This document shows, one piece after another, positions 1-64,000 of a stretch of DNA of 64,000 nucleotides (position 1 is the first letter of the stretch; each line of letters begins with the position of its first letter). Both the position numbers and the translations under genes were made by a program. The stretch is from Actinokineospora auranticolor (GTDB lineage: Bacteria > Actinomycetota > Actinomycetes > Mycobacteriales > Pseudonocardiaceae). The stretch is from positions 1 through 64,000 of the forward strand of contig NZ_PTIX01000011.1 of assembly GCF_002934265.1 (NCBI RefSeq), written 5' to 3'. The notes under the pieces are model-generated. The model saw only the letters and a list, made by a program, of their open reading frames with translations, had not been told where the DNA came from and did not search any database.

Positions 1-81
1 GCGATCGCCACCCGCTACGACAAGACCGCCCTGTCCTACCAAGCCATGATCGACCTCGCCGCCCTCACCCTCTGGCTTTGA
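1..81 (+). pseudogene. transposase C-terminal end (IS5-type), cut by window edge
   Basis: The first 26 codons are open from the window edge to a TGA at 79-81. The end reads RYDKTALSYQAMIDLA, which resembles the C-terminus of DDE transposases of the IS5 group that are common in actinomycetes; that assignment is from memory of the family. The catalytic part lies outside the window, so whether the element is whole cannot be judged. It marks the left side of the window as a site of insertion. Confidence 0.55.
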
Positions 82-195
82 GGACAGGGCCTAGGGAATC
101 CCCAGCCAGCCCCACACCACGTTCCCAGTCAACCCGCGGGCGGGCGCCCACACTTACCACTGATCGCCGTCCCCCTCCGACGCACGCCAAGGGAT

Positions 196-384
196 CAGCT
201 GACTTTCTCCAACGCCTGCGAACCGTTCGGGGACCCATCGGCGATGAACAGGTCCGGCACCGTGCCGCCGGGGCCCAGCCGCCCCTCCCCGGACACGGTC
301 ACCTCGATGGGGTCCAGCGCCCACCCCGGCACCACCTGACTCCCGGGCTCCCGCGCCCACCGCCCGGTGACCGAGGCGAGACCG
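196..384 (-). pseudogene. unidentified gene fragment (C-terminal end)
   Basis: On the minus strand about 60 codons lead to a TGA at 198-196 with strongly GC-biased third positions, ending in GGTVPDLFIADGSPNGSQAL and a few more residues. No start codon or ribosome site belongs to it and no family was recognised. It looks like the 3' end of a gene whose front was lost, possibly by the insertion that left the transposase end to its left. It could also be chance open frame in GC-rich DNA. Confidence 0.25.
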
Positions 385-502
385 AGGCGAGGAGGTGCGC
401 GTCACGCCGCCGGGGACGCACGGTCGTGAAACCTCGGCCGACGGGGAATTGCGCGGCCGTCCGGGGCGTTGAGCAGGACAAAGTCCTGATCGTGGGAGGT
501 AT

Positions 503-1402
503 GTGGTGGCGCTGGACCCGGACGACCTGGTCGAGATCGACTCGGATGTCCCCGACCTGGCCGGGGTCGTGCTGCTGCACCACGTCGACGGCTTCATGGA
601 CGCGGGCTCCGCCGGGGCGACGGTGGCCGCCCACCTGCTGGAGACCCACGAGCACCGGGTCGTGGCCCGCTTCGACGTCGACGACCTCATCGACTACCGC
701 GCCCGCCGCCCCGCGATGACCTACGACACCGACCGCTGGGTCGACTACGCCGCCCCCGAACTGGTCGTCCACCTCCTGCACGACGCGCTAGGCACGCCGT
801 TCCTGCTGTTGGCCGGGCCCGAGCCGGACCGGGGTTGGGAGGCCGTCGCCGCGGCCGTGCGCGGACTCGTCGAGCGGTGGGGGGTGCGGCTGACCATCGG
901 TTTCCACGGCATCCCGATGGGTGTGCCGCACACCAGGGAGCTGACGGTCATCTCGCACGCCACCCGGCCCGAGCTGGTCACCGACAAGTCCCCGTTCAGC
1001 CGGGTGCAGGTGCCGGGTCACCTGTCGGCGCTGCTGGAGTACCGCCTCGGACAGGCCGGCCACGACGCAATGGGCCTCGCCGCGTACGTACCGCACTACC
1101 TCGCCCAGAGCACCTACCCGGCCGCCGCCCTCAAGCTCCTCGACGCCCTGACCTCCGCCGCGGGCCTGGTCACCACGACCGACCCCCTGCGCGAAGCCGC
1201 CGCCCGCGCCAACGCCGAGATCGCCAGGCAAATCGCCGACTCCGACGAGATCACCGAACTGGTCCACGGCCTCGAACAACAGTACGACGCCTTCACCAGC
1301 AGCCCCGAAACCCTGCTCACCGACACCGAACAAGTCCCCAGCGCCGACGAACTGGGCGCCGCATTCGAACGCTTCCTGTCCGAACAACCCCGCGACAACT
1401 GA
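503..1402 (+). CDS. PAC2 family protein (proteasome assembly chaperone-like)
   Basis: This 299-residue product matches the actinobacterial PAC2 family in length and plan: an N-terminal alpha/beta region (about residues 1-75, LAGVVLLHHVDGFMDAG), the central segment TDRWVDYAAPELVVH followed by LLLAGPEPDRGW, the FHGIPMGVPHTR segment near residue 140, and an acidic helical C-terminal tail. PAC2 proteins resemble eukaryotic proteasome assembly chaperones; the bacterial role is not settled. GTG at 503 sits 3 bases after a GGGAGG site at 494-499, so the adjacent GTG at 506 is an equally good start. It stands alone, with degraded DNA on both sides. Confidence 0.85.
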   Translation: MVALDPDDLVEIDSDVPDLAGVVLLHHVDGFMDAGSAGATVAAHLLETHEHRVVARFDVDDLIDYRARRPAMTYDTDRWVDYAAPELVVHLLHDALGTPFLLLAGPEPDRGWEAVAAAVRGLVERWGVRLTIGFHGIPMGVPHTRELTVISHATRPELVTDKSPFSRVQVPGHLSALLEYRLGQAGHDAMGLAAYVPHYLAQSTYPAAALKLLDALTSAAGLVTTTDPLREAAARANAEIARQIADSDEITELVHGLEQQYDAFTSSPETLLTDTEQVPSADELGAAFERFLSEQPRDN

Positions 1403-2066
1403 GCCGCCGCCGGTCGTGGCCCGGACTTCGACGCAGGCGAGGAACCAACCGAGACCGATCGACTTCCAGATCAGTCGGCTGGTGCAGCGGGCCTCGACCA
1501 AGCATCGGTAGGCGGCGTGCGCGTCTCCCGGGACGTCCTTTGATTCGGTGCCGGAGGACGCGAGTGTTCTGCAGCGGGCCGATGTGCATCGGGACGCTCT
1601 CGTCACCCCGGCGATGGCGTAAGCGCCTTCGCTATGCCGGTTCCTTGCCGACAACGGTGGTCAGGCGAACCCGGTGTTCCTGCGGACCGCGGCGATGAAG
1701 CCGGCCACCGGCGAGGCGGCCCGGGAGCGGGACCACCACGTGCAATGGCCGCTCGACCGTCGGTCCGCCTGTCGAGGCGGCCAGGCCAGGAATACCGCAC
1801 GAAAGCCTTCCGGTTTCGAAGCAGAGGCGGCGTGCCGGAACCCCGGTTCGGCTGTGGCTTCGTTCCGGTCACCCGCCTGGGAACGACACCCGGGTGGTCG
1901 CGGCTGGCCGGTCGAGGTCACTGTGGTGCGCATGGCAGCGGTAGCTCGGTCCTCCGGGGACGAACACCTCACCGAAGGCGGTGGTTGCCTTGCCCGAGCG
2001 GTCCCAGCGGACGGACTTCCCCTGACGTGCGCCTCGAACTCGGGACAGCGCTCCACCGACGCCAGA
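1403..2066. other. 664-bp gap without a recognisable gene
   Basis: Several short frames cross this stretch on both strands, but none has a start with a ribosome site or a recognisable domain. Patches such as the minus-strand segment CLVEARCTSRLIWKSIGLGW near 1440-1510 and the plus-strand segment GGQANPVFLRTAAMKPAT near 1660-1710 look protein-like and may be decayed gene scraps. I could not name them. Confidence 0.4.
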
Positions 2067-2780
2067 TCACCGGCCGCCGCTGAGGCCCGCGAGATCCACG
2101 AGTGTCCTGTATACGTCCAGACCGTCGTAGCTTCGCTGATCCCAGGTCGCGGCCGTGAACAATACGTGCCGCTGTCCGTTCCGCACGCGCGGGAGGAGCA
2201 CTTCCAGATACGACACGACGACGTCTTTGATACGAGAGGGCGGCCACGCCTCAGCGAGAACCAGCATTTTCGGGATCGTGACATCACTATCCTCCACCAT
2301 ATGCGCACCAGTCGCGGGCAATCGCTGGTCAAGCAGGTCGATGCCGCCACGGAAAGCGACTCCGACCAAGGTGGCAGCGCTGAAGTCGTTACGTTCGAAA
2401 CGGTTTCGACCGCCACGCCGGGCCGCGGTGAAGTTTACCTCGCTAATCCGCCCGGTAAATACACAGTCGACAAACTCGACCGACTCGCAAAGCCATTTCG
2501 ACAACTTTGCGTCCCGGAAAGCGCAACGCTCGAACCGCGCCACGCCGGGCGACGGGGCACTGATGTGCGCCCCGTCGAACGTGCAGTCAACGTACTCGGT
2601 GACCTCGGTCCCCGACCCGAAGCATGCTCGACGGATCCTGCTCTTGTCGAACGCGCAGCGGTCGAACCGTGCCGACATCGCGTCGAAGTAGTCCAGTTCG
2701 AGCCCCACGAAGGACTCGTCGACGTGAACGCCTTCCAACTCCAAACGCCGCACTGACGACACGGTCCGACTCCTGTTCAC
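2067..2780 (-). CDS. pentapeptide-repeat-like protein, putative immunity protein for the RHS toxin
   Basis: The 237-residue product contains a run of short repeats with phenylalanine or cysteine at the inward-facing position (ARFDRCAFDKSRIRRACF, EYVDCTFDGAHI, ARFERCAFRDAKL, EFVDCVFTG, NRFERNDFSAATLVG), the pattern of a right-handed pentapeptide-type beta helix, over about residues 15-145; the remaining 90 residues are helical-looking. Its GTG start (2780-2778) overlaps the TGA of the RHS gene (2779-2777) in a GTGA junction, so translation is probably coupled. In polymorphic toxin loci the gene directly after the toxin tip is normally the cognate immunity gene. That role is inferred from position, not from a known immunity family. 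Confidence 0.7.
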   Translation of the reverse strand: MNRSRTVSSVRRLELEGVHVDESFVGLELDYFDAMSARFDRCAFDKSRIRRACFGSGTEVTEYVDCTFDGAHISAPSPGVARFERCAFRDAKLSKWLCESVEFVDCVFTGRISEVNFTAARRGGRNRFERNDFSAATLVGVAFRGGIDLLDQRLPATGAHMVEDSDVTIPKMLVLAEAWPPSRIKDVVVSYLEVLLPRVRNGQRHVLFTAATWDQRSYDGLDVYRTLVDLAGLSGGR

Positions 2781-5700
2781 CGTTGTGAGGCCATCATGTT
2801 CAGATTGTAGGCCACGTAGGCGGTGTCCTTATACGCACCACCCCTCTGGTAATGGGCCGTGACCTGCCCACGAGTGGTCAACTCGACGTGCGTGTTGTTC
2901 TGCTTGTCGAAGTAGTCCGGTCCACGAGACGCGTTGTACTCGAACCGTTTCGGGAAGAGTCTCGCCAAAATCTTTTCGGTGGCCCGGTGCACCGCTGTGC
3001 CCGCGAACATCCGGGTAAGCATCGGCTTCTCCCTCATGACCCTGATCTCGGCTTCCGACAGGTTTTCCTCGATCAGGGTCTCCATCGTGTTCTCCGTGAG
3101 CACCTGCTCCGTAGCCGAGCGCACGATGTCAGCGGACTCGAACTTCTTCGTGCCGACACCGATCGGAGCGGCGACAAAGACCGTGGCCGAGGCGATCTCG
3201 ATCCCGATGTCGACGCAGTTCTCCTTGTAGGACTTGCACAGCTCCGAGTGCAGTTCCTCCCGCATCGCCTCCTGGATATGGGAGGGCGCACCGTTGTCGT
3301 AGTCCAGAAGTTCGTCATAGGACCTGCCGTCGGCTACCCGCTGCGCCACCTCGGCCTTGACGCGCTCCATGTCCTTCGCCCACGGGCGCGGTTTGGGCTT
3401 CGGGATCAAGGCTCGTTGGGTCGCGCGGTTCACCGCTGCCTGCCAACGGTCCCGCTGCGCGGGTTTCAGGTATGCCTTCGCCGCGGCGGCGGTGATCGGG
3501 CTCAAGCCGTTGGCTTCGTAGAGCACGTTGTCATAGCCGTAACGATCAGACGCGCATCCGCAGTCGGAGAAATCGCCACCGGGGTCGCTCAACGTAACGG
3601 GATTGCCGTTGCCGTAGGCATACCCGTTCATCTGCTGTGGATCGGTGACGTCCAGAACCGGGTCCACCGAGATGAACCGGCCGACCGCCGGGTCGTACTC
3701 ACGCGCGCCGAGGTGGACCAGACCCGTACTGGCGTCGGTGGTGCCGTTCACGAACGAGCGTTCGCCGGGCCACACGCCGGGCGCGGCCCCACGACTGCCA
3801 CCGAACGGGAGATACCGCTTGCGCTGGACATCCAGGGTGACCGCGTCGATCGCGAAGTGGCTCGTGCCGTGGTGGTCGGCGGAGAACCACGTGACACCGG
3901 CGGCGGTCCTCGCGCCGATGACACGATCGGCGAACGTGTAGTAGCGAGTCCCCGTGACAGTGCCCGCGGCTCGGTTGCACCGCAGCTCCGTGTCACCGAG
4001 GTACAGAGTCGTGTGGGTCGGGTCACGACGCAGCAGTCGCTCCCCCTCGGCGGTGTAGAGGAAGGTCGTGGTCTGCCCACCCGCGGTGTCCGAGGCGAGC
4101 GAGCCTTCGGCGTCCCAGGTCAGCGTGTGTCCCGGTTGGCCTGCCACATTCCTCGTGAGGGTGTCACCAGCGTCGTTGTAGGTGAACGCGTCGGTGGTCG
4201 TCGGCACACCGGGCTTGGTCGTGGTGACCCGGCTGAGACTGGTCGGCCTCGGCTGACCGGTCGCCGGATACGTGTATGTCCTGGTCGTGTCGCCGGCCGC
4301 GGCATGTTGCGTTTCGCCGGTCCTCTTACCGATCGCGTCGTAGGCGTAGGACTGCCAGTACGGAGCCGGACCACCGAGCCCGCCGACGGTCGGGTTGGTC
4401 GCGCAGTTGTCCGTCGAGGGAGTCCAAGCCTCGGTGATCCGCTGCTGGCTGTCGTGGCGGAAGCACTGGATGTCCGACGCGAGCCCGATCGGCAGGTCCG
4501 CGATCCGCTTGACGTTGCCCGCCTCGTCGTAGGAGAAGTAGAGATTTCCCTGGTTCAGCCCGGTCGCCTGGCGGTCGAGGCGCAACTGCGACAACCGCCG
4601 CGTTCCGCGCTCGTAGTAGAAGGTCTGGGTAACCTTCTTGCCTGTCGCCGCGGTCGAGGTGACCAGCTGGCCGAGTTCACCGACGTCGGTGTAGGTGGTC
4701 TGTTTGACGTAGCTGCTCGCTCCGGTGAGGGTGTCGGGCAGTCCCAGGGCGTTGTAGCCGATCGCGACGGTCTCACCGGGAAGTCCGCCGACCGCGGGGT
4801 AAGCGAGGCTTTCCAGACTTCCGTTGGGGCGGTACGCCGCAGTGGTCGAGTACGAGCCCGCAAGTGCACCTTCCGCCGCGGGGATGGTGACCGTGGTGCC
4901 GGTCGACCTGCCGCCGGTGTCGTAGCCGTTGATTGTCGTCGTATAGGCGTTCTGGTTGTCGAAGCGCGTACTCGACGCGGCCATGCCGATGCCGTTTGCC
5001 GCAGTGTCATATGTCCACGCCGCGCGCTTCGTGCCGATCAGCGAACCGTCGTAGACGGCCTTCTTCCTGGAAAGCTTGTCGTACTCGTAGGCGAGGGTGA
5101 CGTTGCGCGCGTCCGTCGAACTGCTCAGGCGGCCGGCGTCGTCGAAGGTGTAATTAGTCGCCCCCTTCGCTGGGTCCTCTTCCCGGGTCTTGAAGCCCCG
5201 CAGGTCGTAGTAGTTTCGCCACACGCTGCCTGCGGGGTCGGTGACCGTGGCCAGTTCCGCCGCATGGGTGTAGGTGTAGGTCGTACTCTGGTACGTCCCC
5301 GTCGGAGCAGAGCCGAGGTAGTGCCGCAGCTCCGTGGTCTTGCCCCTGGCGTCGGTGATCGTCGTAGTGGGGGTGGCACCCACGGGCGGGTCCACGTGCA
5401 CACGGTCGCCGCCGTAGGTCGACGTGGTCCGCCACTTCTCGGCGCCCATCTCTCGGAGGATCTCGGCTGTCTTTCGGCCGACCCCGTCGAACTCGGTCAC
5501 CGTCTGGTTGGGGACATCGTTGTCATTGACCGGCGTGACCAGGGTGTAGTCCGGAGGAGCGCTGTTGTAGAACGGCCCATTGCTCTTGAAGGCCGAACCA
5601 CGTGCGTCGTAGTGGACCTCACTGATGACTCGACCACCGGCGACACCAGGCGACGGCGCCTGAGTCTGGCGAGGCCTCAGGAGACCGTCGTAGAAGGCGT

Positions 5701-8700
5701 AGGTGTAGGTGTAGGTGCTGCCATCGACCCGTAGGGACTTGGTGGCGACGTAGTTGGCCGCACCGGTCTGCAGCACGTATTGGTACTCGATGCTGGCACT
5801 CAAGGTGATCGGCCTACCCGGCAACCACACCTTGGACAAACGACCGAGGGCGTCGTACTGCACATCGGTTCGACGCGCATTCGCGTCACTGACCGATACA
5901 GGGGTCCCCCAGGCGGGCTCGACACCGGTGGTGATGGCGTGGCCGAGCGGGTTGGTGATCACCGTCTGCGTCACCGGCCCGCCCGTGGCCGGGGTGAACG
6001 CCATGGTGCTGCGCTCGCCCGCCGCGTCCCATGACTCGACCGCACGGCCGTATTGGTCATGGGTCGCACGGTCGCTGACCACATAGGCGGGCGCGGATCC
6101 ACCCCACGACTTCGCGACCTCTGTCTTCGTGATGTTCCCCTTTGTAGGGGGCGTGCCGTGCACGGTCGCACCGTCGTAGTAGGTACGCTTGTCGGAGACC
6201 AGGTCCGCGGGATACGAGGCGGTGCCGGTGCAGGCGACACCCAAGATCTCCTGGCGACTCGGGTAGGCGAGCAGCCACGCTGTGGAATTGACCGCGTAGG
6301 TCGTCTTCGTGCACAGGTCGTCGGTCGATGTGGCGACGTCCCCGAGGTCGGACACGGTCAGCGGCTGCCCGCTGGTCTCGTCAACGGTGGTGTCGACGCG
6401 GGTGTTGCGCCAGCCGCCCGCGTCGAGGGCAGTCCTGGTTCGGACACTGGTGTTGGTGACCAGATGTGCCGTCGTGGTGCCCCAAGGACGGACATTCGTG
6501 GCCTTGGCCGGGGAGATCCACGGATCGACCACCGTCGCGGAGATCACGGTGTTGTCGGTAGCCGACCTGTAGGTCACGGTCTCGCGGGTTGAGGCCGCGA
6601 GCACGTTCTTGTCCTCGATGGTGCCGCCCGCGCCGTCGGCGACCCAGATGTCGCGGCGCGTGCCGTTGGCGAGTTTGTCATCGTCCATCCCGCGCAGGTA
6701 GGTGGTGACCGTGCGGGTCTTGGTGACGGTGGAGTCACCGACGATGACGCCGACCTGGCCGTAGCCGCGCCACTGGGACCACGTTTTGCGCGAGGCGGGG
6801 ACGAGGCCGTCCTCGTCGTCGTAGTGCCAGGCGGGGGTGTTGATGTACTCGTAGCTGGTGAGGACCGGGCGGCCGCCGGAGGTGTTGTCGGACTCGGTGA
6901 CGCTGGTAACGACGTATTTGTGGAACCAGTCCAGCAGCTGGGGTTGGCCGTCGGGGGTCCAGTAAGTCGGGAAGCAGCGTTTGGTGTTGGAGTCCGGTGA
7001 GGTGGGCATGGCGCCGTTGCGGTTGCACTCGCGGTCGGAGTAGGTCACGGCGATCTGGCCGCCGGTCTCGTTGGCGATGGACGAGATGCGGTAGCGCACC
7101 AGCGGCGGCAGGGTGTCGATGCCGTCGACGCGGTTGCTGAGCGGGACCTCGTTGAAGTTGACCTCGGGCACGGTCGCGGTGCCGCCGACCAGGCCGGTGT
7201 GCTTGATCGACTCCAGCCACAGGGCCGCGCTGGTGCTGTCGCCCGGGTCGAGGTAGCGGTGGTCAAGCGTCCAGGAGTCGACGTCGCGGTAGGCGGTGCC
7301 GCCCCAGACCTGGGTGGTGATCTTGTTCAGCCGTTTCTGGGTCCAGAAGGTGGGTGAGACCTTGCCCGCGCAGGTGCCGCTCGCGCAGTTCTGGTCCCAG
7401 GGCACGTCCGGCCAGTTCGACGGCGTCGAGGACGTGCATGTGGCGCCCGCGGTGACGCAGCGGTCGGCGGCGGTGAACTGCACGCGCATCGGGGCCTGGG
7501 CGGTGGTGACCGCGTTGTTGGTGCCGTAGTCGATGCGGTCGAGCCAGCCACCGCGGTGGTAAGTGGCGCCGGCGGAGGCGAGGTTGCGGCCGTAGAGGTT
7601 GGACTCGGTCTGGTAGGTGTAAACGGTGGTATTGCCGTTGGGATCTACCACGTAGTCGAGGTTCCAGCGGTAAGCCTGCTGGCACCACGAGGTCGCGAAC
7701 GACCCGGTGACGTAGCAGTCCTCACCGGAGTTGTTGCCGAACACCGGCACCGTCCACACCGAATTCGACGTCGCACGGGTGCCGAAGTGGTACTGGGTAC
7801 CGTCGACGGTGGTGATGCGCCAGGATTCGCCGTTGTTGTCGCCGTTGCCGGAGGTGGTGGTCTTCTCCACGCGCGAGCCGTCGTCGTTCTTGAGCTTCCA
7901 CACGCCGTCGGCGTCGTTGCGGATCAGCTCGCTGGCCTTGCCGCCCAACGTGACGTACGCGTTCTCGGTGCCCCAGCACAGGTCACCGGTCTTGGTCTGG
8001 CCGTTGTTGCCGCCGAGGTCATCGGCGCAGGCCTTGTACCGGCGTTCCACATGGCCGCCGACGGACAGCTCGAAGCCCTCACCGACCCACGACGGCTGGT
8101 TGTTGGTCGAAGCGGTGCGACCGTCCACGCTGCCCGACGAGTACGCCAGCGACACCTGCGGCGCGGCGCCACCCAGCGTCGGAGGTACCCGCATCGGGTA
8201 CGACCAGGTGAACTCGCCCGAGGAGCCGCCCGCGTTCCAGGTGGACGACGGAGCGAGCGCGCTGGCGCCGAAGTCGCCACCACCGCCGGAGGGGCCGGCT
8301 ACGAGAGCGTACATGCGGCCATCGGCGACGCCGTCCGTGGCGATCGTCCCGGCCTTGGTGTCGTTGGTCGAGGCGACCTCCGTCGGCGCGCACTCCTGCT
8401 TGTCCGGAGTGGACAGAGCGCACTCGGGCAGGCGCGCGAGCCGTAGCCGCGACGCCCAGTCACCGCCGAAAGCCGAGCGGAACCGGCCGTAGTCGACCGA
8501 CACCCGCACGCCCGGCTTGGTCTGACCGCCATCCACCCGGAAAGCCAATGAGCCGGGCGACTTCGTCTCCACGGAGCGAACCCGAACCTTGCCCGGTGCG
8601 GCAAGGCCCGCCTTGGCCGCCTGTGGCCTGCTCACCGAGAGCGGCGATTGGGCCGCCTTGACCAAGCCGGTAGTGGCGCCGAGGTCGACCTCGGTATCAA

Positions 8701-8947
8701 CCCCATTGGGCCATGCCACCGCCGGTGTGGCGCCCAAGGCGTGCTTGGGGGCGGGGTCGGTTTTGATCGGGGCGTCGGCCAGGCGCACCGGTACCGAGAG
8801 TTCCCGCTGCGGGGCGGGGAGCGCGATCTCGCGGTCTCGCTCCGGCGCGGCGGCGGCGACCGATTCCGGCATCGCACCCGCGGCCAGGGCGGCGATCGCC
8901 GCGACCGCCGTCAGGCGTAGAGACAGTTTCCATTGAGCTGCGGGCAT
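2777..8947 (-). CDS. RHS-repeat polymorphic toxin with nuclease-like C-terminal tip
   Basis: This is a 2056-residue secreted RHS protein. A signal peptide covers about residues 1-34. An SpvB-like segment (YPMRVPPTLGGAAPQVSLAY) lies near 250-280. YD repeats such as VQYDALGRLSKVW and NYTFDDAGRLSS run through about 1030-1640. The RHS core follows at about 1700-1790 (KRYLPFGGSRG, REYDPAVGRFISVDPV, YAYGNGNPVTLSDP). The last 267 residues differ in character (DCGCASDRYGYDN onward) and end with GPDYFDKQNNTHVELTTRG, where D, the E of VELTT and an upstream E (HRATEKIL) could form a PD-(D/E)XK-like nuclease site; that is inference. ATG at 8947 follows a GGGGAG site. It lies 52 bp after the FG-GAP gene and overlaps the putative immunity gene. 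Confidence 0.9.
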   Translation of the reverse strand: MPAAQWKLSLRLTAVAAIAALAAGAMPESVAAAAPERDREIALPAPQRELSVPVRLADAPIKTDPAPKHALGATPAVAWPNGVDTEVDLGATTGLVKAAQSPLSVSRPQAAKAGLAAPGKVRVRSVETKSPGSLAFRVDGGQTKPGVRVSVDYGRFRSAFGGDWASRLRLARLPECALSTPDKQECAPTEVASTNDTKAGTIATDGVADGRMYALVAGPSGGGGDFGASALAPSSTWNAGGSSGEFTWSYPMRVPPTLGGAAPQVSLAYSSGSVDGRTASTNNQPSWVGEGFELSVGGHVERRYKACADDLGGNNGQTKTGDLCWGTENAYVTLGGKASELIRNDADGVWKLKNDDGSRVEKTTTSGNGDNNGESWRITTVDGTQYHFGTRATSNSVWTVPVFGNNSGEDCYVTGSFATSWCQQAYRWNLDYVVDPNGNTTVYTYQTESNLYGRNLASAGATYHRGGWLDRIDYGTNNAVTTAQAPMRVQFTAADRCVTAGATCTSSTPSNWPDVPWDQNCASGTCAGKVSPTFWTQKRLNKITTQVWGGTAYRDVDSWTLDHRYLDPGDSTSAALWLESIKHTGLVGGTATVPEVNFNEVPLSNRVDGIDTLPPLVRYRISSIANETGGQIAVTYSDRECNRNGAMPTSPDSNTKRCFPTYWTPDGQPQLLDWFHKYVVTSVTESDNTSGGRPVLTSYEYINTPAWHYDDEDGLVPASRKTWSQWRGYGQVGVIVGDSTVTKTRTVTTYLRGMDDDKLANGTRRDIWVADGAGGTIEDKNVLAASTRETVTYRSATDNTVISATVVDPWISPAKATNVRPWGTTTAHLVTNTSVRTRTALDAGGWRNTRVDTTVDETSGQPLTVSDLGDVATSTDDLCTKTTYAVNSTAWLLAYPSRQEILGVACTGTASYPADLVSDKRTYYDGATVHGTPPTKGNITKTEVAKSWGGSAPAYVVSDRATHDQYGRAVESWDAAGERSTMAFTPATGGPVTQTVITNPLGHAITTGVEPAWGTPVSVSDANARRTDVQYDALGRLSKVWLPGRPITLSASIEYQYVLQTGAANYVATKSLRVDGSTYTYTYAFYDGLLRPRQTQAPSPGVAGGRVISEVHYDARGSAFKSNGPFYNSAPPDYTLVTPVNDNDVPNQTVTEFDGVGRKTAEILREMGAEKWRTTSTYGGDRVHVDPPVGATPTTTITDARGKTTELRHYLGSAPTGTYQSTTYTYTHAAELATVTDPAGSVWRNYYDLRGFKTREEDPAKGATNYTFDDAGRLSSSTDARNVTLAYEYDKLSRKKAVYDGSLIGTKRAAWTYDTAANGIGMAASSTRFDNQNAYTTTINGYDTGGRSTGTTVTIPAAEGALAGSYSTTAAYRPNGSLESLAYPAVGGLPGETVAIGYNALGLPDTLTGASSYVKQTTYTDVGELGQLVTSTAATGKKVTQTFYYERGTRRLSQLRLDRQATGLNQGNLYFSYDEAGNVKRIADLPIGLASDIQCFRHDSQQRITEAWTPSTDNCATNPTVGGLGGPAPYWQSYAYDAIGKRTGETQHAAAGDTTRTYTYPATGQPRPTSLSRVTTTKPGVPTTTDAFTYNDAGDTLTRNVAGQPGHTLTWDAEGSLASDTAGGQTTTFLYTAEGERLLRRDPTHTTLYLGDTELRCNRAAGTVTGTRYYTFADRVIGARTAAGVTWFSADHHGTSHFAIDAVTLDVQRKRYLPFGGSRGAAPGVWPGERSFVNGTTDASTGLVHLGAREYDPAVGRFISVDPVLDVTDPQQMNGYAYGNGNPVTLSDPGGDFSDCGCASDRYGYDNVLYEANGLSPITAAAAKAYLKPAQRDRWQAAVNRATQRALIPKPKPRPWAKDMERVKAEVAQRVADGRSYDELLDYDNGAPSHIQEAMREELHSELCKSYKENCVDIGIEIASATVFVAAPIGVGTKKFESADIVRSATEQVLTENTMETLIEENLSEAEIRVMREKPMLTRMFAGTAVHRATEKILARLFPKRFEYNASRGPDYFDKQNNTHVELTTRGQVTAHYQRGGAYKDTAYVAYNLNMMASQR

Positions 8948-8999
8948 GGCTGATCTCCCCGAGTGCCGGATGTGGCCGTGCGGACGGAAGCGGTGTGGG

Positions 9000-11900
9000 T
9001 CAGAAGTACCGGGTGCGGGTGGAGTCGAGTCCGTTGTCGCCGCTGTTCCACTTCTCCAGCGGTGCTCCGTACGCCGATCCGGTGGAGTAGTTCAACCACA
9101 GCGCGGTGCGCCGGTTGGCGTACTGGTAGGCGAAGCCGATGTCGCCGTCCCCGTCGCCGTCGACGTCACCCGCGAACGGCGTCATGTTCGTCCACTCGGC
9201 GTTGCCCGGCGGATTGTTCCACCAGACGGTGGGAGCCAGCGCTCCGGTCGCGGTCGACTTGAACGTGAACACGCTGAAGGTGGCGTTGTAGTAGTTGTAG
9301 AACGCCACGAGGTCGTCCTTGCCGTCACCGTTGGCGTCGGTGACCACGTACTTGCCCCGGCCCATACTCCAGTTGTTGACACCGCTGTCCCAGGCCATGA
9401 CGCCGCCGCCGAACGCGGTCCCGGTCGAGTACTGGTACCACAACCTGGTCTGCGCGTTGCCGTAGTCGTAGGTGCAGCCGACGTCGTCCTTGCCGTCACC
9501 GTTGAAGTCGCCGGAGATCACCGACAGGTTGGCCCACTCCGCCGAGCCCGGCGGGGTGTTCCACCACGTGGTGGGTGCCTGCGCTCCGGTCGCGGTGCTG
9601 AGGAGGGTGAAGATGGAGAAGGTGGCGTTGAAGTAGTTGTAGAACGCGATGACATCGTCCTTGCCGTCGCCGTTGACATCGCCGATGGTGGCCTTGACCC
9701 GGTTGAGGTCCCATCCGTTGGGACCGCTGTCCCAGGCCGGAGCCGAGGGCGCGGTGTAGCCGAGACCGTTGCCGTAGAACACCCACAACGTCACCCGGTA
9801 GCCGCCGTCGTCACGCAGTACCAGCAGGTCGCTACGGCCGTCGCCGTTCGCATCGCCCTCCAGGACCTTGGTTCGGTCGGGCAGGAACGCCGTGTTCGGG
9901 CCGCTGTACCAACTCTGCGTCATCGGGTAGAGGCCGGTGCCGGAGGAGGTGAAGCTCAGGAAGTCGGACTCGTCGCTGTCGAGCTGGCGCATCGCGGCCA
10001 CGTCGGCCAGACCGTCACCGTTGACGTCGTGCTTGACGTGCGAGGTCGACGCGGGCTCGTCGGGGTAGAACGGATACGCCCGGTAGGTGTCGGACCTGTT
10101 GCCCGCCTTGTCGATGCTGTAGACGTACAGCGTCAACAACGTGCTCGACGGCGCGACCACCGGCACCGTCGCTGGGCGTCCGGTCCCGGGGCCTGCGGCA
10201 ACGAAGTACGTCGTGTTCTCCGTTAGCCCATAGCGGTAGCCGTAGACGTCCGGGTCTGCCGAGGTGAAGGTGAACTCGCCCCGCGACCCGGCCGCGATGC
10301 CCAGGTCGTTCTCGGGGAACGACGACGAACTCACCCCCGGAACCGCGGTGGGTCTGGTGGTGTCGTAGCCGAACTCGCAGTACCCGCTCCACGGGCCGGA
10401 CACCCGGCTGTCCGCCCCGCGGACGCGCCACTTGTACGCGACTCCGTCCGCCAAGCTCGAGGTCGGGATCACTGCGGAGAACCGGGTTCCCGAGGCCAGA
10501 GCCGGCGTCGTGTAACCGCCCACCGCGGTGCCGTCGAGCTTGGCCCACTCGAACTGCAACTGCACGTTCGCGCTGTCGGGATCGGTGCCCGTGGCGAACA
10601 ACGTGGGCGAGGTGTTCGTGACCGGCCGGTTGACGCCCGAGGCGCACGGCAGGTTGATGTCGGCGTAGAGCGCCGAGGGCGTGTCCGGGGTCGAGTTGTA
10701 CTCGATCACCAGCTTCGGGTCGGAGCTGAACTTCTTCCACGACTGCGTGTCGTTGGCGTTTTCGCGGTCCACCGGTGCCTGCAGCGACAGCACGGTGTTC
10801 GCGTAGTTGTTCGCCGCCGCCTCCACGACCGCGGACTTCGCGTCGAACTCCACGATCCCCGGGGCGCAATCCCCGGTCCCACCGGACTTCTTCGCCGCGG
10901 TCACCGAGGTGATGTAGCGCCGCCACGGCTGGTTGTTCCACGTCGTGCCCGGGCCGATGTCGCCACCGGCCCACAACTGCGTCTCGGTCTTCGCGCACGA
11001 CCAGCTGTGGTACATGTTCGCGCGGAAGGTCGCGCTGATGATGTCCTTGCCGTTGACCGCGCTCGTTCCCATCCGGAAGTACGCCCGCTGCGTCGTGCCG
11101 TCGGTCGACTCGTAGCCCGAGTTCGTTCCCACCTCACGCCCGGACGACCAGTACGACTGGTTGGGGAACTTCCTGTTCACATACGTCCACGCCCACGTGT
11201 CCGCGGTGAACCACGGGTCGATCGACACCGGGTACACCGTGTCCGGCGCCGAGAGCAGCTCCGCGTCCGGCACGACCGCGAGCTCGGCGCGGTCGAGCCG
11301 CACCGGCATCGCCGCTTCCTTGCGCGAGGGCCCGTCCTCCTGCGAGACCTGAGCCCTCCGAGCTGCGGGCTGGGCGTCGCTCGAGTCCCACATCACCGGT
11401 GTACCGGCCGCGAACACGACCGCACCCGAGTCGTCCACAGCCGACACCGCGCCCGAGCCGCCCTCCTGGCGCAGTCGCAGACCGGAAACGCTGTAGCGGT
11501 ACCGAAGCTCCGCCAACTCCGGGTTCGCCGCCGCTTCACGGTCCTTCACCACGACCAGCAACCGCGCACCGCCGGCCTCCGCGCGCAGCTGCAGGTCCAC
11601 GCCCTTCAACACCTCGGGATAGGTCGCCGTGTCACCGGAGAGCACCGGCGCCGGGAGCACACCCGGCCACGACAGGGCCATCCGCTTGCCGTTGCGACTG
11701 AACGCCATCAACGGCGATGAGCCACCGGGCGAAAAGCTCACGTCGACCGCGGTAGCGCCCGCGACGACCCGACCACCGTCGAGCCGCAGAGACGTGTCGA
11801 TGTCGACCCACGCCCCGTTCTTCCTGGTCCGCACTGGCTTCCCGGTCTGCTCGAGTGTCAACGACCCCGAGGGGTTGACGAATACCTGCGCCGACTCCGA

Positions 11901-12101
11901 ACGCTGGTCGAGAACCTCGACCCGCCGACCCGACACCCGCGCGGCCACCCGCGCGGCCGATTCCGTCGCAGCCTCGGTGACCGCTACCACCGGTTGCGAA
12001 GATCGCTGCGCGGCGGCGGGAACTACCGGCAGCACGACCACCGCGGTGCTGAGTGCGCACGCGAGCACGCCAAGTCGTCCGAACACGGATACCCCATCCA
12101 T
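9000..12101 (-). CDS. secreted DNRLRE-domain and FG-GAP/VCBS-repeat protein
   Basis: The 1033-residue protein begins with a signal peptide (VLACALSTAVVVLPVVPAAA, cleavage near residue 31). Residues about 290-470 match a DNRLRE domain (YPVSIDPWFTADTWAW, YFRMGTSAVNGKDIISATF, PKLVIEYN), a carbohydrate-surface type fold. From about 690 to the end there are six calcium-binding FG-GAP/VCBS repeats of the form GDxNGDGxxD (DVNGDGLADV, DANGDGRSDL, DVNGDGKDDV, DFNGDGKDDV, DANGDGKDDL, DVDGDGDGDI). It is the first gene of the operon with the RHS toxin, so it is probably a partner exported to the cell surface. Pairing of such an exoprotein with an RHS gene is common in actinomycetes. Confidence 0.85.
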   Translation of the reverse strand: MDGVSVFGRLGVLACALSTAVVVLPVVPAAAQRSSQPVVAVTEAATESAARVAARVSGRRVEVLDQRSESAQVFVNPSGSLTLEQTGKPVRTRKNGAWVDIDTSLRLDGGRVVAGATAVDVSFSPGGSSPLMAFSRNGKRMALSWPGVLPAPVLSGDTATYPEVLKGVDLQLRAEAGGARLLVVVKDREAAANPELAELRYRYSVSGLRLRQEGGSGAVSAVDDSGAVVFAAGTPVMWDSSDAQPAARRAQVSQEDGPSRKEAAMPVRLDRAELAVVPDAELLSAPDTVYPVSIDPWFTADTWAWTYVNRKFPNQSYWSSGREVGTNSGYESTDGTTQRAYFRMGTSAVNGKDIISATFRANMYHSWSCAKTETQLWAGGDIGPGTTWNNQPWRRYITSVTAAKKSGGTGDCAPGIVEFDAKSAVVEAAANNYANTVLSLQAPVDRENANDTQSWKKFSSDPKLVIEYNSTPDTPSALYADINLPCASGVNRPVTNTSPTLFATGTDPDSANVQLQFEWAKLDGTAVGGYTTPALASGTRFSAVIPTSSLADGVAYKWRVRGADSRVSGPWSGYCEFGYDTTRPTAVPGVSSSSFPENDLGIAAGSRGEFTFTSADPDVYGYRYGLTENTTYFVAAGPGTGRPATVPVVAPSSTLLTLYVYSIDKAGNRSDTYRAYPFYPDEPASTSHVKHDVNGDGLADVAAMRQLDSDESDFLSFTSSGTGLYPMTQSWYSGPNTAFLPDRTKVLEGDANGDGRSDLLVLRDDGGYRVTLWVFYGNGLGYTAPSAPAWDSGPNGWDLNRVKATIGDVNGDGKDDVIAFYNYFNATFSIFTLLSTATGAQAPTTWWNTPPGSAEWANLSVISGDFNGDGKDDVGCTYDYGNAQTRLWYQYSTGTAFGGGVMAWDSGVNNWSMGRGKYVVTDANGDGKDDLVAFYNYYNATFSVFTFKSTATGALAPTVWWNNPPGNAEWTNMTPFAGDVDGDGDGDIGFAYQYANRRTALWLNYSTGSAYGAPLEKWNSGDNGLDSTRTRYF

Positions 12102-12479
12102 TCACCACGCGCGCTCCCCAGAAGCGCGACCCCAGTCGACGCACACGGGACTATGCAGCCTGGAGAGATCGACAACAAGAGGCAATCAACCCCACGGGCT
12201 CAACAAAACACCTGATCATGACACCAGCTAGCGAGAAAACGACCAACGAGAAATTCGCTCTGCCCGTGAGGCGGACACCGACGCATCATCAACAAGGGAC
12301 ACCACCTGGAGACCCTTCCCCTGCGCTCTCCCACGCGCGGGGATGCCCCCACCGCCGGACGGCGGACGGCACCTCGCCAATCACGTCCCTGTGAGGGACA
12401 GAACACAGTGGTGACCGCACCACCCGCCACTAAGGAACAGACTGCACAACGCCAGAGGTTCGGGACGCAACACGAGCGG
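12102..12479. other. 378-bp gap upstream of the RHS operon
   Basis: No gene was found here. It must hold the promoter of the minus-strand FG-GAP/RHS operon, whose start at 12101 is preceded by GGGGAG about a dozen bases upstream. A stretch near 12325-12352 (CTCTCCCACGCGCGGGGATG) resembles a type I-E CRISPR repeat but has no second copy at a repeat-like distance. Confidence 0.35.
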
Positions 12480-13129
12480 CGCCGCCTCCAATCACGAACG
12501 AGCACCTGATGGTCGAACTGGGTCCGGCATGGACACGACCGAGAACTCGGAGCCGGCGACTGGCCCGACGGTCTGGGCGAGCAACTCGTCGCGCAATTGC
12601 CGAGCCGCGCCAGGGCGCATGAGGAATACCCCGCCGTCCTGAGCGCCTCGGGCGCGGCAGGGCTGGTGGCCGCGAACCGGTCATGGCCGTATTGGATGGG
12701 TTGGGCGAGATTCCCACGGCACTGATGCCCTCGGCGCTCGCCGCGATCGACGCGGCGAGCGAGGGCCTGTAGGTCGTGCTGACCTGCCGAAGCGCGGAGT
12801 ACGAGAAGCTGAACACCGAACACGCGCCGCCGAACCGAGCTGCCGTGGTGGAGATCAAGACGATCGAGCCCCACGACACCGGGTTCTACCTGCACGACAA
12901 CAAGGCCGAAGGCGAGCTAACCCTGGCTCCCGGTCGTCAGCCGCATGCACGCCGACGACGGCAAGAACCCCGCCGGGGCCCTGTCGATACCGCTGATCAG
13001 GGCGCTGATGCGGTGAAGCGTCGAGTGCTCGTAGAGCTCCTCCCAGCGGTCTATGCCAGGACCGAGGCGGGCTGGCGCGCATACCCGGCCGAGAAGGCCG
13101 ACCGGTTGGAACGCCCGTTGTATTCCCGT
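12480..13129 (+). pseudogene. NACHT-type ATPase pseudogene
   Basis: Three reading frames together spell a NACHT ATPase: DWPDGLGEQLVAQLPSRA near 12560, the Walker B region MAVLDGLGEIPTALMPSALA near 12685, then VVLTCRSAEYEKL at 12773 and RMHADDGKNPAGALSIPLIR near 12940-13010, which matches the conserved segment after the sensor helix. The gene is broken by an in-frame TAG at 12770-12772 and by at least two frameshifts, and the Walker A part and C-terminal effector region are missing. NACHT proteins act as nucleotide-switched regulators or defence ATPases; this copy cannot be functional. An IS3 copy lies directly after it and may have truncated it. Confidence 0.7.
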
Positions 13130-14396
13130 TGAGGTTCCCCCGGTAGCTCGGAGACTTTCAAGCATGGTCCGATAGGATCTGAAGGGAGTCGTCCGTGGCA
13201 GCACCGAAGAAGTACCCCGATGAGCTGAGGGCTCGTGCGGTCCGGCTGTATCGGGAGTCGGATCCCAAGCCGGTAGTCCGGCGGCTGGCCGAGCAGCTCG
13301 GGGTGCGTCTCGAAGCACTGCGTAACTGCTCCGGCAGGACGAGGCCGACTGCGGCGAGCGTGACGGCCGGTCCACGGCCAGTGAGTCCGACGAGCTGCGA
13401 GGGCTTCGGCGGGAGAACGCGGAACTCGACCCGGCGACGGTCGTGACGCTCGTGTCACAGCTTCGCGGCCGCTTCGGGGTCGAGCCCATCCTCCGGGTCC
13501 TCGGTATCGCCTCCTCCACCTACTACGGCTGGGTCCAGCGCCAGGCGGACCCGTCACCGCGGCAGCGTCAGGATGAGGAGCTGGTGGCCGAGATCGTGGA
13601 CATCTACACCACCTCAGGCGGCACCCTACGACAGCCCGCGGGTGTACGCGACCCTGCGCCGCCACGGGACCGGGGTGTCGCGCAAACGGGTCGAACGGCT
13701 GATGCGCGGCCATGAGTCGCAGGGCGCGTTCCTGCGCAAGAAGTGGCGAACACCCTCGACCCGGCGTGATCCACGAGCCACACCGGCGCCGGATCTGGTC
13801 AACCGGGACTTCACCGCCCCGGCCCCGGGACCGGCTGTGGGTCGCCGACGCCACCCGCATCCCCACCGGCGAGGGCGTGTTCTGACCGGCCGCGGTCCGG
13901 GACGCGTTCTCCAACCGGACCGTGGGCTGGAAGACCAGCGACGGCCGCGACACCACCCTCGTGCTCGGCGCCCTAGAGTACGCGATCCGGTCCCGGGATG
14001 TCCGTAAAGGCGAGTTGATCCACCACAGCGACCGCGGCTCGACCACCTACACCTCGATCCGCTTCGCGCAACGCCTGGCGAACAACGGGATCCCGCCGTC
14101 GATGGGGTCGGTCGGCGACTCCCACGACAACGCGCCGATGGAGAACTTCTTCTCCACACCGAAGATCGAACTCGCATACCGCAAACTCCTGGCGCACCCG
14201 CGACGAGGCCGACCACGCGATCTTCAGCTACATCGACGCCAGGCACAACACCCAGCGCATCCAGAAAGAGCTCGGCCGGCTCAGCCCCGACGAGTACGAG
14301 ACCGCCCGGTACGCCGACCAACTCGAGCCATCCATCATCCCGGCATCCCCAACCGAAGCCAGGCAACCACCCCTCTGAGTTTATCGGGGAACCTCA
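13130..14396 (+). mobile_element. IS3-family insertion sequence, degenerate
   Basis: The element is bounded by inverted ends: TGAGGTTCCCC at 13130-13140 and its exact complement GGGGAACCTCA ending at 14396, with weaker pairing further in. The 1267-bp length and the orfA/orfB layout fit the IS3 family. The three bases on either side (CGT and TTG) do not match, so no target duplication is visible; the ends may have been rearranged or my boundary may be off by a base or two. Confidence 0.75.
13195..14378 (+). pseudogene. IS3-family transposase orfA-orfB, multiply frameshifted
   Basis: OrfA starts with GTG at 13195 (AAPKKYPDELRARAVRLYRE, helix-turn-helix) and shifts frame near 13330, continuing as QDEADCGERDGRSTASESDE into a leucine-zipper-like segment. 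OrfB then reads QLRGRFGVEPILRVLGIASS (13450), shifts near 13625 to SPRVYATLRRHGTGVSRKRV, shifts again before 13920 to the DDE core GELIHHSDRGSTTYTSIRFA with NNGIPPSMGSVGDSHDNAPM, and once more near 14200 to DEADHAIFSYIDARHNTQRI. At least four indels make it inactive, although the IS3-type first production frameshift would explain one of them. Confidence 0.85.
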
Positions 14397-14478
14397 TTGG
14401 TGGGTCTCGTCGTAACGTGGGTGCCGGCGCTCGATGCCTGATCGGTGACCACGACGCGGCGAACGAACGGCATGGGGA

Positions 14479-15590
14479 ATGAGCAGCATTTTCAGCGTGT
14501 TCCTCGGCTTGGACGTCGGTAAGGACAACCACCACGCGGACGGCAACCGCTGCACGACGCCCCGCTGCCCAACACCGAACCCAAACTAGAAGCCCTGTTA
14601 GAAGCTCGCCGCTCACACAACACTGCTGGTGGTGGTCGACCAGCCCGCCACGATCGGGCGTTGCCGGTAGCGGTCGCCCGCGCCGCCGGTCACCGGGTGG
14701 CTTACCTGCCCGGCCTGGCGATGCGCCGTATCGCCGACCTCTACCCGGGCCGGGCCAAGACCGATGCCCGGGACGCGTTCGTTATCGCCGACGCGGCCCG
14801 TTGCCTGCCGCACACGCTGCGCCCGGTGGATGTCGGTGACGAGGCGCTGGCCGAGCTGGAGGTGCTGGTCGGGTTCTACGACGACCTGGCCGACGAAGCC
14901 ACCCGCATCTCCAATCGGATCCGCGGGCTGCTCACCGGGATCCACCCCGCTCTCGAACACGCCATCGGCCCGCAGATCAGCCACCCGGCCGTCCTGGAGG
15001 CACTCTCGCGTTGCGGCGGACCGGCCAGCATCGCCAAGGCTGGCCGCCACAAACTCGCCGCCATCGCGAAAGTCCACGCGCCCCGCCTCGGCGACAAGCT
15101 GGTCGAGGCGATCATGACCGCCCTCGGCGAGCAGACGGTCACCGTCCCGGGCACCGCCGCCGCCGACACCGTCCTGCCGCGCCTGGCGGACAGCCTGAAA
15201 ACCATTCTCCAGCAACGGAAACAGGGTGCCGAGCAGGTTGAGAGGATACTTGATGCACACCCTCTTGCCGGGGTCCTGACCTCGATGCCCGGCATCGGTG
15301 TCAAGACCGCCGCCCACATCTGCTCAAAGTCGGCGACGCCTCCCATTTCGCCTCCTCGAGGCATCTGGCGGCCTACACCGGCATCGCCCCGGTCACCCTC
15401 AGCTCCGGCACCAGCATCAAGGGCCAACATCTCGCCCCGAGCGCAGCCGCCAGCTCACACGGACGTTCGTCCTCGCCGCCTTCGCCGCCCTGTCCGACTG
15501 ACTCCTGGCCGGGCGTTGGCCAACACCACGCCGTACCGCCGCGGCGCGGGTGGGGTCTTACACGGCGCCTGATCGTCCACCTATTGCTCG
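14479..15590 (+). pseudogene. IS110-family transposase pseudogene
   Basis: ATG at 14479 opens with IFSVFLGLDVGKDNHHA, the first aspartate of the DEDD catalytic domain. After a frameshift near 14535 the main body is open from 14661 to about 15320, with GLAMRRIADLYPGRAKTDAR carrying the KTDA motif and VLTSMPGIGVKTAAHI carrying the Tnp20 helix-hairpin-helix. A further shift near 15315 gives SHFASSRHLAAYTGIAPVTL, and another gives RTFVLAAFAALSD followed directly by a stop at about 15500. IS110 elements carry no terminal inverted repeats and use a bridge RNA, so ends cannot be set precisely. It begins only 82 bp after the IS3 end. Confidence 0.8.
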
Positions 15591-15949
15591 AAAACCGACA
15601 GCGGGTGGACGTTCCCGCTGTCGGCCCGGTTGCCCCTCCCCCATCGAACTGACGCCAGCAGGTCGACGCCTGTTCCGTGAACATGGCTCCTCTTCGATCG
15701 CCGATGCTGCCTCGCTCACAGCAAGTCGATACGCCTGGACATCCGACGTTGGTAGACCAATTCAGTGCGCTGCCTCTTCCTCGCACACCACTTGTAGACC
15801 ACCATGGTGCCTCCGTTCCGCCAGTCGCCCACACGGACAGCGCACAGCACCTCACGTGGAAAGACCGCAACCACGTCCAAACCGGCCCCCTCACAAGCCC
15901 GACACCGACATGCGCACATATCATCGAGACGCCCCTCACCCTCAACACA
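15591..15949. other. gap between IS110 remnant and CRISPR relic
   Basis: No convincing gene. A minus-strand frame ending at 15716 (about 67 codons from 15916, VLCAVRVGDWRNGG within it) and a plus-strand frame from 15677 are open but have no ribosome sites or recognised domains. The sequence here is less GC-rich than its surroundings, which suits non-coding or foreign DNA. Confidence 0.3.
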
Positions 15950-16089
15950 AAGTGAATAAGAAACAGCGTTACGGTCCACAGTGCCGCAGGTCAATAAGGG
16001 TCGTCCCCGCGCGAGCGGGGCTGTTCGCTCCCGGCCCCTCTCAGGGGCGCCGTCTCGCCAGTAGTCCTCGCGCGGGGACTGCTCACCCT
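15950..16089 (+). CRISPR. one-spacer type I-E-like CRISPR relic with leader-like flank
   Basis: A 29-bp repeat at 16000-16028 has the type I-E stem form (CGTCCCCGCGCGAGCGGGGC inside it). Exactly 61 bp further, at 16061, a degenerate copy begins (GTAGTCCTCGCGCG, then GACTGCTCACC), leaving a 32-bp spacer at 16029-16060. A 29+32 period is the usual I-E unit. The preceding stretch (GTGAATAAGAAACAGCG, then CAGGTCAATAAGG up to the repeat) is AT-richer and resembles an I-E leader end. A degenerate last repeat is normal at the trailing end of an array. No cas gene is in the window. It could also be chance similarity in GC-rich DNA, but the exact spacing argues against that. Confidence 0.6.
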
Positions 16090-16383
16090 CACCGGCAACG
16101 TCATCGTCTCGCCGGAAACAGCCCTGCTCGACGGGACAGGCGCTGATCAACAGGGCTGGCGACCGGCCGCCTGAATACGACACACCGCTCCTGACCACGC
16201 TGCTCCCGAGCTGTACCGAAACCTGCTGCCACCACCGCATGACGGACCCGCCCGGATCTGCGCCGCCACCCCTCAGGTAAGAGCCGGCCATCAAACGTTC
16301 CCGAGGCGCTGGCTCTCCAATCAAGGCCGTGACATTGAGTCACACCCACGGCAGGGTCAAGGTTCCTGCCAGGCCTCTCAACG

Positions 16384-16402
16384 GTCCTGACAAATTCAGG
16401 AC
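16384..16402. repeat. perfect 7-bp inverted repeat
   Basis: GTCCTGA and TCAGGAC flank a 5-base spacer (CAAAT). It may be a small terminator stem or a protein-binding site. It lies in a gap (16090-16501) in which no gene was found, about 100 bp beyond the end of the small minus-strand frame at 16502. Confidence 0.4.
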
Positions 16403-16501
16403 ATGATCATCCCAACACGGAGCGTCACACTCCGAGTGGGGATGGATCCCGCGTTTGCGTGTTGGAGGACCACCACCGGACTCCTCCACTTCGTCGGTGC
16501 A

Positions 16502-16756
16502 CTAGCGCACTCTGAACTCCCGGCAGGCCGCCCAGTGGCATATCCCCATGTCCGAGATCAGGAGTTCACTCAACTGGGCGCGCTGGCCCACCGTGTACGA
16601 CCCGGACGCGATGTTGAGGTTCTCCGGCGGCAGCAGCGTGTAGTTCGGTACCCGGTCACCCGGTCCGAACACCTCCGCCGGCTCCCCGGAGTACGTGCCG
16701 AGTTCGACCGCCAGCCCGTCCGCGTCCTTGAGCTTCTCGCCGTCTTGGACGTGCAT
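16502..16756 (-). CDS. uncharacterised small protein or gene remnant
   Basis: An 84-codon frame (ATG at 16756) encodes a soluble-looking protein with GTYSGEPAEVFGPGDRVPNY, then a LPPENLNIASG segment and ELLISDMGICHWAA near the end; no family was recognised. The same frame stays open about 16 codons upstream (AGDGDGDVPPGTTLK) to an in-frame TAG, which suggests the annotated start is internal to a longer gene whose front is lost. It lies 177 bp downstream of the M1 peptidase gene on the same strand. No ribosome site is seen at the ATG. Confidence 0.35.
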   Translation of the reverse strand: MHVQDGEKLKDADGLAVELGTYSGEPAEVFGPGDRVPNYTLLPPENLNIASGSYTVGQRAQLSELLISDMGICHWAACREFRVR

Positions 16757-16933
16757 CTTCAGCGTAGTGCCCGGTGGGACGTCACCGTCACCGTCACCGG
16801 CCTAGTGCACACCGTGACCGGCGAGGACCGTCTCGCCGTCGGCCCGAGCCCGTGCGCGCCTTGGGGGTGTCCTCTCGCCGTTCGCGGCGCGGCTTGTGCC
16901 AGCTCTCGGCTGGGCGGGTTGGTGCGCGGTGGC

Positions 16934-18367
16934 CTACTCGCGCAGTGAGCCCGGGTAGAGGAACCGGTCGCTGGGCTTGGCTGCCTTGTGGAACCACTCG
17001 GTCAGGAACGCGGTCTGGTCTTGGCCCGCGATGTCGTTGACGAGTTTCTCCAGGTCGGCCCAGTTGGCGTTGCCGTCGCGGTGTTCGCTGGTCCAGCGTG
17101 TGAGGAGCTGGTCGAACTTGGCCTCGCCCAGGGTGCGGCGCAGGGCGTGCATGGCGAGCTTGCCCTTGTCGTAGACGGCGGTGAACTCCTTGCCGGGGCC
17201 CATGTCGAGCAGGGGGCGGTTCCAGAAGGCGTCGTCGGCTTTGGCGACGGCTTGGCGGTAGGTCTCGTCCAGGTCGGTGTCGTTCTTGGCCTCGTCCCAC
17301 AGCCATTCCGCGTAGCTGGCGAAGCACTCGTTGAGGCAGATGTCGGACCAGCGGTTGAGGGAGACGCTGTTGCCGAACCACTGGTGGGCCTGCTCGTGCA
17401 CGACGATCCCCAGGTCGTCCTCGGTGCCGTAGATGGGGCGGGTCTGCAGTTCCACGGCGAAACCGATGTCCTCGTTGATGAAGATGCCGCCCGCCGCGTC
17501 CTGCGGGTAGGGGCCGAACTTGCTCGCCAGGAAGTCCAGGACCTCGGGCAGCCGGGCCTCGGTGGCCCGCTGGAACTCGACACCCGGGGCGTAGGCGCTG
17601 ACCAGCGGGAGCCCGTGGTAGGTCGACCGGTCGAACGTCCAGTGATCGATGCCGACCGTCGTCAGGTACGGCGCGATCCGGTTCGCCTCGACCCAGGTGT
17701 AGGTGGTCCAGCCGTCCGCGCTGTACGGCGGTTCCTCGCGGCCGTTGCCGATCACGCTCCACCCGTCGGGCACCCGGGCGGTCAACCGGAACGTGGCCTT
17801 GTCCGACGGGTGGTCGTTGACCGGGAACCAGGTGCTCGCCGAGTGCGGCTGCCCGGCAACGAACACGCCGCCGGACCGGGCCTTGCGCCAACCGTCGCCG
17901 TCCGTCGACGGATCGTCCTCCCCCTCAGGGGTTCCCGAGTAGGTGACCCTGGTGCGGAAGGTCGCCCCCTTGGTCACGGTCGCGGGAGGGGTGATCACCA
18001 GCTCGTGCACGCCCGCGCGGGCGAACTTCGCGGGCTTGCCGTCGATCTCGACCGCGCCGACCTGGAACCCGATGAGGTCCAGGTTGAACCGGCTCAGGTC
18101 GGCGGACGCCACGGCGGTGACGGTCGTGTCACCGCCGAACTCGTCCGAACTCGGGTCGTACCGGATCGCCACGTCGTAGCCGAGGACGTCGTAGCCCCCG
18201 TTCCCGTCCTCCGGGTAGTACGGATCGCCGACGCCCGCCGCGCCGGGCAGGCCGCCGGTACCAGAAGGTCCCGGCGTGCGGCTGGGATCCGCGGGCCCCG
18301 GCGACGTGGTGCAGGCGCCGACCGCGGTGACGGCGAGCAGCGCCCACACGACTCGAGCACGGGACAT
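16934..18367 (-). CDS. M1-family metallopeptidase, lipoprotein
   Basis: The 477-residue zinc aminopeptidase carries the gluzincin signature HEQAHQWFG (near residue 305) with the third zinc ligand glutamate in LNECFASYAEWL about 20 residues later, and an exopeptidase-like segment GGIFINEDIGFAVE before it. The N-terminus has a lipobox (VWALLAVTAVGAC) followed by a Pro/Ser/Gly linker, so it is probably anchored outside the membrane. I chose ATG at 18367 because a GGGAG site lies 7 bases upstream and it places the signal peptide at the start; the frame stays open to 18439. Domain order (N-terminal saddle, catalytic domain) fits short M1 enzymes lacking the C-terminal helical domain. It probably trims peptides outside the cell. 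Confidence 0.9.
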   Translation of the reverse strand: MSRARVVWALLAVTAVGACTTSPGPADPSRTPGPSGTGGLPGAAGVGDPYYPEDGNGGYDVLGYDVAIRYDPSSDEFGGDTTVTAVASADLSRFNLDLIGFQVGAVEIDGKPAKFARAGVHELVITPPATVTKGATFRTRVTYSGTPEGEDDPSTDGDGWRKARSGGVFVAGQPHSASTWFPVNDHPSDKATFRLTARVPDGWSVIGNGREEPPYSADGWTTYTWVEANRIAPYLTTVGIDHWTFDRSTYHGLPLVSAYAPGVEFQRATEARLPEVLDFLASKFGPYPQDAAGGIFINEDIGFAVELQTRPIYGTEDDLGIVVHEQAHQWFGNSVSLNRWSDICLNECFASYAEWLWDEAKNDTDLDETYRQAVAKADDAFWNRPLLDMGPGKEFTAVYDKGKLAMHALRRTLGEAKFDQLLTRWTSEHRDGNANWADLEKLVNDIAGQDQTAFLTEWFHKAAKPSDRFLYPGSLRE

Positions 18368-18442
18368 GACCCATCTCCCACCGTTTCGAGGCAACACGAT
18401 CATGAACGCGCGACCTCGCCGTCGAGTTCCGTCGAGCACCGG

Positions 18443-19325
18443 TCAGCGTTTGGCGCGCCATTCGTTGGTGAGGAGCCAGATCAGGTAGGCGCCGCCGAGT
18501 GCCCCTGTGGTCAGCCCGACGGGGAGTTGGACTCGGGGGACGAGGTGTTGGCCCACCTGGTCGGCGGTGACCAGGAGCAGGGCGCCGGTGAGGCCCGAAG
18601 TGGCCAGGTTGGCACTGCCGGAGCGGACCAGGCCGTGGGTGATCTGAGGGGCGACCAAGGCCACGAAGGTGATGGGGCCCGCCGCGGCGGTGGCCAGGGC
18701 GGTGAGGCCGACACCGGCAAGGACCAGGTAGAGGCGGGAACGCTCGACGGGGACGCCGCGGGAGAGGGCGGTTTCGTCGCCCAGTTCGAGCATGGCCAGC
18801 CGCCTGCCCAGCAGGAGCGCGAGGGGGAGCAGGACGGCCAACGCGATCCAGGCGGGAGTGGCCTCGTCCCAGCCGCGGCCGTTGAGGCTGCCCACCAGCC
18901 AGAGTTGGGCGTTGCGGGCCTCTCGCAGCGAGGCGCGGCTGAGGAGGAAGCCGTTGGCGGCGAAGAGGACGGCGCTGACGCCGATACCGACCGGGATCAG
19001 GCGGGTTCCGTGGATGCCGTTGCGGTAGGCGAGCAGGTAGACGAGGACCGCCGCGGCCAGGCCGCCCAGGACCGAACCCAGGGGTACGCCGATGGGGCCG
19101 CCGCGCCAGAAGAGCAGGACCAGGAGGGCGCCGGTTGCCGAGCCGGTGGTGAAGCCGATGATGTCGGGGCTGCCCAGGGGGTTCGCGGAGACGCTTTGGA
19201 ATATCGCGCCGGCGGCACCCAGGGCCAGGCCGACGGCGATGGCCACCAAGAGGCGGGGCAGGCGGGAAGCGGTTGACCACCAGTTCCAGTCCGCGTGGGG
19301 CCGTCGCCGAAGAGGGTTCGCAGGA
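18443..19325 (-). pseudogene. FecCD-family iron-siderophore ABC permease, 5' frameshifted
   Basis: From about 19250 down to 18443 one frame spells the body of a BtuC/FecCD permease: GLALGAAGAIFQSVSANPLG, SPDIIGFTTGSATGALLVLL, HGTRLIPVGIGVSAVLFAAN, ELGDETALSRGVP and AAAGPITFVALVAPQITHGL. The N-terminal part is present only in other frames (TLFGDGP, then GLELVVNRF, then RLPRLLVAIAV), so at least two indels occurred between about 19250 and 19320. Family members have around 330-350 residues; the open part is 268. If translated from an internal start it would lack the first transmembrane helices. It is therefore most likely dead. Confidence 0.75.
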
Positions 19326-19695
19326 TGGTGCGCCGATCAGCGCCATGACGATCCCGACCTCCACCTCGCCCGGCGCCGACACCACGCCCCCCCAGGACGC
19401 CCGCGCCCAGCACCAGGACCGCGCCCAGCACACCGGAGTAGGGCAGCACCCACCGGTTGTCCGGGCCGGTGACCACACGGGCGATGTGCGGGACGGTGAG
19501 ACCGCCGAACGCGACCGGACCCGCCGCCGCGGTGGCCGCGCCGCACAACAGGGTGACCGCGACGGCGCCGCCCGCGCGCAGGGCGGTGACGTTCGCGCCG
19601 AGAGCCCGGCCGGTCTCCTCCCCCAACGCGATGGCGTTGAGGCCGCTGCCCATGGCCAGGGCGCCGAGCGCCACCCCGGCACGGTCCCACGCCGC
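19326..19695 (-). pseudogene. second FecCD-family permease, C-terminal remnant
   Basis: Directly upstream of the first permease, frames spell the second half of a paralogue: LNAIALGEETGRALGANVTA, TLLCGAATAAAGPVAFGGLT, VPHIARVVTGPDNRWVLPYS and, after a frameshift in a C7 run at 19387-19393, VVSAPGEVEVGIVMALIGAP. The N-terminal half is missing; the homology starts at about 19690. Heterodimeric FecC/FecD pairs are normal in siderophore importers, so this was once a complete permease pair. No ATPase or binding-protein gene remains nearby. Confidence 0.7.
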
Positions 19696-19707
19696 GTCAC
19701 CGCCCTG

Positions 19708-19839
19708 ATGACCACCGACACCCGCCGCCGCTGGCCCGCGGTGCTGCTCCCCCTCCTGGCCGTCGCCACCACCATCTGGACCGGCGAGTGCGTCTACGAC
19801 CTCTTCGAACTCCTGGCCGCCGCCACCCCTGACCGATAG
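19708..19839 (+). CDS. small putative membrane peptide, 43 residues
   Basis: ATG at 19708 opens a 43-codon frame with strongly coding-like third positions: a basic start (TDTRRRWPAV), one hydrophobic helix (LLPLLAVATTIWTG) and an acidic-aromatic tail (ECVYDLFELLAAATPDR). The topology is that of a single-pass membrane peptide. It lies exactly between the permease remnant and the acetyltransferase gene, on the opposite strand to both. There is no clear ribosome site, and it may be the tail of a longer lost gene, since the frame is open upstream. Confidence 0.35.
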   Translation: MTTDTRRRWPAVLLPLLAVATTIWTGECVYDLFELLAAATPDR

Positions 19840-19852
19840 CCGCGCAGGGGAC

Positions 19853-20407
19853 TCAGAGTTCGCGGACAGGCCGAGCGGGGCTCCCGACGGCGAGGGTGCG
19901 GGCCGGGATGTCGCGCGTGACGACGCTGCCCGCGCCGATGACGGAGTCGGCACCGACGGTGACACCGGGACAGACGATAACCCCGGCGCCGAGCCAGGTG
20001 TTGTCGCCGATGGAGACGGGTTTGGCCTGCTCCCAGCCTTCGCGGCGGCGTTGGTGGTCGTCGACGGGGTGGAGGGCGGTGGTGAGCTGGGTGCGGGGGC
20101 CGATGCGGACGTCGTCGCCGATGGTGATGGGGGCGTCGTCCATGAGCAGGACGTCGGTGTTGATGAAGGTGTTGGCGCCGAGGCGGGTGTGGGTGCCGTA
20201 GCTGATCTGGAGCCCGGGCATGACGACGGTGTCGGGGCCGATGCGGCCGAGGAGCTGTTCGAGGATGTGCCTGCGTTCCCTGTCATCGTCGGGACCGGTG
20301 GCGTTGAAGCGGTTCTGCAGGTGCCAACAGCGTCGTCGGGCGGCCACGAGTTCGGGGCCGTCGAGGTACCAGTCGCCGCGGCGCATGCGGTCGAGGGGGT
20401 CGGTCAT
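19853..20407 (-). CDS. sugar O-acetyltransferase (maltose/galactoside type)
   Basis: The 184-residue protein has the Mac domain at its start (DRMRRGDWYLDGPELVAARR) and a left-handed beta-helix of hexapeptide repeats (GTHTRLGANTFINTDVLLMD, PITIGDDVRIGPRTQL, PVSIGDNTWLGAGVIVCPG, TVGADSVIGAGSVVTRDIPA). The catalytic histidine of this family is in TALHPVDDHQRR. It transfers acetyl from acetyl-CoA to a sugar hydroxyl. I placed the start at ATG 20407 because an AAAGGA site lies 10 bases upstream; the frame is open to 20458 without a better site. It is divergent from the caspase-STAND gene, sharing a 146-bp gap. Confidence 0.9.
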   Translation of the reverse strand: MTDPLDRMRRGDWYLDGPELVAARRRCWHLQNRFNATGPDDDRERRHILEQLLGRIGPDTVVMPGLQISYGTHTRLGANTFINTDVLLMDDAPITIGDDVRIGPRTQLTTALHPVDDHQRRREGWEQAKPVSIGDNTWLGAGVIVCPGVTVGADSVIGAGSVVTRDIPARTLAVGSPARPVREL

Positions 20408-20553
20408 GGTGTGGCGTCCTTTCTGTGCTCGTTGCGGAGAATCGCGGTGGGCGTGCACACGAATCCGGTCGACGCAACGCGTTCCGGACCGCGGTAACGC
20501 GCCGTGGGAGGGTAGCGATCTTGGTCAGGTCGCGGTGAAGGGTTGCGTGATCG

Positions 20554-23500
20554 ATGACCTTGTTGCACGGAGCAGGCGCCAGGGCTGTGTTGATCGGCAC
20601 CGGTGGGCACGTGCCGGGGTCCGGGCTCCCGGACATCGCGGCCGTGCCCGAGACCGTCGCCGACCTGACGCGGGTGCTCGTCGACCGGTGCGGCATGCTC
20701 GCGGAGAACATCACCGTCGTCTCGGTCGCGGCGAACCCGTCCGAGATGGGGCTGGCCCTGGCGGACGCGGTCGAGCACGCCGAGTCCGCGCTGCTGGTGT
20801 ACTACGTCGGCCACGGCCTGCTGGGCTCCACCGGTGACCTGTACCTGGCGTCCCGCGCGGGCGACGGTGGTGCCCTGCGGTTGCCCGCGACAGCGCTGCC
20901 GTACACCGAGGTGTGCCGGTACCTCTCGGAAAGCCGGGCGCGGCACCGGCTGGTGGTGCTGGACTGCTGCTTCTCCGGTCGGGCGATACCGTCGCTGGCC
21001 GACCCGGCGGTCGCCGCAGTCGCCGCGCACCCCGGCGGGACGTTCGTCATGGCCTCCGCCGCCCGCGACGAGGTCGCGCTCGCCCCACCGGGCGCCCGGC
21101 ACACCGCGTTCTCCGGCGCCCTGATCGCACTGCTCGACCAAGGCGAACCCGGCGGCCCGGCCGAGCTGACCCTGGAAGACGCCTACCAGCACCTCGACCG
21201 CGTCCTGGCGGCCCGGCGGCTGCCCCGTCCGCGCAAGAGCGCCACCCAGTCGATCGACCGGTTCGTGCTAGCCCCGAACCTGGCGTGGCGACCGGAGGAC
21301 GACGACGAGGTCAACCCGGCGGTCGCGCCCGCCGACGGCGCCTGCCCGTACCCGGGCCTGGCGTCCTACGGCGTCGACGACGCGCGCTGGTTCTTCGGCC
21401 GCGCGGCGGTGGTCGACCGGGTGCTCGACCACCTGGCGGACCGGGTCGCGGACCCGGGGCTGCTGGTGGTGAGCGGCCCGTCCGGGGTGGGCAAGTCGTC
21501 ACTGCTGCGGGCGGGGGTGGTCCCGGCGTTGGCCCGGGGCGCGCTGACCGGTTCCCAGGGCTGGCACCCGGCCGTGATCACCCCGACCAACGCGCCCCTG
21601 GCCAGTCTGCGCGCGGCCACCGACCAGGTCCCCGACGGGCGCAGGCCGCTGCTGGTGGTCGACCAGTTCGAGGAGCTGTTCACCCTCGCGGACGAGCCCC
21701 GGCGCGCCGAGTTCGTCCAGGCACTGCACGCGTTGACCGCGACGGCGTCGGTGGTGCTGTGCGTGCGCGCGGACTTCCTGCCGCACTGCGCCGTCCACCC
21801 CGCCCTGGTCGACGCTGGGTCGGGGGCAGGTACTGCTGGGCGCCATGTCGGCCGCCGACCTGCGCGTCGCCATCGAGCGCCCCGCCCGGGTCGTCGGGGC
21901 GCACCTGCAGGCGGGGCTGGTCGACCTCGTGCTGCGCGAGGTCGCGGCGCTGCCGCCGGACTCGCCCGGCACGCTGGCCCTCGTCGCGCACGCCATGAAC
22001 ATCACCTGGCGCCACCGGGCGGCCCGGGTCCTCACCATCGCCGGGTACGAGCGCAGCGGCGGCATCGGCGGGGCGGTGGCCGCCACCGCCGAGTTCGTCT
22101 ACGAGCAGTTCGGCGCCGAGGACCGGGAAACCGCCCGCGTCCTGCTCATGCGCCTGGTGCACATCGGGGACGGCACCCACGACGCCCGCCGTCGCCTCGA
22201 CCGCGAACGCCTGCTCGCCACCGCGCCCGCGGCGGCGGCGCGGGTCCTCACCGCGCTGACCGACGCCGGGCTGCTCACCACGGCTGACACCACCGTGGAG
22301 ATCGCCCACGAGGCCCTGCTCCGCGCTTGGCCCCGCCTGCGGTCCTGGATCGACGCCGACCGCGCGGGCGCCGTGGTCCACCAGGCCCTCATCGAGGCCG
22401 CCGAGGTCTGGGAGCGCGGCGGTCGCCAACCCGGCGACCTGCACACCGGCACCCGCCTCCACGCCGCCACGGACTGGCTGGCCGGTTCGAACACCCGGCT
22501 CGACGACCGCACCGCCCGGTTCCTCGCCGCCTCCGACAAGCACGCCGCCCGCCAGCGGGACGGTTCGCGGCGGCGGACCCGGAGGCTGCTGGTGCTGTCG
22601 GCCGTGCTCGGCGTGCTGCTCCTGCTCACCACGGCCGCGGGCTACGTCGCGGTCGTCCAGTGGCAACGCGCCGACGCGCTGCGGGCGGCCGAGGCCGACG
22701 CCAGGCGGTCCGCGGCCAACCAGGTCAACGCCCGAGACGCCCTGCGTGACGCGGTGCGGCTGGTCGACCGGGCGAGCGCGCTGAACCTCGCCCTGGCCGC
22801 GCACAGGATCTCGCCGAGCCCGGACACCATCGGAACGCTGACAGCCCTGCTGCGCAGACACGCCCCCGTCGACTACACCGCGCCCCAGCCGGAGCTCGAG
22901 CTCACCGCGGTCGGTGTCTCCACGGGCCTCGGGCAGGTACGCGCCTTCGGCGGGGACACCGTGGTGGTCTGGCCGGTGGGCTCGCACGACCCGCCTGCGC
23001 GGTGGACGGCACCGGTACCGCTGGCCGACGTGGCATTGGAAGCCGACCAGCCCGTCGCCATCGGCAAGGACGGCACCGTGTGGGACACCACCCGCCCATC
23101 CGCGGCGGGCCCCATCACGAGGGCGGTCTTCCCGAACAAGCCGGATCACCCAGGGGTGACCGCCGACGGTCGGTGGCTCTACACCTCCAGCGACGCCCCG
23201 GACGGGCCCTATCCCTACCGGAGCGTCGTACAGGTGTGGAGCCTCGCGAACCGATCCGCATACCTGGCGACTTACGGCGGGGTCTTCTGCTTCGTGCCGG
23301 GCAACTTCCCGTGCCGCGAGTTGCCCGGCGTGCACAACGACCGCTCCAGGTCACTCCCGGCGATCCCACGGCCGGTGCTCCCGGTCCTCAGCGCCGACGG
23401 CGCCCTCGCCGCGATCAGCGACGGAGCTGAGGTGACTTACAGCTCGCTGGACGACCCCGCTGTCCCCAACACCGAAGCCTTGCCACACCGGGGAGGCGTT

Positions 23501-23839
23501 CTCGAGGGCGTGGGGCCACTGCGAACGATGACCATGTCCGCAGACGGAACCAGACTCGCGACGTCCGGGGTGGACGGCACGGTCCGCGTCTGGGACCTCA
23601 CCGACCCCACCCCGCGGCTGACCACCGTCATACCCGATGCCGACCTGGCCGGCCGCGATTTCCGGTTCTCCCCGGACAACCGACAACTGCCGCAACCGGC
23701 CAAAGGCGGCGTGCGCGTGTGGTACCTCGACCCCGGTGACGTCATCTCGCAGATCTGCACCCTGAGCATCACCACCATGGGCGAGTCGACCTGGAAGCAC
23801 TACTTCCCGGAGGAGCCGTACCAACGTCCGTGCAGCTGA
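20554..23839 (+). pseudogene. caspase-like / nSTAND ATPase / WD40 protein with one frameshift
   Basis: Two abutting frames make one conflict-system protein of about 1095 residues. Frame one (20554 on) holds a caspase-like protease with the His in YYVGHGLLG (about residue 87) and the Cys in VVLDCCFSGRA (about 138), then the nSTAND1 hallmark PYPGLASYGVDDARWFFGRA, Walker A GPSGVGKSSLLRA (about 310) and Walker B LLVVDQFEELF. Near 21815 the frame must shift to continue as GRGQVLLGAMSAADLRVAIE, with winged-helix segment IAHEALLRAWPRL, a transmembrane helix (VLGVLLLLTTAAGYVAVV) and WD40 blades (SADGTRLATSGVDGTVRVWD). A one-base loss in GACGCTGGGTCGGGG explains it. Everything on both sides is otherwise clean, so it is either a recent mutation or a sequencing error. 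Such proteins are thought to sense infection or stress and activate the protease. Confidence 0.85.
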
Positions 23840-23853
23840 CCGCCCAGCGTCGG

Positions 23854-23896
23854 AGTGAGTACTCACTTCTTGATTGACGGAGTGAGTGCTCACTCC
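23854..23896. promoter_or_regulatory. double palindromic operator for the TetR-family regulator
   Basis: Two related palindromes lie just before the TetR start: AGTGAGTACTCACT (23854-23867, perfect) and GGAGTGAGTGCTCACTCC (23879-23896, 8-bp arms around two central bases). Their centres are 27 bp apart. This is the form and place of an autorepression site, which would also control the co-transcribed MFS gene. Confidence 0.75.
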
Positions 23897-23910
23897 GTAC
23901 GCTTGTCGGC

Positions 23911-24606
23911 GTGACACCGAACGCACCGCGCAAGCGCGCGCCGGGGATGAGTCCCGAACAGCGCCGAGAGATGATCGTCCGCACCGCCCTCCCCCTGGTC
24001 GCCGAGCACGGCGCCGCGGTGACCACCGCGCAGGTCGCGCGCGCCGCAGGCATCGGGGAGGCGACGGTGTTCCGGGTGTTCGCCGACAAGGAGGAACTGC
24101 TCAGCGCGTGCGTGGCGGAGGCACTGCGCACCGACCACGTGCTCGGCGAGATCGCGGCGATCCCGTTGGAGCAGCCGCTGGCGGAGCGGTTGGTGGAGGT
24201 GGCCTCGGCGATGGAGGCCTACCTGGGGCGGATGGGGCGCGTGCTGGGCGCCCTGCACGCGTCGGGGCACCGTGGCGCGGGCGGTGGCCGCGCGGAGGTG
24301 CTGATGACTCGCCTGCGCGGCGCGGCGGGCGGCCCGGGTGCGCCCGCGCGGTCCGATGCGGACAGCTCGGACTCCGGCCCCGCGATGTCGGATCGGGAGG
24401 CGGCGCAACGGCGGACCAGCGCGGCGGTGGCGGAGTTGTTCGAGCCGGAGCGGGACTCGCTGCGGCTGCCGCCGGAGACACTGGCGACGATCTTCCTGGC
24501 GATGCTGTTCTCCCGCACCCGGTCCGCGGGCGACGACCTCTCCCCCACGGTCGAGCAGTTCGTGGACGTCTTCCTCCACGGCGCGCTCGGCGGACAGCCC
24601 CGGTGA
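23911..24606 (+). CDS. TetR/AcrR-family transcriptional repressor
   Basis: The 231-residue protein has the TetR helix-turn-helix at about residues 30-60 (VTTAQVARAAGIGEATVFRV, then FADKEELL) and a divergent ligand-binding C-terminus with a stretch rich in Gly/Ser/Asp near 135-160. The GTG start at 23911 lies 15 bp after the second operator palindrome and has no strong ribosome site, so the message may be nearly leaderless. It overlaps the MFS gene by four bases (GTGA). By position it represses itself and the exporter until it binds the exported drug or metabolite. Confidence 0.9.
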   Translation: MTPNAPRKRAPGMSPEQRREMIVRTALPLVAEHGAAVTTAQVARAAGIGEATVFRVFADKEELLSACVAEALRTDHVLGEIAAIPLEQPLAERLVEVASAMEAYLGRMGRVLGALHASGHRGAGGGRAEVLMTRLRGAAGGPGAPARSDADSSDSGPAMSDREAAQRRTSAAVAELFEPERDSLRLPPETLATIFLAMLFSRTRSAGDDLSPTVEQFVDVFLHGALGGQPR

Positions 24607-26024
24607 CCTACGACGAACTGACCCCGCGCAGACGCCTGCTGGTCACGATCGCGCTGCTGGCGTGCGCGTTCCTGGCCATGCTCGACGGCACGGTCATCGG
24701 CACGGCCCTGCCGCGCATCGTCGACCAACTGCACGGCGGCGACACCTGGTACACCTGGTTGGTCACCGCGTACGTGCTGACCTCGTCGATCAGCGTCCCG
24801 ATCTACGGCCGCTTCTCCGACCTGCGCGGCCGCCGCGGACTGCTCCTGGTGGGCCTGGTCCTGTTCCTGGCGGGTTCGGCGGCCTGCGGCTTCGCCGGTT
24901 CGATGACGGCGCTGATCGTGGCGCGGGCGGTCCAGGGCCTGGGCGCGGGCTCGTTGTTGACCCTGGGCATGGCGTTGGTGCGGGACCTGAACCCACCGGG
25001 CCGCGAGGACGGCGTGGTCCGTATGCAGACGGCGGTGGCCGTCATGATGATCCTGGGCTTGATCGGCGGCCCGCTGGTCGGCGGCGTCCTGACCGACCAC
25101 GCGGACTGGCGGTGGGCGTTCTGGGTGAACCTACCGGTGGGCATGGCGGCGGCGGCCGTGATCGCGTCGGCGCTGCCACCGAGCAAACCGGAGCCACGGT
25201 CAGGCCGATTGGACGTGGCGGGCATCGCACTGCTGAGCGCCGGGTTGTCACTGGTGCTGATCGGGTTGAGCCTCAAGGGCACCGGCGACGCGCGGTGGCG
25301 CGACGCGGAGGTGCTGCTGCCGCTGGCGGCCGGGGCACTGCTGTTGGCGGCACTGGTGCCGGTGGAGCGGCGGGCGTCGACACCGGTGTTGCCACCACAC
25401 CTGATGCGACGGCGGACGTACGCGGCGTTGTTGTCGGGAGGTTTCTTCTTCCAGATCGCGGTACTGCCGATCGGCGTGTTTCTGCCCCTGTACTTCCAAC
25501 ACATACGCGGCTTCTCGGCCACGGCGTCGGGCCTGTCGGTGTTGCCGCTGCTGGTGGGCATGGTGACGAGCAACCGCCTGACCGCTCTCCTGATCCTGCG
25601 AACCAGGCACACCCGACCGGTACTGCTGGCCGGAGCGGCGGTGACCACCCTCGGCGCGTTGGGGTTCTTCACGCTGGGGCCGTCGACATCGGTGGTCATC
25701 ACCGGGGCCTGGCTGCTGCTGACCGGCGTGGGAGTCGGCCCCGCGATGGGCGGCATCACCATCGCCACGCAGAACGCCGTGGACCGCGCGGACATGGGCG
25801 CGGCAACCGCCGGATCGGTGTTGGCCAAACAGATCGGCGGCGCGGTGGGATTGGCGTGCGCACAGACCGCCGTGGGCACGGTAAGCGGCGAGTCGATCGG
25901 CGCGGCCGTGGGCTGGATCGGCGGCGCCGCGGGATTGCTGGCGCTGGCATCGATCGGCCTGATGCGAGACGTGGTGGTGGGTGCCGCTCCCCCGGTGCCG
26001 GAAAAGCGCTCCGTACCTGCCTAG
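24603..26024 (+). CDS. MFS drug exporter, DHA2/EmrB-QacA type
   Basis: The 473-residue membrane protein has the DHA2 family motif LDGTVIGTALPRI in helix 1, the motif A loop GRFSDLRGRRGL after helix 2, and about 14 predicted transmembrane helices. It would expel a lipophilic compound using the proton gradient. Start is GTG 24603, overlapping the TetR stop (GTGA), so translation is coupled. Its substrate cannot be read from the sequence. TetR-MFS pairs of this kind typically provide inducible resistance. Confidence 0.9.
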   Translation: MTYDELTPRRRLLVTIALLACAFLAMLDGTVIGTALPRIVDQLHGGDTWYTWLVTAYVLTSSISVPIYGRFSDLRGRRGLLLVGLVLFLAGSAACGFAGSMTALIVARAVQGLGAGSLLTLGMALVRDLNPPGREDGVVRMQTAVAVMMILGLIGGPLVGGVLTDHADWRWAFWVNLPVGMAAAAVIASALPPSKPEPRSGRLDVAGIALLSAGLSLVLIGLSLKGTGDARWRDAEVLLPLAAGALLLAALVPVERRASTPVLPPHLMRRRTYAALLSGGFFFQIAVLPIGVFLPLYFQHIRGFSATASGLSVLPLLVGMVTSNRLTALLILRTRHTRPVLLAGAAVTTLGALGFFTLGPSTSVVITGAWLLLTGVGVGPAMGGITIATQNAVDRADMGAATAGSVLAKQIGGAVGLACAQTAVGTVSGESIGAAVGWIGGAAGLLALASIGLMRDVVVGAAPPVPEKRSVPA

Positions 26025-26069
26025 CAGCGGTGGCGGGATCCCGGTGATCAGTCCACTGGGGAGGGTGCG

Positions 26070-26926
26070 TTGTTCTACTACCGCGTGACCAAGTACGACC
26101 CGGCCGACCGCGCCGATGACGGCTCCTACCAGGGCACCGTGCCCGCCGAGAGCGACCGGGGCCTGCTGGAGGCGGCGTACGTGGCCGCGGCGGTGGACTT
26201 CGCCGTGGACACCGGGGTGTCGTGGGTGGAGATCCTCGACCCCGCCCCCGACGTCAGGCGGTCGCTGGACGACCCGATATGGCACCCGGAGTTGGTGGCG
26301 TTGTTCGGGTCGGACCCGCGGGGTCTGTACGACGGTGCTCGGGTGTCGCCACGGGCGGCCTCGGAGCTGGTGCGCCTGATGCTGCGGAGCGCGGAGGAGT
26401 GCGGGCGGTGGCGGCGGCTCGGGCCGCGGGGCTGTTCCCCGAGCGGCGAACCGAATCACCGTACGAGGAGCGGCGCTGTCCGTCGAAGGCGCGGCAGGCC
26501 GATGAGGGGTTCTGGGCCGAGGTCGCCGAGTTGGTGGCCCAGCGGGGCGCGGTGCTCGTGCAGGAGTCTTTCGGCGCGTCGCGGTGGTTCCGGGTGATGT
26601 CGGATGCGGACCTGGAGGCGGTGCGGGCGCGGCTGGCGCCCCGGTCGCTGGTCGCGGTGTGGCCGGACCTGGCCGACGCGCTGAGCGGACCGCAGCCGGA
26701 GGGCACACACCTGCGGATCGTGTGGCAAGAGGGCGACCGGATCCACTACATGGTCGTCCTCGACGACGAGTTCCCGGAGGTCGCGGCTCGGCTGGGACCG
26801 GTGCCGTCGGTGGTGCTCGACGAGCGGGAGCGGCTGGTGGCGGCGGTGCTGCCGGACCCGGACGGGTGTGGTCTGGTCACCGTGGGAGCTGTGACGCCGC
26901 TGGTTGGGGTCGGCCAAGGACGGTGA
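26070..26926 (+). pseudogene. uncharacterised protein, upstream copy of a tandem pair, frameshifted
   Basis: A TTG at 26070, preceded by a GGGAGGG site, opens FYYRVTKYDPADRADDGSYQ and LLEAAYVAAAVDFAVDTGVS, aligned residue by residue with the next gene. After LVRLMLR about 28 codons present in the neighbour are absent, and within SAEEC a further 4-base loss near 26403 shifts the frame; the rest (RAVAAARAAGLFPERR, DEGFWAEVAELVAQRGAVLV) continues in the second frame to 26926. The family was not recognised with confidence. The full-length form starts with an RVTKYDP motif seen in actinobacterial proteins of unknown role. Confidence 0.6.
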
Positions 26927-27725
26927 GCGGACCACGTCGGCCCGAGGTCGCCGGGGGCCGTTGGAGGCGGCGTATGTGGCGGCGGTGCTGGATTTCGCCG
27001 AGGACGCGGGAGAGTCGTGGGTGCAGGTCTTTCGTCCCAGCGTGGACAGCGGGTGTTCGCTGGACGACCTGGTGGCGCATCCGCTGCTCGCGCGGTTGTT
27101 CGGGCCGGACCTGCGGGGCCTGCGCGACGGCGCGCGGGTGTCGCTGCCCGCGGCCGCGGAGTTGGTGCGGTTGATGTTGCGCGGCGAGGGGCTGCACTGC
27201 TTCCTGAGGACACCGGACGTGTTCACCGTGGACGTGGGCAAGGGGCAGGACATGCAGGTGAGCAGCGCGGAGGAGTGCGTCCGGGCCGTGGCGTCGGCCC
27301 GGGCCGCTGGGCCGTTCCCGCAGCGGTGGTGGTACACGCCGTATTGGCCGAGTTGTTGTTCGAGGGTCCGACCGGCCGACGAGGGGTTCTGGTCCGAGGT
27401 CGCGGAGTTGGCGGCGGGGCGGGGGACGGTCTTGGTGGAGGAGCGGTTCGCGGACGACCTGACGCGGTGGCTCCGAGTCCGGACGGCCGAGGACGTGGCG
27501 GCGGTGGCCGCGGGGATGGTGGAGCGGTCGTTGGTGGGGGTGTGGCCGGATCCGGTTGTCGGGCGGCCGTCCGAGGACGAGGACTCCGCCGGGGTGCAGG
27601 CGCGGCTGGGTTCGGTGCCGGTGCTGGTGCGGGGCCCGCTGCCCGGGGTGGACTACGACCAGCGGTTGGCGGTGGCGGCGGTGCCGGACGCCGATGGCGT
27701 GGTGCGGTCGCCGTGGAAGCCGTGA
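26904..27725 (+). CDS. uncharacterised protein, downstream copy of the tandem pair
   Basis: The 273-codon frame is the paralogue of the preceding broken gene and keeps the middle block the other lost (GLHCFLRTPDVFTVDVGKGQ). It in turn lacks the RVTKYDP start: homology begins only at PLEAAYVAAVLDFAEDAGES, after about 18 unrelated residues, so it is probably truncated at the 5' end, or its true start is elsewhere. A second half with DEGFWSEVAELAAGRGTVLV and RWLRVRTAEDVAAVAAGMVE is well conserved between the copies. No motif suggests catalysis. One of the two was perhaps once whole, with the damage arising by unequal exchange. Confidence 0.55.
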   Translation: MGSAKDGERTTSARGRRGPLEAAYVAAVLDFAEDAGESWVQVFRPSVDSGCSLDDLVAHPLLARLFGPDLRGLRDGARVSLPAAAELVRLMLRGEGLHCFLRTPDVFTVDVGKGQDMQVSSAEECVRAVASARAAGPFPQRWWYTPYWPSCCSRVRPADEGFWSEVAELAAGRGTVLVEERFADDLTRWLRVRTAEDVAAVAAGMVERSLVGVWPDPVVGRPSEDEDSAGVQARLGSVPVLVRGPLPGVDYDQRLAVAAVPDADGVVRSPWKP

Positions 27726-27738
27726 TTAGGCTGGGTGG

Positions 27739-28662
27739 GTGAGGCGCAAGCTCCGTTCCCCCCTCCCCCAGCGGCACGGCCTGGACGCGGCCCGACTGCG
27801 GCTGCCGGACGACGGCCCGTGGTCGACGGTGCGCGAGCACCTGGTGGAGCGGCTGCCGAGGGTGGCGCCGGACCGGATCGACGAGATGCTCCGCGAAGGC
27901 CGGATCGTCGGCCTGGACGGCCCGGTCGGGGTGGACGCGGCGTTCGTGCCGGGGATGTTCGTGTGGTTCCACCGCGACCTGCCGGTGGAGGTGCCGGTGC
28001 CGTTCGAGTTGGCGGTGGTGCACCGCGACGACGACGTGGTGGTCGTGGACAAGCCGCATTTCCTGTCGTCGATCCCGCGCGGCAAGCACGTGGTGGAAAC
28101 GGCGTTGGTGCGGGTGCGGCGGGAGTTGGGGATCCCGACGTTGAGCCCGGCGCACCGGCTGGACCGGGTGACGGCGGGGTTGTTGATGTTCGTGGTGCGG
28201 CCGGAGGCGCGCGGCCGCTACCAGACGCTGTTCCGGGACCGGCTGGTCGTGAAGGAGTACGAGGCGGTGGCCCCGTTCGACCCGGCGGTGCCGCTGCCCG
28301 CGGTGGTGCGCAGCCGGATCGTCAAGGAGCGGGGCGTGATCACCGCGTTCGAGGTCGAGGGCGAGCCGAACGCGGTGACCGGCGTGGAGGTGCTCGAGGC
28401 GCGGGACGGCCTGGCCCGGTACCGGCTGCGCCCGCAAACCGGCCGCACCCACCAGCTGCGCCTGCACATGGCGGGCCTGGGCCTGCCGATCCTGGGCGAC
28501 GACTTCTACCCGGTGCTGCGCGACAAACCCCTGGACGACTTCACGCGTCCGCTGCAGCTGTTGGCGCGGGTGTTGGAGTTCACCGACCCGTTCAGCGGGG
28601 AGCGGCGCCGGTTCGAGAGCCGCCTGTCGCTCGCGGCGTGGGATTCGCCGGGTTCGTGGTGA
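27739..28662 (+). CDS. RluA-family pseudouridine synthase
   Basis: The 307-residue enzyme has an N-terminal S4-like region (RIDEMLREGRIVGLDG, about residues 45-65) and the catalytic core with the family motif LSPAHRLDRVTAGLLMF near residue 140, in which the aspartate is the nucleophile, followed by RYRLRPQTGRTHQLRLHMAG. It would isomerise uridine in rRNA or tRNA; the exact target is unknown. GTG 27739 lies 14 bp after the upstream stop. Its 3' end overlaps by 71 bp the end of a broken HxlR gene on the other strand. Confidence 0.9.
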   Translation: MRRKLRSPLPQRHGLDAARLRLPDDGPWSTVREHLVERLPRVAPDRIDEMLREGRIVGLDGPVGVDAAFVPGMFVWFHRDLPVEVPVPFELAVVHRDDDVVVVDKPHFLSSIPRGKHVVETALVRVRRELGIPTLSPAHRLDRVTAGLLMFVVRPEARGRYQTLFRDRLVVKEYEAVAPFDPAVPLPAVVRSRIVKERGVITAFEVEGEPNAVTGVEVLEARDGLARYRLRPQTGRTHQLRLHMAGLGLPILGDDFYPVLRDKPLDDFTRPLQLLARVLEFTDPFSGERRRFESRLSLAAWDSPGSW

Positions 28663-28852
28663 GCGCGGCGTCGACGTCGGCCCTGTGGGACTCGGCCCAG
28701 TCCTTGAGGTGCCGGATTGGCTCAAGCAGGGACTGTCCGAGCGAGGTGAGCTCGTAGTCGACCCGCACCGGCACCGACGGGGTGAAGGTGCGGGTCAGCA
28801 ATTCGTTGCGTTCGAGGGTGCGGAGGTCCGCCCCCTCTGTGACCCGCACCAC
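28592..28852 (-). pseudogene. HxlR-family winged-helix regulator, N-terminally truncated
   Basis: An 86-codon frame ends in the C-terminal half of an HxlR domain: DLRTLERNELLTRTFTPSVP, VRVDYELTSLGQSLLEPIRH and LKDWAESHRADVD. The usual first half with the conserved CPV start and recognition helix is missing, and only 66 bp separate the frame's beginning from the next operon. The 3' end runs into the RluA gene on the other strand. It is a leftover, unlikely to bind DNA as a normal dimer. Confidence 0.7.
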
Positions 28853-28864
28853 TATCCATTACAG

Positions 28865-28887
28865 TTGTCGACAATCGACAATCGACC
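28865..28887. promoter_or_regulatory. candidate GntR operator and promoter of the TldD/DUF4438 operon
   Basis: TTGTCGACAA (28865-28874) is a perfect 10-bp palindrome of the TNGTnnnACNA kind bound by FadR-type GntR proteins. It is followed by repeats of TCGACAA/TCGAC up to 28887. It lies 45 bp before the first gene of an operon whose last gene is a GntR regulator, the usual autoregulation arrangement. The assignment is by motif form and place. Confidence 0.55.
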
Positions 28888-28918
28888 TACGGTGGAAGCG
28901 GCGAGTGGAGGAGGGCCG

Positions 28919-30040
28919 ATGGACGGGCTTCGGGTTGCGGTGATCGGGGCCGGGCGGTGGGCGCAGTGGGCGCACCTGCCCGGTTGGGCGCGGGACGACC
29001 GGGTCGAGGTGGTGGCGCTGGTCGACACCGACCCGCGGGTGCTCGGCGAGGCGGCGGAGCGGTTCGGGGTGCGACGGGCCTCGACCGACTACCGGGAGGT
29101 GTTGGACGATCCCTCGATCGATGTCGTCGACGTCGCCACGGCCAACTCCGCGCACTACGAGGTGGCGGCGGCGGCGATCGAGGCGGGCAAGCACGTGTTG
29201 TGCGAGAAGCCGGTGCACCGGGATTTCCGGCGGACGCGGGCTCTCGCCGAGGCGGCCAGGGCCAAGGGGCTCAAGACGAAGCTCGGGTTCACCTTCCGGT
29301 ACGCGCCCGCGGTGCGGTACGCGAAGAGCCTCATCGACGCCGGGTTCATCGGCACGCCGTACGTGTTCAACGGGTTCGAGCAGAACAGCCAGTGGATCGA
29401 CCCGGCCACGCCGATGCGGCAGGTCGACCCCGACGCCGACCCCGCCGTGCTCGCCACCTCGTCCATCGAGGGCTACGGGGCGCCGATCATCGACATCATG
29501 CACTGGTGGGCGGGTGGGCGGTTGACCTCCGTCGTCGGGACGATGCGCAACTTCGTCCCCGAGCGGGTGGTCCAGACCACGGGGCGCAGGCAGCGGCTCA
29601 ACATCGACGACGGTGACATGTGGATCTGCGAGTTCGACAACGACCTGATCGCGTCCATCCAGTCCTCCTACGTCACGGTCGGCAACCTGCCGGGGATCGA
29701 GGCCCGCCTCTACGGCTCCGAGGGCGCGCTGATCGTGCGGCTGGTGGAGGAGTTCGGTGTCTGCCAGACGATCCGCACCGCCACCAAAGACGCCGCCGAG
29801 TACGTCGAACGCGAGGTGCCCGCCGAGTTCTTCCCCCCGGGCGGCGCGTCCACAGAGGACTGGGGTGCCCTGTTCTACGCCAACCTCTGCGCCGATTTCG
29901 CCACCGAACTCCTCGACGGCGGCGACACCAACCAGGGCGATTTCGAGCAGAGCGCGCTGGTGCAGGAGACGATCAACGCGTTCGAGGCGTCGTTCCACCG
30001 CCGCGCCTGGGTGGACTTCCCGCTCGGCGGCGCGGCGTGA
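28919..30040 (+). CDS. Gfo/Idh/MocA-family oxidoreductase
   Basis: The 373-residue NAD(P)-dependent dehydrogenase has the Rossmann start VAVIGAGRWAQWAHLPGWAR, the family motif CEKPVHRD near residue 98 (the lysine of EKP is at the active site) and the C-terminal alpha/beta domain with YGAPIIDIMHWWAGG near residue 190, whose aspartate and histidine fit the catalytic pair. It probably oxidises a cyclic or linear polyol, sugar or imine. A GGAGGAG site precedes ATG 28919. It is the first gene of a tightly overlapping operon (next start overlaps its stop as GTGA), just downstream of the GntR-type palindrome. Confidence 0.9.
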   Translation: MDGLRVAVIGAGRWAQWAHLPGWARDDRVEVVALVDTDPRVLGEAAERFGVRRASTDYREVLDDPSIDVVDVATANSAHYEVAAAAIEAGKHVLCEKPVHRDFRRTRALAEAARAKGLKTKLGFTFRYAPAVRYAKSLIDAGFIGTPYVFNGFEQNSQWIDPATPMRQVDPDADPAVLATSSIEGYGAPIIDIMHWWAGGRLTSVVGTMRNFVPERVVQTTGRRQRLNIDDGDMWICEFDNDLIASIQSSYVTVGNLPGIEARLYGSEGALIVRLVEEFGVCQTIRTATKDAAEYVEREVPAEFFPPGGASTEDWGALFYANLCADFATELLDGGDTNQGDFEQSALVQETINAFEASFHRRAWVDFPLGGAA

Positions 30041-31503
30041 GCCCGCACGGGTGGGGTGCGCTGGCCGACGACGCCACCGCCGCGGCGCTGGTGGAGGCGG
30101 CGTTGGACGCGGTCGACGGTCGGGTCGAGCACGCCGACGTGCGGCTGGTAGAGGCCGAGGAACTGCGGGTGTACCGGCAGCGCGGTGCGGACGTGGACGA
30201 GCGCGTCGAGCACACCCTCGGCATCGGCGTCCGCGTGCTGGTCGACGGCGTCTGGGGATTCGCCGCGCGTCCGTTGGCCGACAGCGCGGACGCCGTGACC
30301 GCGGCGCGCCGGGCGCACGCGCTGGCCGTGGCGGCGCGGGGCGCGTCGGAGCCGGTGCGGCTGCCGGAGCTGGAAGTCCACAGCGGACGGTACGAGACGG
30401 TCGTCGAGCAGGACCCGTTCGCCGTCGCCGAGCACACCCGGCAGGCGCTGCTGAGCGAGGCGCTGGACGCTGCGTGCGTGCCGCGGGAGGTGGTGTCCGC
30501 GCAGGTGGGGGTCAACGCCAAGCGCCAGCACCGGCACTTCGGCAACTCGGCCGGGTCGCGGCAGCACCAGCACTTCCTGGAGACCGGGGTGCTCGTGCTG
30601 GTGCTGGCCGCCGGGCACGGTGACGTGCAGCGGCGCAGCTACCCGAACTCCTTCCACGGCGACACGGCCGCGGCCGGGTGGGAGTTCGCGCTCGGGCGCG
30701 ATCTCGTCGCCAACGCGGCCCGGGTGGGCGAGGAGGCGGTGGCGCTGCTGACCGCGCCGGTCGCGCCCTCGGGCACCGCCGACGTGGTGCTCGGCGGGCA
30801 GCAGATGTCGCTGCAGATCCACGAGTCCGCCGGGCACGCCCTGGAGCTGGACCGGATCCTCGGCGACGAGGTCAACTTCGCCGGTACCTCGTTCATCGGC
30901 GTCGGCGACGTCGGCTCCCTGCGCTACGGCTCCCCCGCCGTCACCATCACCAGCGACCCGACCGTCCCGGGCACCCGCGGCAGCTTCGCGTTCGACGACG
31001 AGGGCACGCCCGCTCGCCGCCGCACCCTGGTGGGCGGGGGAATCGTCCGCGACACACTCTCCACACTGGACTCCTCAGCGCGCGCGGGCCTGCCGCTCAC
31101 CGGCGCCGCGCGCTCCGACGGGTGGGGCTGCACGCCGGTGTGCTTCGCCACGCACGTCTACCTCGAACCCGGGACCGGCACGCTCGACGAGTTGTGCGAC
31201 CGCCTGGGTGAGGGCTTCTACGCCGAGGACAACCGGTCGTGGTCCATCGACGAGCGCCGGTGGGACTTCCAGTTCGGCACCGAGGTGGCCTACGAGGTGC
31301 GCGGCGGGAAACGCGGCAGGCTGCTGAAGAACTTCTCCTATGGCGGGACCACCCCGCGGTTCTGGGGCTCGGTCGAGGCAGTCGCCGACGACCTGCGGAT
31401 CTTCGGCTACCCGTGCGGCAAGGGCGAGCCCAAGCAGTGGGGTTTCCTCAGCCACGGCGCGCCGTCCACGCTGGTGCGCGGCGTGCGGATCGGGGTGGCG
31501 TGA
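30037..31503 (+). CDS. tldD: TldD-type zinc metalloprotease subunit
   Basis: The 488-residue protein carries the TldD signature HESAGHALELDRILG (HEXXXH, near residue 267), the zinc-binding protease helix, and the glycine-rich C-terminal barrel (YGSPAVTITSDPTVPGTRGS, KNFSYGGTTPRFWGSVEAVA). In the known TldD/TldE complex the active subunit is TldD and the partner has no zinc; together they cut unfolded or small peptides threaded into a closed chamber. Here the partner follows with a one-base overlap. Start GTG 30037 overlaps the previous stop. In this operon it most likely cleaves an imported modified peptide. Confidence 0.9.
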   Translation: MSPHGWGALADDATAAALVEAALDAVDGRVEHADVRLVEAEELRVYRQRGADVDERVEHTLGIGVRVLVDGVWGFAARPLADSADAVTAARRAHALAVAARGASEPVRLPELEVHSGRYETVVEQDPFAVAEHTRQALLSEALDAACVPREVVSAQVGVNAKRQHRHFGNSAGSRQHQHFLETGVLVLVLAAGHGDVQRRSYPNSFHGDTAAAGWEFALGRDLVANAARVGEEAVALLTAPVAPSGTADVVLGGQQMSLQIHESAGHALELDRILGDEVNFAGTSFIGVGDVGSLRYGSPAVTITSDPTVPGTRGSFAFDDEGTPARRRTLVGGGIVRDTLSTLDSSARAGLPLTGAARSDGWGCTPVCFATHVYLEPGTGTLDELCDRLGEGFYAEDNRSWSIDERRWDFQFGTEVAYEVRGGKRGRLLKNFSYGGTTPRFWGSVEAVADDLRIFGYPCGKGEPKQWGFLSHGAPSTLVRGVRIGVA

Positions 31504-32825
31504 TGGGCTTCGCCGCGCCCGTCGACCCCGCCCGCGCCACCGAGCTCCTCGCTGCGGCCGTGCGCGGGGCCGCCGCCGACCACGTCGAGGTCGCGCTGCT
31601 GGCGCGTGCCGGGGAGTACACCAGGTTCGCCGGTGAACGGGTCCACCAGCCGCAGGACATCACCGAGCAGCAGGTCGTGGTGCGCGCCGTGGTCGACGGG
31701 CACGCCGCGCGGGTCGCGACCAGCGCGCTCGACCGCGTGCCCGACGCGGTCCGCCGGGCGACCGCGATCGCCCGCGACCTCGGCCGCTCGGCGCGCGGTC
31801 CCGGCTCGGCGTGGACGCCCGAGAACGCAATCAGCGACGATCACCTGCTCTGGCACGAGGACACCGCCGCCTTCGACGCGCCCGCCCGGGTGGCGATCGC
31901 CGCGCACGCCATGGCGTCGGCGCGACAGATGGGCGCCACCGCGGCGGGCATGGTCGGCCGGGCCGTGACCCAGCTCGCCGTGGCCTCGAGCACCGGTGCG
32001 CTGCGGCACGTGGTGGCGACCGAGGCCACCGGGAGTCTCACGGTCGGCGACGGGGACGGCTCCGCGCACTGGGCGAACCTGCACCGGTCCCGTGACGGGC
32101 TGGGGCTGACCCCGGCGACGGTGGCGGACGTGGTGGCCCGCGCCGTGCGCACCCGCGGCAGGAAACCGCTGCTCGACGGCGTCTACACCGTTGTGCTGGG
32201 ACCTGAGGCCACCGGGGAGCTGCTCGGGTTCCTGGGGGTGCTCGGTTTCGACGGCGGTCTGGCCGAGGCGGGTGTCGGCGTGGCCACCGGGCCGGGGCGG
32301 CGGGTGGCCTCCGAGCTGGTCACGGTGGCCGACGACGCGTCGCACCCGTTCGGGCTGCCCATCCCGTTCGACGTGTCGGGCACGTCCAAGGCCGTGGTGC
32401 CGCTGCTGACCGCCGGGCTGGTCGGCGCGGCGGTCGGCGACCGGACCGGCCACGCCCATGTGGCGCGGGAGTCGCTGCCCGCCCCGGTCGCGGCGAACGT
32501 CGTGATGGCGCCCGGTACCGACCACGACCTGGTGGCGGGTGTGGCCGACGGGCTCTACGTCGAGCGGTTCTGGTACACCCGGCTGGTCGACCGGCAGGCG
32601 AGCACGATCACCGGCGTCAGCCGCGACGCGTGCTTCCGGATCGTGGACGGCACGCTGGCCGAGCCCGTGCGGGGTGCCCGGTTCACCCAGTCCGTTTTCG
32701 ACCTGCTGACCACGGTGGACGGTGTGGGCGCGGAGTTGCGGGCGCAGCCCATCATGAACGTGTGGAACGGGTCGGTCACCGCGCCCGCGATCCGCGCGCA
32801 CGGCTTCCGGTTCGGCTCCCGGTGA
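31503..32825 (+). CDS. pmbA: PmbA/TldE-type partner subunit
   Basis: The 440-residue protein is the TldE/PmbA partner: similar fold, no HEXXXH motif, with GEYTRFAGERVHQPQDITEQ near residue 40, TVVLGPEATGELLGFLGVLG near 230 and the C-terminal VMAPGTDHDLVAGVADGLYV region. The TldD stop and this ATG share one base (TGATG), so the two subunits are made in step. It lacks a separate catalytic role in known complexes. The next gene begins inside its stop (GTGA). Confidence 0.9.
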   Translation: MGFAAPVDPARATELLAAAVRGAAADHVEVALLARAGEYTRFAGERVHQPQDITEQQVVVRAVVDGHAARVATSALDRVPDAVRRATAIARDLGRSARGPGSAWTPENAISDDHLLWHEDTAAFDAPARVAIAAHAMASARQMGATAAGMVGRAVTQLAVASSTGALRHVVATEATGSLTVGDGDGSAHWANLHRSRDGLGLTPATVADVVARAVRTRGRKPLLDGVYTVVLGPEATGELLGFLGVLGFDGGLAEAGVGVATGPGRRVASELVTVADDASHPFGLPIPFDVSGTSKAVVPLLTAGLVGAAVGDRTGHAHVARESLPAPVAANVVMAPGTDHDLVAGVADGLYVERFWYTRLVDRQASTITGVSRDACFRIVDGTLAEPVRGARFTQSVFDLLTTVDGVGAELRAQPIMNVWNGSVTAPAIRAHGFRFGSR

Positions 32826-33628
32826 TCCCGCGCAGCAACGCCGATCGGCTGCTGACCCAGGTCCTGGTGGGCGAGGTCTGCCCGCCGCTGGGCGACCGCT
32901 TCGGCTACCGCGTCGACGCCGAGGGGCGGCCGTTCCTGCTGCCCGGTATGGGCGGGGTCACCCTCGGTGTGCGGGTCGGCGACCCGGCCACGGGCCACGC
33001 CGCCGACCACCTCGAGCCCGGCCTGTCGGTGTGGCACCCAGACCCGGCGGCCAACCACGCGCTGCAGTACCTGACGTGCGTCGGCAACGAGGTGACCGTG
33101 CTCGTCGAGGGGCGCCCGAGGGGACGGGTCCTCGGCCAGCACGCCTATGTCCTGGTGGACCTCGATGACGCGGCGGCGGTCGCGCCGGGCGACCGGGTGG
33201 CGATCCGGGCTCGCGGGCAGGGGCTGCGACTGCTGGACCACCCCGAGGTCGGCGTGCGGAACCTCGACCCGGACCTGCTGCCGCGACTGCCGGTGGAGAC
33301 CGCGCCGGACGGGCGGCTGCGGGTGCGGGTCGCCGCCCGGGTGCCGTCGTCGGCGGTCGGCGCGGGGGCGGGCATGGTGTCGGAGTTCGCCAACACCGAC
33401 CTGATGGGCCGCGTCGACTTGCGGATCGGTGATCTCGTCGTGCTGCTGGACCAGGACCACCGCTTCGGCCGCGGCCACCGCGCCGGGTACGTGGCGATCG
33501 GGGCGATCAGCACCGGCGACTGCCGGTTGTTCGGTCACGGACCAGGACCCAGCACGCTGCTCACCGGCCCCGCCGCGGCCTTCGACCTCGTCGACGACCC
33601 CACCGCGAACCTCGGAGCCGCCTGGTGA
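32822..33628 (+). CDS. DUF4438 family protein, copy 1
   Basis: The 268-residue protein matches the DUF4438 family: RVDAEGRPFLLPGMGGVTLG, a VRVGDPATG segment, HLEPGLSVWHPDPAANHALQ, the TCVGNEVTVLVEG segment, RARGQGLRLLDHPEVGVRNL and the C-terminal HGPGPSTLLTGP. The function is unknown; the repeated charged loops and the conserved HGPG end suggest an enzyme or ligand-binding barrel. Start GTG 32822 overlaps the PmbA stop. A diverged second copy follows in a GTGA overlap, so the two may form a heteromer. Confidence 0.85.
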   Translation: MIPRSNADRLLTQVLVGEVCPPLGDRFGYRVDAEGRPFLLPGMGGVTLGVRVGDPATGHAADHLEPGLSVWHPDPAANHALQYLTCVGNEVTVLVEGRPRGRVLGQHAYVLVDLDDAAAVAPGDRVAIRARGQGLRLLDHPEVGVRNLDPDLLPRLPVETAPDGRLRVRVAARVPSSAVGAGAGMVSEFANTDLMGRVDLRIGDLVVLLDQDHRFGRGHRAGYVAIGAISTGDCRLFGHGPGPSTLLTGPAAAFDLVDDPTANLGAAW

Positions 33629-34416
33629 ACACCCTGGTCCGGACCACGTTGCTCGGTGTCGTCGAGACGCCGCGCCTGGGCGCCACCCCGTACCTGATCG
33701 ACCGCGACGGCCTGCCGTACGTGCCGACGGCGACCGGCGGCGTCGTGCTGGGGCTGCGCCTGGGCGACGGCGTGTTCGACGTCGACGCCGACCACGCGGC
33801 GCCCGGTGTCACGCTCACGCATCCCGACCCGGCCGCCAACCACGCGCTGACGGCGTTCGCCTGCCTGGGCAACGCCGCGGTGGTGCGCACCGGGGACGCG
33901 CGCGGCGCGACCGGGCGGGTGCTGGGCAAGCGCGAGGGCCGGGTGATCGTGGTGTACCCGCAGGACGTGCTGGCGCGGATGGTGCCCGGCGACCAGGTCG
34001 CGGTCCACGCGCACGGCCAGGGTGCGGTGGGTTCGCTCAACGTGGACCCCGCGCTCCTGCCCGCCCTGCGCGGCCGGTCGGTGCGCGCTCGCGTGCCCTC
34101 CCACCTGGTGGGCAACGGGTTCGGGCGCCCGGCGCACCAGTGGGACCTGGACCTGCAGGTGGGCCCGGCGGAGGCGGCGCACTGGCGGCTGGGTGATCTG
34201 GTATGCATTGACGACGTCGACGTCCGGCACAACGCCGGGCGCAGGGAAGGGTGGTCGACCGTGGCGGTGCTGGTCCACGCCGGGAGCCCGCTGCCCGGCC
34301 ACGGTCCCGGCGCGATGCCGGTCCGGTGCGGACCGACGGCGGAGATCGACGTGCGGGTGGACCCCGTCGGCCATGTGGGAGTGACGCCGGAGCTGCTGGG
34401 GTGCCCCGGTGCCTGA
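33625..34416 (+). CDS. DUF4438 family protein, copy 2
   Basis: The 263-residue paralogue of the preceding gene keeps the family landmarks in the same order: LIDRDGLPYVPTATGGVVLG, HAAPGVTLTHPDPAANHALT, AFACLGNAAVVRTGDARGAT, VHAHGQGAVGSLNVDPALLP and HGPGAMPVRCGP. Overall identity to copy 1 is low outside these blocks, so the pair is old and probably divided in function. Start GTG 33625 overlaps copy 1; the GntR gene begins 8 bp before its stop. No known catalytic motif can be named. Confidence 0.85.
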   Translation: MNTLVRTTLLGVVETPRLGATPYLIDRDGLPYVPTATGGVVLGLRLGDGVFDVDADHAAPGVTLTHPDPAANHALTAFACLGNAAVVRTGDARGATGRVLGKREGRVIVVYPQDVLARMVPGDQVAVHAHGQGAVGSLNVDPALLPALRGRSVRARVPSHLVGNGFGRPAHQWDLDLQVGPAEAAHWRLGDLVCIDDVDVRHNAGRREGWSTVAVLVHAGSPLPGHGPGAMPVRCGPTAEIDVRVDPVGHVGVTPELLGCPGA

Positions 34417-35044
34417 CCTGGAACACCTGTCGCTGCCCGACACGGTGCACCGGCTGCTGCGCACCCGCATCCTCAACAACGAACTGCCCTCGGGCACCCG
34501 CCTCATCGAGGCGTCGATCGCCGAGGAGCTGGGCGTCAGCCGCGCGACGGTCCGCGCCGCCCTCGCCCGGCTGGCGGGTGAGGGCCTGGTCGAGATCAGC
34601 CCGCGCAGGCACAGCATCGTGACGCGACTGTCCCACGAGGACATCCAGGACGCCTGCTACGCCCGCTATGTGCTCGAAGAGGGCGCGGTGCGGGCCGTGC
34701 TGGCCCACGGCGCCGCCGAACTGGTGGACCCGCTCACCGAGTTGGTCGCGCGGATGGAGCACGCCGCGCGCGACCGGGACCTGGCGGTGATGGTCGACCT
34801 GGACACCGCCTTCCACGGGAGTCTGGTGGCTGCCGCCCGCAAGCCGCGGTTGGCCCGGTTGTTCGCGGGCATGGACGCGCAGATGGGCGCGGTGATGCGG
34901 TCCTCGCTCGAGGAGCAGCACCTCGACCTGGCCGAGATGCCCCGCATGCACCGGGACCTGGTGGACGCCTTGGCCGGCGGCGACCCGGCACTCGTCGCGT
35001 CCACGCTCTACCGGCACTACCTGCGCGAGGACTACGTGCTCTGA
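34409..35044 (+). CDS. GntR-family regulator, FCD (FadR) subfamily
   Basis: The 211-residue regulator has the GntR winged helix at residues about 10-70 (RTRILNNELPSGTRLIEASI, AEELGVSRATVRAALARLAG, GLVEISPRRHSIV) and an all-helical FCD effector domain with its metal ligands in DLDTAFHGSLV, MHRDLVDALAGG and LYRHYLRED. It closes the operon and overlaps the gene before it by eight bases. The palindrome at 28865 upstream of the operon is its likely operator, and the inducer is probably the operon's substrate or an intermediate. Confidence 0.9.
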   Translation: MPDLEHLSLPDTVHRLLRTRILNNELPSGTRLIEASIAEELGVSRATVRAALARLAGEGLVEISPRRHSIVTRLSHEDIQDACYARYVLEEGAVRAVLAHGAAELVDPLTELVARMEHAARDRDLAVMVDLDTAFHGSLVAAARKPRLARLFAGMDAQMGAVMRSSLEEQHLDLAEMPRMHRDLVDALAGGDPALVASTLYRHYLREDYVL

Positions 35045-35089
35045 GTCGCTGCGGTCGGTCGGAGCGGGCACCGGGTCGTCGCACGGCAC

Positions 35090-35580
35090 CAGCGCGTCAA
35101 CGGTCGCTCGGGGTGCGTCGGTCCCGCTGCGAGATCGTCCCATCGAGGTGGGCACTTCCGCCCACCGCCCCTGTTCGCGCAGGTACCGGCTGAGAAGAGC
35201 CCGCACCACCGCGCGAGTGTCCGCTGTCGACTCCGACTGTTCTCGGGCGAACTCGCGGAGCAGGTCGTGGAAGCGGTATCGGCGTTGTCCCGCCGAGTCG
35301 GACTGCCCATGGCCATCTTCCAGGAGTTGCGCGTCGACCAGTCGGTCGATCACCGCGCGACCGCCGCTGCCCGACGTGACGCCGAGCGCGACAGCTGACC
35401 CGCGCGTCATCGCCGCTCGCCGCGCTCAGTACGTCCAGCGGCCGTTCCCGGCGTGGCTGGTCGGCCAGCCGGGCCTGCGACTGCCGGGGCCGTGTCGCCA
35501 GGACCGCGCCCGCCATCCGGATGGTGATCGGCAGTCGGCAGGTGGCCGCAGAGCCGGGCGGAAGTCGGGGAGTGTGGTGG
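35090..35580 (-). pseudogene. AfsR/SARP-type NB-ARC regulator remnant
   Basis: Minus-strand frames spell a middle piece of an NB-ARC regulator: CRLPITIRMAGAVLATRPRQ and a SQARLADQPRRERPLDVLSA stretch near 35550-35450, then after a frameshift near 35410 the winged-helix part VIDRLVDAQLLEDGHGQSDS, RYRFHDLLREFAREQSESTA and VRALLSRYLREQG. The DNA-binding, P-loop and TPR parts are absent. Such proteins control secondary metabolism; this one is dead. It lies between the GntR gene and the minus-strand transporter operon. Confidence 0.7.
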
Positions 35581-35599
35581 ACGTGCGGGGTGCCCATGG

Positions 35600-36622
35600 C
35601 TAGTAGCCCAGATCCGGCCGATACACGTTTCGCAGGGGTGTGCCGTCCAGCCAGCGGCGGAGGTTGTCGCAGAACAGGGTGGTGATGAGGGCGTTCTCGT
35701 TGGCGGCGGTGGAGGCGGAGTGCGGTGAGATCACGACGTTGGGGAGAGTCCACAGTGGCGAGTCGTTCGGCAGGGGTTCGACGGTGGCCACGTCCAGCAC
35801 CGCGCCGCGCAGGGCGCCGCCTGCCAGGGCGGTGGTCAGGGCGAGCTCGTCGACGACTTGGCCGCGGGCGATGTTGACCACCACCGCGTCCGGCTTCATG
35901 GCGGCGATCTCGGCGGCACCCAGGAGGCCCTCGGTGGCCGGGGTCAGCGGGCAGGCCAGGACGACGGCGTCCACAGTGGGCAGCACCGGGCCGATCGCGT
36001 CGAAGGTCACCACCGCGGAGACGCCGGGGGCGGTGGCGGTACCGCCCGGGCGGATCGCGCCGATCACCTCGACGCCGAGACCTGCCAGCACCGCCGCGGT
36101 GTGGCGGCCGACCGCACCCAGGCCGACCACCAGCACGCGTTGGCCCGCGAGGGTCCGGCTCGTGTAGCGGGTCCAGCGGCGTTCGGCCTGCCACGCCTTG
36201 AGCCGGGGGATGTCCTTGACGAAGTGCAGCAGGCCCGCCAGCACGAACTCGGCCAGCGGCACCGCGTGCACCCCGGCGGCCGTGGTCACCACGACCTTCG
36301 ACAGGTCCAGCGGGTACCGGTCGGTGAACCGGCCCAGGCCCGCGCTCGTGCCCTGCAGCCAGCGCAGGCGGGGGAAGTCCTCGTTGACCCGGTCGGGGGC
36401 GCGGCGGTCGAAGTCGAAGGCCACCTCGGCCGTGGAGGTGAGGTCGAACCACCGGGCCCGCTGCGCGCCGGTCAGTTCCGGCAGGACACCGACGTGGTCG
36501 CCTTCGTAGCGCGGTACGGGCAGCAATTCCGGTTCGTACAGCACTTCCACCCGAGGGTCGACCGCCGCGATGCGGGCGACCAGGTCGGGTTCCAGCGGTG
36601 AGCAGATCACGACCCTGGTCAC
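35600..36622 (-). CDS. D-2-hydroxyacid dehydrogenase family protein
   Basis: The 340-residue NAD-dependent enzyme has the catalytic-domain start VVICSPLEPDLVARIAAVDP, a nucleotide-binding segment VLVVGLGAVGRHTAAVLAGL near residue 165, VVVNIARGQVVDELAL carrying the conserved Arg, AVLDVATVEPLP with the Glu, and VVISPHSAST with the His. Members reduce 2-keto acids to D-hydroxy acids or the reverse. GTG 36622 overlaps the aminotransferase stop (GTGA). With an aminotransferase in front, the pair could turn an amino acid into keto and then hydroxy acid. It is the last gene of the minus-strand transporter operon. Confidence 0.85.
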   Translation of the reverse strand: MTRVVICSPLEPDLVARIAAVDPRVEVLYEPELLPVPRYEGDHVGVLPELTGAQRARWFDLTSTAEVAFDFDRRAPDRVNEDFPRLRWLQGTSAGLGRFTDRYPLDLSKVVVTTAAGVHAVPLAEFVLAGLLHFVKDIPRLKAWQAERRWTRYTSRTLAGQRVLVVGLGAVGRHTAAVLAGLGVEVIGAIRPGGTATAPGVSAVVTFDAIGPVLPTVDAVVLACPLTPATEGLLGAAEIAAMKPDAVVVNIARGQVVDELALTTALAGGALRGAVLDVATVEPLPNDSPLWTLPNVVISPHSASTAANENALITTLFCDNLRRWLDGTPLRNVYRPDLGY

Positions 36623-37845
36623 GAGGTCACCGCCGCGTCGCCGAGCGCGTCGACCATCCGGTCCAGGGCCGCCGCCCAGCCGGTCTCCTCGCGGGCGTAG
36701 CAGACCCGGAACCGGCCGTGGCCGGACGGCCCGAACTGGTACCCGGGGCTCACGACCACCCCGGCCCGCTCCTGCAGCACCCGCGCCACCCGGACGTCGT
36801 CGAGGCCGAGTGCGGAGACGTCCGGCCACAGGTAGGCGGTGCCCGCGCCGGGCCGCACCACCAGGCCACCGACCCGGCGCAGCCGCCGCGCGCTCAGCTC
36901 CCGCAGAGCGGCCAGTTCGGTGACGCGGGCGCGGACGAACTCGACGTCGTCGACCAACCAGTGGGTCAGCACGTGCTGGGAGTACGCGGGGGCGCGCAGG
37001 CAGGAGATCGCCATGACCTGCTCGATCGCGTCGACCACGGGGGCCGGGCCGATCGCGACGCCCACCCGGTACCCGCTCAGCGACTCCGTCTTCGAGCCGC
37101 CGAGCAGGGTCACCGTCCGCTCCCCCATCCCCGGTTCCGCCGCGAGGTGGGTGAACGGGACGTCGTCGTAGACCAGCCTGCAGTACAGCTCGTCGACGAC
37201 CACGAGGAAGTCGTGCCGCACGGCGAGCGCGGCCAGCCCGCGCACCGTCTCCGGGGTGTACACGGTGCCCGTGGGGTTGTTCGGGTTCGAGGTGAGCACG
37301 AGCTTCACGCCCGCGCGGGCCGCGGTCTCCAGCGCGGCCAGGTCCAGCTGCGGCCCGGCGGGGTGCTCGACCATGCCCACGCGCACCACCCGGGCGCCCA
37401 GGAACCGCAGCATCCGTTCCACGAACAGGTACTCCGGGTCCGCCAGCGCCACCACGTCGCCCGCGTCGACCAGGGCGCTGAGCGTGGCGAACAGGCCGCC
37501 CTGGGTGCCGGTGGTGATGATGATCTCGCGGTCCGGGTCGACGTCGACGCCGAGCAGCCCGGACACCGACCGCGCGCACGTCGCGCGCACCGCCGCGTTG
37601 CCGCGGTAGCCGGTGTAGGCGAGTTCGCCGTCGCTTGCCGCGGCGGTGAACGCGGTCAGCGCCCAGGGCGGTGGGGGGAAGCGGACGGTGTCGAAGTGGG
37701 TGGTGTCCAGCAGCCCGTGGCCCGCGCCGTCCAACCGCAGTCCCAGGTCCGCCTCCCGCACGGACATGCCGAGCGTGTCGGCCCGTTCCGGCAGGTGCGT
37801 GCGCAGCACCCGCCGGGATTCCACGGTGTCACGGGTTGCCGCCAT
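36619..37845 (-). CDS. class I/II pyridoxal-phosphate aminotransferase
   Basis: The 408-residue fold-type I enzyme has NNPTGTVYTPETVRGLAALA (near residue 190), the PLP-binding lysine in LLGGSKTESLSGYRVGVAIG (near 255), and LVVVDELYCRLVYDD whose aspartate holds the pyridine nitrogen. A C-terminal Arg for the carboxylate is in GRFRVCYAREE. ATG 37845 was chosen because an AGGGAG site lies 9 bases upstream; the frame is open to 37989 without such a site. It lies 38 bp after the ABC ATPase gene, so it is probably transcribed with the importer and acts on an amino acid released from the imported compound. Confidence 0.9.
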   Translation of the reverse strand: MAATRDTVESRRVLRTHLPERADTLGMSVREADLGLRLDGAGHGLLDTTHFDTVRFPPPPWALTAFTAAASDGELAYTGYRGNAAVRATCARSVSGLLGVDVDPDREIIITTGTQGGLFATLSALVDAGDVVALADPEYLFVERMLRFLGARVVRVGMVEHPAGPQLDLAALETAARAGVKLVLTSNPNNPTGTVYTPETVRGLAALAVRHDFLVVVDELYCRLVYDDVPFTHLAAEPGMGERTVTLLGGSKTESLSGYRVGVAIGPAPVVDAIEQVMAISCLRAPAYSQHVLTHWLVDDVEFVRARVTELAALRELSARRLRRVGGLVVRPGAGTAYLWPDVSALGLDDVRVARVLQERAGVVVSPGYQFGPSGHGRFRVCYAREETGWAAALDRMVDALGDAAVTS

Positions 37846-37883
37846 GTCGGTGTCTCCCTCTGCTGTCGAGTGGTCCAGGTGGT

Positions 37884-39908
37884 TCACGGCCGCGCCCAGT
37901 GGCAGGCCACGCCGTCCAGCAGCGCGGGCACCTCCCCGGCGCACCGGGCGCGTTGCGCGTCGGTCAACCCGCCCAGGTACTCGGGGCACCGGGTGCGGAA
38001 CCGGCAGCCCGACGGCGGGTCCACCGGGCTGGGTACGTCGCCGGTCAGCACGATCCGCTCGCGGGCCCGTTCCTTGCGCGGGTCGGGCAGCGGCACCGCC
38101 GAGACGAGTGCGCGCGTGTACGGGTGGCGCGGGTGGTCGAACACCGCGTCGCGGTCCCCGGTCTCCACCACCCGCCCCAGGTAGAGCACGGCCACGCGGT
38201 CGGCGATGTGGCGCACCACCGACAGGTCGTGGGCGATGAACAGGTACGCCAGCCCCAGCGCGTCCCGCAGGTCCTCCAGCAGGTTGATCACATCGGCCTG
38301 CACGGACACGTCGAGGGCGGACACCGGTTCGTCGAGCACCAGCACCCGGGGCCGCAGGGCCAGGGCGCGGGCGATCCCGATGCGCTGGCGCTGACCACCG
38401 GAGAACTCGTGCGGGTAGCGCTCGGACCCCGCCCCCGACAACCCCACCGACCGCAGCAGCTCCAGCGCCCGGACCCGCGCCTCGCGGCGGCCGGTCCCGT
38501 TGACCCGCAGCGGTTCCGCGACGAGGTCGGCCGCGGTCATCCGCGGGTCCAGGGAGTTCATCGGGTCCTGGAACACGATCTGCAGGTCCCGGGCGTGCCC
38601 GCGGCGCGCCAGTGGTTCACCGTCGAGCAGCACCCTGCCGCCGGTCGGGTCCTCCAGGGACATCAGCAGTCTCGCGATGGTCGACTTGCCCGAGCCGGAC
38701 TCGCCGACCAGCCCCAGCGTCTCCCCCGTCGACAGGTCGAACGACACGTCGCACACCGCGTGCAACTCGCCCCGGTCGCGGCGGAACAGGCCCGCGCCGC
38801 GCACCCGGTAGTGCTTCACCAGCCCGGCCGCGGTGACGATCGGCGTGGCCTGCTCGGCCACGGGCGTGTCCGGCGGCAGGGGCGCGGGGCGCGGTGGGAA
38901 CACGTCCTCCGGGCGCCTGTCGACGAGGTCGGCGCTGAAGTGGCAGGCGGCCAGGTGTTCGCCGTCGACCGGCGCCAGAGGTGGCTCCTCGGTGCGGCAC
39001 AGATCGGTGGCCAGCGGGCACCTCGGCGCGAACGCGCACCCCGTGATGGGCCGGTCCAGCGCGGGCGGGGTGCCCGCGACGGGGGTCAGCCGTGCGTCCC
39101 GGGCGCCGTCGAGGCGGGGCAGGCTGCCCAGCAACCCCAGGGTGTACGGCATGCGCGGGGTGTAGAAGACCTCCTCGACCGTGCCGGACTCCACGACCTT
39201 GCCCGCGTACATCACCACCACCCGGTCGGCCTGCCCGGCGACCACACCGAGGTCGTGGGTGATGAGCACGGTCGCCGCGCCGGTCTGCTCGCGGGCGGTG
39301 CGCAGCGCGTCGAGGACCTGGGCCTGGATGGTGACGTCCAGCGCGGTGGTGGGCTCGTCGGCGATGATCACGTCCGGGTCGTCGGCCATGGCGATGGCGA
39401 TCACCACGCGTTGGCGCATCCCGCCGGAGAACTCGTGCGGGTAGTCCGCGACCCGGTCGCGCGCGTTGGGGATGCCGACCAGCTCCAGCAGCGCGATCGC
39501 GCGCTCGACGGCCTCCTCGCGGCCCAGGCCGGGGTGGTGCGCCCGCACCGCCTCGGCGACCTGGAACCCCACCGAGTAGACGGGGTTCAGCGCGGAGAGC
39601 GGGTCCTGGAACACCATCGCCACGGACCGGCCGCGCACCGCGGCCAGCTCGTCGTCGCGCAGCCCGAGCAGTTCGCGGTCGCGGAACCGGACCGATCCGC
39701 CGACCCGCGCGCCGTGCGGCAGCAGCCCCATCACCGCGAGCGCGGTCGCGGACTTGCCGCACCCGGACTCGCCGACCACGCCGAGCACCTCCCCCGCCCG
39801 CAGCGACCAGGACACCCCGCGCACGGCGGTCACCCGGCCGCGCTCGTCGGGGAAGGACACGGTGAGGTCGTGGACGCCGAGCACCTCGGTCGTCGCCTGC
39901 CGGGTCAT
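37884..39908 (-). CDS. double ABC ATPase of a dipeptide/oligopeptide importer (DppD-DppF fusion)
   Basis: The 674-residue protein carries two complete ATPase domains in one chain. Domain 1: Walker [14 protein letters not shown], signature FSGGMRQRV, Walker [13 protein letters not shown]. Domain 2 (from about residue 350): [35 protein letters not shown]. Each ends with the Cys-rich C-terminal motif of peptide-type importers ([14 protein letters not shown] and [13 protein letters not shown]), which can hold an iron-sulfur cluster in some members. ATG 39908 overlaps the permease stop (ATGA). Fusion of the usual two subunits is common in actinomycetes. Confidence 0.92.
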
Positions 39909-40801
39909 CGCCTGCTCCGGGACCGGGTGTTGTCGAAGGCGTCGCGCAGCCCGTCGCCGATGAAGTTGACGCTCAGCGCGATGAGCACGATGAACAGGCC
40001 GGGGAAGTAGAACAGCCACGGCCGGGTGGCCACCGCGGTCTGGTTCTGGCTGATCAGCAGCCCCAGCGAGGTGTCCGGCGGGCGCACCCCGAAGCCGATG
40101 AACGACAGCGCCGTCTCGGCCAGGATCGCGACCGCCACGATGATGGTCACCGCGACGATGATCGTGCCCAGCGCGTTGGGCAGCACGTGCCGGAAGATGA
40201 TCCGCCACGAGCCCGCGCCGAAGGTGCGCGCGGCGGCGATGAACTCGCGCTCGCGCAGCGACAGCACCAGGCCGCGCACCAGCCGGGCGACGTAGGGCCA
40301 GGTGAGGGCGGCCAGCACCAGGCCGATCAACAGCCAGCCCTGGCTGGAAGCGCCGACGTTGTTGGCCAGCACGGCCGCCACCGCGATCGCCGGGAAGATC
40401 AGCACCAGGTCGGCGACGCGCATCATCAGCGTGTCGACCTTGCCGCCGTGCAGCCCGGCCACCGCGCCCCACACGCTGCCGAACACCCCGGACACCGCGG
40501 CCACGAACAACGCGATCTCGACCGACCGCTGCGTGCCGCGCAGCACCTGGGCCAGCAGGTCGTAGCCGGTGGCGTCGGTGCCGAACGGGTGCTCGAGCGA
40601 CGGCGGGTGGGAGTTGTCGGGGGTGTACACGTCGTAGGAGTAGTGCCACAGCGCGCCGCCGACGAACGCCAGCAGCACCAGCAGCAGAAAGACGACCAGG
40701 CTGGCGGTGGCGAGCCGGTGGCGCAGGAACCGGCGCGCCACCAGCCGCCACCGGGGGGTGGCGACCGGCACGTCGCCGCCCGCCCGCGTGATCTCAACCA
40801 A
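39905..40801 (-). CDS. DppC-type ABC permease
   Basis: The 298-residue permease has the OppC N-terminal helix (LATASLVVFLLLVLLAFVGG), the outside loop SLEHPFGTDATGYDLLAQVL and the EAA loop EREFIAAARTFGAGSWRIIF that docks on the ATPase. About six transmembrane helices are visible. I read the start as TTG 40801, inside the end of the previous gene by eight bases; no better start lies before the first helix. It pairs with the DppB-type permease to form the channel of the importer. Confidence 0.9.
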   Translation of the reverse strand: MVEITRAGGDVPVATPRWRLVARRFLRHRLATASLVVFLLLVLLAFVGGALWHYSYDVYTPDNSHPPSLEHPFGTDATGYDLLAQVLRGTQRSVEIALFVAAVSGVFGSVWGAVAGLHGGKVDTLMMRVADLVLIFPAIAVAAVLANNVGASSQGWLLIGLVLAALTWPYVARLVRGLVLSLREREFIAAARTFGAGSWRIIFRHVLPNALGTIIVAVTIIVAVAILAETALSFIGFGVRPPDTSLGLLISQNQTAVATRPWLFYFPGLFIVLIALSVNFIGDGLRDAFDNTRSRSRR

Positions 40802-41771
40802 GGCGAACCCTCCTGTCCAGCACGGCGTAGAGCAGATCGGCGACGAGGTTGAACACCACGACGATCACCGACACCAGCAGCAGCCACGCCATCACGGCGT
40901 AGATGTCCTTGTCCCGCACCGCGGACAGCAGGAACGAGCCCATGCCGCGCCACTGGAACACGGTCTCGGTGACCACCGCGCCGGAGAACAGCACGGCCAG
41001 GTCCAGCGCCACGACCGTGGTCAGCGGCACCAGCGCGGTGCGCAACGCGTGGCGCACCAGCACTTTTCGCCGCTTGATCCCCTTGGCGCGGGCCAACCGC
41101 ACGTAGTCGCTCTCCTGCACCTCGATCATCGAGGACCGCACGAACCGGCTCCACGGCGGGAAGGCGGTCATGGCCAGCACGATGGTCGGGAGCACCAGGT
41201 GGCCCAGCACGTCCGCCACGGTCGGCCAGAACCCGGTCGGCGGTGGGATGGAGGCCTCGCCGACCGTGTAGACCAGGGTGGACCCGGTGGCCTGGTTGAG
41301 GTCGATCGCCTGCTGCTTGAGCAGGATCGCGAGCCAGAACGCGGGCATCGACAGCAGCAGGAACCCGATGGCGGTGAACGCGTAGTCCACCGCGGAGTAC
41401 CGCTTGACCGCGCTGACCACGCCGACCACCAGGGCCAGCGCCAGCGCGAGCAGCACGGCGAGGGTCACCAGGCGGGCCGAGACCCACAGCCGGGGCCAGA
41501 TCTCCGCGCCGATGTCGATCTTCTTGACCGACGGGCCCCAGTCGCCGCGCGGGATGCCGGTCAGCCAGTGCCAGTACCGTTCCAGCACCGGCTGGTCGAG
41601 CCGCATCCGGTGCGCCTCGGCGTCCAGCACCGCCCTGGGCACCGGCGGCTGCTTGGCCTTGAGGTCGCCGAGCGGGTCGCCGGACGCGCTGACCATGACG
41701 AACGTGATGAACGAGCCGACCAGCACGATCGGGACCGCGTGCAGCAACCGCCGCAACACGTAAGCCAACAT
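40794..41771 (-). CDS. DppB-type ABC permease
   Basis: The 325-residue permease begins with the OppB/DppB signature LAYVLRRLLHAVPIVLVGSF, continues with a loop RMRLDQPVLERYWHWLTGIP and the EAA loop VRLARAKGIKRRKVLVRHAL, and ends VADLLYAVLDRRVRLG. It differs from typical members in a longer first outer loop. It lies 52 bp after the binding-protein gene. With the DppC-type subunit it forms the transmembrane pore. Confidence 0.9.
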   Translation of the reverse strand: MLAYVLRRLLHAVPIVLVGSFITFVMVSASGDPLGDLKAKQPPVPRAVLDAEAHRMRLDQPVLERYWHWLTGIPRGDWGPSVKKIDIGAEIWPRLWVSARLVTLAVLLALALALVVGVVSAVKRYSAVDYAFTAIGFLLLSMPAFWLAILLKQQAIDLNQATGSTLVYTVGEASIPPPTGFWPTVADVLGHLVLPTIVLAMTAFPPWSRFVRSSMIEVQESDYVRLARAKGIKRRKVLVRHALRTALVPLTTVVALDLAVLFSGAVVTETVFQWRGMGSFLLSAVRDKDIYAVMAWLLLVSVIVVVFNLVADLLYAVLDRRVRLG

Positions 41772-41823
41772 CGCTGCCTGCCTTCCCCTGGGGTGGCGCG
41801 GGTCGGGCGACCCGCGCCACGCG

Positions 41824-43533
41824 TCAGCCGGTGATGCCCCACTCGCCGCCGTTGTACGGCGGCCCGAAGTAGGTGCCGTTGGCCCGGACGTTGACCAGGT
41901 TCGCCTTGTACACCAACAGGTCTGGCACCTGGTACAGCGGCAGGATGTAGGCGTCCTCGGTCAGTTGCGCGTCCACCCCGTTGAGGAACCCGGCGACCTG
42001 GGTCTCGTCGGTGGCGCGCAGCGCCTTGGTGAGCAGGTCGTCCACGACCGGGCTGGAGTAGCCGCCGAAGTTCAGGCCCGCCTTGGTCATGAACGCCTGC
42101 GAGTACTGGGAGGCCAGGAACGTCTGCCCGATCCAGCCCATCGCGAACAGGTCGAAGTCCTTGCCCGCCTGGTGGGTCACGGTCGCGCCGACCGAGTCGG
42201 TGGTCTGCACGTCCACCGTCACGCCGAGCTTCTTGGCGGTGTCGGCGAACAGTTGGCACACCGTCTGCAGGATCTGGTTGTTCTGGATGTAGCGCATCGT
42301 CAGCGGCGGGACCGGCGTGCCCCTGGGATCGATGAGCCTGCCCGCGTCGATCTTGTAGCCCGCGTCGGTGAGGATCGAGGTGGCCTTGGCGACGTCGCCG
42401 GTGCCCAGCGTGCCCAGGTTGTCCTTGTAGCCGGGCTGCTGCGGTACGTAGATCCGGTTGCGCAGCGGCCGGGCGTCGGAGGTGAGCTGGCCGACGGTCT
42501 TGCCGATGGTCTGCCCGACGTCCATCGCGGTGAACAACGCCTTGCGCAGTACGGGATCCCGCATGGCGGGGTTGTTCAGGTTGGGCAGGATCATCTGCTT
42601 GCGCAGCCCCTGCACGAGTTGGTACTTCACGCCGCCGAGCGCCTGCACGTTGCGCAGCAGGTCGACCTGCGGGTCCGGGTTGATGATCTGGACCTCGTTG
42701 TTCTGCAGCGCGGGCACCTCCTGCGAGGTGTCGGTGATGACGCGGAACACCAGGCTGTCCACCGTGACCGGCTTGCCCCACCACTTCGGGTTGGGCACGA
42801 GCGTGGCGGCCTGGTTGGTCTCCCAGGACTTGAACATGAACGGGCCGCCGGACCAGTCGGGGAAGGAGTCCTTGTAGCGGAACCCGTCGTTGAACGAGGT
42901 GGCCAGGCCCTCGGGGGTGCCGTCGTCGCCGAGTTTTCGGGCGACGTGCGCGGGCAGGATCGGGCCGAACAACGACTTCCAGTCTCCGAACGGCTCGCTG
43001 AGGGTCACCGTGACCGTGCGCCCGTCGTCCGTGCCGACCAGGGAGGTGATGTGGTCGTAGCCCATCGTGGAGGCGGCCTCGCACTTCGGGCACAGCTTGG
43101 GGTCGGAGGCGCGCCGGACGTAGTCGAAGTCGGCCGCGGTGATCGGGGTGCCGTCGTTCCACACCGCCTTGGGGTTGATCTTGTACACCAGTGTCTGCGG
43201 TGCTGTGCCGGTCTGCTCGGCGCTGACCAGCAGGTCCTTGTTGAGCTCGACGGTCTTCAGGTCGGGCAGGGTGACGAACGGGGCCGGGTCGTAGACGTCG
43301 GCGACCAGTTGGGTGGCCACGCCGATGTCGGCCCCGAGCGGGTTCCAGTTGACGATGTTGCGTTCCAGGACGTAGGTGATCGTGCCGCCCTGCTTCGCCG
43401 TGCCGGTGTTGACCGTGTTGGGATCACCCGTGACCAGGTTGCCCGTGTCGGCGCCGCCCCCCGGGGTGCCGGTGGAACAGGCGGTCACCACCGCGGCGAC
43501 GGCGAGTACGGCGGAAATCTTTCGACCTTTCAT
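41824..43533 (-). CDS. solute-binding lipoprotein of the peptide-type importer (SBP family 5)
   Basis: The 569-residue receptor has a lipoprotein signal (ISAVLAVAAVVTAC, lipidated Cys near residue 18), a flexible Gly/Thr-rich linker, then the family-5 fold: GGTITYVLERNIVNWNPLGA, TLVYKINPKAVWNDGTPITA, ADFDYVRRASDPK and a C-terminal lobe ending LPLYQVPDLLVYKAN. Two cysteines in LCPKCEAAS may form a disulphide. Start ATG 43533 is preferred over 43545 because GGAG lies just before it. It is the first gene of the minus-strand operon and would set the substrate range; family 5 takes di- and oligopeptides, nickel chelates and sugars, so the ligand is not certain. Confidence 0.9.
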   Translation of the reverse strand: MKGRKISAVLAVAAVVTACSTGTPGGGADTGNLVTGDPNTVNTGTAKQGGTITYVLERNIVNWNPLGADIGVATQLVADVYDPAPFVTLPDLKTVELNKDLLVSAEQTGTAPQTLVYKINPKAVWNDGTPITAADFDYVRRASDPKLCPKCEAASTMGYDHITSLVGTDDGRTVTVTLSEPFGDWKSLFGPILPAHVARKLGDDGTPEGLATSFNDGFRYKDSFPDWSGGPFMFKSWETNQAATLVPNPKWWGKPVTVDSLVFRVITDTSQEVPALQNNEVQIINPDPQVDLLRNVQALGGVKYQLVQGLRKQMILPNLNNPAMRDPVLRKALFTAMDVGQTIGKTVGQLTSDARPLRNRIYVPQQPGYKDNLGTLGTGDVAKATSILTDAGYKIDAGRLIDPRGTPVPPLTMRYIQNNQILQTVCQLFADTAKKLGVTVDVQTTDSVGATVTHQAGKDFDLFAMGWIGQTFLASQYSQAFMTKAGLNFGGYSSPVVDDLLTKALRATDETQVAGFLNGVDAQLTEDAYILPLYQVPDLLVYKANLVNVRANGTYFGPPYNGGEWGITG

Positions 43534-43782
43534 GCTGCTCCACATCTCTCAACGATGGGGCGGATCGAGGTCATCAGAGTGAACAGGCGAGTTCGCGGGA
43601 ATGGCAAGCAACAATCGGTGAAGCCCCCCGTTAAGACCTGCTAATCGCGGTCCGAGCTGGGGATGTGTGCGTCAAGCAAACGTAACCGGGCGCGTTGCCG
43701 AACTCTGTCTTGTGCTCGGCGATCGGGTCTGCACAGAATCCGTCGACCGAATGTTGCGCGCAATGGACATCAGGAGGGAAAT
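43534..43782. promoter_or_regulatory. divergent promoter region of the importer and hydrolase operons
   Basis: This 249-bp gap must hold both promoters. TTGCGCGCAA at 43754-43763 is a perfect palindrome 10 bp before the AGGAGGGA ribosome site of the plus-strand operon, a place for a repressor. A LysR regulator closes that operon and could bind here; the link is a guess. No GntR-type palindrome like that at 28865 was seen. Confidence 0.4.
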
Positions 43783-44712
43783 ATGCCGACACTCGCGGAG
43801 ACGATCGAGTGGAACGATCACCCGGTTGCCTCGTCACTGGCCTACGGCACCGTCGACGTGCGGATCGGGACGGTCGGGCACGGCGGCCCGGTCGGGTTGG
43901 TCGTGGCGAGCGTGCACGGCGACGAGGGCCCCTGGGGCACCCTCGCGGTCAACCGCCTGCTGGCCTCCGTGCGGCGGGAGGAACTGCTCGGCACGCTGCG
44001 GGTCGTGCCCGTGGCGCACCCGCTGGCGACCGAGGCCGACGCCCGCCAGACCCACCTGGACCTGCTCGACCTCAACAGCTCCTTCCCCGGCGACCCCGGC
44101 GGCTCGCACACCCAGCGACTGGCCGCGGTGCTGGCCGAGCACGCGGTCGACGGCGCCGACGTGGTGCTCGACGTGCACGGCGGCGGCAGCTGGAACATCA
44201 ACTGCTTCACCTACCGGTTCCCCGGCAGCGAGCACGTGGCCGAGTGGATGGGCACCCCGCTGATCCTCGACGGCCCCGACCGCGCGTCCAGCCTCACCGG
44301 GTACGCCCGCGTGCGCGGCGCGGTCGCGGTGTGGATCGAGATGGGCGGGCGCGGCGAGTTCGAAGAGGACAGAGCCGCCACCGTCACCCGCGGCCTGCGC
44401 CGGGCCCTGGGCAAGGCAGGCGTGCTGACCGAGGCCGACCTGCCCGACGAGCCGGGCACGCCCGCCACCGGCAAGCTGCCGCTGTCGACCTCCCGGCCGG
44501 GCATCTACCAGCCGGTGCTGCGCGAGTCCGCGCTCGGCACCGTGGTCGAGGGGGGCACGGTCGTCGGCCACCTGCTCGACCCGGTGTCCAACGAGGTCCT
44601 GGAGACCTTCCGCGCGCCGTTCCCGCGCACCGCGCTCGCCCTGCTGCGCCCCACCCTGGCCCGGATCGAGTCGCCCGGCCAGGTCGTCGCCCTCGTCGCC
44701 GAGATCGTTTAG
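43783..44712 (+). CDS. succinylglutamate desuccinylase/aspartoacylase-family zinc hydrolase
   Basis: The 309-residue M14-like enzyme has the zinc ligands His and Glu in VVASVHGDEGPWGTLAVNRL (near residue 48), the third His in VVLDVHGGGSWNIN (near 130) and a candidate catalytic Glu in AVAVWIEMGGRGEFEED (near 190). A beta-barrel tail follows. Such enzymes remove N-acyl groups from amino acids or act on related amides. A strong AGGAGGGA site precedes ATG 43783. As first gene of the divergent operon it would open up an acylated or amide-linked amino acid brought in by the importer. Confidence 0.88.
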   Translation: MPTLAETIEWNDHPVASSLAYGTVDVRIGTVGHGGPVGLVVASVHGDEGPWGTLAVNRLLASVRREELLGTLRVVPVAHPLATEADARQTHLDLLDLNSSFPGDPGGSHTQRLAAVLAEHAVDGADVVLDVHGGGSWNINCFTYRFPGSEHVAEWMGTPLILDGPDRASSLTGYARVRGAVAVWIEMGGRGEFEEDRAATVTRGLRRALGKAGVLTEADLPDEPGTPATGKLPLSTSRPGIYQPVLRESALGTVVEGGTVVGHLLDPVSNEVLETFRAPFPRTALALLRPTLARIESPGQVVALVAEIV

Positions 44713-44722
44713 GAGAACCAGG

Positions 44723-45460
44723 ATGATCGACCCCACCGGCCGGTTCGCCATCGTGGCGGGCAACGCCGAGGACATCGGCCACGCCGTCGCCCGCGAGCTG
44801 GCCGCCGCGGGCATGACCGTGGCGGTGCTGTGCGACCAGGCCGACGCCGTGCGTGCGCTGGCCGAGGAAGTGCCGTCCGCGCACGCGTTCGTCACCGACT
44901 TCACCGACGCGGACGCGCTGCGCGCCGCCACCGAAGAGGCGGTGCGGCGGTTCGGCACGCCCCGCCTGGTCGTGCACAACTCGGCGGTGTTCCGCGAGGT
45001 CCCCGTGCTGGAGCTCGACGTCGCGGCGTTCAAGGCCGAGTCCGACAGCATCCTGCAGAGCGCGTTCGTGCTGGCCAAGGCGGTGTGGCCGCACATGGTC
45101 CAGGCGCGGGACGGCAGCATCGTGTTCGTCTCGTCGGGCTCGGCGCTGTCGGGCTTCGCAGGCGAGGCCGCCTACGTCGCGGGCAAGCACGGACAGGAAG
45201 GGCTGATGAAGGTGCTCGCGCTGGAGGGAAAGGAGTACGGCGTCGCCGTCAACACCATCACCACCGGCGCGCCCATCGACGGCCCGCTGGCCTACACCTA
45301 CACCGATGCCCTGCGCGCGGTGATGGTGCCGCCGTCGCGACTGGCGCCCGCGTTCGCGTTCCTGGCCGGGATCGACGCCGACTTCGCCACCGGCCAGCGG
45401 TTCAACGCCTTCCAACTCTCCGAAGCCATCCGAACCACCCGGGAAGGGGTGTCCGCGTGA
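44723..45460 (+). CDS. short-chain dehydrogenase/reductase, copy 1
   Basis: The 245-residue SDR has the catalytic Ser in FVSSGSALSGFAGE and Tyr-Lys in AAYVAGKHGQEG (YxxxK). Its cofactor loop reads VAGNAEDIGHAVA, in which the second glycine of TGxxxGxG is replaced by Asp, so cofactor use may be altered. HNSAVFREVPV matches the NAG region only loosely. It starts 10 bp after the hydrolase with AGGAG at its ATG and overlaps the second SDR (GTGA). The last third is nearly identical to copy 2, including 70 identical bases. Confidence 0.88.
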   Translation: MIDPTGRFAIVAGNAEDIGHAVARELAAAGMTVAVLCDQADAVRALAEEVPSAHAFVTDFTDADALRAATEEAVRRFGTPRLVVHNSAVFREVPVLELDVAAFKAESDSILQSAFVLAKAVWPHMVQARDGSIVFVSSGSALSGFAGEAAYVAGKHGQEGLMKVLALEGKEYGVAVNTITTGAPIDGPLAYTYTDALRAVMVPPSRLAPAFAFLAGIDADFATGQRFNAFQLSEAIRTTREGVSA

Positions 45461-46197
45461 TCGACATCAACGGCAAGGTCGCCTTCCTGACCGGTGCCGC
45501 CGAGGGGCTGGGCCGCGAGATCGCGCGGGAGCTGGTCGCGGGCGGCATGCGCGTGGCGATGGTGGACGTGCAGGGCGAGAAATTGACCGCGCTGGCCGAG
45601 GAGTTGCGCGCCGACGGCGCGGACGTGCTGCCGCTCGTCGTGGACCTGGCCGATCCCGTGGCCGCGGCGGACGCGGTCGAGCTGGCACTGGCGCACTACG
45701 GCACGCCCCGGGTGCTGATCCACAACGCCGCGGTCCTCAAGGAAGTGTCCATGTTGGACGTGACCTTCGAGGACTGGCGGCGCGAAGTCGACATCATCCT
45801 CGGCGCGGCCTACGCGCTGACGAAAACCGTCTGGCCGCACATGGTCCAGGCGCGGGACGGAAGCATCGTGTTCCTGTCCTCGGGGTCCGCGCTGTTCGGC
45901 TTCGTCAAGGAGACCGCGTACACGCCGGGCAAACACGCGCAGGAAGGGCTGATGAAAGTACTGGCGCTGGAGGGGAAGGAGCACAACATCGCGGTCAACA
46001 CCACCTCCACCGGCCGTCCCATCGACACACCCATGTCGGACTCCCACTACACCGAGGAGATGCGGATCGGGATCGTGCCGCCGTCCCGGCTGGCGCCCGC
46101 GTTCGCGTTCCTGGCCGGGATCGACGCCGACTTCGCCACCGGCCAGCGGTTCAACGCCTACCAGCTCTCCGAGGCGATCCGGGTGACCCGCGGATGA
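45457..46197 (+). CDS. short-chain dehydrogenase/reductase, copy 2
   Basis: The 246-residue paralogue has a canonical cofactor loop TGAAEGLGREIARELV, the HNAAVLKEVSM segment, the Ser in FLSSGSALFGFVKE and Tyr-Lys in TAYTPGKHAQEG. It therefore looks like the fully active partner of copy 1, and the two may form a heterotetramer. Start GTG 45457 overlaps copy 1. The RidA gene starts within its stop (ATGA). The substrate is unknown; context suggests an alcohol or ketone made during breakdown of the imported compound. Confidence 0.9.
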   Translation: MIDINGKVAFLTGAAEGLGREIARELVAGGMRVAMVDVQGEKLTALAEELRADGADVLPLVVDLADPVAAADAVELALAHYGTPRVLIHNAAVLKEVSMLDVTFEDWRREVDIILGAAYALTKTVWPHMVQARDGSIVFLSSGSALFGFVKETAYTPGKHAQEGLMKVLALEGKEHNIAVNTTSTGRPIDTPMSDSHYTEEMRIGIVPPSRLAPAFAFLAGIDADFATGQRFNAYQLSEAIRVTRG

Positions 46198-46559
46198 TCC
46201 CGCCCGCGGGCCACTACCAGCCGTTCGTGCGCGCGGGCGACACCGTCCACGTGTCCGGACAGGTGCCGCGCCTGCCGGACGGCGGCTACGAGCCCGCCGA
46301 CGTGGCCACCGAGACCGCGCTGGCACTGCGCAACCTCACCGCGGTCGTGCGCGCGGCGGGCGGCGACCTGACCGACGTGGTGAAGGTGACCGCGTACCTG
46401 ACCGACGCGGCCGACTTCGCCGAGTTCGACCGGGCCTACGCCGCCCACTTCGGCGAGTGGAAGCCGGCCCGCACGACGGTCGTCGTCGGGCTGCGGTCGG
46501 TGAAGGTCGAGGTGGACGCGGTACTGCACTTGCCGTTGACGATCGATGGCGGTGCGTGA
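46194..46559 (+). CDS. RidA-family enamine/imine deaminase
   Basis: The 121-residue protein has the RidA fold landmarks VRAGDTVHVSGQVPRLPDGG, VVKVTAYLTDAADFAEFDRA and the carboxylate-binding Arg in FGEWKPARTTVVVGLRS, plus an acidic residue near the C-terminus (VEVDAVLHLP). RidA proteins hydrolyse reactive enamines and imines released by PLP enzymes and amine oxidation. It overlaps the SDR stop and fits with the aminotransferase coded on the other side of the promoter. Confidence 0.9.
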   Translation: MIPPAGHYQPFVRAGDTVHVSGQVPRLPDGGYEPADVATETALALRNLTAVVRAAGGDLTDVVKVTAYLTDAADFAEFDRAYAAHFGEWKPARTTVVVGLRSVKVEVDAVLHLPLTIDGGA

Positions 46560-46634
46560 CAGTTGCCCGGATCGTGCCGGTGTTGTGCCAGGATGACCCC
46601 TGGCGGCGGGTACGGAGAGTGAGGTGACGCCGGC

Positions 46635-47546
46635 GTGCTGACGGTGAGCCTGGCGGGACTGCGCGCGATCGACGCCCTCGCCACCCACGGGTCCATGACG
46701 GCCGCCGCCAGCGCGCTCGGCTACACCCCGTCCGCGATCTCCCAGCAGATCGCCCGGCTCAGCCGGGACGTGCGCCAACAGCTCGTCGAACACCAGGCGG
46801 GCCGCACCACGCTGACCCCGGCGGGCCGGGTCCTCGCCGAGTCGGCCGGGCGGATCGTCATCGAGCTGGAGAGCATGAACGCCGAACTCCAGGCGCAGGC
46901 CGAGACCGTCACCGGCACCCTCACCATCGCCGCCTTCCCCACCGCCGCCCGCGGCGTCCTGCCCGCCGCGCTGCGCGAACTCGCCGACACCTGGCCCGCC
47001 CTGTCCCTGCGGCTGATCGAGGCCGACTCGCACCGCGCCGTCGAACTCGTCGCCCGCGGCACCGCCGACCTCGCCGTCGCCCACGACTGGATGGCCATCC
47101 CGCTGGCACTGCCCGAGGGCCTGCAATCCCGGCACATCGGCGACGACCTGTCCGACGTCCTCGCCCACCACGCCCACCCCCTGGTCGACCGCCCGTCAGT
47201 CGACCTCGACGAACTCCGCGACGAGTCCTGGCTGCACGAACCCGGCTCGGTCGCCCACGACTTCCTGATCAACGCCTTCCACCGCACCCCCAGCCCCACC
47301 CGCTTCACCCACATCGTCAGCGAGTACGCCAGCCAGATCCAACTCGTCGGCGAGGGCCTCGGCCTGGCCCTGGTCCCCCGCATGGGCCGCGGCACCCTCC
47401 CCCCGACCGTCCGCCCCCTCACCATCCGCTCACCCCCCATCCGCCGCATCTACGGAGTCTGGCGCCTGCCCACCGGCCGCCGCCCCGCCATCACCGCTGC
47501 CCTCACCGTGCTCCACTCCGTCTGCACCCGCCAGGAACACGACTGA
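46635..47546 (+). CDS. LysR-family transcriptional regulator
   Basis: The 303-residue regulator has a LysR winged helix (residues 3-60: LRAIDALATHGSMTAAASAL, GYTPSAISQQIARLSRDVRQ) and a periplasmic-binding-type effector domain (GTLTIAAFPTAARGVLPAAL, QLVGEGLGLALVPRMG). GTG 46635 follows a weak site 75 bp after RidA. It is in line with the hydrolase operon and may control it; LysR genes are usually divergent from their targets, so the target is uncertain. Confidence 0.9.
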   Translation: MLTVSLAGLRAIDALATHGSMTAAASALGYTPSAISQQIARLSRDVRQQLVEHQAGRTTLTPAGRVLAESAGRIVIELESMNAELQAQAETVTGTLTIAAFPTAARGVLPAALRELADTWPALSLRLIEADSHRAVELVARGTADLAVAHDWMAIPLALPEGLQSRHIGDDLSDVLAHHAHPLVDRPSVDLDELRDESWLHEPGSVAHDFLINAFHRTPSPTRFTHIVSEYASQIQLVGEGLGLALVPRMGRGTLPPTVRPLTIRSPPIRRIYGVWRLPTGRRPAITAALTVLHSVCTRQEHD

Positions 47547-47567
47547 GCCGGCCGCGCACCCACGCGG

Positions 47568-47597
47568 CGCGGACCGGGCAGACGACCGGGGTCCGCG
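47568..47597. terminator. GC-rich hairpin after the LysR gene
   Basis: CGCGGACC (47568-47575) pairs with GGTCCGCG (47590-47597) across a 14-base loop, 22 bp after the LysR stop. No T run follows, as is usual for actinomycete terminators. Confidence 0.4.
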
Positions 47598-47672
47598 ACT
47601 CCGGCGTGCGGCACACCGGGACATCAGGCGAAATGTCTGGTTGATTCCCTGGTGCGCGGGTACCAGAACGGC

Positions 47673-48647
47673 ATGACCGAGCACGAACTCCTGTCCGCGG
47701 CGGCTGCGTTCCCCGAACTGTCCGACGAGGTGAAGGTCAGCTTCACCGACGGCGAGGAGCCGGAACTGCTCCGTCCGGACGGGACGGTGGTGGACACCTG
47801 GCGCGAGAACTACCCCTTCACCGAGCGGCTGGGGCGCGCGGAGTACTCGCGGGCCAAGCGCCTGCTGCACATCGAGATGCTCAAGCTGCAGTACTGGGTG
47901 AAGGACACCGGGCAGCGGGTGGTGATCGTGTTCGAGGGCCGCGACGCGGCGGGGAAGGGCGGCACGATCCGGCGGTTCACCGAGAACCTCGACCCGCGCG
48001 GCGCCCGGGTCGTCGCGCTGGGCACGCCGTCGGAACGCGAACGCGGGCAGTGGTACTTCCAGCGCTACGTCCAACACCTGCCCACCGCGGGCGAGATGGT
48101 CCTGTTCGACCGCTCCTGGTACAACCGCGCCGGGGTCGAGCGGGTCATGGGCTACTGCGACGACGAGCAGTACCGGCGATTCCTCCGCCAGGCCCCCGAC
48201 TTCGAGCGGATGCTGGTCGACGAGGGCATCATCCTGGTGAAGCTGTGGTTCTCGGTCTCGCGCGCCGAGCAGCGCACCCGCTTCATCACCCGCCAGGTCG
48301 ACCCGGTCCGCCGGTGGAAGCTCAGCGCCAACGACCTCGCCTCCCTCGACCGCTGGGACGACTACACCCAGGCCAAGGTCTCGATGTTCCGCGCCACCGA
48401 CATCCCCGAAGCCCCCTGGACCGTCGTCAAGAGCAACGACAAACGCCGCGCCCGCCTCGAAGCCATGCGCAGCCTCCTGGCCAGGGTGGACTACACCGAC
48501 CGCGACCTCGACGTCGTCGGCACCCCCGACGGGCGCATCGTCGGGGCGGCCAACACGCTGCTGGAAGAAGGTGAGGACGACACGTCACTCAGCCCCACAC
48601 CCCTGGCCCCGGACCTCACCGACGAGCCGGGCCTGCACCCGACGTAA
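47673..48647 (+). CDS. ppk2: polyphosphate kinase 2, class I
   Basis: The 324-residue single-domain PPK2 has Walker A VIVFEGRDAAGKGGTIRRFT (near residue 95), the lid helix segment SERERGQWYFQRYVQHLPTA, Walker B LFDRSWYNRAGVERVMGYC and RFITRQVDPVRRWKLSANDL. It moves phosphate between polyphosphate and nucleotides, usually making GTP or ATP. ATG 47673 and GTG 47652 are both possible starts; neither has a good ribosome site. The final 25 residues are acidic and variable. Confidence 0.92.
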   Translation: MTEHELLSAAAAFPELSDEVKVSFTDGEEPELLRPDGTVVDTWRENYPFTERLGRAEYSRAKRLLHIEMLKLQYWVKDTGQRVVIVFEGRDAAGKGGTIRRFTENLDPRGARVVALGTPSERERGQWYFQRYVQHLPTAGEMVLFDRSWYNRAGVERVMGYCDDEQYRRFLRQAPDFERMLVDEGIILVKLWFSVSRAEQRTRFITRQVDPVRRWKLSANDLASLDRWDDYTQAKVSMFRATDIPEAPWTVVKSNDKRRARLEAMRSLLARVDYTDRDLDVVGTPDGRIVGAANTLLEEGEDDTSLSPTPLAPDLTDEPGLHPT

Positions 48648-48833
48648 CGCCCCCGCCGCCACGACCTACGCCCCGAGACCGCGGCGGAGCTCGTCCGACA
48701 TTTTCCTGAAACCGGATACCTGCTTCCTGCGCACGCGTCCGGACCGCCGGAGAACACGACGAAAGCACTCCCGCCAGGATCCCTTTTGTCCCCGACCGAC
48801 CAACCCCGATCCCACAGCGCGGTCGTCGCTGGG

Positions 48834-48860
48834 GCGACAACGCGCCACCCGCGTTGTCGC
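48834..48860. terminator. strong hairpin between convergent genes
   Basis: GCGACAACGCG (48834-48844) and CGCGTTGTCGC (48850-48860) form a perfect 11-bp stem with a 5-base loop. It lies between the end of the PPK2 gene and the end of the minus-strand helicase gene, so it can stop both. The remainder of the 389-bp gap (48648-49036) shows no gene. Confidence 0.65.
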
Positions 48861-49036
48861 GCGGCCGCGAACCTGGTGTCCAGTCCGGCTGCTGTACCGC
48901 CAAGGCTTGACGGACAGCGCATCTAGCGCGCCGCAACCATCCACCTAGGACGATTCGCTGTCATCCCGCGTGGCCGCCTGAGCCACGTTGCGTACCTCCG
49001 ACACCGTTCGGTGGCCTCGACTGTCGGTGGCACGAC

Positions 49037-50416
49037 TCAGCGGTGACGACGCCCGGCCTTCGTACCCGCGGAGAACGCGGCGGCCGAACCCGAGGCGGGC
49101 GCCCGGGTGTCGCGGCCCTCCGGTCGCGCCGCCCGCGCCGTCCGTGTGGCCGAGGCGCGCCGCTGACGCCGACCGCGGTCCTCGGGAGGCGCCGCGGCCG
49201 ACGCGGGGACGAGAACGCGTTCGCCGGGCACGAGTTCGGCGAGCAGCGGATGGCCGGGCAGCAGCCGGGTGATGGTCGGCGTGATCCCGGCCTTGCGGCT
49301 CAGCTCGCGCGCCCCCGCCACCTGCTCGTCGGTCATCAGCGTGATGACCGTGCCCGCGGCGCCCGCCCGGGCGGTGCGCCCCGAGCGGTGCAGGTATGCC
49401 TTGTGCTCCTCCGGCGGGTCCGCGTGGATGACCACCTCGACACCGTCGACGTGGATACCGCGGGCGGCGACGTCGGTCGCCACCAGCGTGGTGACCGACC
49501 CGCCCGCGAACGCGGCCAGGTTGCGGGTCCGGGCGTTCTGGCCGAGGTCGCCGTGCAGCTCGACCGCGGGCACCCCGGCGGCCACCAGCCGACGCGTCAG
49601 CCTGGTCGCGGCGCGCTTGGTGCGGGTGAACACCAGGGATCGCCCCGGCGCCGAGGTCAGGTCGACCAGCACCGGCATCCGGTCGTCGGCGCGCACGTGC
49701 AGCATGTGGTGCGCCATGGTGTCGACCGGGGACTGCGCGGAGTCGACGCTGCGGGTCACCGGATCGTGCAGGTACCGGCGCACCAGGACGTCCACCCCCG
49801 CGTCCAGGGTGGCCGAGAAGAACAGCCGCTGACCGTCGCTCGGGGTCCGGTCCAGCAGCCTGCGGACCACCGGGAGGAAACCGAGGTCGGCCATGTGGTC
49901 GGCCTCGTCCAACACGGTCGTGCGCACCGCGTCCAAGCGCACGTGGCCCGCCTCCACGTGGTCGACGAGCCTGCCGGGGCAGGCGACCACCAGGTCGATC
50001 CCGGCCCGGAGGGCGGTGATCTGCGGACCGGGGCGCACTCCGCCGAACACCGCGAGGACGCGCAGGCCGAGCGCGCGGGCCAGCGGGGCAGCCGACGCCT
50101 CGATCTGGCAGGCGAGTTCACGGGTCGGCGCGAGCACCAGCGCCCGCGGTCGGCCGGGCGCCCGCCGCGCGGGCTCCGCCGCCAACTTGGCCAGGACCGG
50201 GATCAGGAAGGCGTAGGTCTTGCCGGAGCCGGTCCGACCCCGCCCCAGGACGTCGCGTCCGGCGAGGGAGTCCGGCAGGGTGGCGGCCTGGATGGGGAAC
50301 GGCCGGTGCACACCCGCGCCCGCCAGCGCCTGGACCAGGGCGGCGGGCACGCCGAGCGCGTCGAAAGAGGTCTGGCCGGTGTCGGCCGCAGGGGTGGTGA
50401 GGCGGCGCGCCGCCAT
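49037..50416 (-). CDS. DEAD-box RNA helicase
   Basis: The 459-residue helicase shows the Q motif (HRPFPIQAATLPDSLAG), motif I GRGRTGSGKTYAF, Ia LVLAPTRELACQ, II VLDEADHMADLGF, III FFSATL, and in the second RecA domain RSLVFTRTKRAATR, VATDVAARGIHVDGVE and the Arg finger HRSGRTARAG. A basic Arg-rich tail follows. ATG 50416 has GGAG 9 bases upstream. It unwinds RNA, probably in ribosome assembly or cold adaptation. The 438-bp stretch upstream (50417-50854) holds no other gene that I can see. Confidence 0.92.
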   Translation of the reverse strand: MAARRLTTPAADTGQTSFDALGVPAALVQALAGAGVHRPFPIQAATLPDSLAGRDVLGRGRTGSGKTYAFLIPVLAKLAAEPARRAPGRPRALVLAPTRELACQIEASAAPLARALGLRVLAVFGGVRPGPQITALRAGIDLVVACPGRLVDHVEAGHVRLDAVRTTVLDEADHMADLGFLPVVRRLLDRTPSDGQRLFFSATLDAGVDVLVRRYLHDPVTRSVDSAQSPVDTMAHHMLHVRADDRMPVLVDLTSAPGRSLVFTRTKRAATRLTRRLVAAGVPAVELHGDLGQNARTRNLAAFAGGSVTTLVATDVAARGIHVDGVEVVIHADPPEEHKAYLHRSGRTARAGAAGTVITLMTDEQVAGARELSRKAGITPTITRLLPGHPLLAELVPGERVLVPASAAAPPEDRGRRQRRASATRTARAARPEGRDTRAPASGSAAAFSAGTKAGRRHR

Positions 50417-50854
50417 GGAGTTCTCCGAACGTGGAAGGGCGTCCTGCCCGGCGCATCGGGCCGCGGCGCGTGGTCGCCGACTCAATGGGACCCGCGGCAG
50501 AACCAGGCGGGCCCTGGACCTGAAGCGTAGCACCCACGCCACCGCCACGCGCCCACGTTCGGATCCGGCCCGCGTGTCGCGCACCGCCGGACCGGTTCCG
50601 ACCGCGCGCGGAGCCGGTCCGGCACTCCGACCATTGTGGACGGATGTGGGTCGGTCGGGGGTTCAGCGCGGAGAGCGGTCAGGTTCAACGGCGCCAAGGG
50701 TTTCCGCTTCTCGGACTCCGGTTTCCGGCGCACAGGACGATCCGGGACTGGGACATGTCGCGGCCAAGCAGGCCCTCGACCGAGGATCGTGTCGGGGCGT
50801 TGTCGACGCGGTTCGCGCGGATCCGTTCGCGCATGCCCGGTGCCGCCGTGCTCC

Positions 50855-51289
50855 CTACGCCGGGCGGGCGACCATGCGCCCAGCCAGGGCGCTCCGATCG
50901 ATCCGGGTGGGTGTGGGCCCTCCGCCGCCGTACCGGTGGCCGCCGACGACGTCGCTGACGAACCGCGCGACCGAGGCGGGTGCAGGTGCGATCTCGGCGC
51001 CGAGGTGGCAGATCACGGGGGGTTGGTCGTTGCCGCACGGCTCGATCGCGATGGACCAGCCGAGTCGTTCGTCCCAGACGAGCATGAGGTCGCGCAGCGG
51101 GAGTGCGGCGACGCGGGCGGTGAGTCCGATGTAGGCGGTGGCCGTGTCGGTGACCTCGTGCGTCACCGCGTCGGAGGGCACACCGATCCGCTCGGCCACC
51201 TGGCGGACGTACACCGCGAGGGCGGTTTCCAGTTCCCGGCTCCCGGCGTCCGCAGCGGACTTCGGGTCGGCGCCGGGCACCGCGTGCAT
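50855..51289 (-). CDS. DUF6292 family protein
   Basis: The 144-residue product matches an actinobacterial family of unknown function: ALAVYVRQVAERIGVPSDAV, TATAYIGLTARVAALPLRDL, MLVWDERLGWSIAIEPCGND and PAPASVARFVSDVVGGHRYG. It looks like a small soluble alpha/beta domain. The start is uncertain: ATG 51289, or GTG 51367 which is nearer the upstream gene; neither has a ribosome site. It lies downstream of the cold-shock gene on the same strand, which hints at shared transcription. Confidence 0.75.
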   Translation of the reverse strand: MHAVPGADPKSAADAGSRELETALAVYVRQVAERIGVPSDAVTHEVTDTATAYIGLTARVAALPLRDLMLVWDERLGWSIAIEPCGNDQPPVICHLGAEIAPAPASVARFVSDVVGGHRYGGGGPTPTRIDRSALAGRMVARPA

Positions 51290-51384
51290 CTGGTCGCGCC
51301 GGGCGGGGCGCAGCAGCGCCACCGCGCGGGTGGCGCCGCCCGGCGCCCGCGACGAACGCGGGCGCACCGGCGGCGTGGTGGTGC

Positions 51385-51588
51385 TCAGAGGACCGACACC
51401 GCCGTGGCCTGCGGGCCCCGGTTGCCCTGGCCGACGTCGAACTGCACCCTGGCGTTCTCGTCCAGGCTGCGGAAACCGCCACCGGTGATCTCCGAGTAGT
51501 GGACGAACAGGTCGGCGCCACCGTCGTCAGGGGAGATGAAACCGAACCCCTTCTCCGAGTTGAACCACTTCACAGTGCCCTGGGCCAT
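51385..51588 (-). CDS. cold-shock protein, CspA family
   Basis: The 67-residue protein is a complete cold-shock domain: [20 protein letters not shown] with RNP1 (KGFGFI), LFVHYSEI with RNP2-like aromatics, and the C-terminal strand [10 protein letters not shown]. It binds single-stranded RNA and DNA and acts as RNA chaperone. AAGGAG lies 5 bases before ATG 51588. Typical length for the family. Confidence 0.95.
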
Positions 51589-52009
51589 GGAATCTCCTTG
51601 CCGCTGTAACATGTGCCCACCTCGGCCGAGGTGGGCGGGCTGCGAGCGCGGGATCAAGAGGCCCGGATGGGCACCGATGCGACGCTCGCCAAAAACCTCT
51701 GCGGGCGTCGATGATCAACGAACACAAAAATCTTCAACCGGTCCCAGTGGAACACACCCGCGCGGGGCGGTCAAGGAATGGCCCACCCTTCACCCACGTG
51801 CGGTGGTGGTTGTCCACCGGAGCGCGTAGCGTCCGTACTGCGGGTTCGCGCCGAACTTGCCAATCCGGGTGATGAGGACCTCGACGACGCCACCCGGCCG
51901 ATGCCGAACCCCACCCGACTCCGGGGCCCCGGCTGGGCGCTCAACGCCGCCGGCCCCGCTCACCCCTCCGCCTGCGCGATCCGCCGCAGGCCAGTCCTGA
52001 GGAGTTCCC
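51589..52009. other. 421-bp gap between the cold-shock and desaturase genes
   Basis: The left part must carry the cold-shock promoter and 5' leader (minus) and the right part the desaturase promoter (plus). A plus-strand frame runs through from 51778 into the desaturase, but its first 125 codons look like non-coding shadow (Arg/Pro-rich, no domain). No other gene was seen. Confidence 0.4.
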
Positions 52010-52159
52010 TTGTCACACCCACGCGCGGGCTCCGCGCGCCCGCCGGTCTCACCAGTCGTGTTCAGCCATCCCGCGGCCGAACCGGCCCGCCATACCCCGA
52101 CCCCCGCCGACCAGCTCCGCTCACGCGAGATCGGGTTCTCCGCGGCGCGGCGCCCGTGA
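52010..52159 (+). CDS. small upstream ORF coupled to the desaturase
   Basis: TTG at 52010 with a GAGGAG site 5 bases before it opens 49 codons, Pro/Ala/Arg-rich, ending PTPADQLRSREIGFSAARRP. Its TGA (52157-52159) overlaps the desaturase GTG (52156) in the GTGA form used throughout this genome. It may be a real small protein or a leader whose translation sets desaturase expression. No family was recognised. Confidence 0.4.
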   Translation: MSHPRAGSARPPVSPVVFSHPAAEPARHTPTPADQLRSREIGFSAARRP

Positions 52160-53169
52160 GCGCGGGCACGCTCGACACCGCCACCTACGCCCACCTGCTC
52201 GCGCAAGTGCGCGACGCCGGGCTCCTGCGCCGAAGGCACGGGTACTACGCCGTCGTGATCACCGCCAACCTGCTCGCGTTCGCCGGGGCGTGGGTCGGCT
52301 TCGCCTTCCTGGGCGACTCGTGGTGGCAGCTGCTGATCGCGGCGCTGCTGGCCGTGCTGTTCGCCCAGCTGGCATTCGTCGGGCACGACGCCGGGCACAA
52401 GCAGATCTTCCGCACCCGTCGACCGAACGACGCGGTCGGTGTCGTGCACGGCGGTCTGGTCGGCATGAGCTACCAGTGGTGGGTCCACGGGCACAACCGG
52501 CACCACGCCAACCCCAACCACGAGGAACACGACCCCGACCTCGACATCTCGGCACTGGCCTTCACCGCGGGCCAAGCCAGCGGGAAGCGCGGGTTGCTCC
52601 GCTGGATGGCCAAGCACCAGGCCCTCCTGTTCTTCCCCCTGATCACGCTCGAGGGGCTGAACCTGCACGTGTCGGGGGTCGGGGCGGTGTGGCGCGGTGA
52701 GACGAGGGCGCGCCGGCTGGAAGGCGCGCTTCTCTCCGCGCACATCGCCGGTTACCTCACCGCGGTGTTCATCGTGCTCTCGCCGGGCGTCGCGGTGCTG
52801 TTCATCGTCGTGCACCAAGCGCTCTGGGGTGTGTACATGGGGTGCGCGTTCGCACCGAACCACAAGGGGATGCCAACCGTGACCGGGGACCCGCCCGACT
52901 TCCTGCGCAGGCAGGTGCTGACCTCGCGCAACATCCGCGGCGGAAGGCTCACCGACTTCGTCCTCGGCGGCCTGAACTACCAGATCGAGCACCACCTGTT
53001 CCCGAACATGCCCCGCCCGCACCTGCGCCGCGCCCAGCCGATCGTGGAGGAGTTCTGCCGCGAGCACGGCATCCCGTACACCCAGACCGGTCTGCTGGAC
53101 TCCTACCGGCAGGTACTCGGCCACCTGCACCGGCTCGGCGCCCCGCTGCGCACTGCCACGTCGACCTGA
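52156..53169 (+). CDS. membrane fatty-acid desaturase
   Basis: The 337-residue enzyme has the three histidine boxes of acyl-lipid desaturases that bind the di-iron centre: HDAGHK (near residue 77), HNRHHANPNH (near 114) and QIEHH in LNYQIEHHLFPNMPRP (near 278), with four hydrophobic segments between. The QXXHH third box is of the front-end/delta-5-6 and DesA3-like group. It would insert a double bond into membrane lipids; a cold-shock gene nearby fits a temperature response. I chose GTG 52156 because homology begins there (YAHLLAQVRDAGLLRRRHGY) and it overlaps the small ORF before it. Confidence 0.88.
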   Translation: MSAGTLDTATYAHLLAQVRDAGLLRRRHGYYAVVITANLLAFAGAWVGFAFLGDSWWQLLIAALLAVLFAQLAFVGHDAGHKQIFRTRRPNDAVGVVHGGLVGMSYQWWVHGHNRHHANPNHEEHDPDLDISALAFTAGQASGKRGLLRWMAKHQALLFFPLITLEGLNLHVSGVGAVWRGETRARRLEGALLSAHIAGYLTAVFIVLSPGVAVLFIVVHQALWGVYMGCAFAPNHKGMPTVTGDPPDFLRRQVLTSRNIRGGRLTDFVLGGLNYQIEHHLFPNMPRPHLRRAQPIVEEFCREHGIPYTQTGLLDSYRQVLGHLHRLGAPLRTATST

Positions 53170-53285
53170 ACAGCGTCCTGCTGGAGCAGAACCACGCCCG
53201 CGCCCCGAGTACCGCACAGTCCGCTACGGACGTCCGCGGGCACCTGCCCGAACTTCTCGAGCACCGCCGCGAGCCGGGCCCTGGC

Positions 53286-53580
53286 GTGCCGCGGGCTCGG
53301 CGGTGCCGACGGCTACACCGCCCCAGCCGAGTTCAAGGCCGTCCACCGGCCGCTGCAACGCCGACAACCGATCCCCGCTCCTGCCGGCGGCACGCTGTTG
53401 GTCACCGCCCTGTCCGGCGCGCTGCTGGCTCTCACCTGCGGCACCTGGCGGGAGAACTCCCGGGAGGTGCCGTTCACGCTGTGGGGCATGGTGGACAGCA
53501 TCGGGTTCGAAGCGCTGCTGGTACTGGTGTTGGTGGTGGTGCCCATGCCACGGCGACAGCGTTGTCCGGACAACCGAAAC
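53286..53580 (+). pseudogene. possible membrane-protein fragment
   Basis: A plus-strand frame with coding-like third positions reads GYTAPAEFKAVHRPLQRRQP, then two hydrophobic stretches, LLVTALSGALLALTCGTW and DSIGFEALLVLVLVVVPMP, and breaks down near 53580. No start site or family was found. The frame stays open to 53829 but turns into low-complexity shadow of minus-strand sequence. It is probably a scrap of a lost gene; the rest of 53170-53592 holds nothing else that I can see. Confidence 0.3.
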
Positions 53581-53592
53581 CGCACTGCGGTC

Positions 53593-53849
53593 TCATGTGG
53601 ACACAAGGTACGTGGAGTGCTCACCGTCGACAACGCGCTGACCGCAGATCGGGTACAGGCACACCCAGGAGAACAGCGGCTGACCCGCGTTCCTGGCCCG
53701 ACCGGCCAACGCCACCAACTCCCCCACCACCGCCGCCACATCCGGCACGTCGGCGATCGCATCGCGCACCCGGGAGGCACCTCCAACACCCTCAGTCCCG
53801 CAGCCCACGGGTCATCCTCCTCCGGGTAACCCGCGGGCTGCGGGGTCAT
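53593..53849 (-). pseudogene. uncharacterised small gene, frameshifted
   Basis: On the minus strand ATG 53849 begins TPQPAGYPEEDDPWAAGLRV, and after a shift near 53775 the reading continues as SRVRDAIADVPDVAAVVGEL and VALAGRARNAGQPLFSWV to a stop at 53593. The second part has coding-like composition. Together it would be a protein of about 85 residues of unknown family. It is in line with the TetR remnant upstream. Confidence 0.35.
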
Positions 53850-53850
53850 C

Positions 53851-54210
53851 GTCCGCCCCGGCCCCAGCTCGGGAAAACGGGACGCTTCGGCGATCACCAA
53901 ACGGCGCAGGGCGAGTACGCGGGGTTGGAGCACGGCGAGCCGGTTGAGGTCCGCGGCTAGGTCGTCGCAGGCGCCGAGCTGCTCGATCCCGGCGGAAAGG
54001 GCGTCGGCCACCGCGTTGACGGCCCCGCAGACCATCTCGGCGAAGAGTCACTCCTTACCGCCGAAGTGCTGGTAGAGGGTCTGTTCGGCGACGTACGCGG
54101 TGCGGGCGATCGCGTCCATGCTGGTCCCGCGGAACCCGTTGTCGAGGAACGCTGTGGCGGCCGCCTCGAGGATCGCCGCCTGCCTGCGGTCGGCGCGATT
54201 TCCGCCTGGA
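53851..54210 (-). pseudogene. TetR-family regulator with nonsense mutation
   Basis: In one frame the minus strand reads RADRRQAAILEAAATAFLDN, GFRGTSMDAIARTAYVAEQT and LYQHFGGKE, the TetR DNA-binding domain, then an in-frame TGA (54050-54048), then LFAEMVCGAVNAVADALSAG and RRLVIAEASRFPELG, the start of its C-terminal domain. The rest of the ligand domain is missing and there is no start codon before the homology. It is dead by both stop and truncation. Confidence 0.75.
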
Positions 54211-54217
54211 GGCTACC

Positions 54218-54649
54218 GTGGTCGTTTCGCTCCCCTCCCCGCAGCTGTTCACCGGCGGCATGGTGCCCACCCCCGGCGGCCCGACCCTGGTGGTCGCCGA
54301 GTCCTTCGCCGGACGACTCACCGCCTTCGACATCGCCGCCGACGGCACGTTGTCCGGCCGCCGCGCCTGGGCGGAAGGCCTGGGGCCCGACGGCATCTGC
54401 GTCGACGCCGATGGCGGCATCTGGTGCCAAACCGCCGACACCCGAGCACACACGGGAAGCGGCCCCCGCGGGGGCGGTGACATCACCCACCACGTCGAGA
54501 CCGATCTGCCCTGCTCCTCGTGCGCGCTCGGCGGCCCCGAGGGGCGGCACCTTTTCCTGCTGTGCAACGAGTTTGACAGCGTCGACCAGCTCCAAGCAGT
54601 CCTCGCCCGGCGCAGCGCACGCGTCTACGTCACCGAGGTGCCGCGGTAG
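54218..54649 (+). pseudogene. SMP-30/gluconolactonase-type protein, C-terminal half
   Basis: The 143-codon frame matches the second half of SMP-30/LRE beta-propeller hydrolases: TLVVAESFAGRLTAFDIAAD, GLGPDGICVDADGGIWCQTA, ARSARVYVTEVPR-like end. Family members have some 270-300 residues, and the first half with other metal ligands is missing; the DNA immediately upstream belongs to the broken TetR gene on the other strand. Probably a remnant joined to foreign sequence by deletion. Confidence 0.65.
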
Positions 54650-54656
54650 AGCGCCG

Positions 54657-54960
54657 CTATTCGTCCCGGTGCCCCGGTTGGTCGACGAAGGGGAAGATCG
54701 TGCCGCGCCCGCTGAGGTCGAGCACCCGCCGCACCGGGTCCGCCGGGGTGGCGGCCACGACGAGCCGCCGCCCGGTGGCCGTGGCGCGTCTGGTGGGGCG
54801 CAGCAGCACCGACAACCCGGCCGAGTCCGTGGACGTCACCCCTGTGAGGTCCACGTCCACCGGCGCGGACCCGTGGTCGGTGGCGAAGGCGGCGTCGAGC
54901 GCGTCGCGGAGCTCGCCCGCGCCGAGATCGTGCGGATGTGGCGATCGCCGGGCGCCCCCA
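54657..54960 (-). pseudogene. STAS-domain anti-sigma antagonist, 5' truncated
   Basis: The minus-strand frame ELRDALDAAFATDHGSAPVD, VDLTGVTSTDSAGLSVLLRP and RLVVAATPADPVRRVLDLSG is the body of a STAS domain, including the STDSAG region with the serine that is phosphorylated in SpoIIAA-like antagonists. The first strand and helix are missing or frameshifted upstream of 54930, and no start with a ribosome site was seen. It may still be read from an unusual start, but the fold would be incomplete. Confidence 0.6.
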
Positions 54961-55003
54961 GCATGTGTTGGCGGAGCGCACCCGGGCGGGCCGCCACGGG
55001 GTG

Positions 55004-56356
55004 TCAGTCCGGTGGCGTCGCCTTGCTCGGGAGGCAGTCGTCGATCAGTGCGAGTAGGAGCGGGTGGTGGGCGTACACCGCGGTGAAGCGGCTCCTGACT
55101 GGTTCGAAGTCCAGGCCTGCCCGGTCGTGCAGGAGGGCCGCCTCGGCGAGCAGGCCCGCGGCGCGCGCGAAGCCGAGGTGGCCGCTGCGGTGGTCCACCG
55201 TCTGCACGGCGGCGTGGAGGATGGTCGAGATCGCCTCCGCCGGGTGGGTGGCGGCCCGGCGGCGGGCAAGGGCGAGCAGGTCCGCGCTGTCGAGACCGAA
55301 CTCGCGCGCCGCGGCCCAGGCTCCCGCGATGTCGCCACCCGCGACCAAGTGGTCGACCAGGGGTGTGCACGCTCTGGGGCCCGGTCCCGCCGCGAGTTCG
55401 CGCAGGTGGGCCAGGACTCGACCGGTGGCGTAGGTCTCTGCGCCGAGCGGGGCCGAAGCGGCGAGGAGTTCGCGGTAGCGGCGTTCGTCCGGGTGCCGAG
55501 TGAACAGGTCCCAGCACCGACGGGCGTGCTCCCGGTGATCGCCGCGCCGTGCCATGGCCCTCGCGTGGCGGCTCGGGTCGTCGTGCACGTCGGGGTGGAG
55601 CTCGTCGTGGAGGTAGCGGATGGTCCGCGAATGGTCGTCGTCATCGTCGGTGACGCGGCGGCGCGCTTCGTTCACCAGGTGGCGGTAGGACACCAGACCG
55701 TCCTCGCCCAGGATGTCGACGACATCGGCGAGCTCCAGCGCGAACAGCGAATCCGTCTGTGTCTGGAGGTCGATCACCCATTCGGCGAGCTCGTCACCGC
55801 GCGCTGGTTCGGCGCGGCACGTGTCGGTGAATCCCGCGATGACCCGTTCCAGGCTGCGCAGAACGGATTCCTCCACTTCCTCGGAGTCGACGTAGACCTG
55901 CTGGCGCACCAAGACCCCAAGCAGGTCCTGGTAGCACGGCCGAACGAGGGCGGGGTAGCCCTCCTGGCTGGATACCTCCAGGTCGGCCAGCAGTGCATCG
56001 AGCAATTCCGACCACCGCGCGAGGTTCGTGCTCGCGATCCTGCCGAACCGGCCCAGATCACCAATCCGATGCCGCAGCGACACGACGTCCGGCGGCCCGA
56101 ACTGCGCGAGCGCGGACAGGGCGGTGGCGGTGCAGTGCGCGCAGAACACCCCTGCCAGGCCTGCTGGGCACGTGCACGAGTGGTCCATTCCGCCGTCGGC
56201 CTTGGCCAACCGGACTCGCTCGTCCGTGCCGACGACGTCCGCGACCAACTCGTCCCGGGACAGAACAGGGTCGGCGAGGTAGAGGTACGGGTAGGCGAGC
56301 TCCCTGTACCCGGGGCCGGCGAGCCGGGCGACGTCGTTTTCATCGAACCAGAGCAC
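55004..56356 (-). CDS. SWIM zinc-finger family protein
   Basis: The 450-residue protein has a SWIM motif CTCPAGLAGVFCAHCTA near residue 62 (CxCxnCxHC), preceded by strands VADVVGTDERVRLAKADGGM, and then a long all-helical region without recognised domain, rich in Asp/Arg and including the acidic run RRRVTDDDDDHSRT near 245. SWIM domains bind DNA or proteins; some actinobacterial members accompany helicases or MoxR ATPases, but none is here. GTG 56356 overlaps the upstream small gene by 17 bp. It closes a minus-strand operon. Confidence 0.8.
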   Translation of the reverse strand: MLWFDENDVARLAGPGYRELAYPYLYLADPVLSRDELVADVVGTDERVRLAKADGGMDHSCTCPAGLAGVFCAHCTATALSALAQFGPPDVVSLRHRIGDLGRFGRIASTNLARWSELLDALLADLEVSSQEGYPALVRPCYQDLLGVLVRQQVYVDSEEVEESVLRSLERVIAGFTDTCRAEPARGDELAEWVIDLQTQTDSLFALELADVVDILGEDGLVSYRHLVNEARRRVTDDDDDHSRTIRYLHDELHPDVHDDPSRHARAMARRGDHREHARRCWDLFTRHPDERRYRELLAASAPLGAETYATGRVLAHLRELAAGPGPRACTPLVDHLVAGGDIAGAWAAAREFGLDSADLLALARRRAATHPAEAISTILHAAVQTVDHRSGHLGFARAAGLLAEAALLHDRAGLDFEPVRSRFTAVYAHHPLLLALIDDCLPSKATPPD

Positions 56357-56558
56357 TCACCGATCCAACCAGACACGCCCACCCGGGTTCGGTGACGTCT
56401 GACTCGATCCGCGACAGGACGGCCGTCCCGGTCCACTCCCGCCGGTTCGGGTCCGCGTCACCGATGATGGTGAGGGTTACCGAGACGACGATCAGCGTCA
56501 CACCGATCACGGCAAGCGCCCACACCACTATCGTGCCCGGGTCTCGTCGTGCGCTCAT
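56340..56558 (-). CDS. small membrane protein, 72 residues
   Basis: One strong transmembrane helix (TIVVWALAVIGVTLIVVSVT) is followed by a polar tail. ATG 56558 overlaps the upstream gene's stop (ATGA), and its end overlaps the SWIM gene. No family was recognised. The close couplings suggest a shared role with its neighbours at the membrane. Confidence 0.55.
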   Translation of the reverse strand: MSARRDPGTIVVWALAVIGVTLIVVSVTLTIIGDADPNRREWTGTAVLSRIESDVTEPGWACLVGSVSALVR

Positions 56559-56785
56559 TGCGGCCTCTTTTCCCCTCGGCAGTCGGATAACGGGCTCGGG
56601 GTGGAGTCGTCGCGTCGGTGGCGTTTCACGAGCGCGCCGACGATCAAGCCCCCTGTCAGACCGCCGACCATGCCGCCGATCCCGGGCACCTTGTCGTGCA
56701 GGAAGGTCATCGCCAAGACGGCCGCGACGAGGTAGATCGCGACGAAGACGACGGTTTTGGCGGCTGGTGGTTTCGCCGTCCTCAC
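56555..56785 (-). CDS. small membrane protein, 76 residues
   Basis: Two hydrophobic segments (TVVFVAIYLVAAVLAMTF and a Gly-rich GIGGMVGGLTGGLIVGALV) lie between basic ends. I chose GTG 56785 because it overlaps the stop of the upstream ATPase gene as GTGA; the frame is open to 56824. No family was recognised. The Gly-rich second helix could pack in an oligomer. Confidence 0.55.
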   Translation of the reverse strand: MRTAKPPAAKTVVFVAIYLVAAVLAMTFLHDKVPGIGGMVGGLTGGLIVGALVKRHRRDDSTPSPLSDCRGEKRPQ

Positions 56786-57947
56786 CCCCGCTTCCCGGGT
56801 GCGCGCGGAGACCTCCGCCGCCACAGGGCGCCGCCGATGACGATGGCGCCGAGACCCTCGGTGTGTCGGACGTGCATCTGGACCACCAGCAGCACCCCCA
56901 GCGCGTTCGCGACGCGTTTGATCATGCGGGGATTGGGCGGGACCAGGTCCGCGTAGGTGTGCGGCAAGTGGTCGCCGCGCGCCCGCAGGGCCTCCGGGGT
57001 GGCCTCACTGCGCACGTACCCGAGTTGTTCCCGCGTCCAGCGGCGCAGCCAGGCGACCATGCCAGCGAGGGCAACCAGGGTCGCGGGCGACCGCAGCGTC
57101 CGCGCCACCACCGACCACGCCTGCATGACGACGCGGACGACCCGTGGCCTCGACCGGCGCACCTCCCGCTCGATCGCGGCGCCCAGCGACCACCACTCCG
57201 GCGCCACCGCGCCGTCCCGCCACGCCTCGTAGTCCCCCACGACCGGCGGGGTCCAGGACGGGCCGTGCGTGTGCTCGTCGTGCAGGGGCAGCTTGACCAG
57301 CGTGCTCTTGCCCCCGCCCCACGGCCCGTCGACGTGCACCACCGCGTTGGTGCTGTCGGAGTGCGCGGCCAGCTGACCCAGCAGCCCCTCCAGGTGCGCG
57401 GCGAGAATCCGTCGGCCGAGCTTGTCCTCGACCCGGGCGGAGTCGATCTGCGCGCGGACGGACACAGCCGGTCGCGCGTTCCAGGGCGTTGCCGCGACAG
57501 TCACGGTGATGGCCAGGCCCCATACCGCGCCGCTGCCGTGCTGGCGCACCGACCCGATCGGCTGCCCGTCTCGACGTCCCACTGGCGGATCGTGCCGTTG
57601 GCCGAGCCGGTCACCAGGGTGGGTCGGCCATCGGCCAGCGGACCGACCGCCATGGCCCGTACCGCGGCGGCGTGGTCACTGAACGGCTCACCGACCGGTT
57701 CGCCCGTCTCGACATCCAAGCGGTGGATCCGGCCGTCGTCCTCGCCGGAGAACAAGACCGTCGAGCGCCTCGGCAACGCCCCAGGCGGATGCGGATGTGC
57801 CCGCGGCGTATTTGTTACCTCGTCCTGTGTTGTACCGCCGAACGAGCGGGTCAGGCCCCCTGTGACCAGGATCTGCGCGGCTCGACCCCGCTGGTACCGC
57901 TCCGGCCGTACGTCGTGACCCGGTGAGTGACGCTGCCTCACCCACAC
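56782..57947 (-). pseudogene. WD40-KAP P-loop NTPase, broken
   Basis: The front part has WD40 blades (LFSGEDDGRIHRLDVETGEP, then TLVTGSANGTIRQWDVETG). A one-base loss near 57570 shifts the frame into QPIGSVRQHGSGAVWGLAIT and the KAP NTPase: VVHVDGPWGGGKSTLVK (Walker A), DYEAWRDGAVAPEWWSLGAA, and near the end LVPPNPRMIKRVANALGVLL, the conserved C-terminal KAP block. The section between, with the Walker B aspartates and the membrane insert, is missing. KAP NTPases are membrane-linked and often belong to phage defence or conflict systems. The downstream couplings are still intact. Confidence 0.7.
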
Positions 57948-58300
57948 GGCCGAGTCCGGGATGATCGCGGCCCACGCGAGGTATAGGTCACGATGTTCTG
58001 GCGGCAGTACGACGGAAGAGTGTGTCAGGGCGGAAACATCGTCGAAGTCCTCGCGGACCGGAGCCCACGCGGCTGCCGACTATCCGGTTGACCGGAATCC
58101 CCACTCCCTGTGCCCGACGCTACCGATGTCTCGATGCGGTCATGAAACTCGACTTCGCGCAACGTCGGCCGTGCTTGGACGTCGCCCGGTGTGAAGGTCC
58201 CGGTGATCAGAGGGCCCCGCACCGCGCCCGCGCCGCCCTGGTGCCGCCTCGACTGACCATTGTGGACATTGGTCTACGGCTACGAATCGAGGGGAAGAGG
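57948..58300. other. 353-bp gap with divergent promoters
   Basis: The stretch separates the broken WD40-KAP gene from the LAXTG surface-protein gene. A plus-strand frame is open from 58022, but its codons look non-coding and the signal peptide only begins at 58301. The right end must hold the promoter of the surface-protein gene; no clear operator was seen. Confidence 0.35.
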
Positions 58301-60088
58301 ATGACCGACAGACAACCACCCCGAACAGCCGCCATCGCCTGTCTGCCCTTGGTGGCAACCCTTCTGCTGGCGGTTGCCACCACTGCGTGGGCGGATCAGG
58401 GGACGACCGAACAATCCACGACAGCCACAACCACAACGTCCGATGTCCCCACGACCACGTCCGGTCCGACAAGCCCGACAACGCAACCACCCACCACCCA
58501 CGCGCCGGAACCCACCGCAACAACGCCAACGATCACAACCCCGCCCACCGCAGTCCCGGCGCCCTCGAAGGTGAGCGGTGATTCCGCCGAAGAGAAATCG
58601 GATCTTCGGGTCACCCTCGAATTCCTCCAGCCCGCCTACGACATCCGCGACACCGCGCAGTTGCGCCTTTCGGTGACCAACACCGGAACCGCGCCTGCCC
58701 ACAACCTCACCCTCACCACCTCCGGCCCGCTGACACCCACGTGGTACCCCCTCCCGTCCCCGTGGACGATCGAGCCCGACGCGTCCATCGAGGCGACCGC
58801 TGCGATGGACCTGTCCCGGCTCGCAGGCGCGGGGCCGCTGACCATCACCGCCACCGTCCTCGCCGACACTCCCGACGCCGACCCGTCGGACAACACGGCG
58901 AGTGCCACCGCCACGGTCACCCAGCAGCGTTCCGCGTACACCGGCACCGTCTACGGCGACGCCAATGCCGATAGCGTGCGGCAACCGGGTGAGGAGTTGG
59001 CGAATGCACTGGTGACCGTATCCGGTGGTACCCCTGCGGGCACCTATCGGACGCGCACCGATACCGATGGGCACTTCGCCTTTCAAGACCTACCGGTGGG
59101 CAGGTACGAGATCGGTGTCGAGGCCGCATCCGATGGCTGGGTCTTCCGTAGGAACTCCATCGACACCACCGCGGACCGGGAAACCGTCATGGACCTGTTC
59201 GGGGTACGCGACCTCACCGGTGCCTTCACCGCGTCGATGCGCTTCGACAACAATCTCAACCGCGCCGCGGAAACCGTCCCTCTGACGATCCGGCTGACCA
59301 ACCTCGGCGGGACGCCGATCACCGGCCTGCACGCGTGGTGCGAGTCCGGGGGACCGGAGGGCGACGACCTCGGCGGACTCGGGACCTACACCGGAGTGAG
59401 CATCGCCGCCCGCTCAACGGCGGTCGTGCACGCGCGAACCACGATTCACCGGTCCACGGAGCCGGGAACCAACTACGTGGTCTCGTGCCATTTCGGCCTC
59501 TTTTCCGGTTTCCCCGGTGTCGTCGACGCCCGGGCGGTGACGCGCGTGGCGCCCGGCTACGCCACCCTCTCCGGCTTTGTGGTCGTGCTCGACGGCTACA
59601 CGTCCTGCTACCCGGTCATCTTCCCCCGCTGCGGTGGCCCGCGCGCACGCGGCCAGGCAGGCGTTCCGGTGTACCTCGCCGACTCGACGGGTCGTGTGGT
59701 GGTCCGCACCGTGAGCGGCGAGCGTGGGGAGTTCGCGTTCGCGCCGGTGATAGAGGGGACCTACAGCATCGGCGTGGCGGGCCCGTGGCGGATCGTGACG
59801 ACGCGGACCGACCGGCCCTACCCGTTCCGGCTGCGACCGGGGCCGGACCTCACCCGCGTGTGGGTCGAGCCGGGCCCCGAGCAGCGAGAGCCGACTCCGC
59901 CCCCGACCCGCCCGGCGCCGCCCGTGGTGCCGCCGCGGGGCGTGCAGGTCGCGCACCCGGTGCCGGTGACCCGGCCGGGTGATCTCGCCCAGACCGGGGT
60001 GGACCCGGCGTGGTCGGTCGTGTCCGGTCTGCTGGCCGTGCTGCTCGGCGCCTTCCTGATCCGCCGAAGCCGCCGCCCGCTGCGCTGA
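58301..60088 (+). CDS. cell-wall-anchored LAXTG surface protein
   Basis: The 595-residue protein has a signal peptide (ACLPLVATLLLAVATTAWA, end near residue 31), a Thr/Pro-rich stalk to about residue 90 (likely O-glycosylated), a CARDB-like domain (LRLSVTNTGTAPAHNLTLTT), an SdrD-B/carboxypeptidase-regulatory-like domain (YTGTVYGDANADSVRQPGEE, GHFAFQDLPVGRYEIGVEA), a second Ig-like domain and another such regulatory-like unit (GEFAFAPVIEGTYSIGVAG), then a Pro-rich wall segment and the sorting signal LAQTG, a hydrophobic helix (WSVVSGLLAVLLGAFLI) and RRSRRPLR. LAXTG is the form used by class E sortases of actinomycetes. GGGGAAGAGG lies right before ATG 58301. Confidence 0.85.
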   Translation: MTDRQPPRTAAIACLPLVATLLLAVATTAWADQGTTEQSTTATTTTSDVPTTTSGPTSPTTQPPTTHAPEPTATTPTITTPPTAVPAPSKVSGDSAEEKSDLRVTLEFLQPAYDIRDTAQLRLSVTNTGTAPAHNLTLTTSGPLTPTWYPLPSPWTIEPDASIEATAAMDLSRLAGAGPLTITATVLADTPDADPSDNTASATATVTQQRSAYTGTVYGDANADSVRQPGEELANALVTVSGGTPAGTYRTRTDTDGHFAFQDLPVGRYEIGVEAASDGWVFRRNSIDTTADRETVMDLFGVRDLTGAFTASMRFDNNLNRAAETVPLTIRLTNLGGTPITGLHAWCESGGPEGDDLGGLGTYTGVSIAARSTAVVHARTTIHRSTEPGTNYVVSCHFGLFSGFPGVVDARAVTRVAPGYATLSGFVVVLDGYTSCYPVIFPRCGGPRARGQAGVPVYLADSTGRVVVRTVSGERGEFAFAPVIEGTYSIGVAGPWRIVTTRTDRPYPFRLRPGPDLTRVWVEPGPEQREPTPPPTRPAPPVVPPRGVQVAHPVPVTRPGDLAQTGVDPAWSVVSGLLAVLLGAFLIRRSRRPLR

Positions 60089-60096
60089 TATCGCCG

Positions 60097-60133
60097 GGTG
60101 CGTGTGGCCACCGTCGCGGTGGCCACACGCACC
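60097..60133. terminator. perfect 16-bp hairpin between convergent genes
   Basis: GGTGCGTGTGGCCACC (60097-60112) and its exact complement at 60118-60133 enclose a 5-base loop. It starts 8 bp after the surface-protein stop and would terminate both that gene and the minus-strand sbnB remnant. Confidence 0.8.
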
Positions 60134-60178
60134 GCAGTCGGTCCATCCGGACGACACCGTCGGGGCCGACCGAACGGG

Positions 60179-61171
60179 TCACCACCGGGTCAGCTCGCCG
60201 AAGAAGTCCGGGATCTCCACCGCCTCGCCGCGGGCGCGGGCCACGGTGAGCACGTGCGCCCCGACCGCGATGTCGAGCACTCCCAGGCCGAACGGGGAGA
60301 ACACCACCGGGCGGTCCGGCGTCAGCTCCAACTCCCCGGCGCGCACCTGTGCGAGCGTGCCCGCGATGAAGTCGCGGTGGCCCAACAGTTGTTCGGTCAG
60401 GTGCGGCGACGTGTTCGCCGTCAGGCAGTGCTCCACGTCGTCGACGACGTTGTGCGCGGCCAGGAGTACCTCCGGCGGCAGGTCGCGCAGGGAGATGTCG
60501 AGCACGAGCTGCCCCGGTGCGAACGGCTCGCGCACGTGCGGCGCCGCCGCGGTCGTCGCGAACACCACGACGTCGGCCGCCAGCACCGGGGTGGGATCGG
60601 CGTGGAACGTCGCCGGGGCGACCGAGCGGGCGTGCTCGGCCAGGGCCGTTCCGGACCGCTCGTCCAGGTCGTGCACGCGGACCGCGGACGGTCGCACCCC
60701 GGCCGCGACCAGGTGGTCGAGGATGGCGCGGGCGATCACCCCGGCGCCCACCACGCCAACCACCGGCGCGGGCGCCGATCCCAGTGCCGCGGCGGCCAGC
60801 GCGGCGGAGGCGGCGGTGCGGGCCGAGCTGATGGTGGCCGCTTCGAGCAACGCGATCGGGTAGCCGGTGGCGTAGTCGTTGAGCACCAGCACGGCGGACG
60901 CGCGTGGCAGGCCGTCGCGGGTGTTGGCCGGGAAGCCGGCGATCCACTTCAGACCGGCCAGGTCGACGTCGCCGCCCGCTTAGGCGGGCAGGGCGATGAT
61001 CCGCGCGTCCGGCTTGTCCGGGAAGCGCAGGAAGTAGCTGTCCGGATTGACCGTCACGCCTTTGTGGCGCGCGCGGTAGGCGTCGTCGACGACCCCCTGC
61101 ACGGCCGCGCGGTCGGCGTCCAGGATCCGCCGCACCACCGCGCCGGGCACCACGTCGAACGTCCGGGACAT
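60179..61171 (-). pseudogene. sbnB: SbnB-type ornithine cyclodeaminase-like dehydrogenase, nonsense mutation
   Basis: Read through one stop, this is a 330-residue SbnB homologue: FDVVPGAVVRRILDADRAAV, VNPDSYFLRFPDKPDARIIA, GLKWIAGFPANTRDGLPRAS, AVLVLNDYATGYPIALLEAA, and the NAD-binding VVGVVGAGVIARAILDHLVA. ATG 61171 has a GAGAGGTGG site. After ARIIALPA a TAA (60982-60980) replaces what is normally a Tyr codon, in the same frame, so only the first 63 residues would be made. SbnB releases 2,3-diaminopropionate for siderophores or antibiotics. No biosynthetic genes that use it are nearby. Confidence 0.8.
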
Positions 61172-61199
61172 GTCAGACCACCTCTCGCGGGAGCGCGGC

Positions 61200-61290
61200 C
61201 TACCACCGGCGCGCCACCCAGTCGTCGTACCCGCTGTCCAGGTGGCGGTCCCCGAAGATCCGGGAGGCTCGCCACCACCACACTCCCCGC
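61200..61290 (-). pseudogene. sbnA: SbnA-type PLP synthase, C-terminal scrap
   Basis: SVVVASLPD and, after a shift, IFGDRHLDSGYDDWVARRW to a TAG at 61202-61200 resemble the end of the cysteine-synthase-like SbnA, which normally precedes sbnB. It ends 28 bp before the sbnB start, as expected of the intact pair. The body of the enzyme is gone. The 254 bp beyond it (61291-61544) hold no gene I can name. Confidence 0.45.
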
Positions 61291-61544
61291 ACGCTGGTCC
61301 ACGCCGTGCGGCGATGGCTGCGACGAGTTCGTCCAGAACGGCCCGCTTGCCCGGACCCGCTTCCCGCCCGGCGACGGCGCGGAACTCGTCGCCTGTGAGG
61401 GCGGTGTCCCGCGCGTCACCGGAGAACACGAGCTTTTGACGGTCTTGGGGAGCCCGCTTGGCCGGAGAACTCGTTGCGCACAGGAATCCGACCCGGTCAC
61501 GGTATGGTCTGAGCGCGGTCAGCGGCCGCAACTCGACGGTACAC

Positions 61545-62147
61545 GTGCGTGCCTTCGTCCACGCCCCGCCCAAGGTCGAGCTGCACGTCCACCTGGTGGG
61601 TTAGGGGGTGGGCACCGTTCTCGCCGTCGCGCACGGCACCCGGGTGCGCGCTACGCCGAGGCCACCGTCACGCCCTACAACCACCTCCTCGATGGCGTGC
61701 CCGGCGACGAGCTGCTCACCGGGCATGCCGAGGGCCGTGCCGCCGCGGCCGCCGAGCGGATCGGCCACGGCACCAGCCGCGCCACGGACCCGGCTCTGAT
61801 GGCGCACCTCGCCGAACACCAGATCCCGCTGGAGGTGTGCCCGACCTCCAACGTCCGGACCCGGCAGGTCGACTCGATCGCCACCCACCCCGGTCCGGCG
61901 CATACTCGACCACGGCTTGGTGGTCACCCTCAACACCGACGAACCGCCCATGTTCGGCGCCACCCTGGAGGGCGAGTACCTCGCGGTGGCCACCGCACTG
62001 GACCTGCGCGCGGTTGACCTGGCACAGCTCGCGGGCACCGTGGTGACCGCCTCGTTCCTCAACGCCGCGAGCGGGTCCAGGCTGCTCGCCGAGATCGACT
62101 CGGTCGTCCGCGGCCGACTGCCCGAATGCCGTGTCAGCGACATCTGA
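61545..62147 (+). pseudogene. adenosine deaminase, internally deleted
   Basis: GTG 61545 begins the ADA start PPKVELHVHLVG with the first two zinc histidines, then a TAG (61602-61604). After a large deletion the C-terminal half follows in another frame: AAERIGHGTSRATDPALMAH, HLAEHQIPLEVCPTSNVRTR, and after another shift DHGLVVTLNTDEPPMFGATL, EGEYLAVATALDL to a TGA at 62147. The catalytic Glu region of the middle is missing. Intact members have about 330-360 residues; here some 200 codons remain. Confidence 0.8.
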
Positions 62148-62270
62148 CCGCCATCCCCCGCACAAGCTGGGGAACCCGTACCCGGGATCGACCGGCCCGC
62201 GCCGCGGATCGCTGCCAACGACTTGATCAACCCTGTCCGGTCGCCCGGGAGCAGGTCGGATACTCCAGAC

Positions 62271-62783
62271 ATGTGGAAGATCGTTCCGGCCGCTCGCTGG
62301 CTCGCCGCCGCCCTCCTGGTCGTAGGTCCGCTGGTCGGGTTGTGGTTCGGGGTCGGCCACCTGCTCGGCTACCCCAAGTGGCTTCCCCACGACGGGTTCC
62401 TGATCGTCGACCGCTGTGACGAGGTGATGGGATCCTGGCAGTGCAACGGCGCCGTCGTCCCGGCGGACCCCTCGAAGACGGGGCGCATCAGCTACTACAC
62501 GGTGGACTCGCTGCCCCAGTCGTTGCCGGAGGGGACACGGCTGCCAACGCAAATCCGCTCCGGCGACACCGGGGACATGGTCACCGGCCTGACGAGCACG
62601 GCCTTCCTGTTCGCCGTCGCGGTACCGCTGGTCGTGTGCGGGGTGATGCTCGCGCGTACCGCGGCCGGACACCGCGTGCACTTCGACGCGGGCTTCCCGA
62701 CGCACGTCCTCTTCGGCGTGACGTTGGCCGCCGGGTTGGCACTGGCCCTTGTCTCCGGAATCGTCATCGAACTCCTGGTGTGA
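62271..62783 (+). CDS. uncharacterised membrane protein, 170 residues
   Basis: Three hydrophobic helices (WLAAALLVVGPLVGLWFGVG near the start, FLFAVAVPLVVCGVMLA near 115, VLFGVTLAAGLALALVSGIV at the end) surround an outside loop of about 75 residues with a Cys pair (DRCDEVMGSWQCNGAVVPAD). ATG 62271 is preferred because it begins just before the first helix. No family was recognised. Its 3' end faces a minus-strand membrane-protein gene 28 bp away. Confidence 0.6.
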   Translation: MWKIVPAARWLAAALLVVGPLVGLWFGVGHLLGYPKWLPHDGFLIVDRCDEVMGSWQCNGAVVPADPSKTGRISYYTVDSLPQSLPEGTRLPTQIRSGDTGDMVTGLTSTAFLFAVAVPLVVCGVMLARTAAGHRVHFDAGFPTHVLFGVTLAAGLALALVSGIVIELLV

Positions 62784-62811
62784 CGGCGGGGCGGCCTTCG
62801 GCTCCGACCGG

Positions 62812-63552
62812 CTAGGGGCGGATTCCGACGGTCACCTCGTCCATGACCTGCAAGTCGGGCCCTTCCGGAATGCGCTGGTAGTTCCTGGGGTCCTCGCCCG
62901 GGTTGTCCGCGCCACTGTTGATCTGGTCACGCATCGCGCCGTGGATCAGGCTCGAGACCAGGGTGAGGGGAACCGTTCGGCGCGCCTGGACGACGTAGAT
63001 CCGCACCTGCCGCGGATTGTTCATGGCTGGAGCCCAGTCGCAGTACCAGGTTCGGCCGTTGTCCGTCACCGGACACGGTCCGTCCTGCAGGTAGAAGACG
63101 CTCGAGTTCCCGCCGGAGGGTGGCACGTTGCCGATGAAGAACCAGACCGAGTCACCGGGAGGTAGCGTTTCTTCGATCCTCCCCGAGATCCGCGTCCGTC
63201 CCTGGACGACCTCGTCGTCGCCGGGGAAGAGGATCGACAACCTCCCTTCACCTGCCGACACGGTCCTGACCGCGGGTGTGCCCGCGGGAAGGAATATCAA
63301 TGTCGCGGCCAGAGCCGCCCCGATGACGACGAGGGCAGAGCTGGAAACCGCGAATACAAGCGACGGTGACGAGTTCTTTACCTGAGAATACGACATGATG
63401 GCGCCCCCGATGACCATCATCGCGCCGACAGAGATCCCGAACCACCGTGCTCCACCGAAGATGTTGTGAGTCAATGACAAAATACCGACAACGGCCGACA
63501 CGACAGAGGCGCCCGAGACCACGAGCGTCTTCAGTGAGCTCATGCCGGGCAT
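62812..63552 (-). CDS. uncharacterised membrane protein with outside C-terminal domain
   Basis: The 246-residue product has three N-terminal helices (TLVVSGASVVSAVVGILSLT, WFGISVGAMMVIGGAIMS, LVFAVSSSALVVIGAALAAT) and then a soluble beta-rich domain (RLSILFPGDDEVVQGRTRIS, GDSVWFFIGNVPPSGGNSS, WYCDWAPAMNNPRQVRIYVV) with a Cys pair in DGPCPVTDNGRTWYCD. The arrangement resembles actinobacterial membrane proteins with an Ig-like outer domain. The start may be 63552 or 63543. The base composition is lower in GC than most of the window near its 5' end. Confidence 0.6.
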   Translation of the reverse strand: MPGMSSLKTLVVSGASVVSAVVGILSLTHNIFGGARWFGISVGAMMVIGGAIMSYSQVKNSSPSLVFAVSSSALVVIGAALAATLIFLPAGTPAVRTVSAGEGRLSILFPGDDEVVQGRTRISGRIEETLPPGDSVWFFIGNVPPSGGNSSVFYLQDGPCPVTDNGRTWYCDWAPAMNNPRQVRIYVVQARRTVPLTLVSSLIHGAMRDQINSGADNPGEDPRNYQRIPEGPDLQVMDEVTVGIRP

Positions 63553-63684
63553 GCTAAGTCTTGACGGTCTCTTGCGGCGCGTTCGACGGATCTGGCCCCG
63601 CGTGTTGGAGCGAGGTCCTGCTGGGCCGCGATGACCGGCGCCTACACTCCGCGTTGTCATCCAGGTGGGCAATCGGGGGCTGCG

Positions 63685-64000
63685 GTGAGTGGTAGCAGGG
63701 TGTTGGTGGCGGGGACGAGTATCGCGGGGCCCGCGTTGGCGCATTGGTTGCGGCGGCGGGGAGCCGAGGTGACCGTGGTGGAGCGGGCGCCCGGGTTGCG
63801 GCCGGGTGGGCAGGCGGTGGACGCGCGCGGGGTGGCCAAGGAGGTCATTCGGCGGATGGGGTTGGACGCTGCGGTGCGGGCGGCCTGTACGGACACCGAG
63901 GGTGCGCACACCGTCGACGTCGACGGGAACGTGCTGGAGACCTACCGCGCCGAGGACGACGGCGGGGACGGGCCCATCGCGGAGATCGAGATCCTGCGCG
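63685..64000 (+). CDS. FAD-dependent monooxygenase (PheA/TfdB type), 5' part only
   Basis: GTG 63685 begins SGSRVLVAGTSIAGPALAHW, the FAD-binding Rossmann motif in the variant form GxSxxG, then LRRRGAEVTVVERAPGLRPG with the ribose-binding Glu, and GGQAVDARGVAKEVIRRMGL, typical of flavoprotein aromatic hydroxylases and TetX-like enzymes. The window ends after 105 codons, so the GD motif and C-terminus cannot be seen. It is a promoter-proximal gene divergent from the membrane protein to its left. Confidence 0.85.
   Translation, partial: MSGSRVLVAGTSIAGPALAHWLRRRGAEVTVVERAPGLRPGGQAVDARGVAKEVIRRMGLDAAVRAACTDTEGAHTVDVDGNVLETYRAEDDGGDGPIAEIEILR

What the first reader, a model, noticed from the sequence alone, without database searches (positions are those of the whole stretch)
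2067..3600. New-looking nuclease-type toxin tip with pentapeptide-like immunity partner
After the conserved RHS core the last 267 residues carry GPDYFDKQ and VELTT, a spacing that could form a PD-(D/E)XK-like active site, preceded by a helical stretch with a conserved-looking Glu. The overlapping next gene is a beta-helix of pentapeptide type, a fold that can mimic DNA. A DNA-mimic immunity protein against a DNase tip would make sense.
Basis: partly seen in the sequence, partly recalled or inferred. Interest (0 to 1): 0.6.

Follow-up and report, generated by a model that had tools for sequence, protein, structure and literature searches.

The report
RHS nuclease-fold toxin with beta-helix immunity
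A soil actinobacterium carries a large secreted RHS protein whose swappable tip is very probably a nuclease toxin with an unusual active site, paired with a gene for a beta-helix protein that most likely protects the producer by binding the tip, a pairing that recurs in every intact relative found.

Summary
Gene 2777-8947(-) encodes a 2056-residue RHS protein whose core ends near residue 1791; the tip matches nothing in Pfam, NCBIfam or the PDB by sequence. The next gene (2067-2780, 237 aa, 4-nt overlap) is a weak pentapeptide-type protein. Eight further intact copies of the tip were found in other actinobacteria, on RHS and non-RHS carriers. Each has a homologue of the 237-aa protein directly downstream; that protein also occurs alone, in two genomes beside other immunity-type genes. 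This is a polymorphic toxin-immunity cassette. The AlphaFold model of the tip (pLDDT 80, pTM 0.81) has the alpha-beta-beta-beta-alpha-beta core of PD-(D/E)XK nucleases, and the top PDB matches are all such nucleases (influenza PA-N, EcoRV), though individually weak. The conserved residues are His1987, Pro-Asp2011, Glu2022-x-Thr2024 and Arg/Lys2035. The strand lysine is replaced by Thr, the order published for orthomyxovirus and hantavirus endonucleases (H..E..PD..ExT..K), without the second acidic residue. DNA mimicry is not supported: the partner is near neutral (net charge -8 to +1). Substrate, toxicity and binding are untested.

The parts
2777..8947 (-). secreted-type RHS protein, 2056 aa, carrier of the toxin tip
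   Evidence: YD/RHS repeats, TIGR03696 core E=9e-16 at residues 1712-1791; N-terminal hydrophobic stretch looks like a signal peptide by eye (not tested)
3575..3814 (-). RHS-associated core domain (residues 1712-1791), boundary with the tip
2780..3142 (-). toxin core (residues 1936-2056), PD-(D/E)XK-like fold, lower GC (58.7%) than the RHS core (about 67%)
2981..3001 (-). motif I, GTAVHRA helix, His1987 (codon 2987-2989)
   Evidence: Glu at this position in remote relative G1331
2906..2923 (-). motif II, GPDYFD, Asp2011 (codon 2915-2917)
2873..2887 (-). motif III, VELTT, Glu2022 and Thr2024 (ExT in place of ExK)
2843..2854 (-). helix after the motif III strand: His2032 (His or Lys in relatives) and Arg2035 (always Arg or Lys), candidates for the displaced catalytic base
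2777..2780 (-). 4-nt overlap (GTGA) between RHS stop and immunity start
2067..2780 (-). beta-helix (pentapeptide-like) immunity protein, 237 aa
2346..2753 (-). beta-helix part of the immunity protein (about residues 10-145); the remainder is predicted helical, low confidence
9000..12101 (-). upstream FG-GAP repeat protein, 1033 aa, same strand, 52 nt before the RHS gene; accessory role inferred only

Best explanation
A polymorphic toxin-immunity cassette at the end of an RHS gene. The 121-residue C-terminal core of the RHS protein is a metal-dependent nuclease of the PD-(D/E)XK fold. Its metal site is built from His1987, Asp2011 and Glu2022, and the catalytic lysine of the third motif is replaced by Thr, the positive charge probably coming from Arg/Lys2035 or His2032 in the following helix. 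After export the RHS shell would carry the tip to neighbouring bacteria, where it would cut nucleic acid. The overlapping downstream gene makes a beta-helix protein that binds the tip directly and blocks it in the producer. Shown here: gene order, homology, conserved motifs, recurrent pairing, predicted fold. Inferred: export and delivery, cleavage, which nucleic acid is cut, binding by the partner.
For: Tip model pLDDT 80.4, pTM 0.81, core alpha81-103, beta108-110, beta118-120, beta125-131, alpha132-140, beta149-153. The 50 best Foldseek PDB rows are all influenza PA-N and the VIA-align rows are all EcoRV, influenza PA or Thogoto PA. H, PD and E are invariant in 9 sequences. Every intact tip has the partner directly downstream: window, G005, G042, G853, G844, G888, two in G878, G1051; a search of 390 genomes of the bacterial family found no intact tip without it. 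Partner alone in G011; with DUF4926 next to it in G015; behind two other small genes in G006. In G042 a 94-nt direct repeat (95.7%) flanks tip plus partner and a displaced tip follows. G003 carries a related RHS end with a different tip and partner. G110, which lost H, PD and the basic residue, has no partner beside it.
Against: No activity, toxicity or binding data. Structural matches are weak one by one (Foldseek E at best 0.047, VIA Z at best 4.8) and the alignment behind the model has three sequences. No conserved acidic residue between His1987 and Asp2011, where related two-metal nucleases have one. Coevolution of tip and partner is not significant once near-identical pairs are removed (r=0.51, p=0.11).
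Confidence: 0.72

Rival explanations
1. One reading: a DNase tip and a pentapeptide immunity protein that works by imitating DNA, as MfpA and Qnr do with gyrase.
For: PD-(D/E)XK fold; beta-helix partner whose best PDB matches are the gyrase DNA mimics AlbG, MfpA and Qnr.
Against: Partner net charge -8 to +1 in 13 homologues and -4 to +6 in the beta-helix part; window copy -1 and 0. Over the aligned stretch AlbG has 11 acidic and 6 basic residues, the window protein 11 and 11. Charge was counted over whole stretches, so an acidic patch on one face is not excluded.
Confidence: 0.1
2. The tip is a ribonuclease that works like the orthomyxovirus and hantavirus endonucleases (manganese-dependent, His ligand, lysine moved from strand to helix), and the partner caps its cleft. 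This is a narrower version of the best explanation, not an alternative to it.
For: Motif order H..PD..ExT..K/R matches H..E..PD..ExT..K given for those enzymes (PMC2940753), where Lys and Thr exchange places; PA-N is the top Foldseek match; in PA-N the lysine sits on the helix after strand beta3 (PMC3893164).
Against: The acidic ligand between His and PD is not conserved here; the helix residue is Arg in most copies; fold similarity does not show substrate; the viral enzymes also cut single-stranded DNA.
Confidence: 0.35
3. The tip is a catalytically dead or non-nuclease domain with a nuclease-like fold that only binds a target.
For: Lys of motif III is missing and the second metal ligand is absent; G110 shows that members can lose the residues.
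Against: H, PD and E are invariant in nine divergent copies, and the one member that lost H and PD also lacks the partner.
Confidence: 0.13

Closest known systems
Tox-REase-9 and other Tox-REase clades of polymorphic toxins (Zhang et al. 2012, PMC3482391)
   Same: REase-fold toxin domain at the end of RHS and other carriers; Tox-REase-9 is listed with GxxxH, E, D, ELKP
   Different: All ten clades are described as keeping D-[EQ]XK, here ExT; no Pfam match; Tox-REase-9 is listed with Imm54, here a beta-helix partner. A Pfam search for PF15650 rang nowhere, so homology stays open
Cap-snatching endonucleases of orthomyxoviruses (PA-N) and hantaviruses (L)
   Same: Predicted fold and motif order H..PD..ExT..K/R
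   Different: Bacterial secreted toxin tip; no conserved acidic residue between H and PD; mostly Arg in place of the helix lysine; no sequence match to the PDB, so common descent is not shown
Pentapeptide repeat proteins AlbG, MfpA, Qnr
   Same: Right-handed beta-helix predicted; best PDB sequence and fold matches
   Different: Below Pfam's cut-off; near-neutral charge; encoded behind a toxin tip rather than as a gyrase protector

Membership tests
Polymorphic toxin-immunity system (RHS type) | Conserved carrier with a variable C-terminal toxin domain | tested here: met
   Same-genus G003 shares the RHS end but has another tip and partner; the tip occurs on RHS and on non-RHS carriers
Polymorphic toxin-immunity system (RHS type) | Immunity gene directly downstream of the toxin | tested here: met
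   Nine of nine intact tips
Polymorphic toxin-immunity system (RHS type) | Toxicity and rescue by the immunity protein | not testable with these tools
   needs expression experiments
PD-(D/E)XK nuclease superfamily | alpha-beta-beta-beta-alpha-beta core | tested here: met
   AlphaFold model and the composition of the top PDB matches; each match is weak on its own
PD-(D/E)XK nuclease superfamily | PD...(D/E)xK acidic residues | tested here: met
   PD2010-2011 and E2022 invariant in 9 copies
PD-(D/E)XK nuclease superfamily | Lys in motif III at its usual place | tested here: not met
   Thr or Ser-type residues, never Lys, at this place (ELT/ELS/DIT); the lysine position is known to vary in this superfamily (PMC3893164)
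Tox-REase-9 (PF15650) | Score over the Pfam cut-off | tested here: not met
   no match at E<=10 for 8 members
Orthomyxo/hantavirus-type His endonucleases | H..E..PD..ExT..K | tested here: inconclusive
   H, PD, ExT and K/R present; the E between H and PD is not conserved
Pentapeptide repeat proteins | Pfam pentapeptide score / eight or more contiguous repeats | tested here: not met
   21.5 bits against a cut-off of 38
Pentapeptide repeat proteins | Quadrilateral right-handed beta-helix | tested here: inconclusive
   Regular short strands at pLDDT about 85 in much of residues 10-95; best fold matches are PRPs, but E>=0.01
DNA-mimic proteins | Strongly acidic surface | tested here: not met
   Net charge near 0 overall and in the beta-helix; surface distribution not computed

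The most novel reading that the evidence does not exclude
Actinobacteria use an undescribed family of secreted antibacterial nucleases whose active site has the arrangement of viral cap-snatching endonucleases (His ligand, strand Lys exchanged for Thr, base on the next helix), neutralised by an undescribed beta-helix immunity family.
Probability: 0.35. Interest if true: 0.68.

Novelty: new variant of a known kind. Interest (0 to 1): 0.5.

Why it matters
It adds a toxin family and an immunity family that Pfam, NCBIfam and the 2012 polymorphic-toxin catalogue do not hold. The toxin has an active-site variant not listed for REase-fold toxins. The beta-helix partner would be an immunity protein built on a fold best known from gyrase protection, and the small, natural, paired domains make the question of how such a fold blocks a nuclease directly testable.

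Tried and rejected
Pfam, NCBIfam and PDB sequence searches of the tip: nothing. Plasmids and viral contigs: no tip relatives. Tox-REase-9 as a sequence yardstick: PF15650 rang in no genome, controls included, so it says nothing either way. VIA-align did not list RecB/Cas4 or lambda-type nucleases; since it only re-aligns Foldseek's matches, this is no evidence against them. A RecB/Cas4-type reading of GTAVH was considered: one member matched Csa1 at E=0.14 only. BFVD search weak and mixed. The immunity gene of remote relative G1331 looked beta-helical by eye, but hhalign found no relation, so it is not counted. Coevolution test inconclusive without near-identical pairs. The tip-partner complex could not be modelled, because the structure tool takes single proteins.

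Full report
Observation. The RHS gene at 2777-8947(-) encodes 2056 residues. The RHS-associated core TIGR03696 ends at residue 1791, and GPDYFDKQ and VELTT lie at 2009-2016 and 2021-2025. The next gene, 2067-2780(-), 237 aa, begins 4 nt inside it. The tip as a whole matches no Pfam, NCBIfam or PDB sequence. The partner matches Pentapeptide_4 below the Pfam cut-off and the PDB protein AlbG at E=1.4e-4. The toxin core and the partner have 58.7 and 62.0% GC against 66-70% in the RHS core and repeats and 70.6% in the window, as expected of an imported cassette.

Relatives. Both have a homologue of the 237-aa protein next. A profile of the partner then found it across the bacterial family. In G853, G844, G888 and twice in G878 it follows a gene whose end is the same tip. 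G853 and G844 carry the tip on a repeat-rich non-RHS protein; G888 and G878 carry it on RHS proteins. A search of the class by tip alone found G1051, where the tip frame looks displaced from any intact carrier but again has the partner. A search of 390 genomes of the family with the nine-sequence tip profile found no further intact copy and none without the partner. Intact tips are rare: 3 of 397 genomes of the order (one of them the degenerate G110), 2 of 394 of the class, 7 of 390 of the family (one of them the remote G1331), the window's own included.

Immunity evidence. The partner is alone, without a tip, in G011. In G015 it lies just after a DUF4926 gene, and DUF4926 is also the gene behind a different RHS tip (DUF6883) elsewhere in the window's own genome. 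In G006 it is the third small gene behind an RHS-tip-like sequence. In G883 a tip fragment with a broken frame lies upstream. In G853 and G844 it carries an extra C-terminal domain. In G042 a 94-nt direct repeat brackets tip plus partner, and a displaced older end with the same junction sequence lies downstream. G003 of the same genus has the RHS end and linker with another tip and another partner. These are the marks of polymorphic toxin loci and of multi-immunity loci as described in PMC3482391. The term pentapeptide does not occur in the part of that catalogue held here. Distances among tips and partners correlate (r=0.87), but this rests on near-identical pairs; with six divergent pairs r=0.51, p=0.11.

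Fold and active site. AlphaFold from a three-sequence alignment gave pLDDT 80.4, pTM 0.81 and an alpha-beta-beta-beta-alpha-beta core in residues 81-153 of the fragment 1895-2056. The 50 best Foldseek rows are all influenza PA-N (best E 0.047). The VIA-align rows are all EcoRV, influenza PA or Thogoto PA, Z up to 4.8 over about 100 residues. Each match alone would be weak; their uniformity plus the motifs makes the fold assignment convincing. Nine tips keep H (in GTAVH or GRAFH), PD, and E in ELT/ELS. The basic residue at 2035 is always Arg or Lys, and 2032 is His or Lys. A remote tip, G1331, has Glu where the others have His, then PDF and DIT, the canonical acidic residue at motif I. Another, G110, has lost H, PD and the basic residue, and has no partner gene beside it. 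The motif III lysine is Thr in all but G1051, which has Ser. PMC2940753 gives H..E..PD..ExT..K for orthomyxoviruses and hantaviruses and notes that Lys and Thr exchange places between strand and helix; PMC3893164 places the PA lysine on the helix after strand beta3. The tip has that order except for the acidic residue between H and PD. I read this as a working analogy, not as shown descent.

Partner mechanism. The model of the partner is a beta-helix in its first 145 residues and uncertain beyond (pLDDT 63.9 overall); AlbG, MfpA and QnrB lead the fold matches. DNA mimicry needs an acidic surface. The 13 homologues have net charge -8 to +1, the beta-helix part -4 to +6, and the stretch aligned with AlbG has 11 acidic and 11 basic residues against 11 and 6 in AlbG. 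Direct occlusion of the tip is therefore preferred.

Verdict. A real toxin-immunity cassette, nuclease-fold tip, beta-helix immunity protein; new families of a known kind with an unusual active site. Substrate, delivery and binding are inferred.

Noticed in passing
L009 / L042 (G110:C1:3799613-3800056): Degenerate tip relative lacking His, PD and the basic residue, on a non-RHS repeat carrier; a different small ORF (133 aa) overlaps its end instead of the beta-helix gene.
   Followed up: partly
L051 (G1331:C1:2511785-2512102): Remote RHS tip with Glu in place of His (GKYMERA..PDF..DITT), followed by an unrelated-looking 230-residue frame and a further small gene; the partner could be another beta-helix but homology was not found.
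   Followed up: partly
L035, L036 (G853, G844): The immunity homologue is fused to an extra domain of about 200 residues with no Pfam match, similar by eye to a separate small gene near the G1331 tip: possible polyimmunity protein.
   Followed up: partly
L006 (G000:C1:370077-370220 and downstream): Second RHS end in the window's own genome with a DUF6883 tip followed by a DUF4926 gene, probably another toxin-immunity pair; the RHS frame around it looks broken.
   Followed up: partly
L004 oriented 1512-2819 (G042): 94-nt direct repeat (95.7%) flanking tip and immunity gene, with a displaced end (Hint-like by eye) behind: a snapshot of cassette exchange.
   Followed up: yes
window 503-1402 (+): PAC2 family gene (E=8e-62), convergent with the toxin operon; two of the longer frames in the 660 bases between them have no Pfam match.
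   Followed up: yes

Follow-up and report, generated by a model that had tools for sequence, protein, structure and literature searches.

A conserved gene block with paired DUF4438 genes in Actinokineospora that looks like an uncharacterised degradation pathway

Results

Organization of the gene block

The window, a 64,000 nt stretch of the genome of the soil bacterium Actinokineospora auranticolor, whose relatives belong to the same genus, contains a block of approximately seventeen genes, and Pfam searches located every gene family named in the original prediction where it had been placed. Operon 1, on the plus strand, starts with a gene for a Gfo/Idh/MocA oxidoreductase (28919 to 30040; PF01408, E 6.8e-26), followed by a TldD-type metalloprotease subunit (30091 to 31503, start at 30091 or 30103; PF19289, E 5.9e-37) and its PmbA/TldE-type partner (31500 to 32825; PF19289, E 3.9e-23), the DUF4438 proteins a (32822 to 33628; PF14505, E 1.2e-39; PF20999, E 7.3e-28) and b (33625 to 34416; PF14505, E 1.4e-28; PF20999, E 1.2e-15) and a GntR/FCD regulator (34409 to 35044; PF00392 and PF07729). 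From tldD through the regulator gene, adjacent genes share a few overlapping bases. Operon 2, on the minus strand, encodes a D-2-hydroxyacid dehydrogenase (35600 to 36622, start at 36622 or 36610; PF02826, 2-Hacid_dh_C, E 8.2e-48), a class I/II aminotransferase (36619 to 37845, with an ATG at 37845 and an open frame to 37989; PF00155, E 1.2e-48), a DppBC-DF importer and its binding protein. The importer consists of a fused double ATPase DppD-DppF (37884 to 39908; ABC_tran and oligo_HPY each found twice along the one polypeptide), a DppC/OppC-type permease (39905 to 40801; PF00528, BPD_transp_1, E 6.5e-29; OppC_N, E 3.1e-12) and a DppB-type permease (40794 to 41771; PF00528, E 5.4e-38); the family-5 solute-binding protein (41824 to 43545; PF00496, SBP_bac_5, E 6.8e-54) is probably a lipoprotein. 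Operon 3, again on the plus strand, comprises an AstE/AspA-family hydrolase (43783 to 44712; PF24827, E 1.4e-20), two SDRs (44723 to 45460, PF00106, E 6.5e-36; 45457 to 46197, PF00106, E 3.4e-42), a RidA-family protein (46194 to 46559; PF01042, Ribonuc_L-PSP, E 9.8e-26) and then, as the final gene of the conserved block, a LysR regulator (46635 to 47546; PF00126 and PF03466). The longest ORF of the hydrolase begins at 43663, but the alternative start codon at 43783 fits better, because the onset of similarity in two relatives agrees with it (residues 36-40 in G011 and 7-8 in G003).

A dead gene had been proposed between operons 1 and 2, which is plausible since stops interrupt each of the three minus-strand frames across 35045-35600. 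Frame 1 there contains ...RRYRFHDLLREFAREQ..., presumably AfsR/NB-ARC-like, while a Pfam search with the overlying minus-strand ORF (35097-36452) gave no match, and only ~220 bp lie at this position in the relative G012. Gene calling was imperfect at high G+C content and gave wrong-frame ORFs, so the locus counts below were made by tblastn on DNA.

Inheritance within the genus

The three operons are inherited jointly in Actinokineospora, in line with the original prediction that they form one unit. Orthologues of DUF4438, TldD (at least 81% identity) and AspA (at least 80% identity) occur in the identical five of 16 congeners, and in G012 the block is collinear with window positions 28827 to 47547, its end falling at 47547, inside different flanks. 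That several independent catabolic operons became neighbours merely by chance is very unlikely in view of this all-or-none distribution and of the collinearity despite different flanks; moreover, in other lineages the importer, the D-2-hydroxyacid dehydrogenase or the aminotransferase shares a same-strand gene run with DUF4438. Points in favour of independence are the divergent promoter region common to operons 2 and 3, whose conserved blocks are unlike the operon-1 site, and the variable presence of AspA, the SDRs and RidA among loci.

An operator-like palindrome

An operator-like site, CAGTTGTCGACAATCGACAATCG, at 28862 to 28884 is conserved before the Gfo operon in five Actinokineospora genomes and one Saccharothrix genome. 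TTGT-N2-ACAA-type operators are known for GntR/FCD regulators, and the palindrome is probably the site of the GntR/FCD regulator. Its 10-base core, TTGTCGACAA, which we derived from Actinokineospora and Saccharothrix only, before scoring other lineages, recurred with no more than one mismatch where the cluster begins in L030, L035, L040, L044, L045 and L020, at its first gene; cores with one mismatch are also seen at positions unrelated to the cluster. For a 16-base consensus, lengthened after core matches in other lineages had been seen, 13 of 23 loci scored at least 13/16, compared to 1 of 720 control stretches; no site at this level was present in the other ten (L027, L029, L032, L034, L038, L041, L042, L047, L048 and L149), of which L048 was scored at an edge gene and L149 away from its first gene. 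In several loci the first gene has an uncertain start. The search covered 400 bp ahead of the longest called frame plus its first 150 bp, and in L030 and L040 the site falls within the frame, by 32 and 4 bp, respectively. The operator-like site is common to several lineages. Before operons 2 and 3 of the window no second palindrome of the operon-1 type was detected with at most one mismatch; this P2 region has other conserved blocks and possibly contains a LysR site.

Recurrence of the module in other lineages

Examination of DUF4438 neighbourhoods, the check suggested in the original prediction, supported the proposed linkage in Actinomycetota, in one Bacillota MAG and in the Devosia family. 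A scan of a genome collection yielded 25 related, mostly actinobacterial loci, including four from Actinokineospora, close pairs and short contigs scored as misses. We detected GntR in 24 of these loci, Gfo in 23, DppB and DppC in 21 each, the Dpp ATPase in 20, PmbA in 19, TldD in 18, the binding protein in 17, the D-2-hydroxyacid dehydrogenase in 16 and the aminotransferase in 12. In 20 control stretches, drawn from three genomes only, the Dpp ATPase was found five times and DppB, DppC and the binding protein once each, while GntR, Gfo, PmbA, TldD, the dehydrogenase, the aminotransferase and DUF4438 were absent from all 20. By these neighbourhood counts the association of the genes goes beyond chance. 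Importer genes head the gene run in many loci, and in G809 a single strand carries SBP-DppBCD-Gfo-TldD-PmbA-DUF4438a-b-GntR. In an evenly drawn sample of the class, five of 394 genomes, including that of the window, exceeded the cut-off, all with two DUF4438 copies.

The recurrence of many parts together was borne out, but not the constancy of TldD/PmbA, as TldD was undetected in 7/25 loci (L028 ends inside PmbA and other loci lie on short contigs) and in all eight Devosia-family loci. A search throughout the seven Devosia-family genomes from which these eight loci come likewise gave no TldD match. In this family, 17 of 136 genomes had a DUF4438 match (16 above the cut-off), and the loci read comprised three of a first form and five of a second; M24 peptidases occur in five of the eight, and one form carries M24, M32 and M14 peptidases and amidohydrolases. 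Conversely, five genomes of other families encode a TldD with 42-44% identity to that of the window, compared to 30-36% for most other genomes, and have no DUF4438 match. TldD/TldE is therefore a replaceable component, and the steadier core consists of the DUF4438 pair and a Dpp-type importer, which Gfo, a 2-hydroxyacid dehydrogenase and an aminotransferase often accompany. The AspA/SDR/RidA operon is likewise variable (AspA in two and RidA in five of the 25 loci).

In most Bacillota, DUF4438 lies outside the module. There, 56 of 398 sampled genomes had a match, 53 of them with a single copy, and 14 neighbourhoods from these 56 genomes contained neither Gfo, TldD, PmbA, GntR, DppB nor DppC and revealed no consistent partner. 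Two of these 14 (L119 and L120) have paired DUF4438 copies without the module; hence, the pair does not always signify the module. A plasmid collection searched with either DUF4438 query gave no match.

The DUF4438 pair

In both copies, both Pfam domains (PF14505 and PF20999) exceed the gathering score. The predicted model of copy a (pLDDT 92.9) matches the Thermotoga maritima protein TM1086 (3dcl_D) with a Z score of 38.3; among the structural matches listed, those beyond TM1086 involved F1/V-ATPase subunits and were limited to their N-terminal barrel (Z 8-9, ~70 residues), a likeness that we took to reflect a common small barrel and dropped as a clue to function. One or the other of two conserved histidines, H63 and H239, is altered in 4 of 18 second copies but in none of the 30 copies that are first or single (p about 0.016, uncorrected for relatedness, two of the four changed rows being close relatives), which weakly hints that histidine loss may be limited to second copies. 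In the open-access literature we found no paper on DUF4438 function, though structures have been solved.

Clues to the ligand

The closest solved relative of the window binding protein is by far 6wm6 (E 1.9e-102, 347 bits; next best, 173 bits). Catabolism of an aminopolycarboxylate or metallophore-like chelator, an alternative that we regard as distinctly unlikely, could account for this relationship, for weak matches to nickel and staphylopine importer models, far under their cut-offs, and for the Bac_luciferase genes in some DUF4438 clusters (5/25 loci), EmoA being luciferase-like. Excerpts of PMC7312458 identify 6WM6 as the EDTA-binding protein EppA, with the cationic EDTA contacts Arg56, Arg74, Lys470 and Arg480; they also describe the EDTA importer and degrading enzymes as encoded in one operon and EmoA as an FMNH2-dependent monooxygenase. 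However, in the alignment as read only Arg56 is kept in the window protein, the other three contacts aligning to Gln, Gln and Gly, and we rejected an EppA-type ligand on this basis. Nor did the Actinokineospora and Saccharothrix loci, where the importer uses the EppA-like protein, yield a luciferase-type gene.

The importer genes of the predicted peptide-type importer were confirmed, but importer lineages differ between loci: the window binding protein has 22-25% identity to that of the main importer type where BLAST aligns them. As the lineages paired with DUF4438 differ, the substrate may differ as well. The main-lineage protein (L041) has 8upi as its closest solved relative (36% identity), and the only hints of a ligand class, an L-amino-acid amide, come from the 8upi title, which names aminoserine, and reportedly from an earlier paper. 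For the AspA hydrolase, PF24827 reached 74.1 bits (gathering score, 25), and the matches included 3cdx (E 1.4e-18) and DoeB (6twm, E 2.6e-15). The solved structures nearest to the aminotransferase, Gfo and the dehydrogenase offered no clue to a substrate.

The TldD/TldE proteins

The window TldD carries HESAGH at residue 240, keeping the HExxxH motif, which was not found in the PmbA-like protein; the latter had only chance-level matches to the PDB. The window TldD could be aligned with its E. coli namesake (5nj5, E 1.6e-23) but fell far short of the NCBIfam TldD equivalog cut-offs (99.6 bits versus 635 and 74.1 versus 513), and by these scores it is classed as a superfamily member and not as the housekeeping orthologue.

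The block might serve resistance or detoxification, importing and inactivating a peptide-like antibiotic that is not used as food; in favour of this, PmbA/TldD homologues occur in lincosamide clusters. Alternatively, it might belong to a cluster for a natural product or RiPP, TldD/TldE being enzymes that take off RiPP leader peptides. Excerpts of PMC5810440 report that TldD/TldE cleave the microcin B17 precursor, a point for the resistance reading, and an excerpt of PMC4351081 mentions both PmbA/TldD homologues and lincosamide. We consider resistance unlikely, because the importer, aminotransferase, dehydrogenases and RidA would exceed the needs of inactivation and no resistance family appeared among the Pfam matches of the ORFs scanned. 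A biosynthetic role is highly improbable, as the Pfam matches of 38 window ORFs include no NRPS, PKS or RiPP cyclase family and the transporter, which we read as an importer because a binding protein is present, has its genes first in the gene run at many loci.

Discussion

The module appears to be a genuine degradation pathway that has so far escaped characterisation, and we favour, with moderate confidence, a dedicated role in the uptake and catabolism of a small amino-acid derivative of amide- or peptide-like character. That the substrate is a peptide, and in which order the steps run, is our inference. Import of the compound would fall to the family-5 binding protein and DppBC-DF, and TldD/TldE, or in one Devosia-family form M24, M32 and M14 peptidases and amidohydrolases, would split its amide or acyl bonds, as might the DoeB-like AspA hydrolase where present. 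The two DUF4438 proteins could form a heteromeric enzyme that handles a key intermediate; the conserved Asp-His / His site would persist in copy a and may be lost from copy b. Conversions among hydroxy, oxo and amino acids would be the task of Gfo/Idh, the 2-hydroxyacid dehydrogenase and the aminotransferase, RidA would remove imines, and the GntR/FCD regulator would act on the operon via the CGATTGTCGACAATCG-type palindrome. The original prediction knew of no described pathway with this gene set, and our search of the open-access literature found none either.

More tentatively, and with rather less than even confidence, we propose that DUF4438 is a family of enzymes that has gone unrecognised. 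Its paired form would be a heteromer in which one site is intact and the other partly degenerate, catalysing the committed step in the breakdown of a soil metabolite of amide- or peptide-like nature that has been overlooked. The pair would remain constant while Actinomycetota, Bacillota and Alphaproteobacteria exchange the peptidases and importers around it. The recurring neighbourhood places DUF4438 in a concrete context, with a candidate site for the regulator and a small set of conserved residues. Confirmation would establish a new catabolic route and suggest a function for a family present in 56/398 Bacillota genomes sampled.

Several known systems resemble parts of the block. As in the heterodimeric metalloprotease TldD/TldE (PmbA), the subunit genes are adjacent, the TldD-like protein has HExxxH and the TldE-like protein lacks it, and Cys-Gly-Lys of the window TldD aligns with the near-C-terminal Cys-Gly-Lys of E. 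coli TldD; unlike in known TldD/TldE systems, the neighbouring genes suggest a small-molecule substrate. The binding protein is homologous across 543 residues to EppA of the Chelativorans BNC1 EDTA importer, from which system the block differs in the three changed EDTA-contact residues and in its enzymes. The importer is also of a different type from the lineage of L041 and its relative 8upi, a Mesorhizobium AP09 periplasmic peptide-binding protein with aminoserine. The AspA hydrolases of the window and the Devosia family are distantly similar to DoeB of ectoine degradation (DoeA/DoeB); however, they stay far under the DoeB equivalog cut-off (TIGR02994, 402.7; 59.9 and 96.6 bits, respectively), and in the absence of an M24 (DoeA-type) Pfam match in the window cluster we rejected its identity as an ectoine catabolic cluster. 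Finally, DUF4438 copy a shares its whole-length fold with TM1086, itself a DUF4438 protein (3dcl, 3n99), at an rmsd of 1.8 A over 266 residues and 39% identity, whereas the window has two diverged DUF4438 copies.

Gene content and inheritance of the module

The families named in the original prediction were all recovered by a Pfam profile search of the window ORFs, each above its Pfam cut-off, in three runs of matches: 28919-35044 on the plus strand (Gfo, TldD, PmbA, the adjacent DUF4438 copies a and b, and GntR), 35600-43545 on the minus strand (D-2-hydroxyacid dehydrogenase, aminotransferase, Dpp importer and solute-binding protein) and 43783-46559 on the plus strand (the AstE/AspA-family hydrolase AspA, SDRs and RidA), followed by a LysR gene reaching 47546. 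According to the ORF coordinates, adjacent genes from TldD through GntR overlap by a few bases each. The two convergent operons are separated by what we take, from the sequence, to be a decayed AfsR/NB-ARC-like regulator remnant (35045-35600, minus strand); in the Actinokineospora relative G012 the spacing is only about 220 bp. Elsewhere in the window, two overlapping ORFs at 20554-23839 with caspase-like, nSTAND1 and WD40 matches are possibly one STAND protein, split or frameshifted, and the stretches 2777-12101 (minus strand) and 14661-15572 (plus strand) hold two very large ORFs, matching RHS repeats (barely above cut-off) and FG-GAP repeats, with an IS110-type transposase nearby.

The window lies within contig 11 of an 8.43 Mb genome assembled in 61 contigs, and its close relatives include Actinokineospora. 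The proposal that the three operons form one unit was borne out by their collinearity in G012 between different flanks and by the shared distribution of DUF4438, AspA and TldD among congeners. Within the 39 kb of G012 that were read, the match to the window (94% identity) starts at 28827 and stops at 47547, and the sole further match is to 63639-64000, placed there directly after LysR. This segment (L019:13738-14099, 89% identity) adjoins the module in G012 and lies 16 kb off in the window, pointing to an insertion or rearrangement beside the module. The flanks of other relatives also differ from those of the window, save in G009, where parts of window 49191-53150 have a match roughly 10 kb ahead of the module. 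Gene order is the same in G003 and G011, each with one additional SDR-like stretch. In two Actinokineospora other than the window's own genome such a stretch, absent from the window, lies between the aminotransferase and importer ATPase genes (L014:143-814 and L016:4795-5370, minus strand). The G009 contig stops after GntR, and AspA is located on another contig. DUF4438 occurs in 5/16 genomes of the genus, and orthologues of AspA (80-100% identity) and TldD (81-100% identity) are found in exactly these five and in none of the 11 others; the probability of an identical 5/16 by random choice is 1/4368, ancestry and linkage being ignored. The AspA match in G003 (G003:C26:108217-109254) crosses one TGA over the aligned range. 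Among 61 relatives in a wider set, five genomes lacking a DUF4438 match carry TldD at 42-44% identity; thus, this TldD branch also exists apart from DUF4438.

Recurrence beyond the genus

Scanning a genome collection with the DUF4438 alignment as query yielded 27 loci, from Actinomycetota and from three MAGs (one of Bacillota, two of Devosia); six genomes were tested, and each had two DUF4438 matches except G063, with four. Setting the two Devosia MAGs apart, we read ~10 kb per side of 25 loci where the contig allowed, counting contig-cut loci as misses, and found GntR in 24, Gfo in 23, DppC and DppB in 21 each, Dpp ATPase in 20, PmbA in 19, TldD in 18, the solute-binding protein in 17, D-2-hydroxyacid dehydrogenase in 16, aminotransferase in 12, a second Gfo in 7, RidA and a luciferase-type monooxygenase in 5 each, and AspA, SDR and LysR in 2 each. 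In 20 control stretches (20 kb, three relatives), Dpp ATPase occurred five times, DppB, DppC, the solute-binding protein and M24 once each, and the other families never. With these counts and the regular gene order (SBP-DppDF-DppC-DppB-Gfo-TldD-PmbA-DUF4438a-DUF4438b-GntR, e.g., in L027, L030 and L034), many of the parts do recur together beyond the genus. A class-level sample of 394 genomes contained six with a DUF4438 match, five of them above cut-off with two copies each. One was the window's own and one lay at the same place as L041; of the remaining three, G809 had a complete cluster without D-2-hydroxyacid dehydrogenase and aminotransferase matches, G653, on a short contig, had PmbA, the DUF4438 pair, GntR, luciferase and aminotransferase, and G684 had PmbA and the pair at a contig end, with no further family in the adjoining 13 kb.

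TldD/TldE was not constant across these clusters. No TldD was detected at 7/25 loci (L028, which starts inside PmbA, L029, L037, L040, L041, L042 and L043) or in the seven Devosia-family genomes searched, MAGs that may be incomplete. Elsewhere in the genomes of L029, L040, L041, L042 and L043 the only TldD is a distant one (30-35% identity), and the L037 genome has no TldD match anywhere. The Devosia family has two forms of the cluster. In the first (L046, L047, L128), Dpp ATPase, D-2-hydroxyacid dehydrogenase and the DUF4438 pair occur in 3/3, aminotransferase in 2/3 and RidA in 1/3, and L047 has DUF1028 downstream of the pair. The second, peptidase-rich form (L123-L127) has the pair, then Ldh_2, an M24 peptidase, an amidohydrolase and an aminotransferase, at some loci also a second amidohydrolase and Dpp ATPases, while a divergent arm encodes M32 carboxypeptidase, aminotransferase, a VOC protein, an AspA resembling the ectoine-degradation enzyme DoeB (4/5) and a deacetylase; L125 adds an M14 peptidase. 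Ureidoglycolate-lyase-like and DapA-like genes in L126 both fall below NCBIfam cut-offs. That unrelated peptidases and dehydrogenases surround the DUF4438 pair argues for amide- or peptide-bond chemistry, with TldD/TldE probably outside the core.

DUF4438 was found in 56/398 Bacillota genomes, as one copy in 53 and two in 3. None of 14 neighbourhoods read (L109-L122; 12 single-copy and two paired, L119 and L120) contained Gfo, TldD, PmbA, GntR, DppB or DppC; aminotransferase occurred in three and an ABC ATPase match in two. In this phylum DUF4438 usually stands alone, as a single copy, in surroundings that vary; of the three paired genomes, only L045 has the module. DUF4438 thus works outside the module too, and the presence of a pair is not enough to predict the module; judging from these neighbourhoods, its role in Bacillota must be independent of the module.

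An operator-like site and the DUF4438 proteins

One site upstream of Gfo, with the consensus TTGTCGACAATCGACAATCG, is common to six genomes, five of Actinokineospora and one of Saccharothrix. A search of other loci for its palindromic core, TTGTCGACAA, allowing no more than one mismatch, placed it where the cluster's first gene begins: at the binding-protein gene in L030, L035, L040, L044 and L045, at the Dpp ATPase gene preceding it in L020, and just within the called binding-protein frame in L041 and L042. Unrelated positions carry core matches too, including an exact one in L043, and 400 kb of controls gave 12, none exact. A 16-base form reached at least 13/16 in 13/23 start regions versus 1/720 control stretches of 550 bp; the 10/23 below this level include the clusters of Asanoa, Dactylosporangium, Hamadaea and Paractinoplanes. 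GntR probably binds the palindrome, being second only to the DUF4438 pair in constancy across the loci. In the window, a separate promoter region serves the importer operon, and its conserved blocks are different ones.

The model of copy a (mean pLDDT 92.9) matches Thermotoga maritima TM1086, a structure of unknown function, for which the only text we found concerns its crystals, whose asymmetric unit contains >1 MDa (PMC2661377). Fifteen columns are invariant in 48 DUF4438 sequences, including D62, G88, N89, G203 and D204. H63 and H239 are retained in 30/30 first or single copies and both in 14/18 second copies, the other 4/18 being L020b (H239L), L029b (H63S), and L124b and L126b (H63C and H239Y). 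This contrast (p about 0.016, relatedness ignored) modestly hints at a site that copy a retains and copy b can do without.

Substrate and relation to known systems

The open-access literature, subscription journals being mostly outside its coverage, yielded no account of the module for DUF4438, TM1086 or cluster descriptions. The module is an uncharacterised catabolic cluster centred on a protein family of unknown function. It pairs with at least three binding-protein lineages, and its substrate is probably a small amide or peptide-like compound derived from amino acids, and may be a class of compounds instead of one molecule. The closest solved relative of the window's binding protein is EppA (6wm6), which binds EDTA; as 3/4 of the cationic contacts of EppA (PMC7312458) are missing from the window's protein, a tetra-anionic chelator is unlikely as ligand. 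The binding protein of the main lineage is closest to 8upi, a structure titled as aminoserine-bound. The architecture of the module is familiar: importer, hydrolases, dehydrogenases and regulator.
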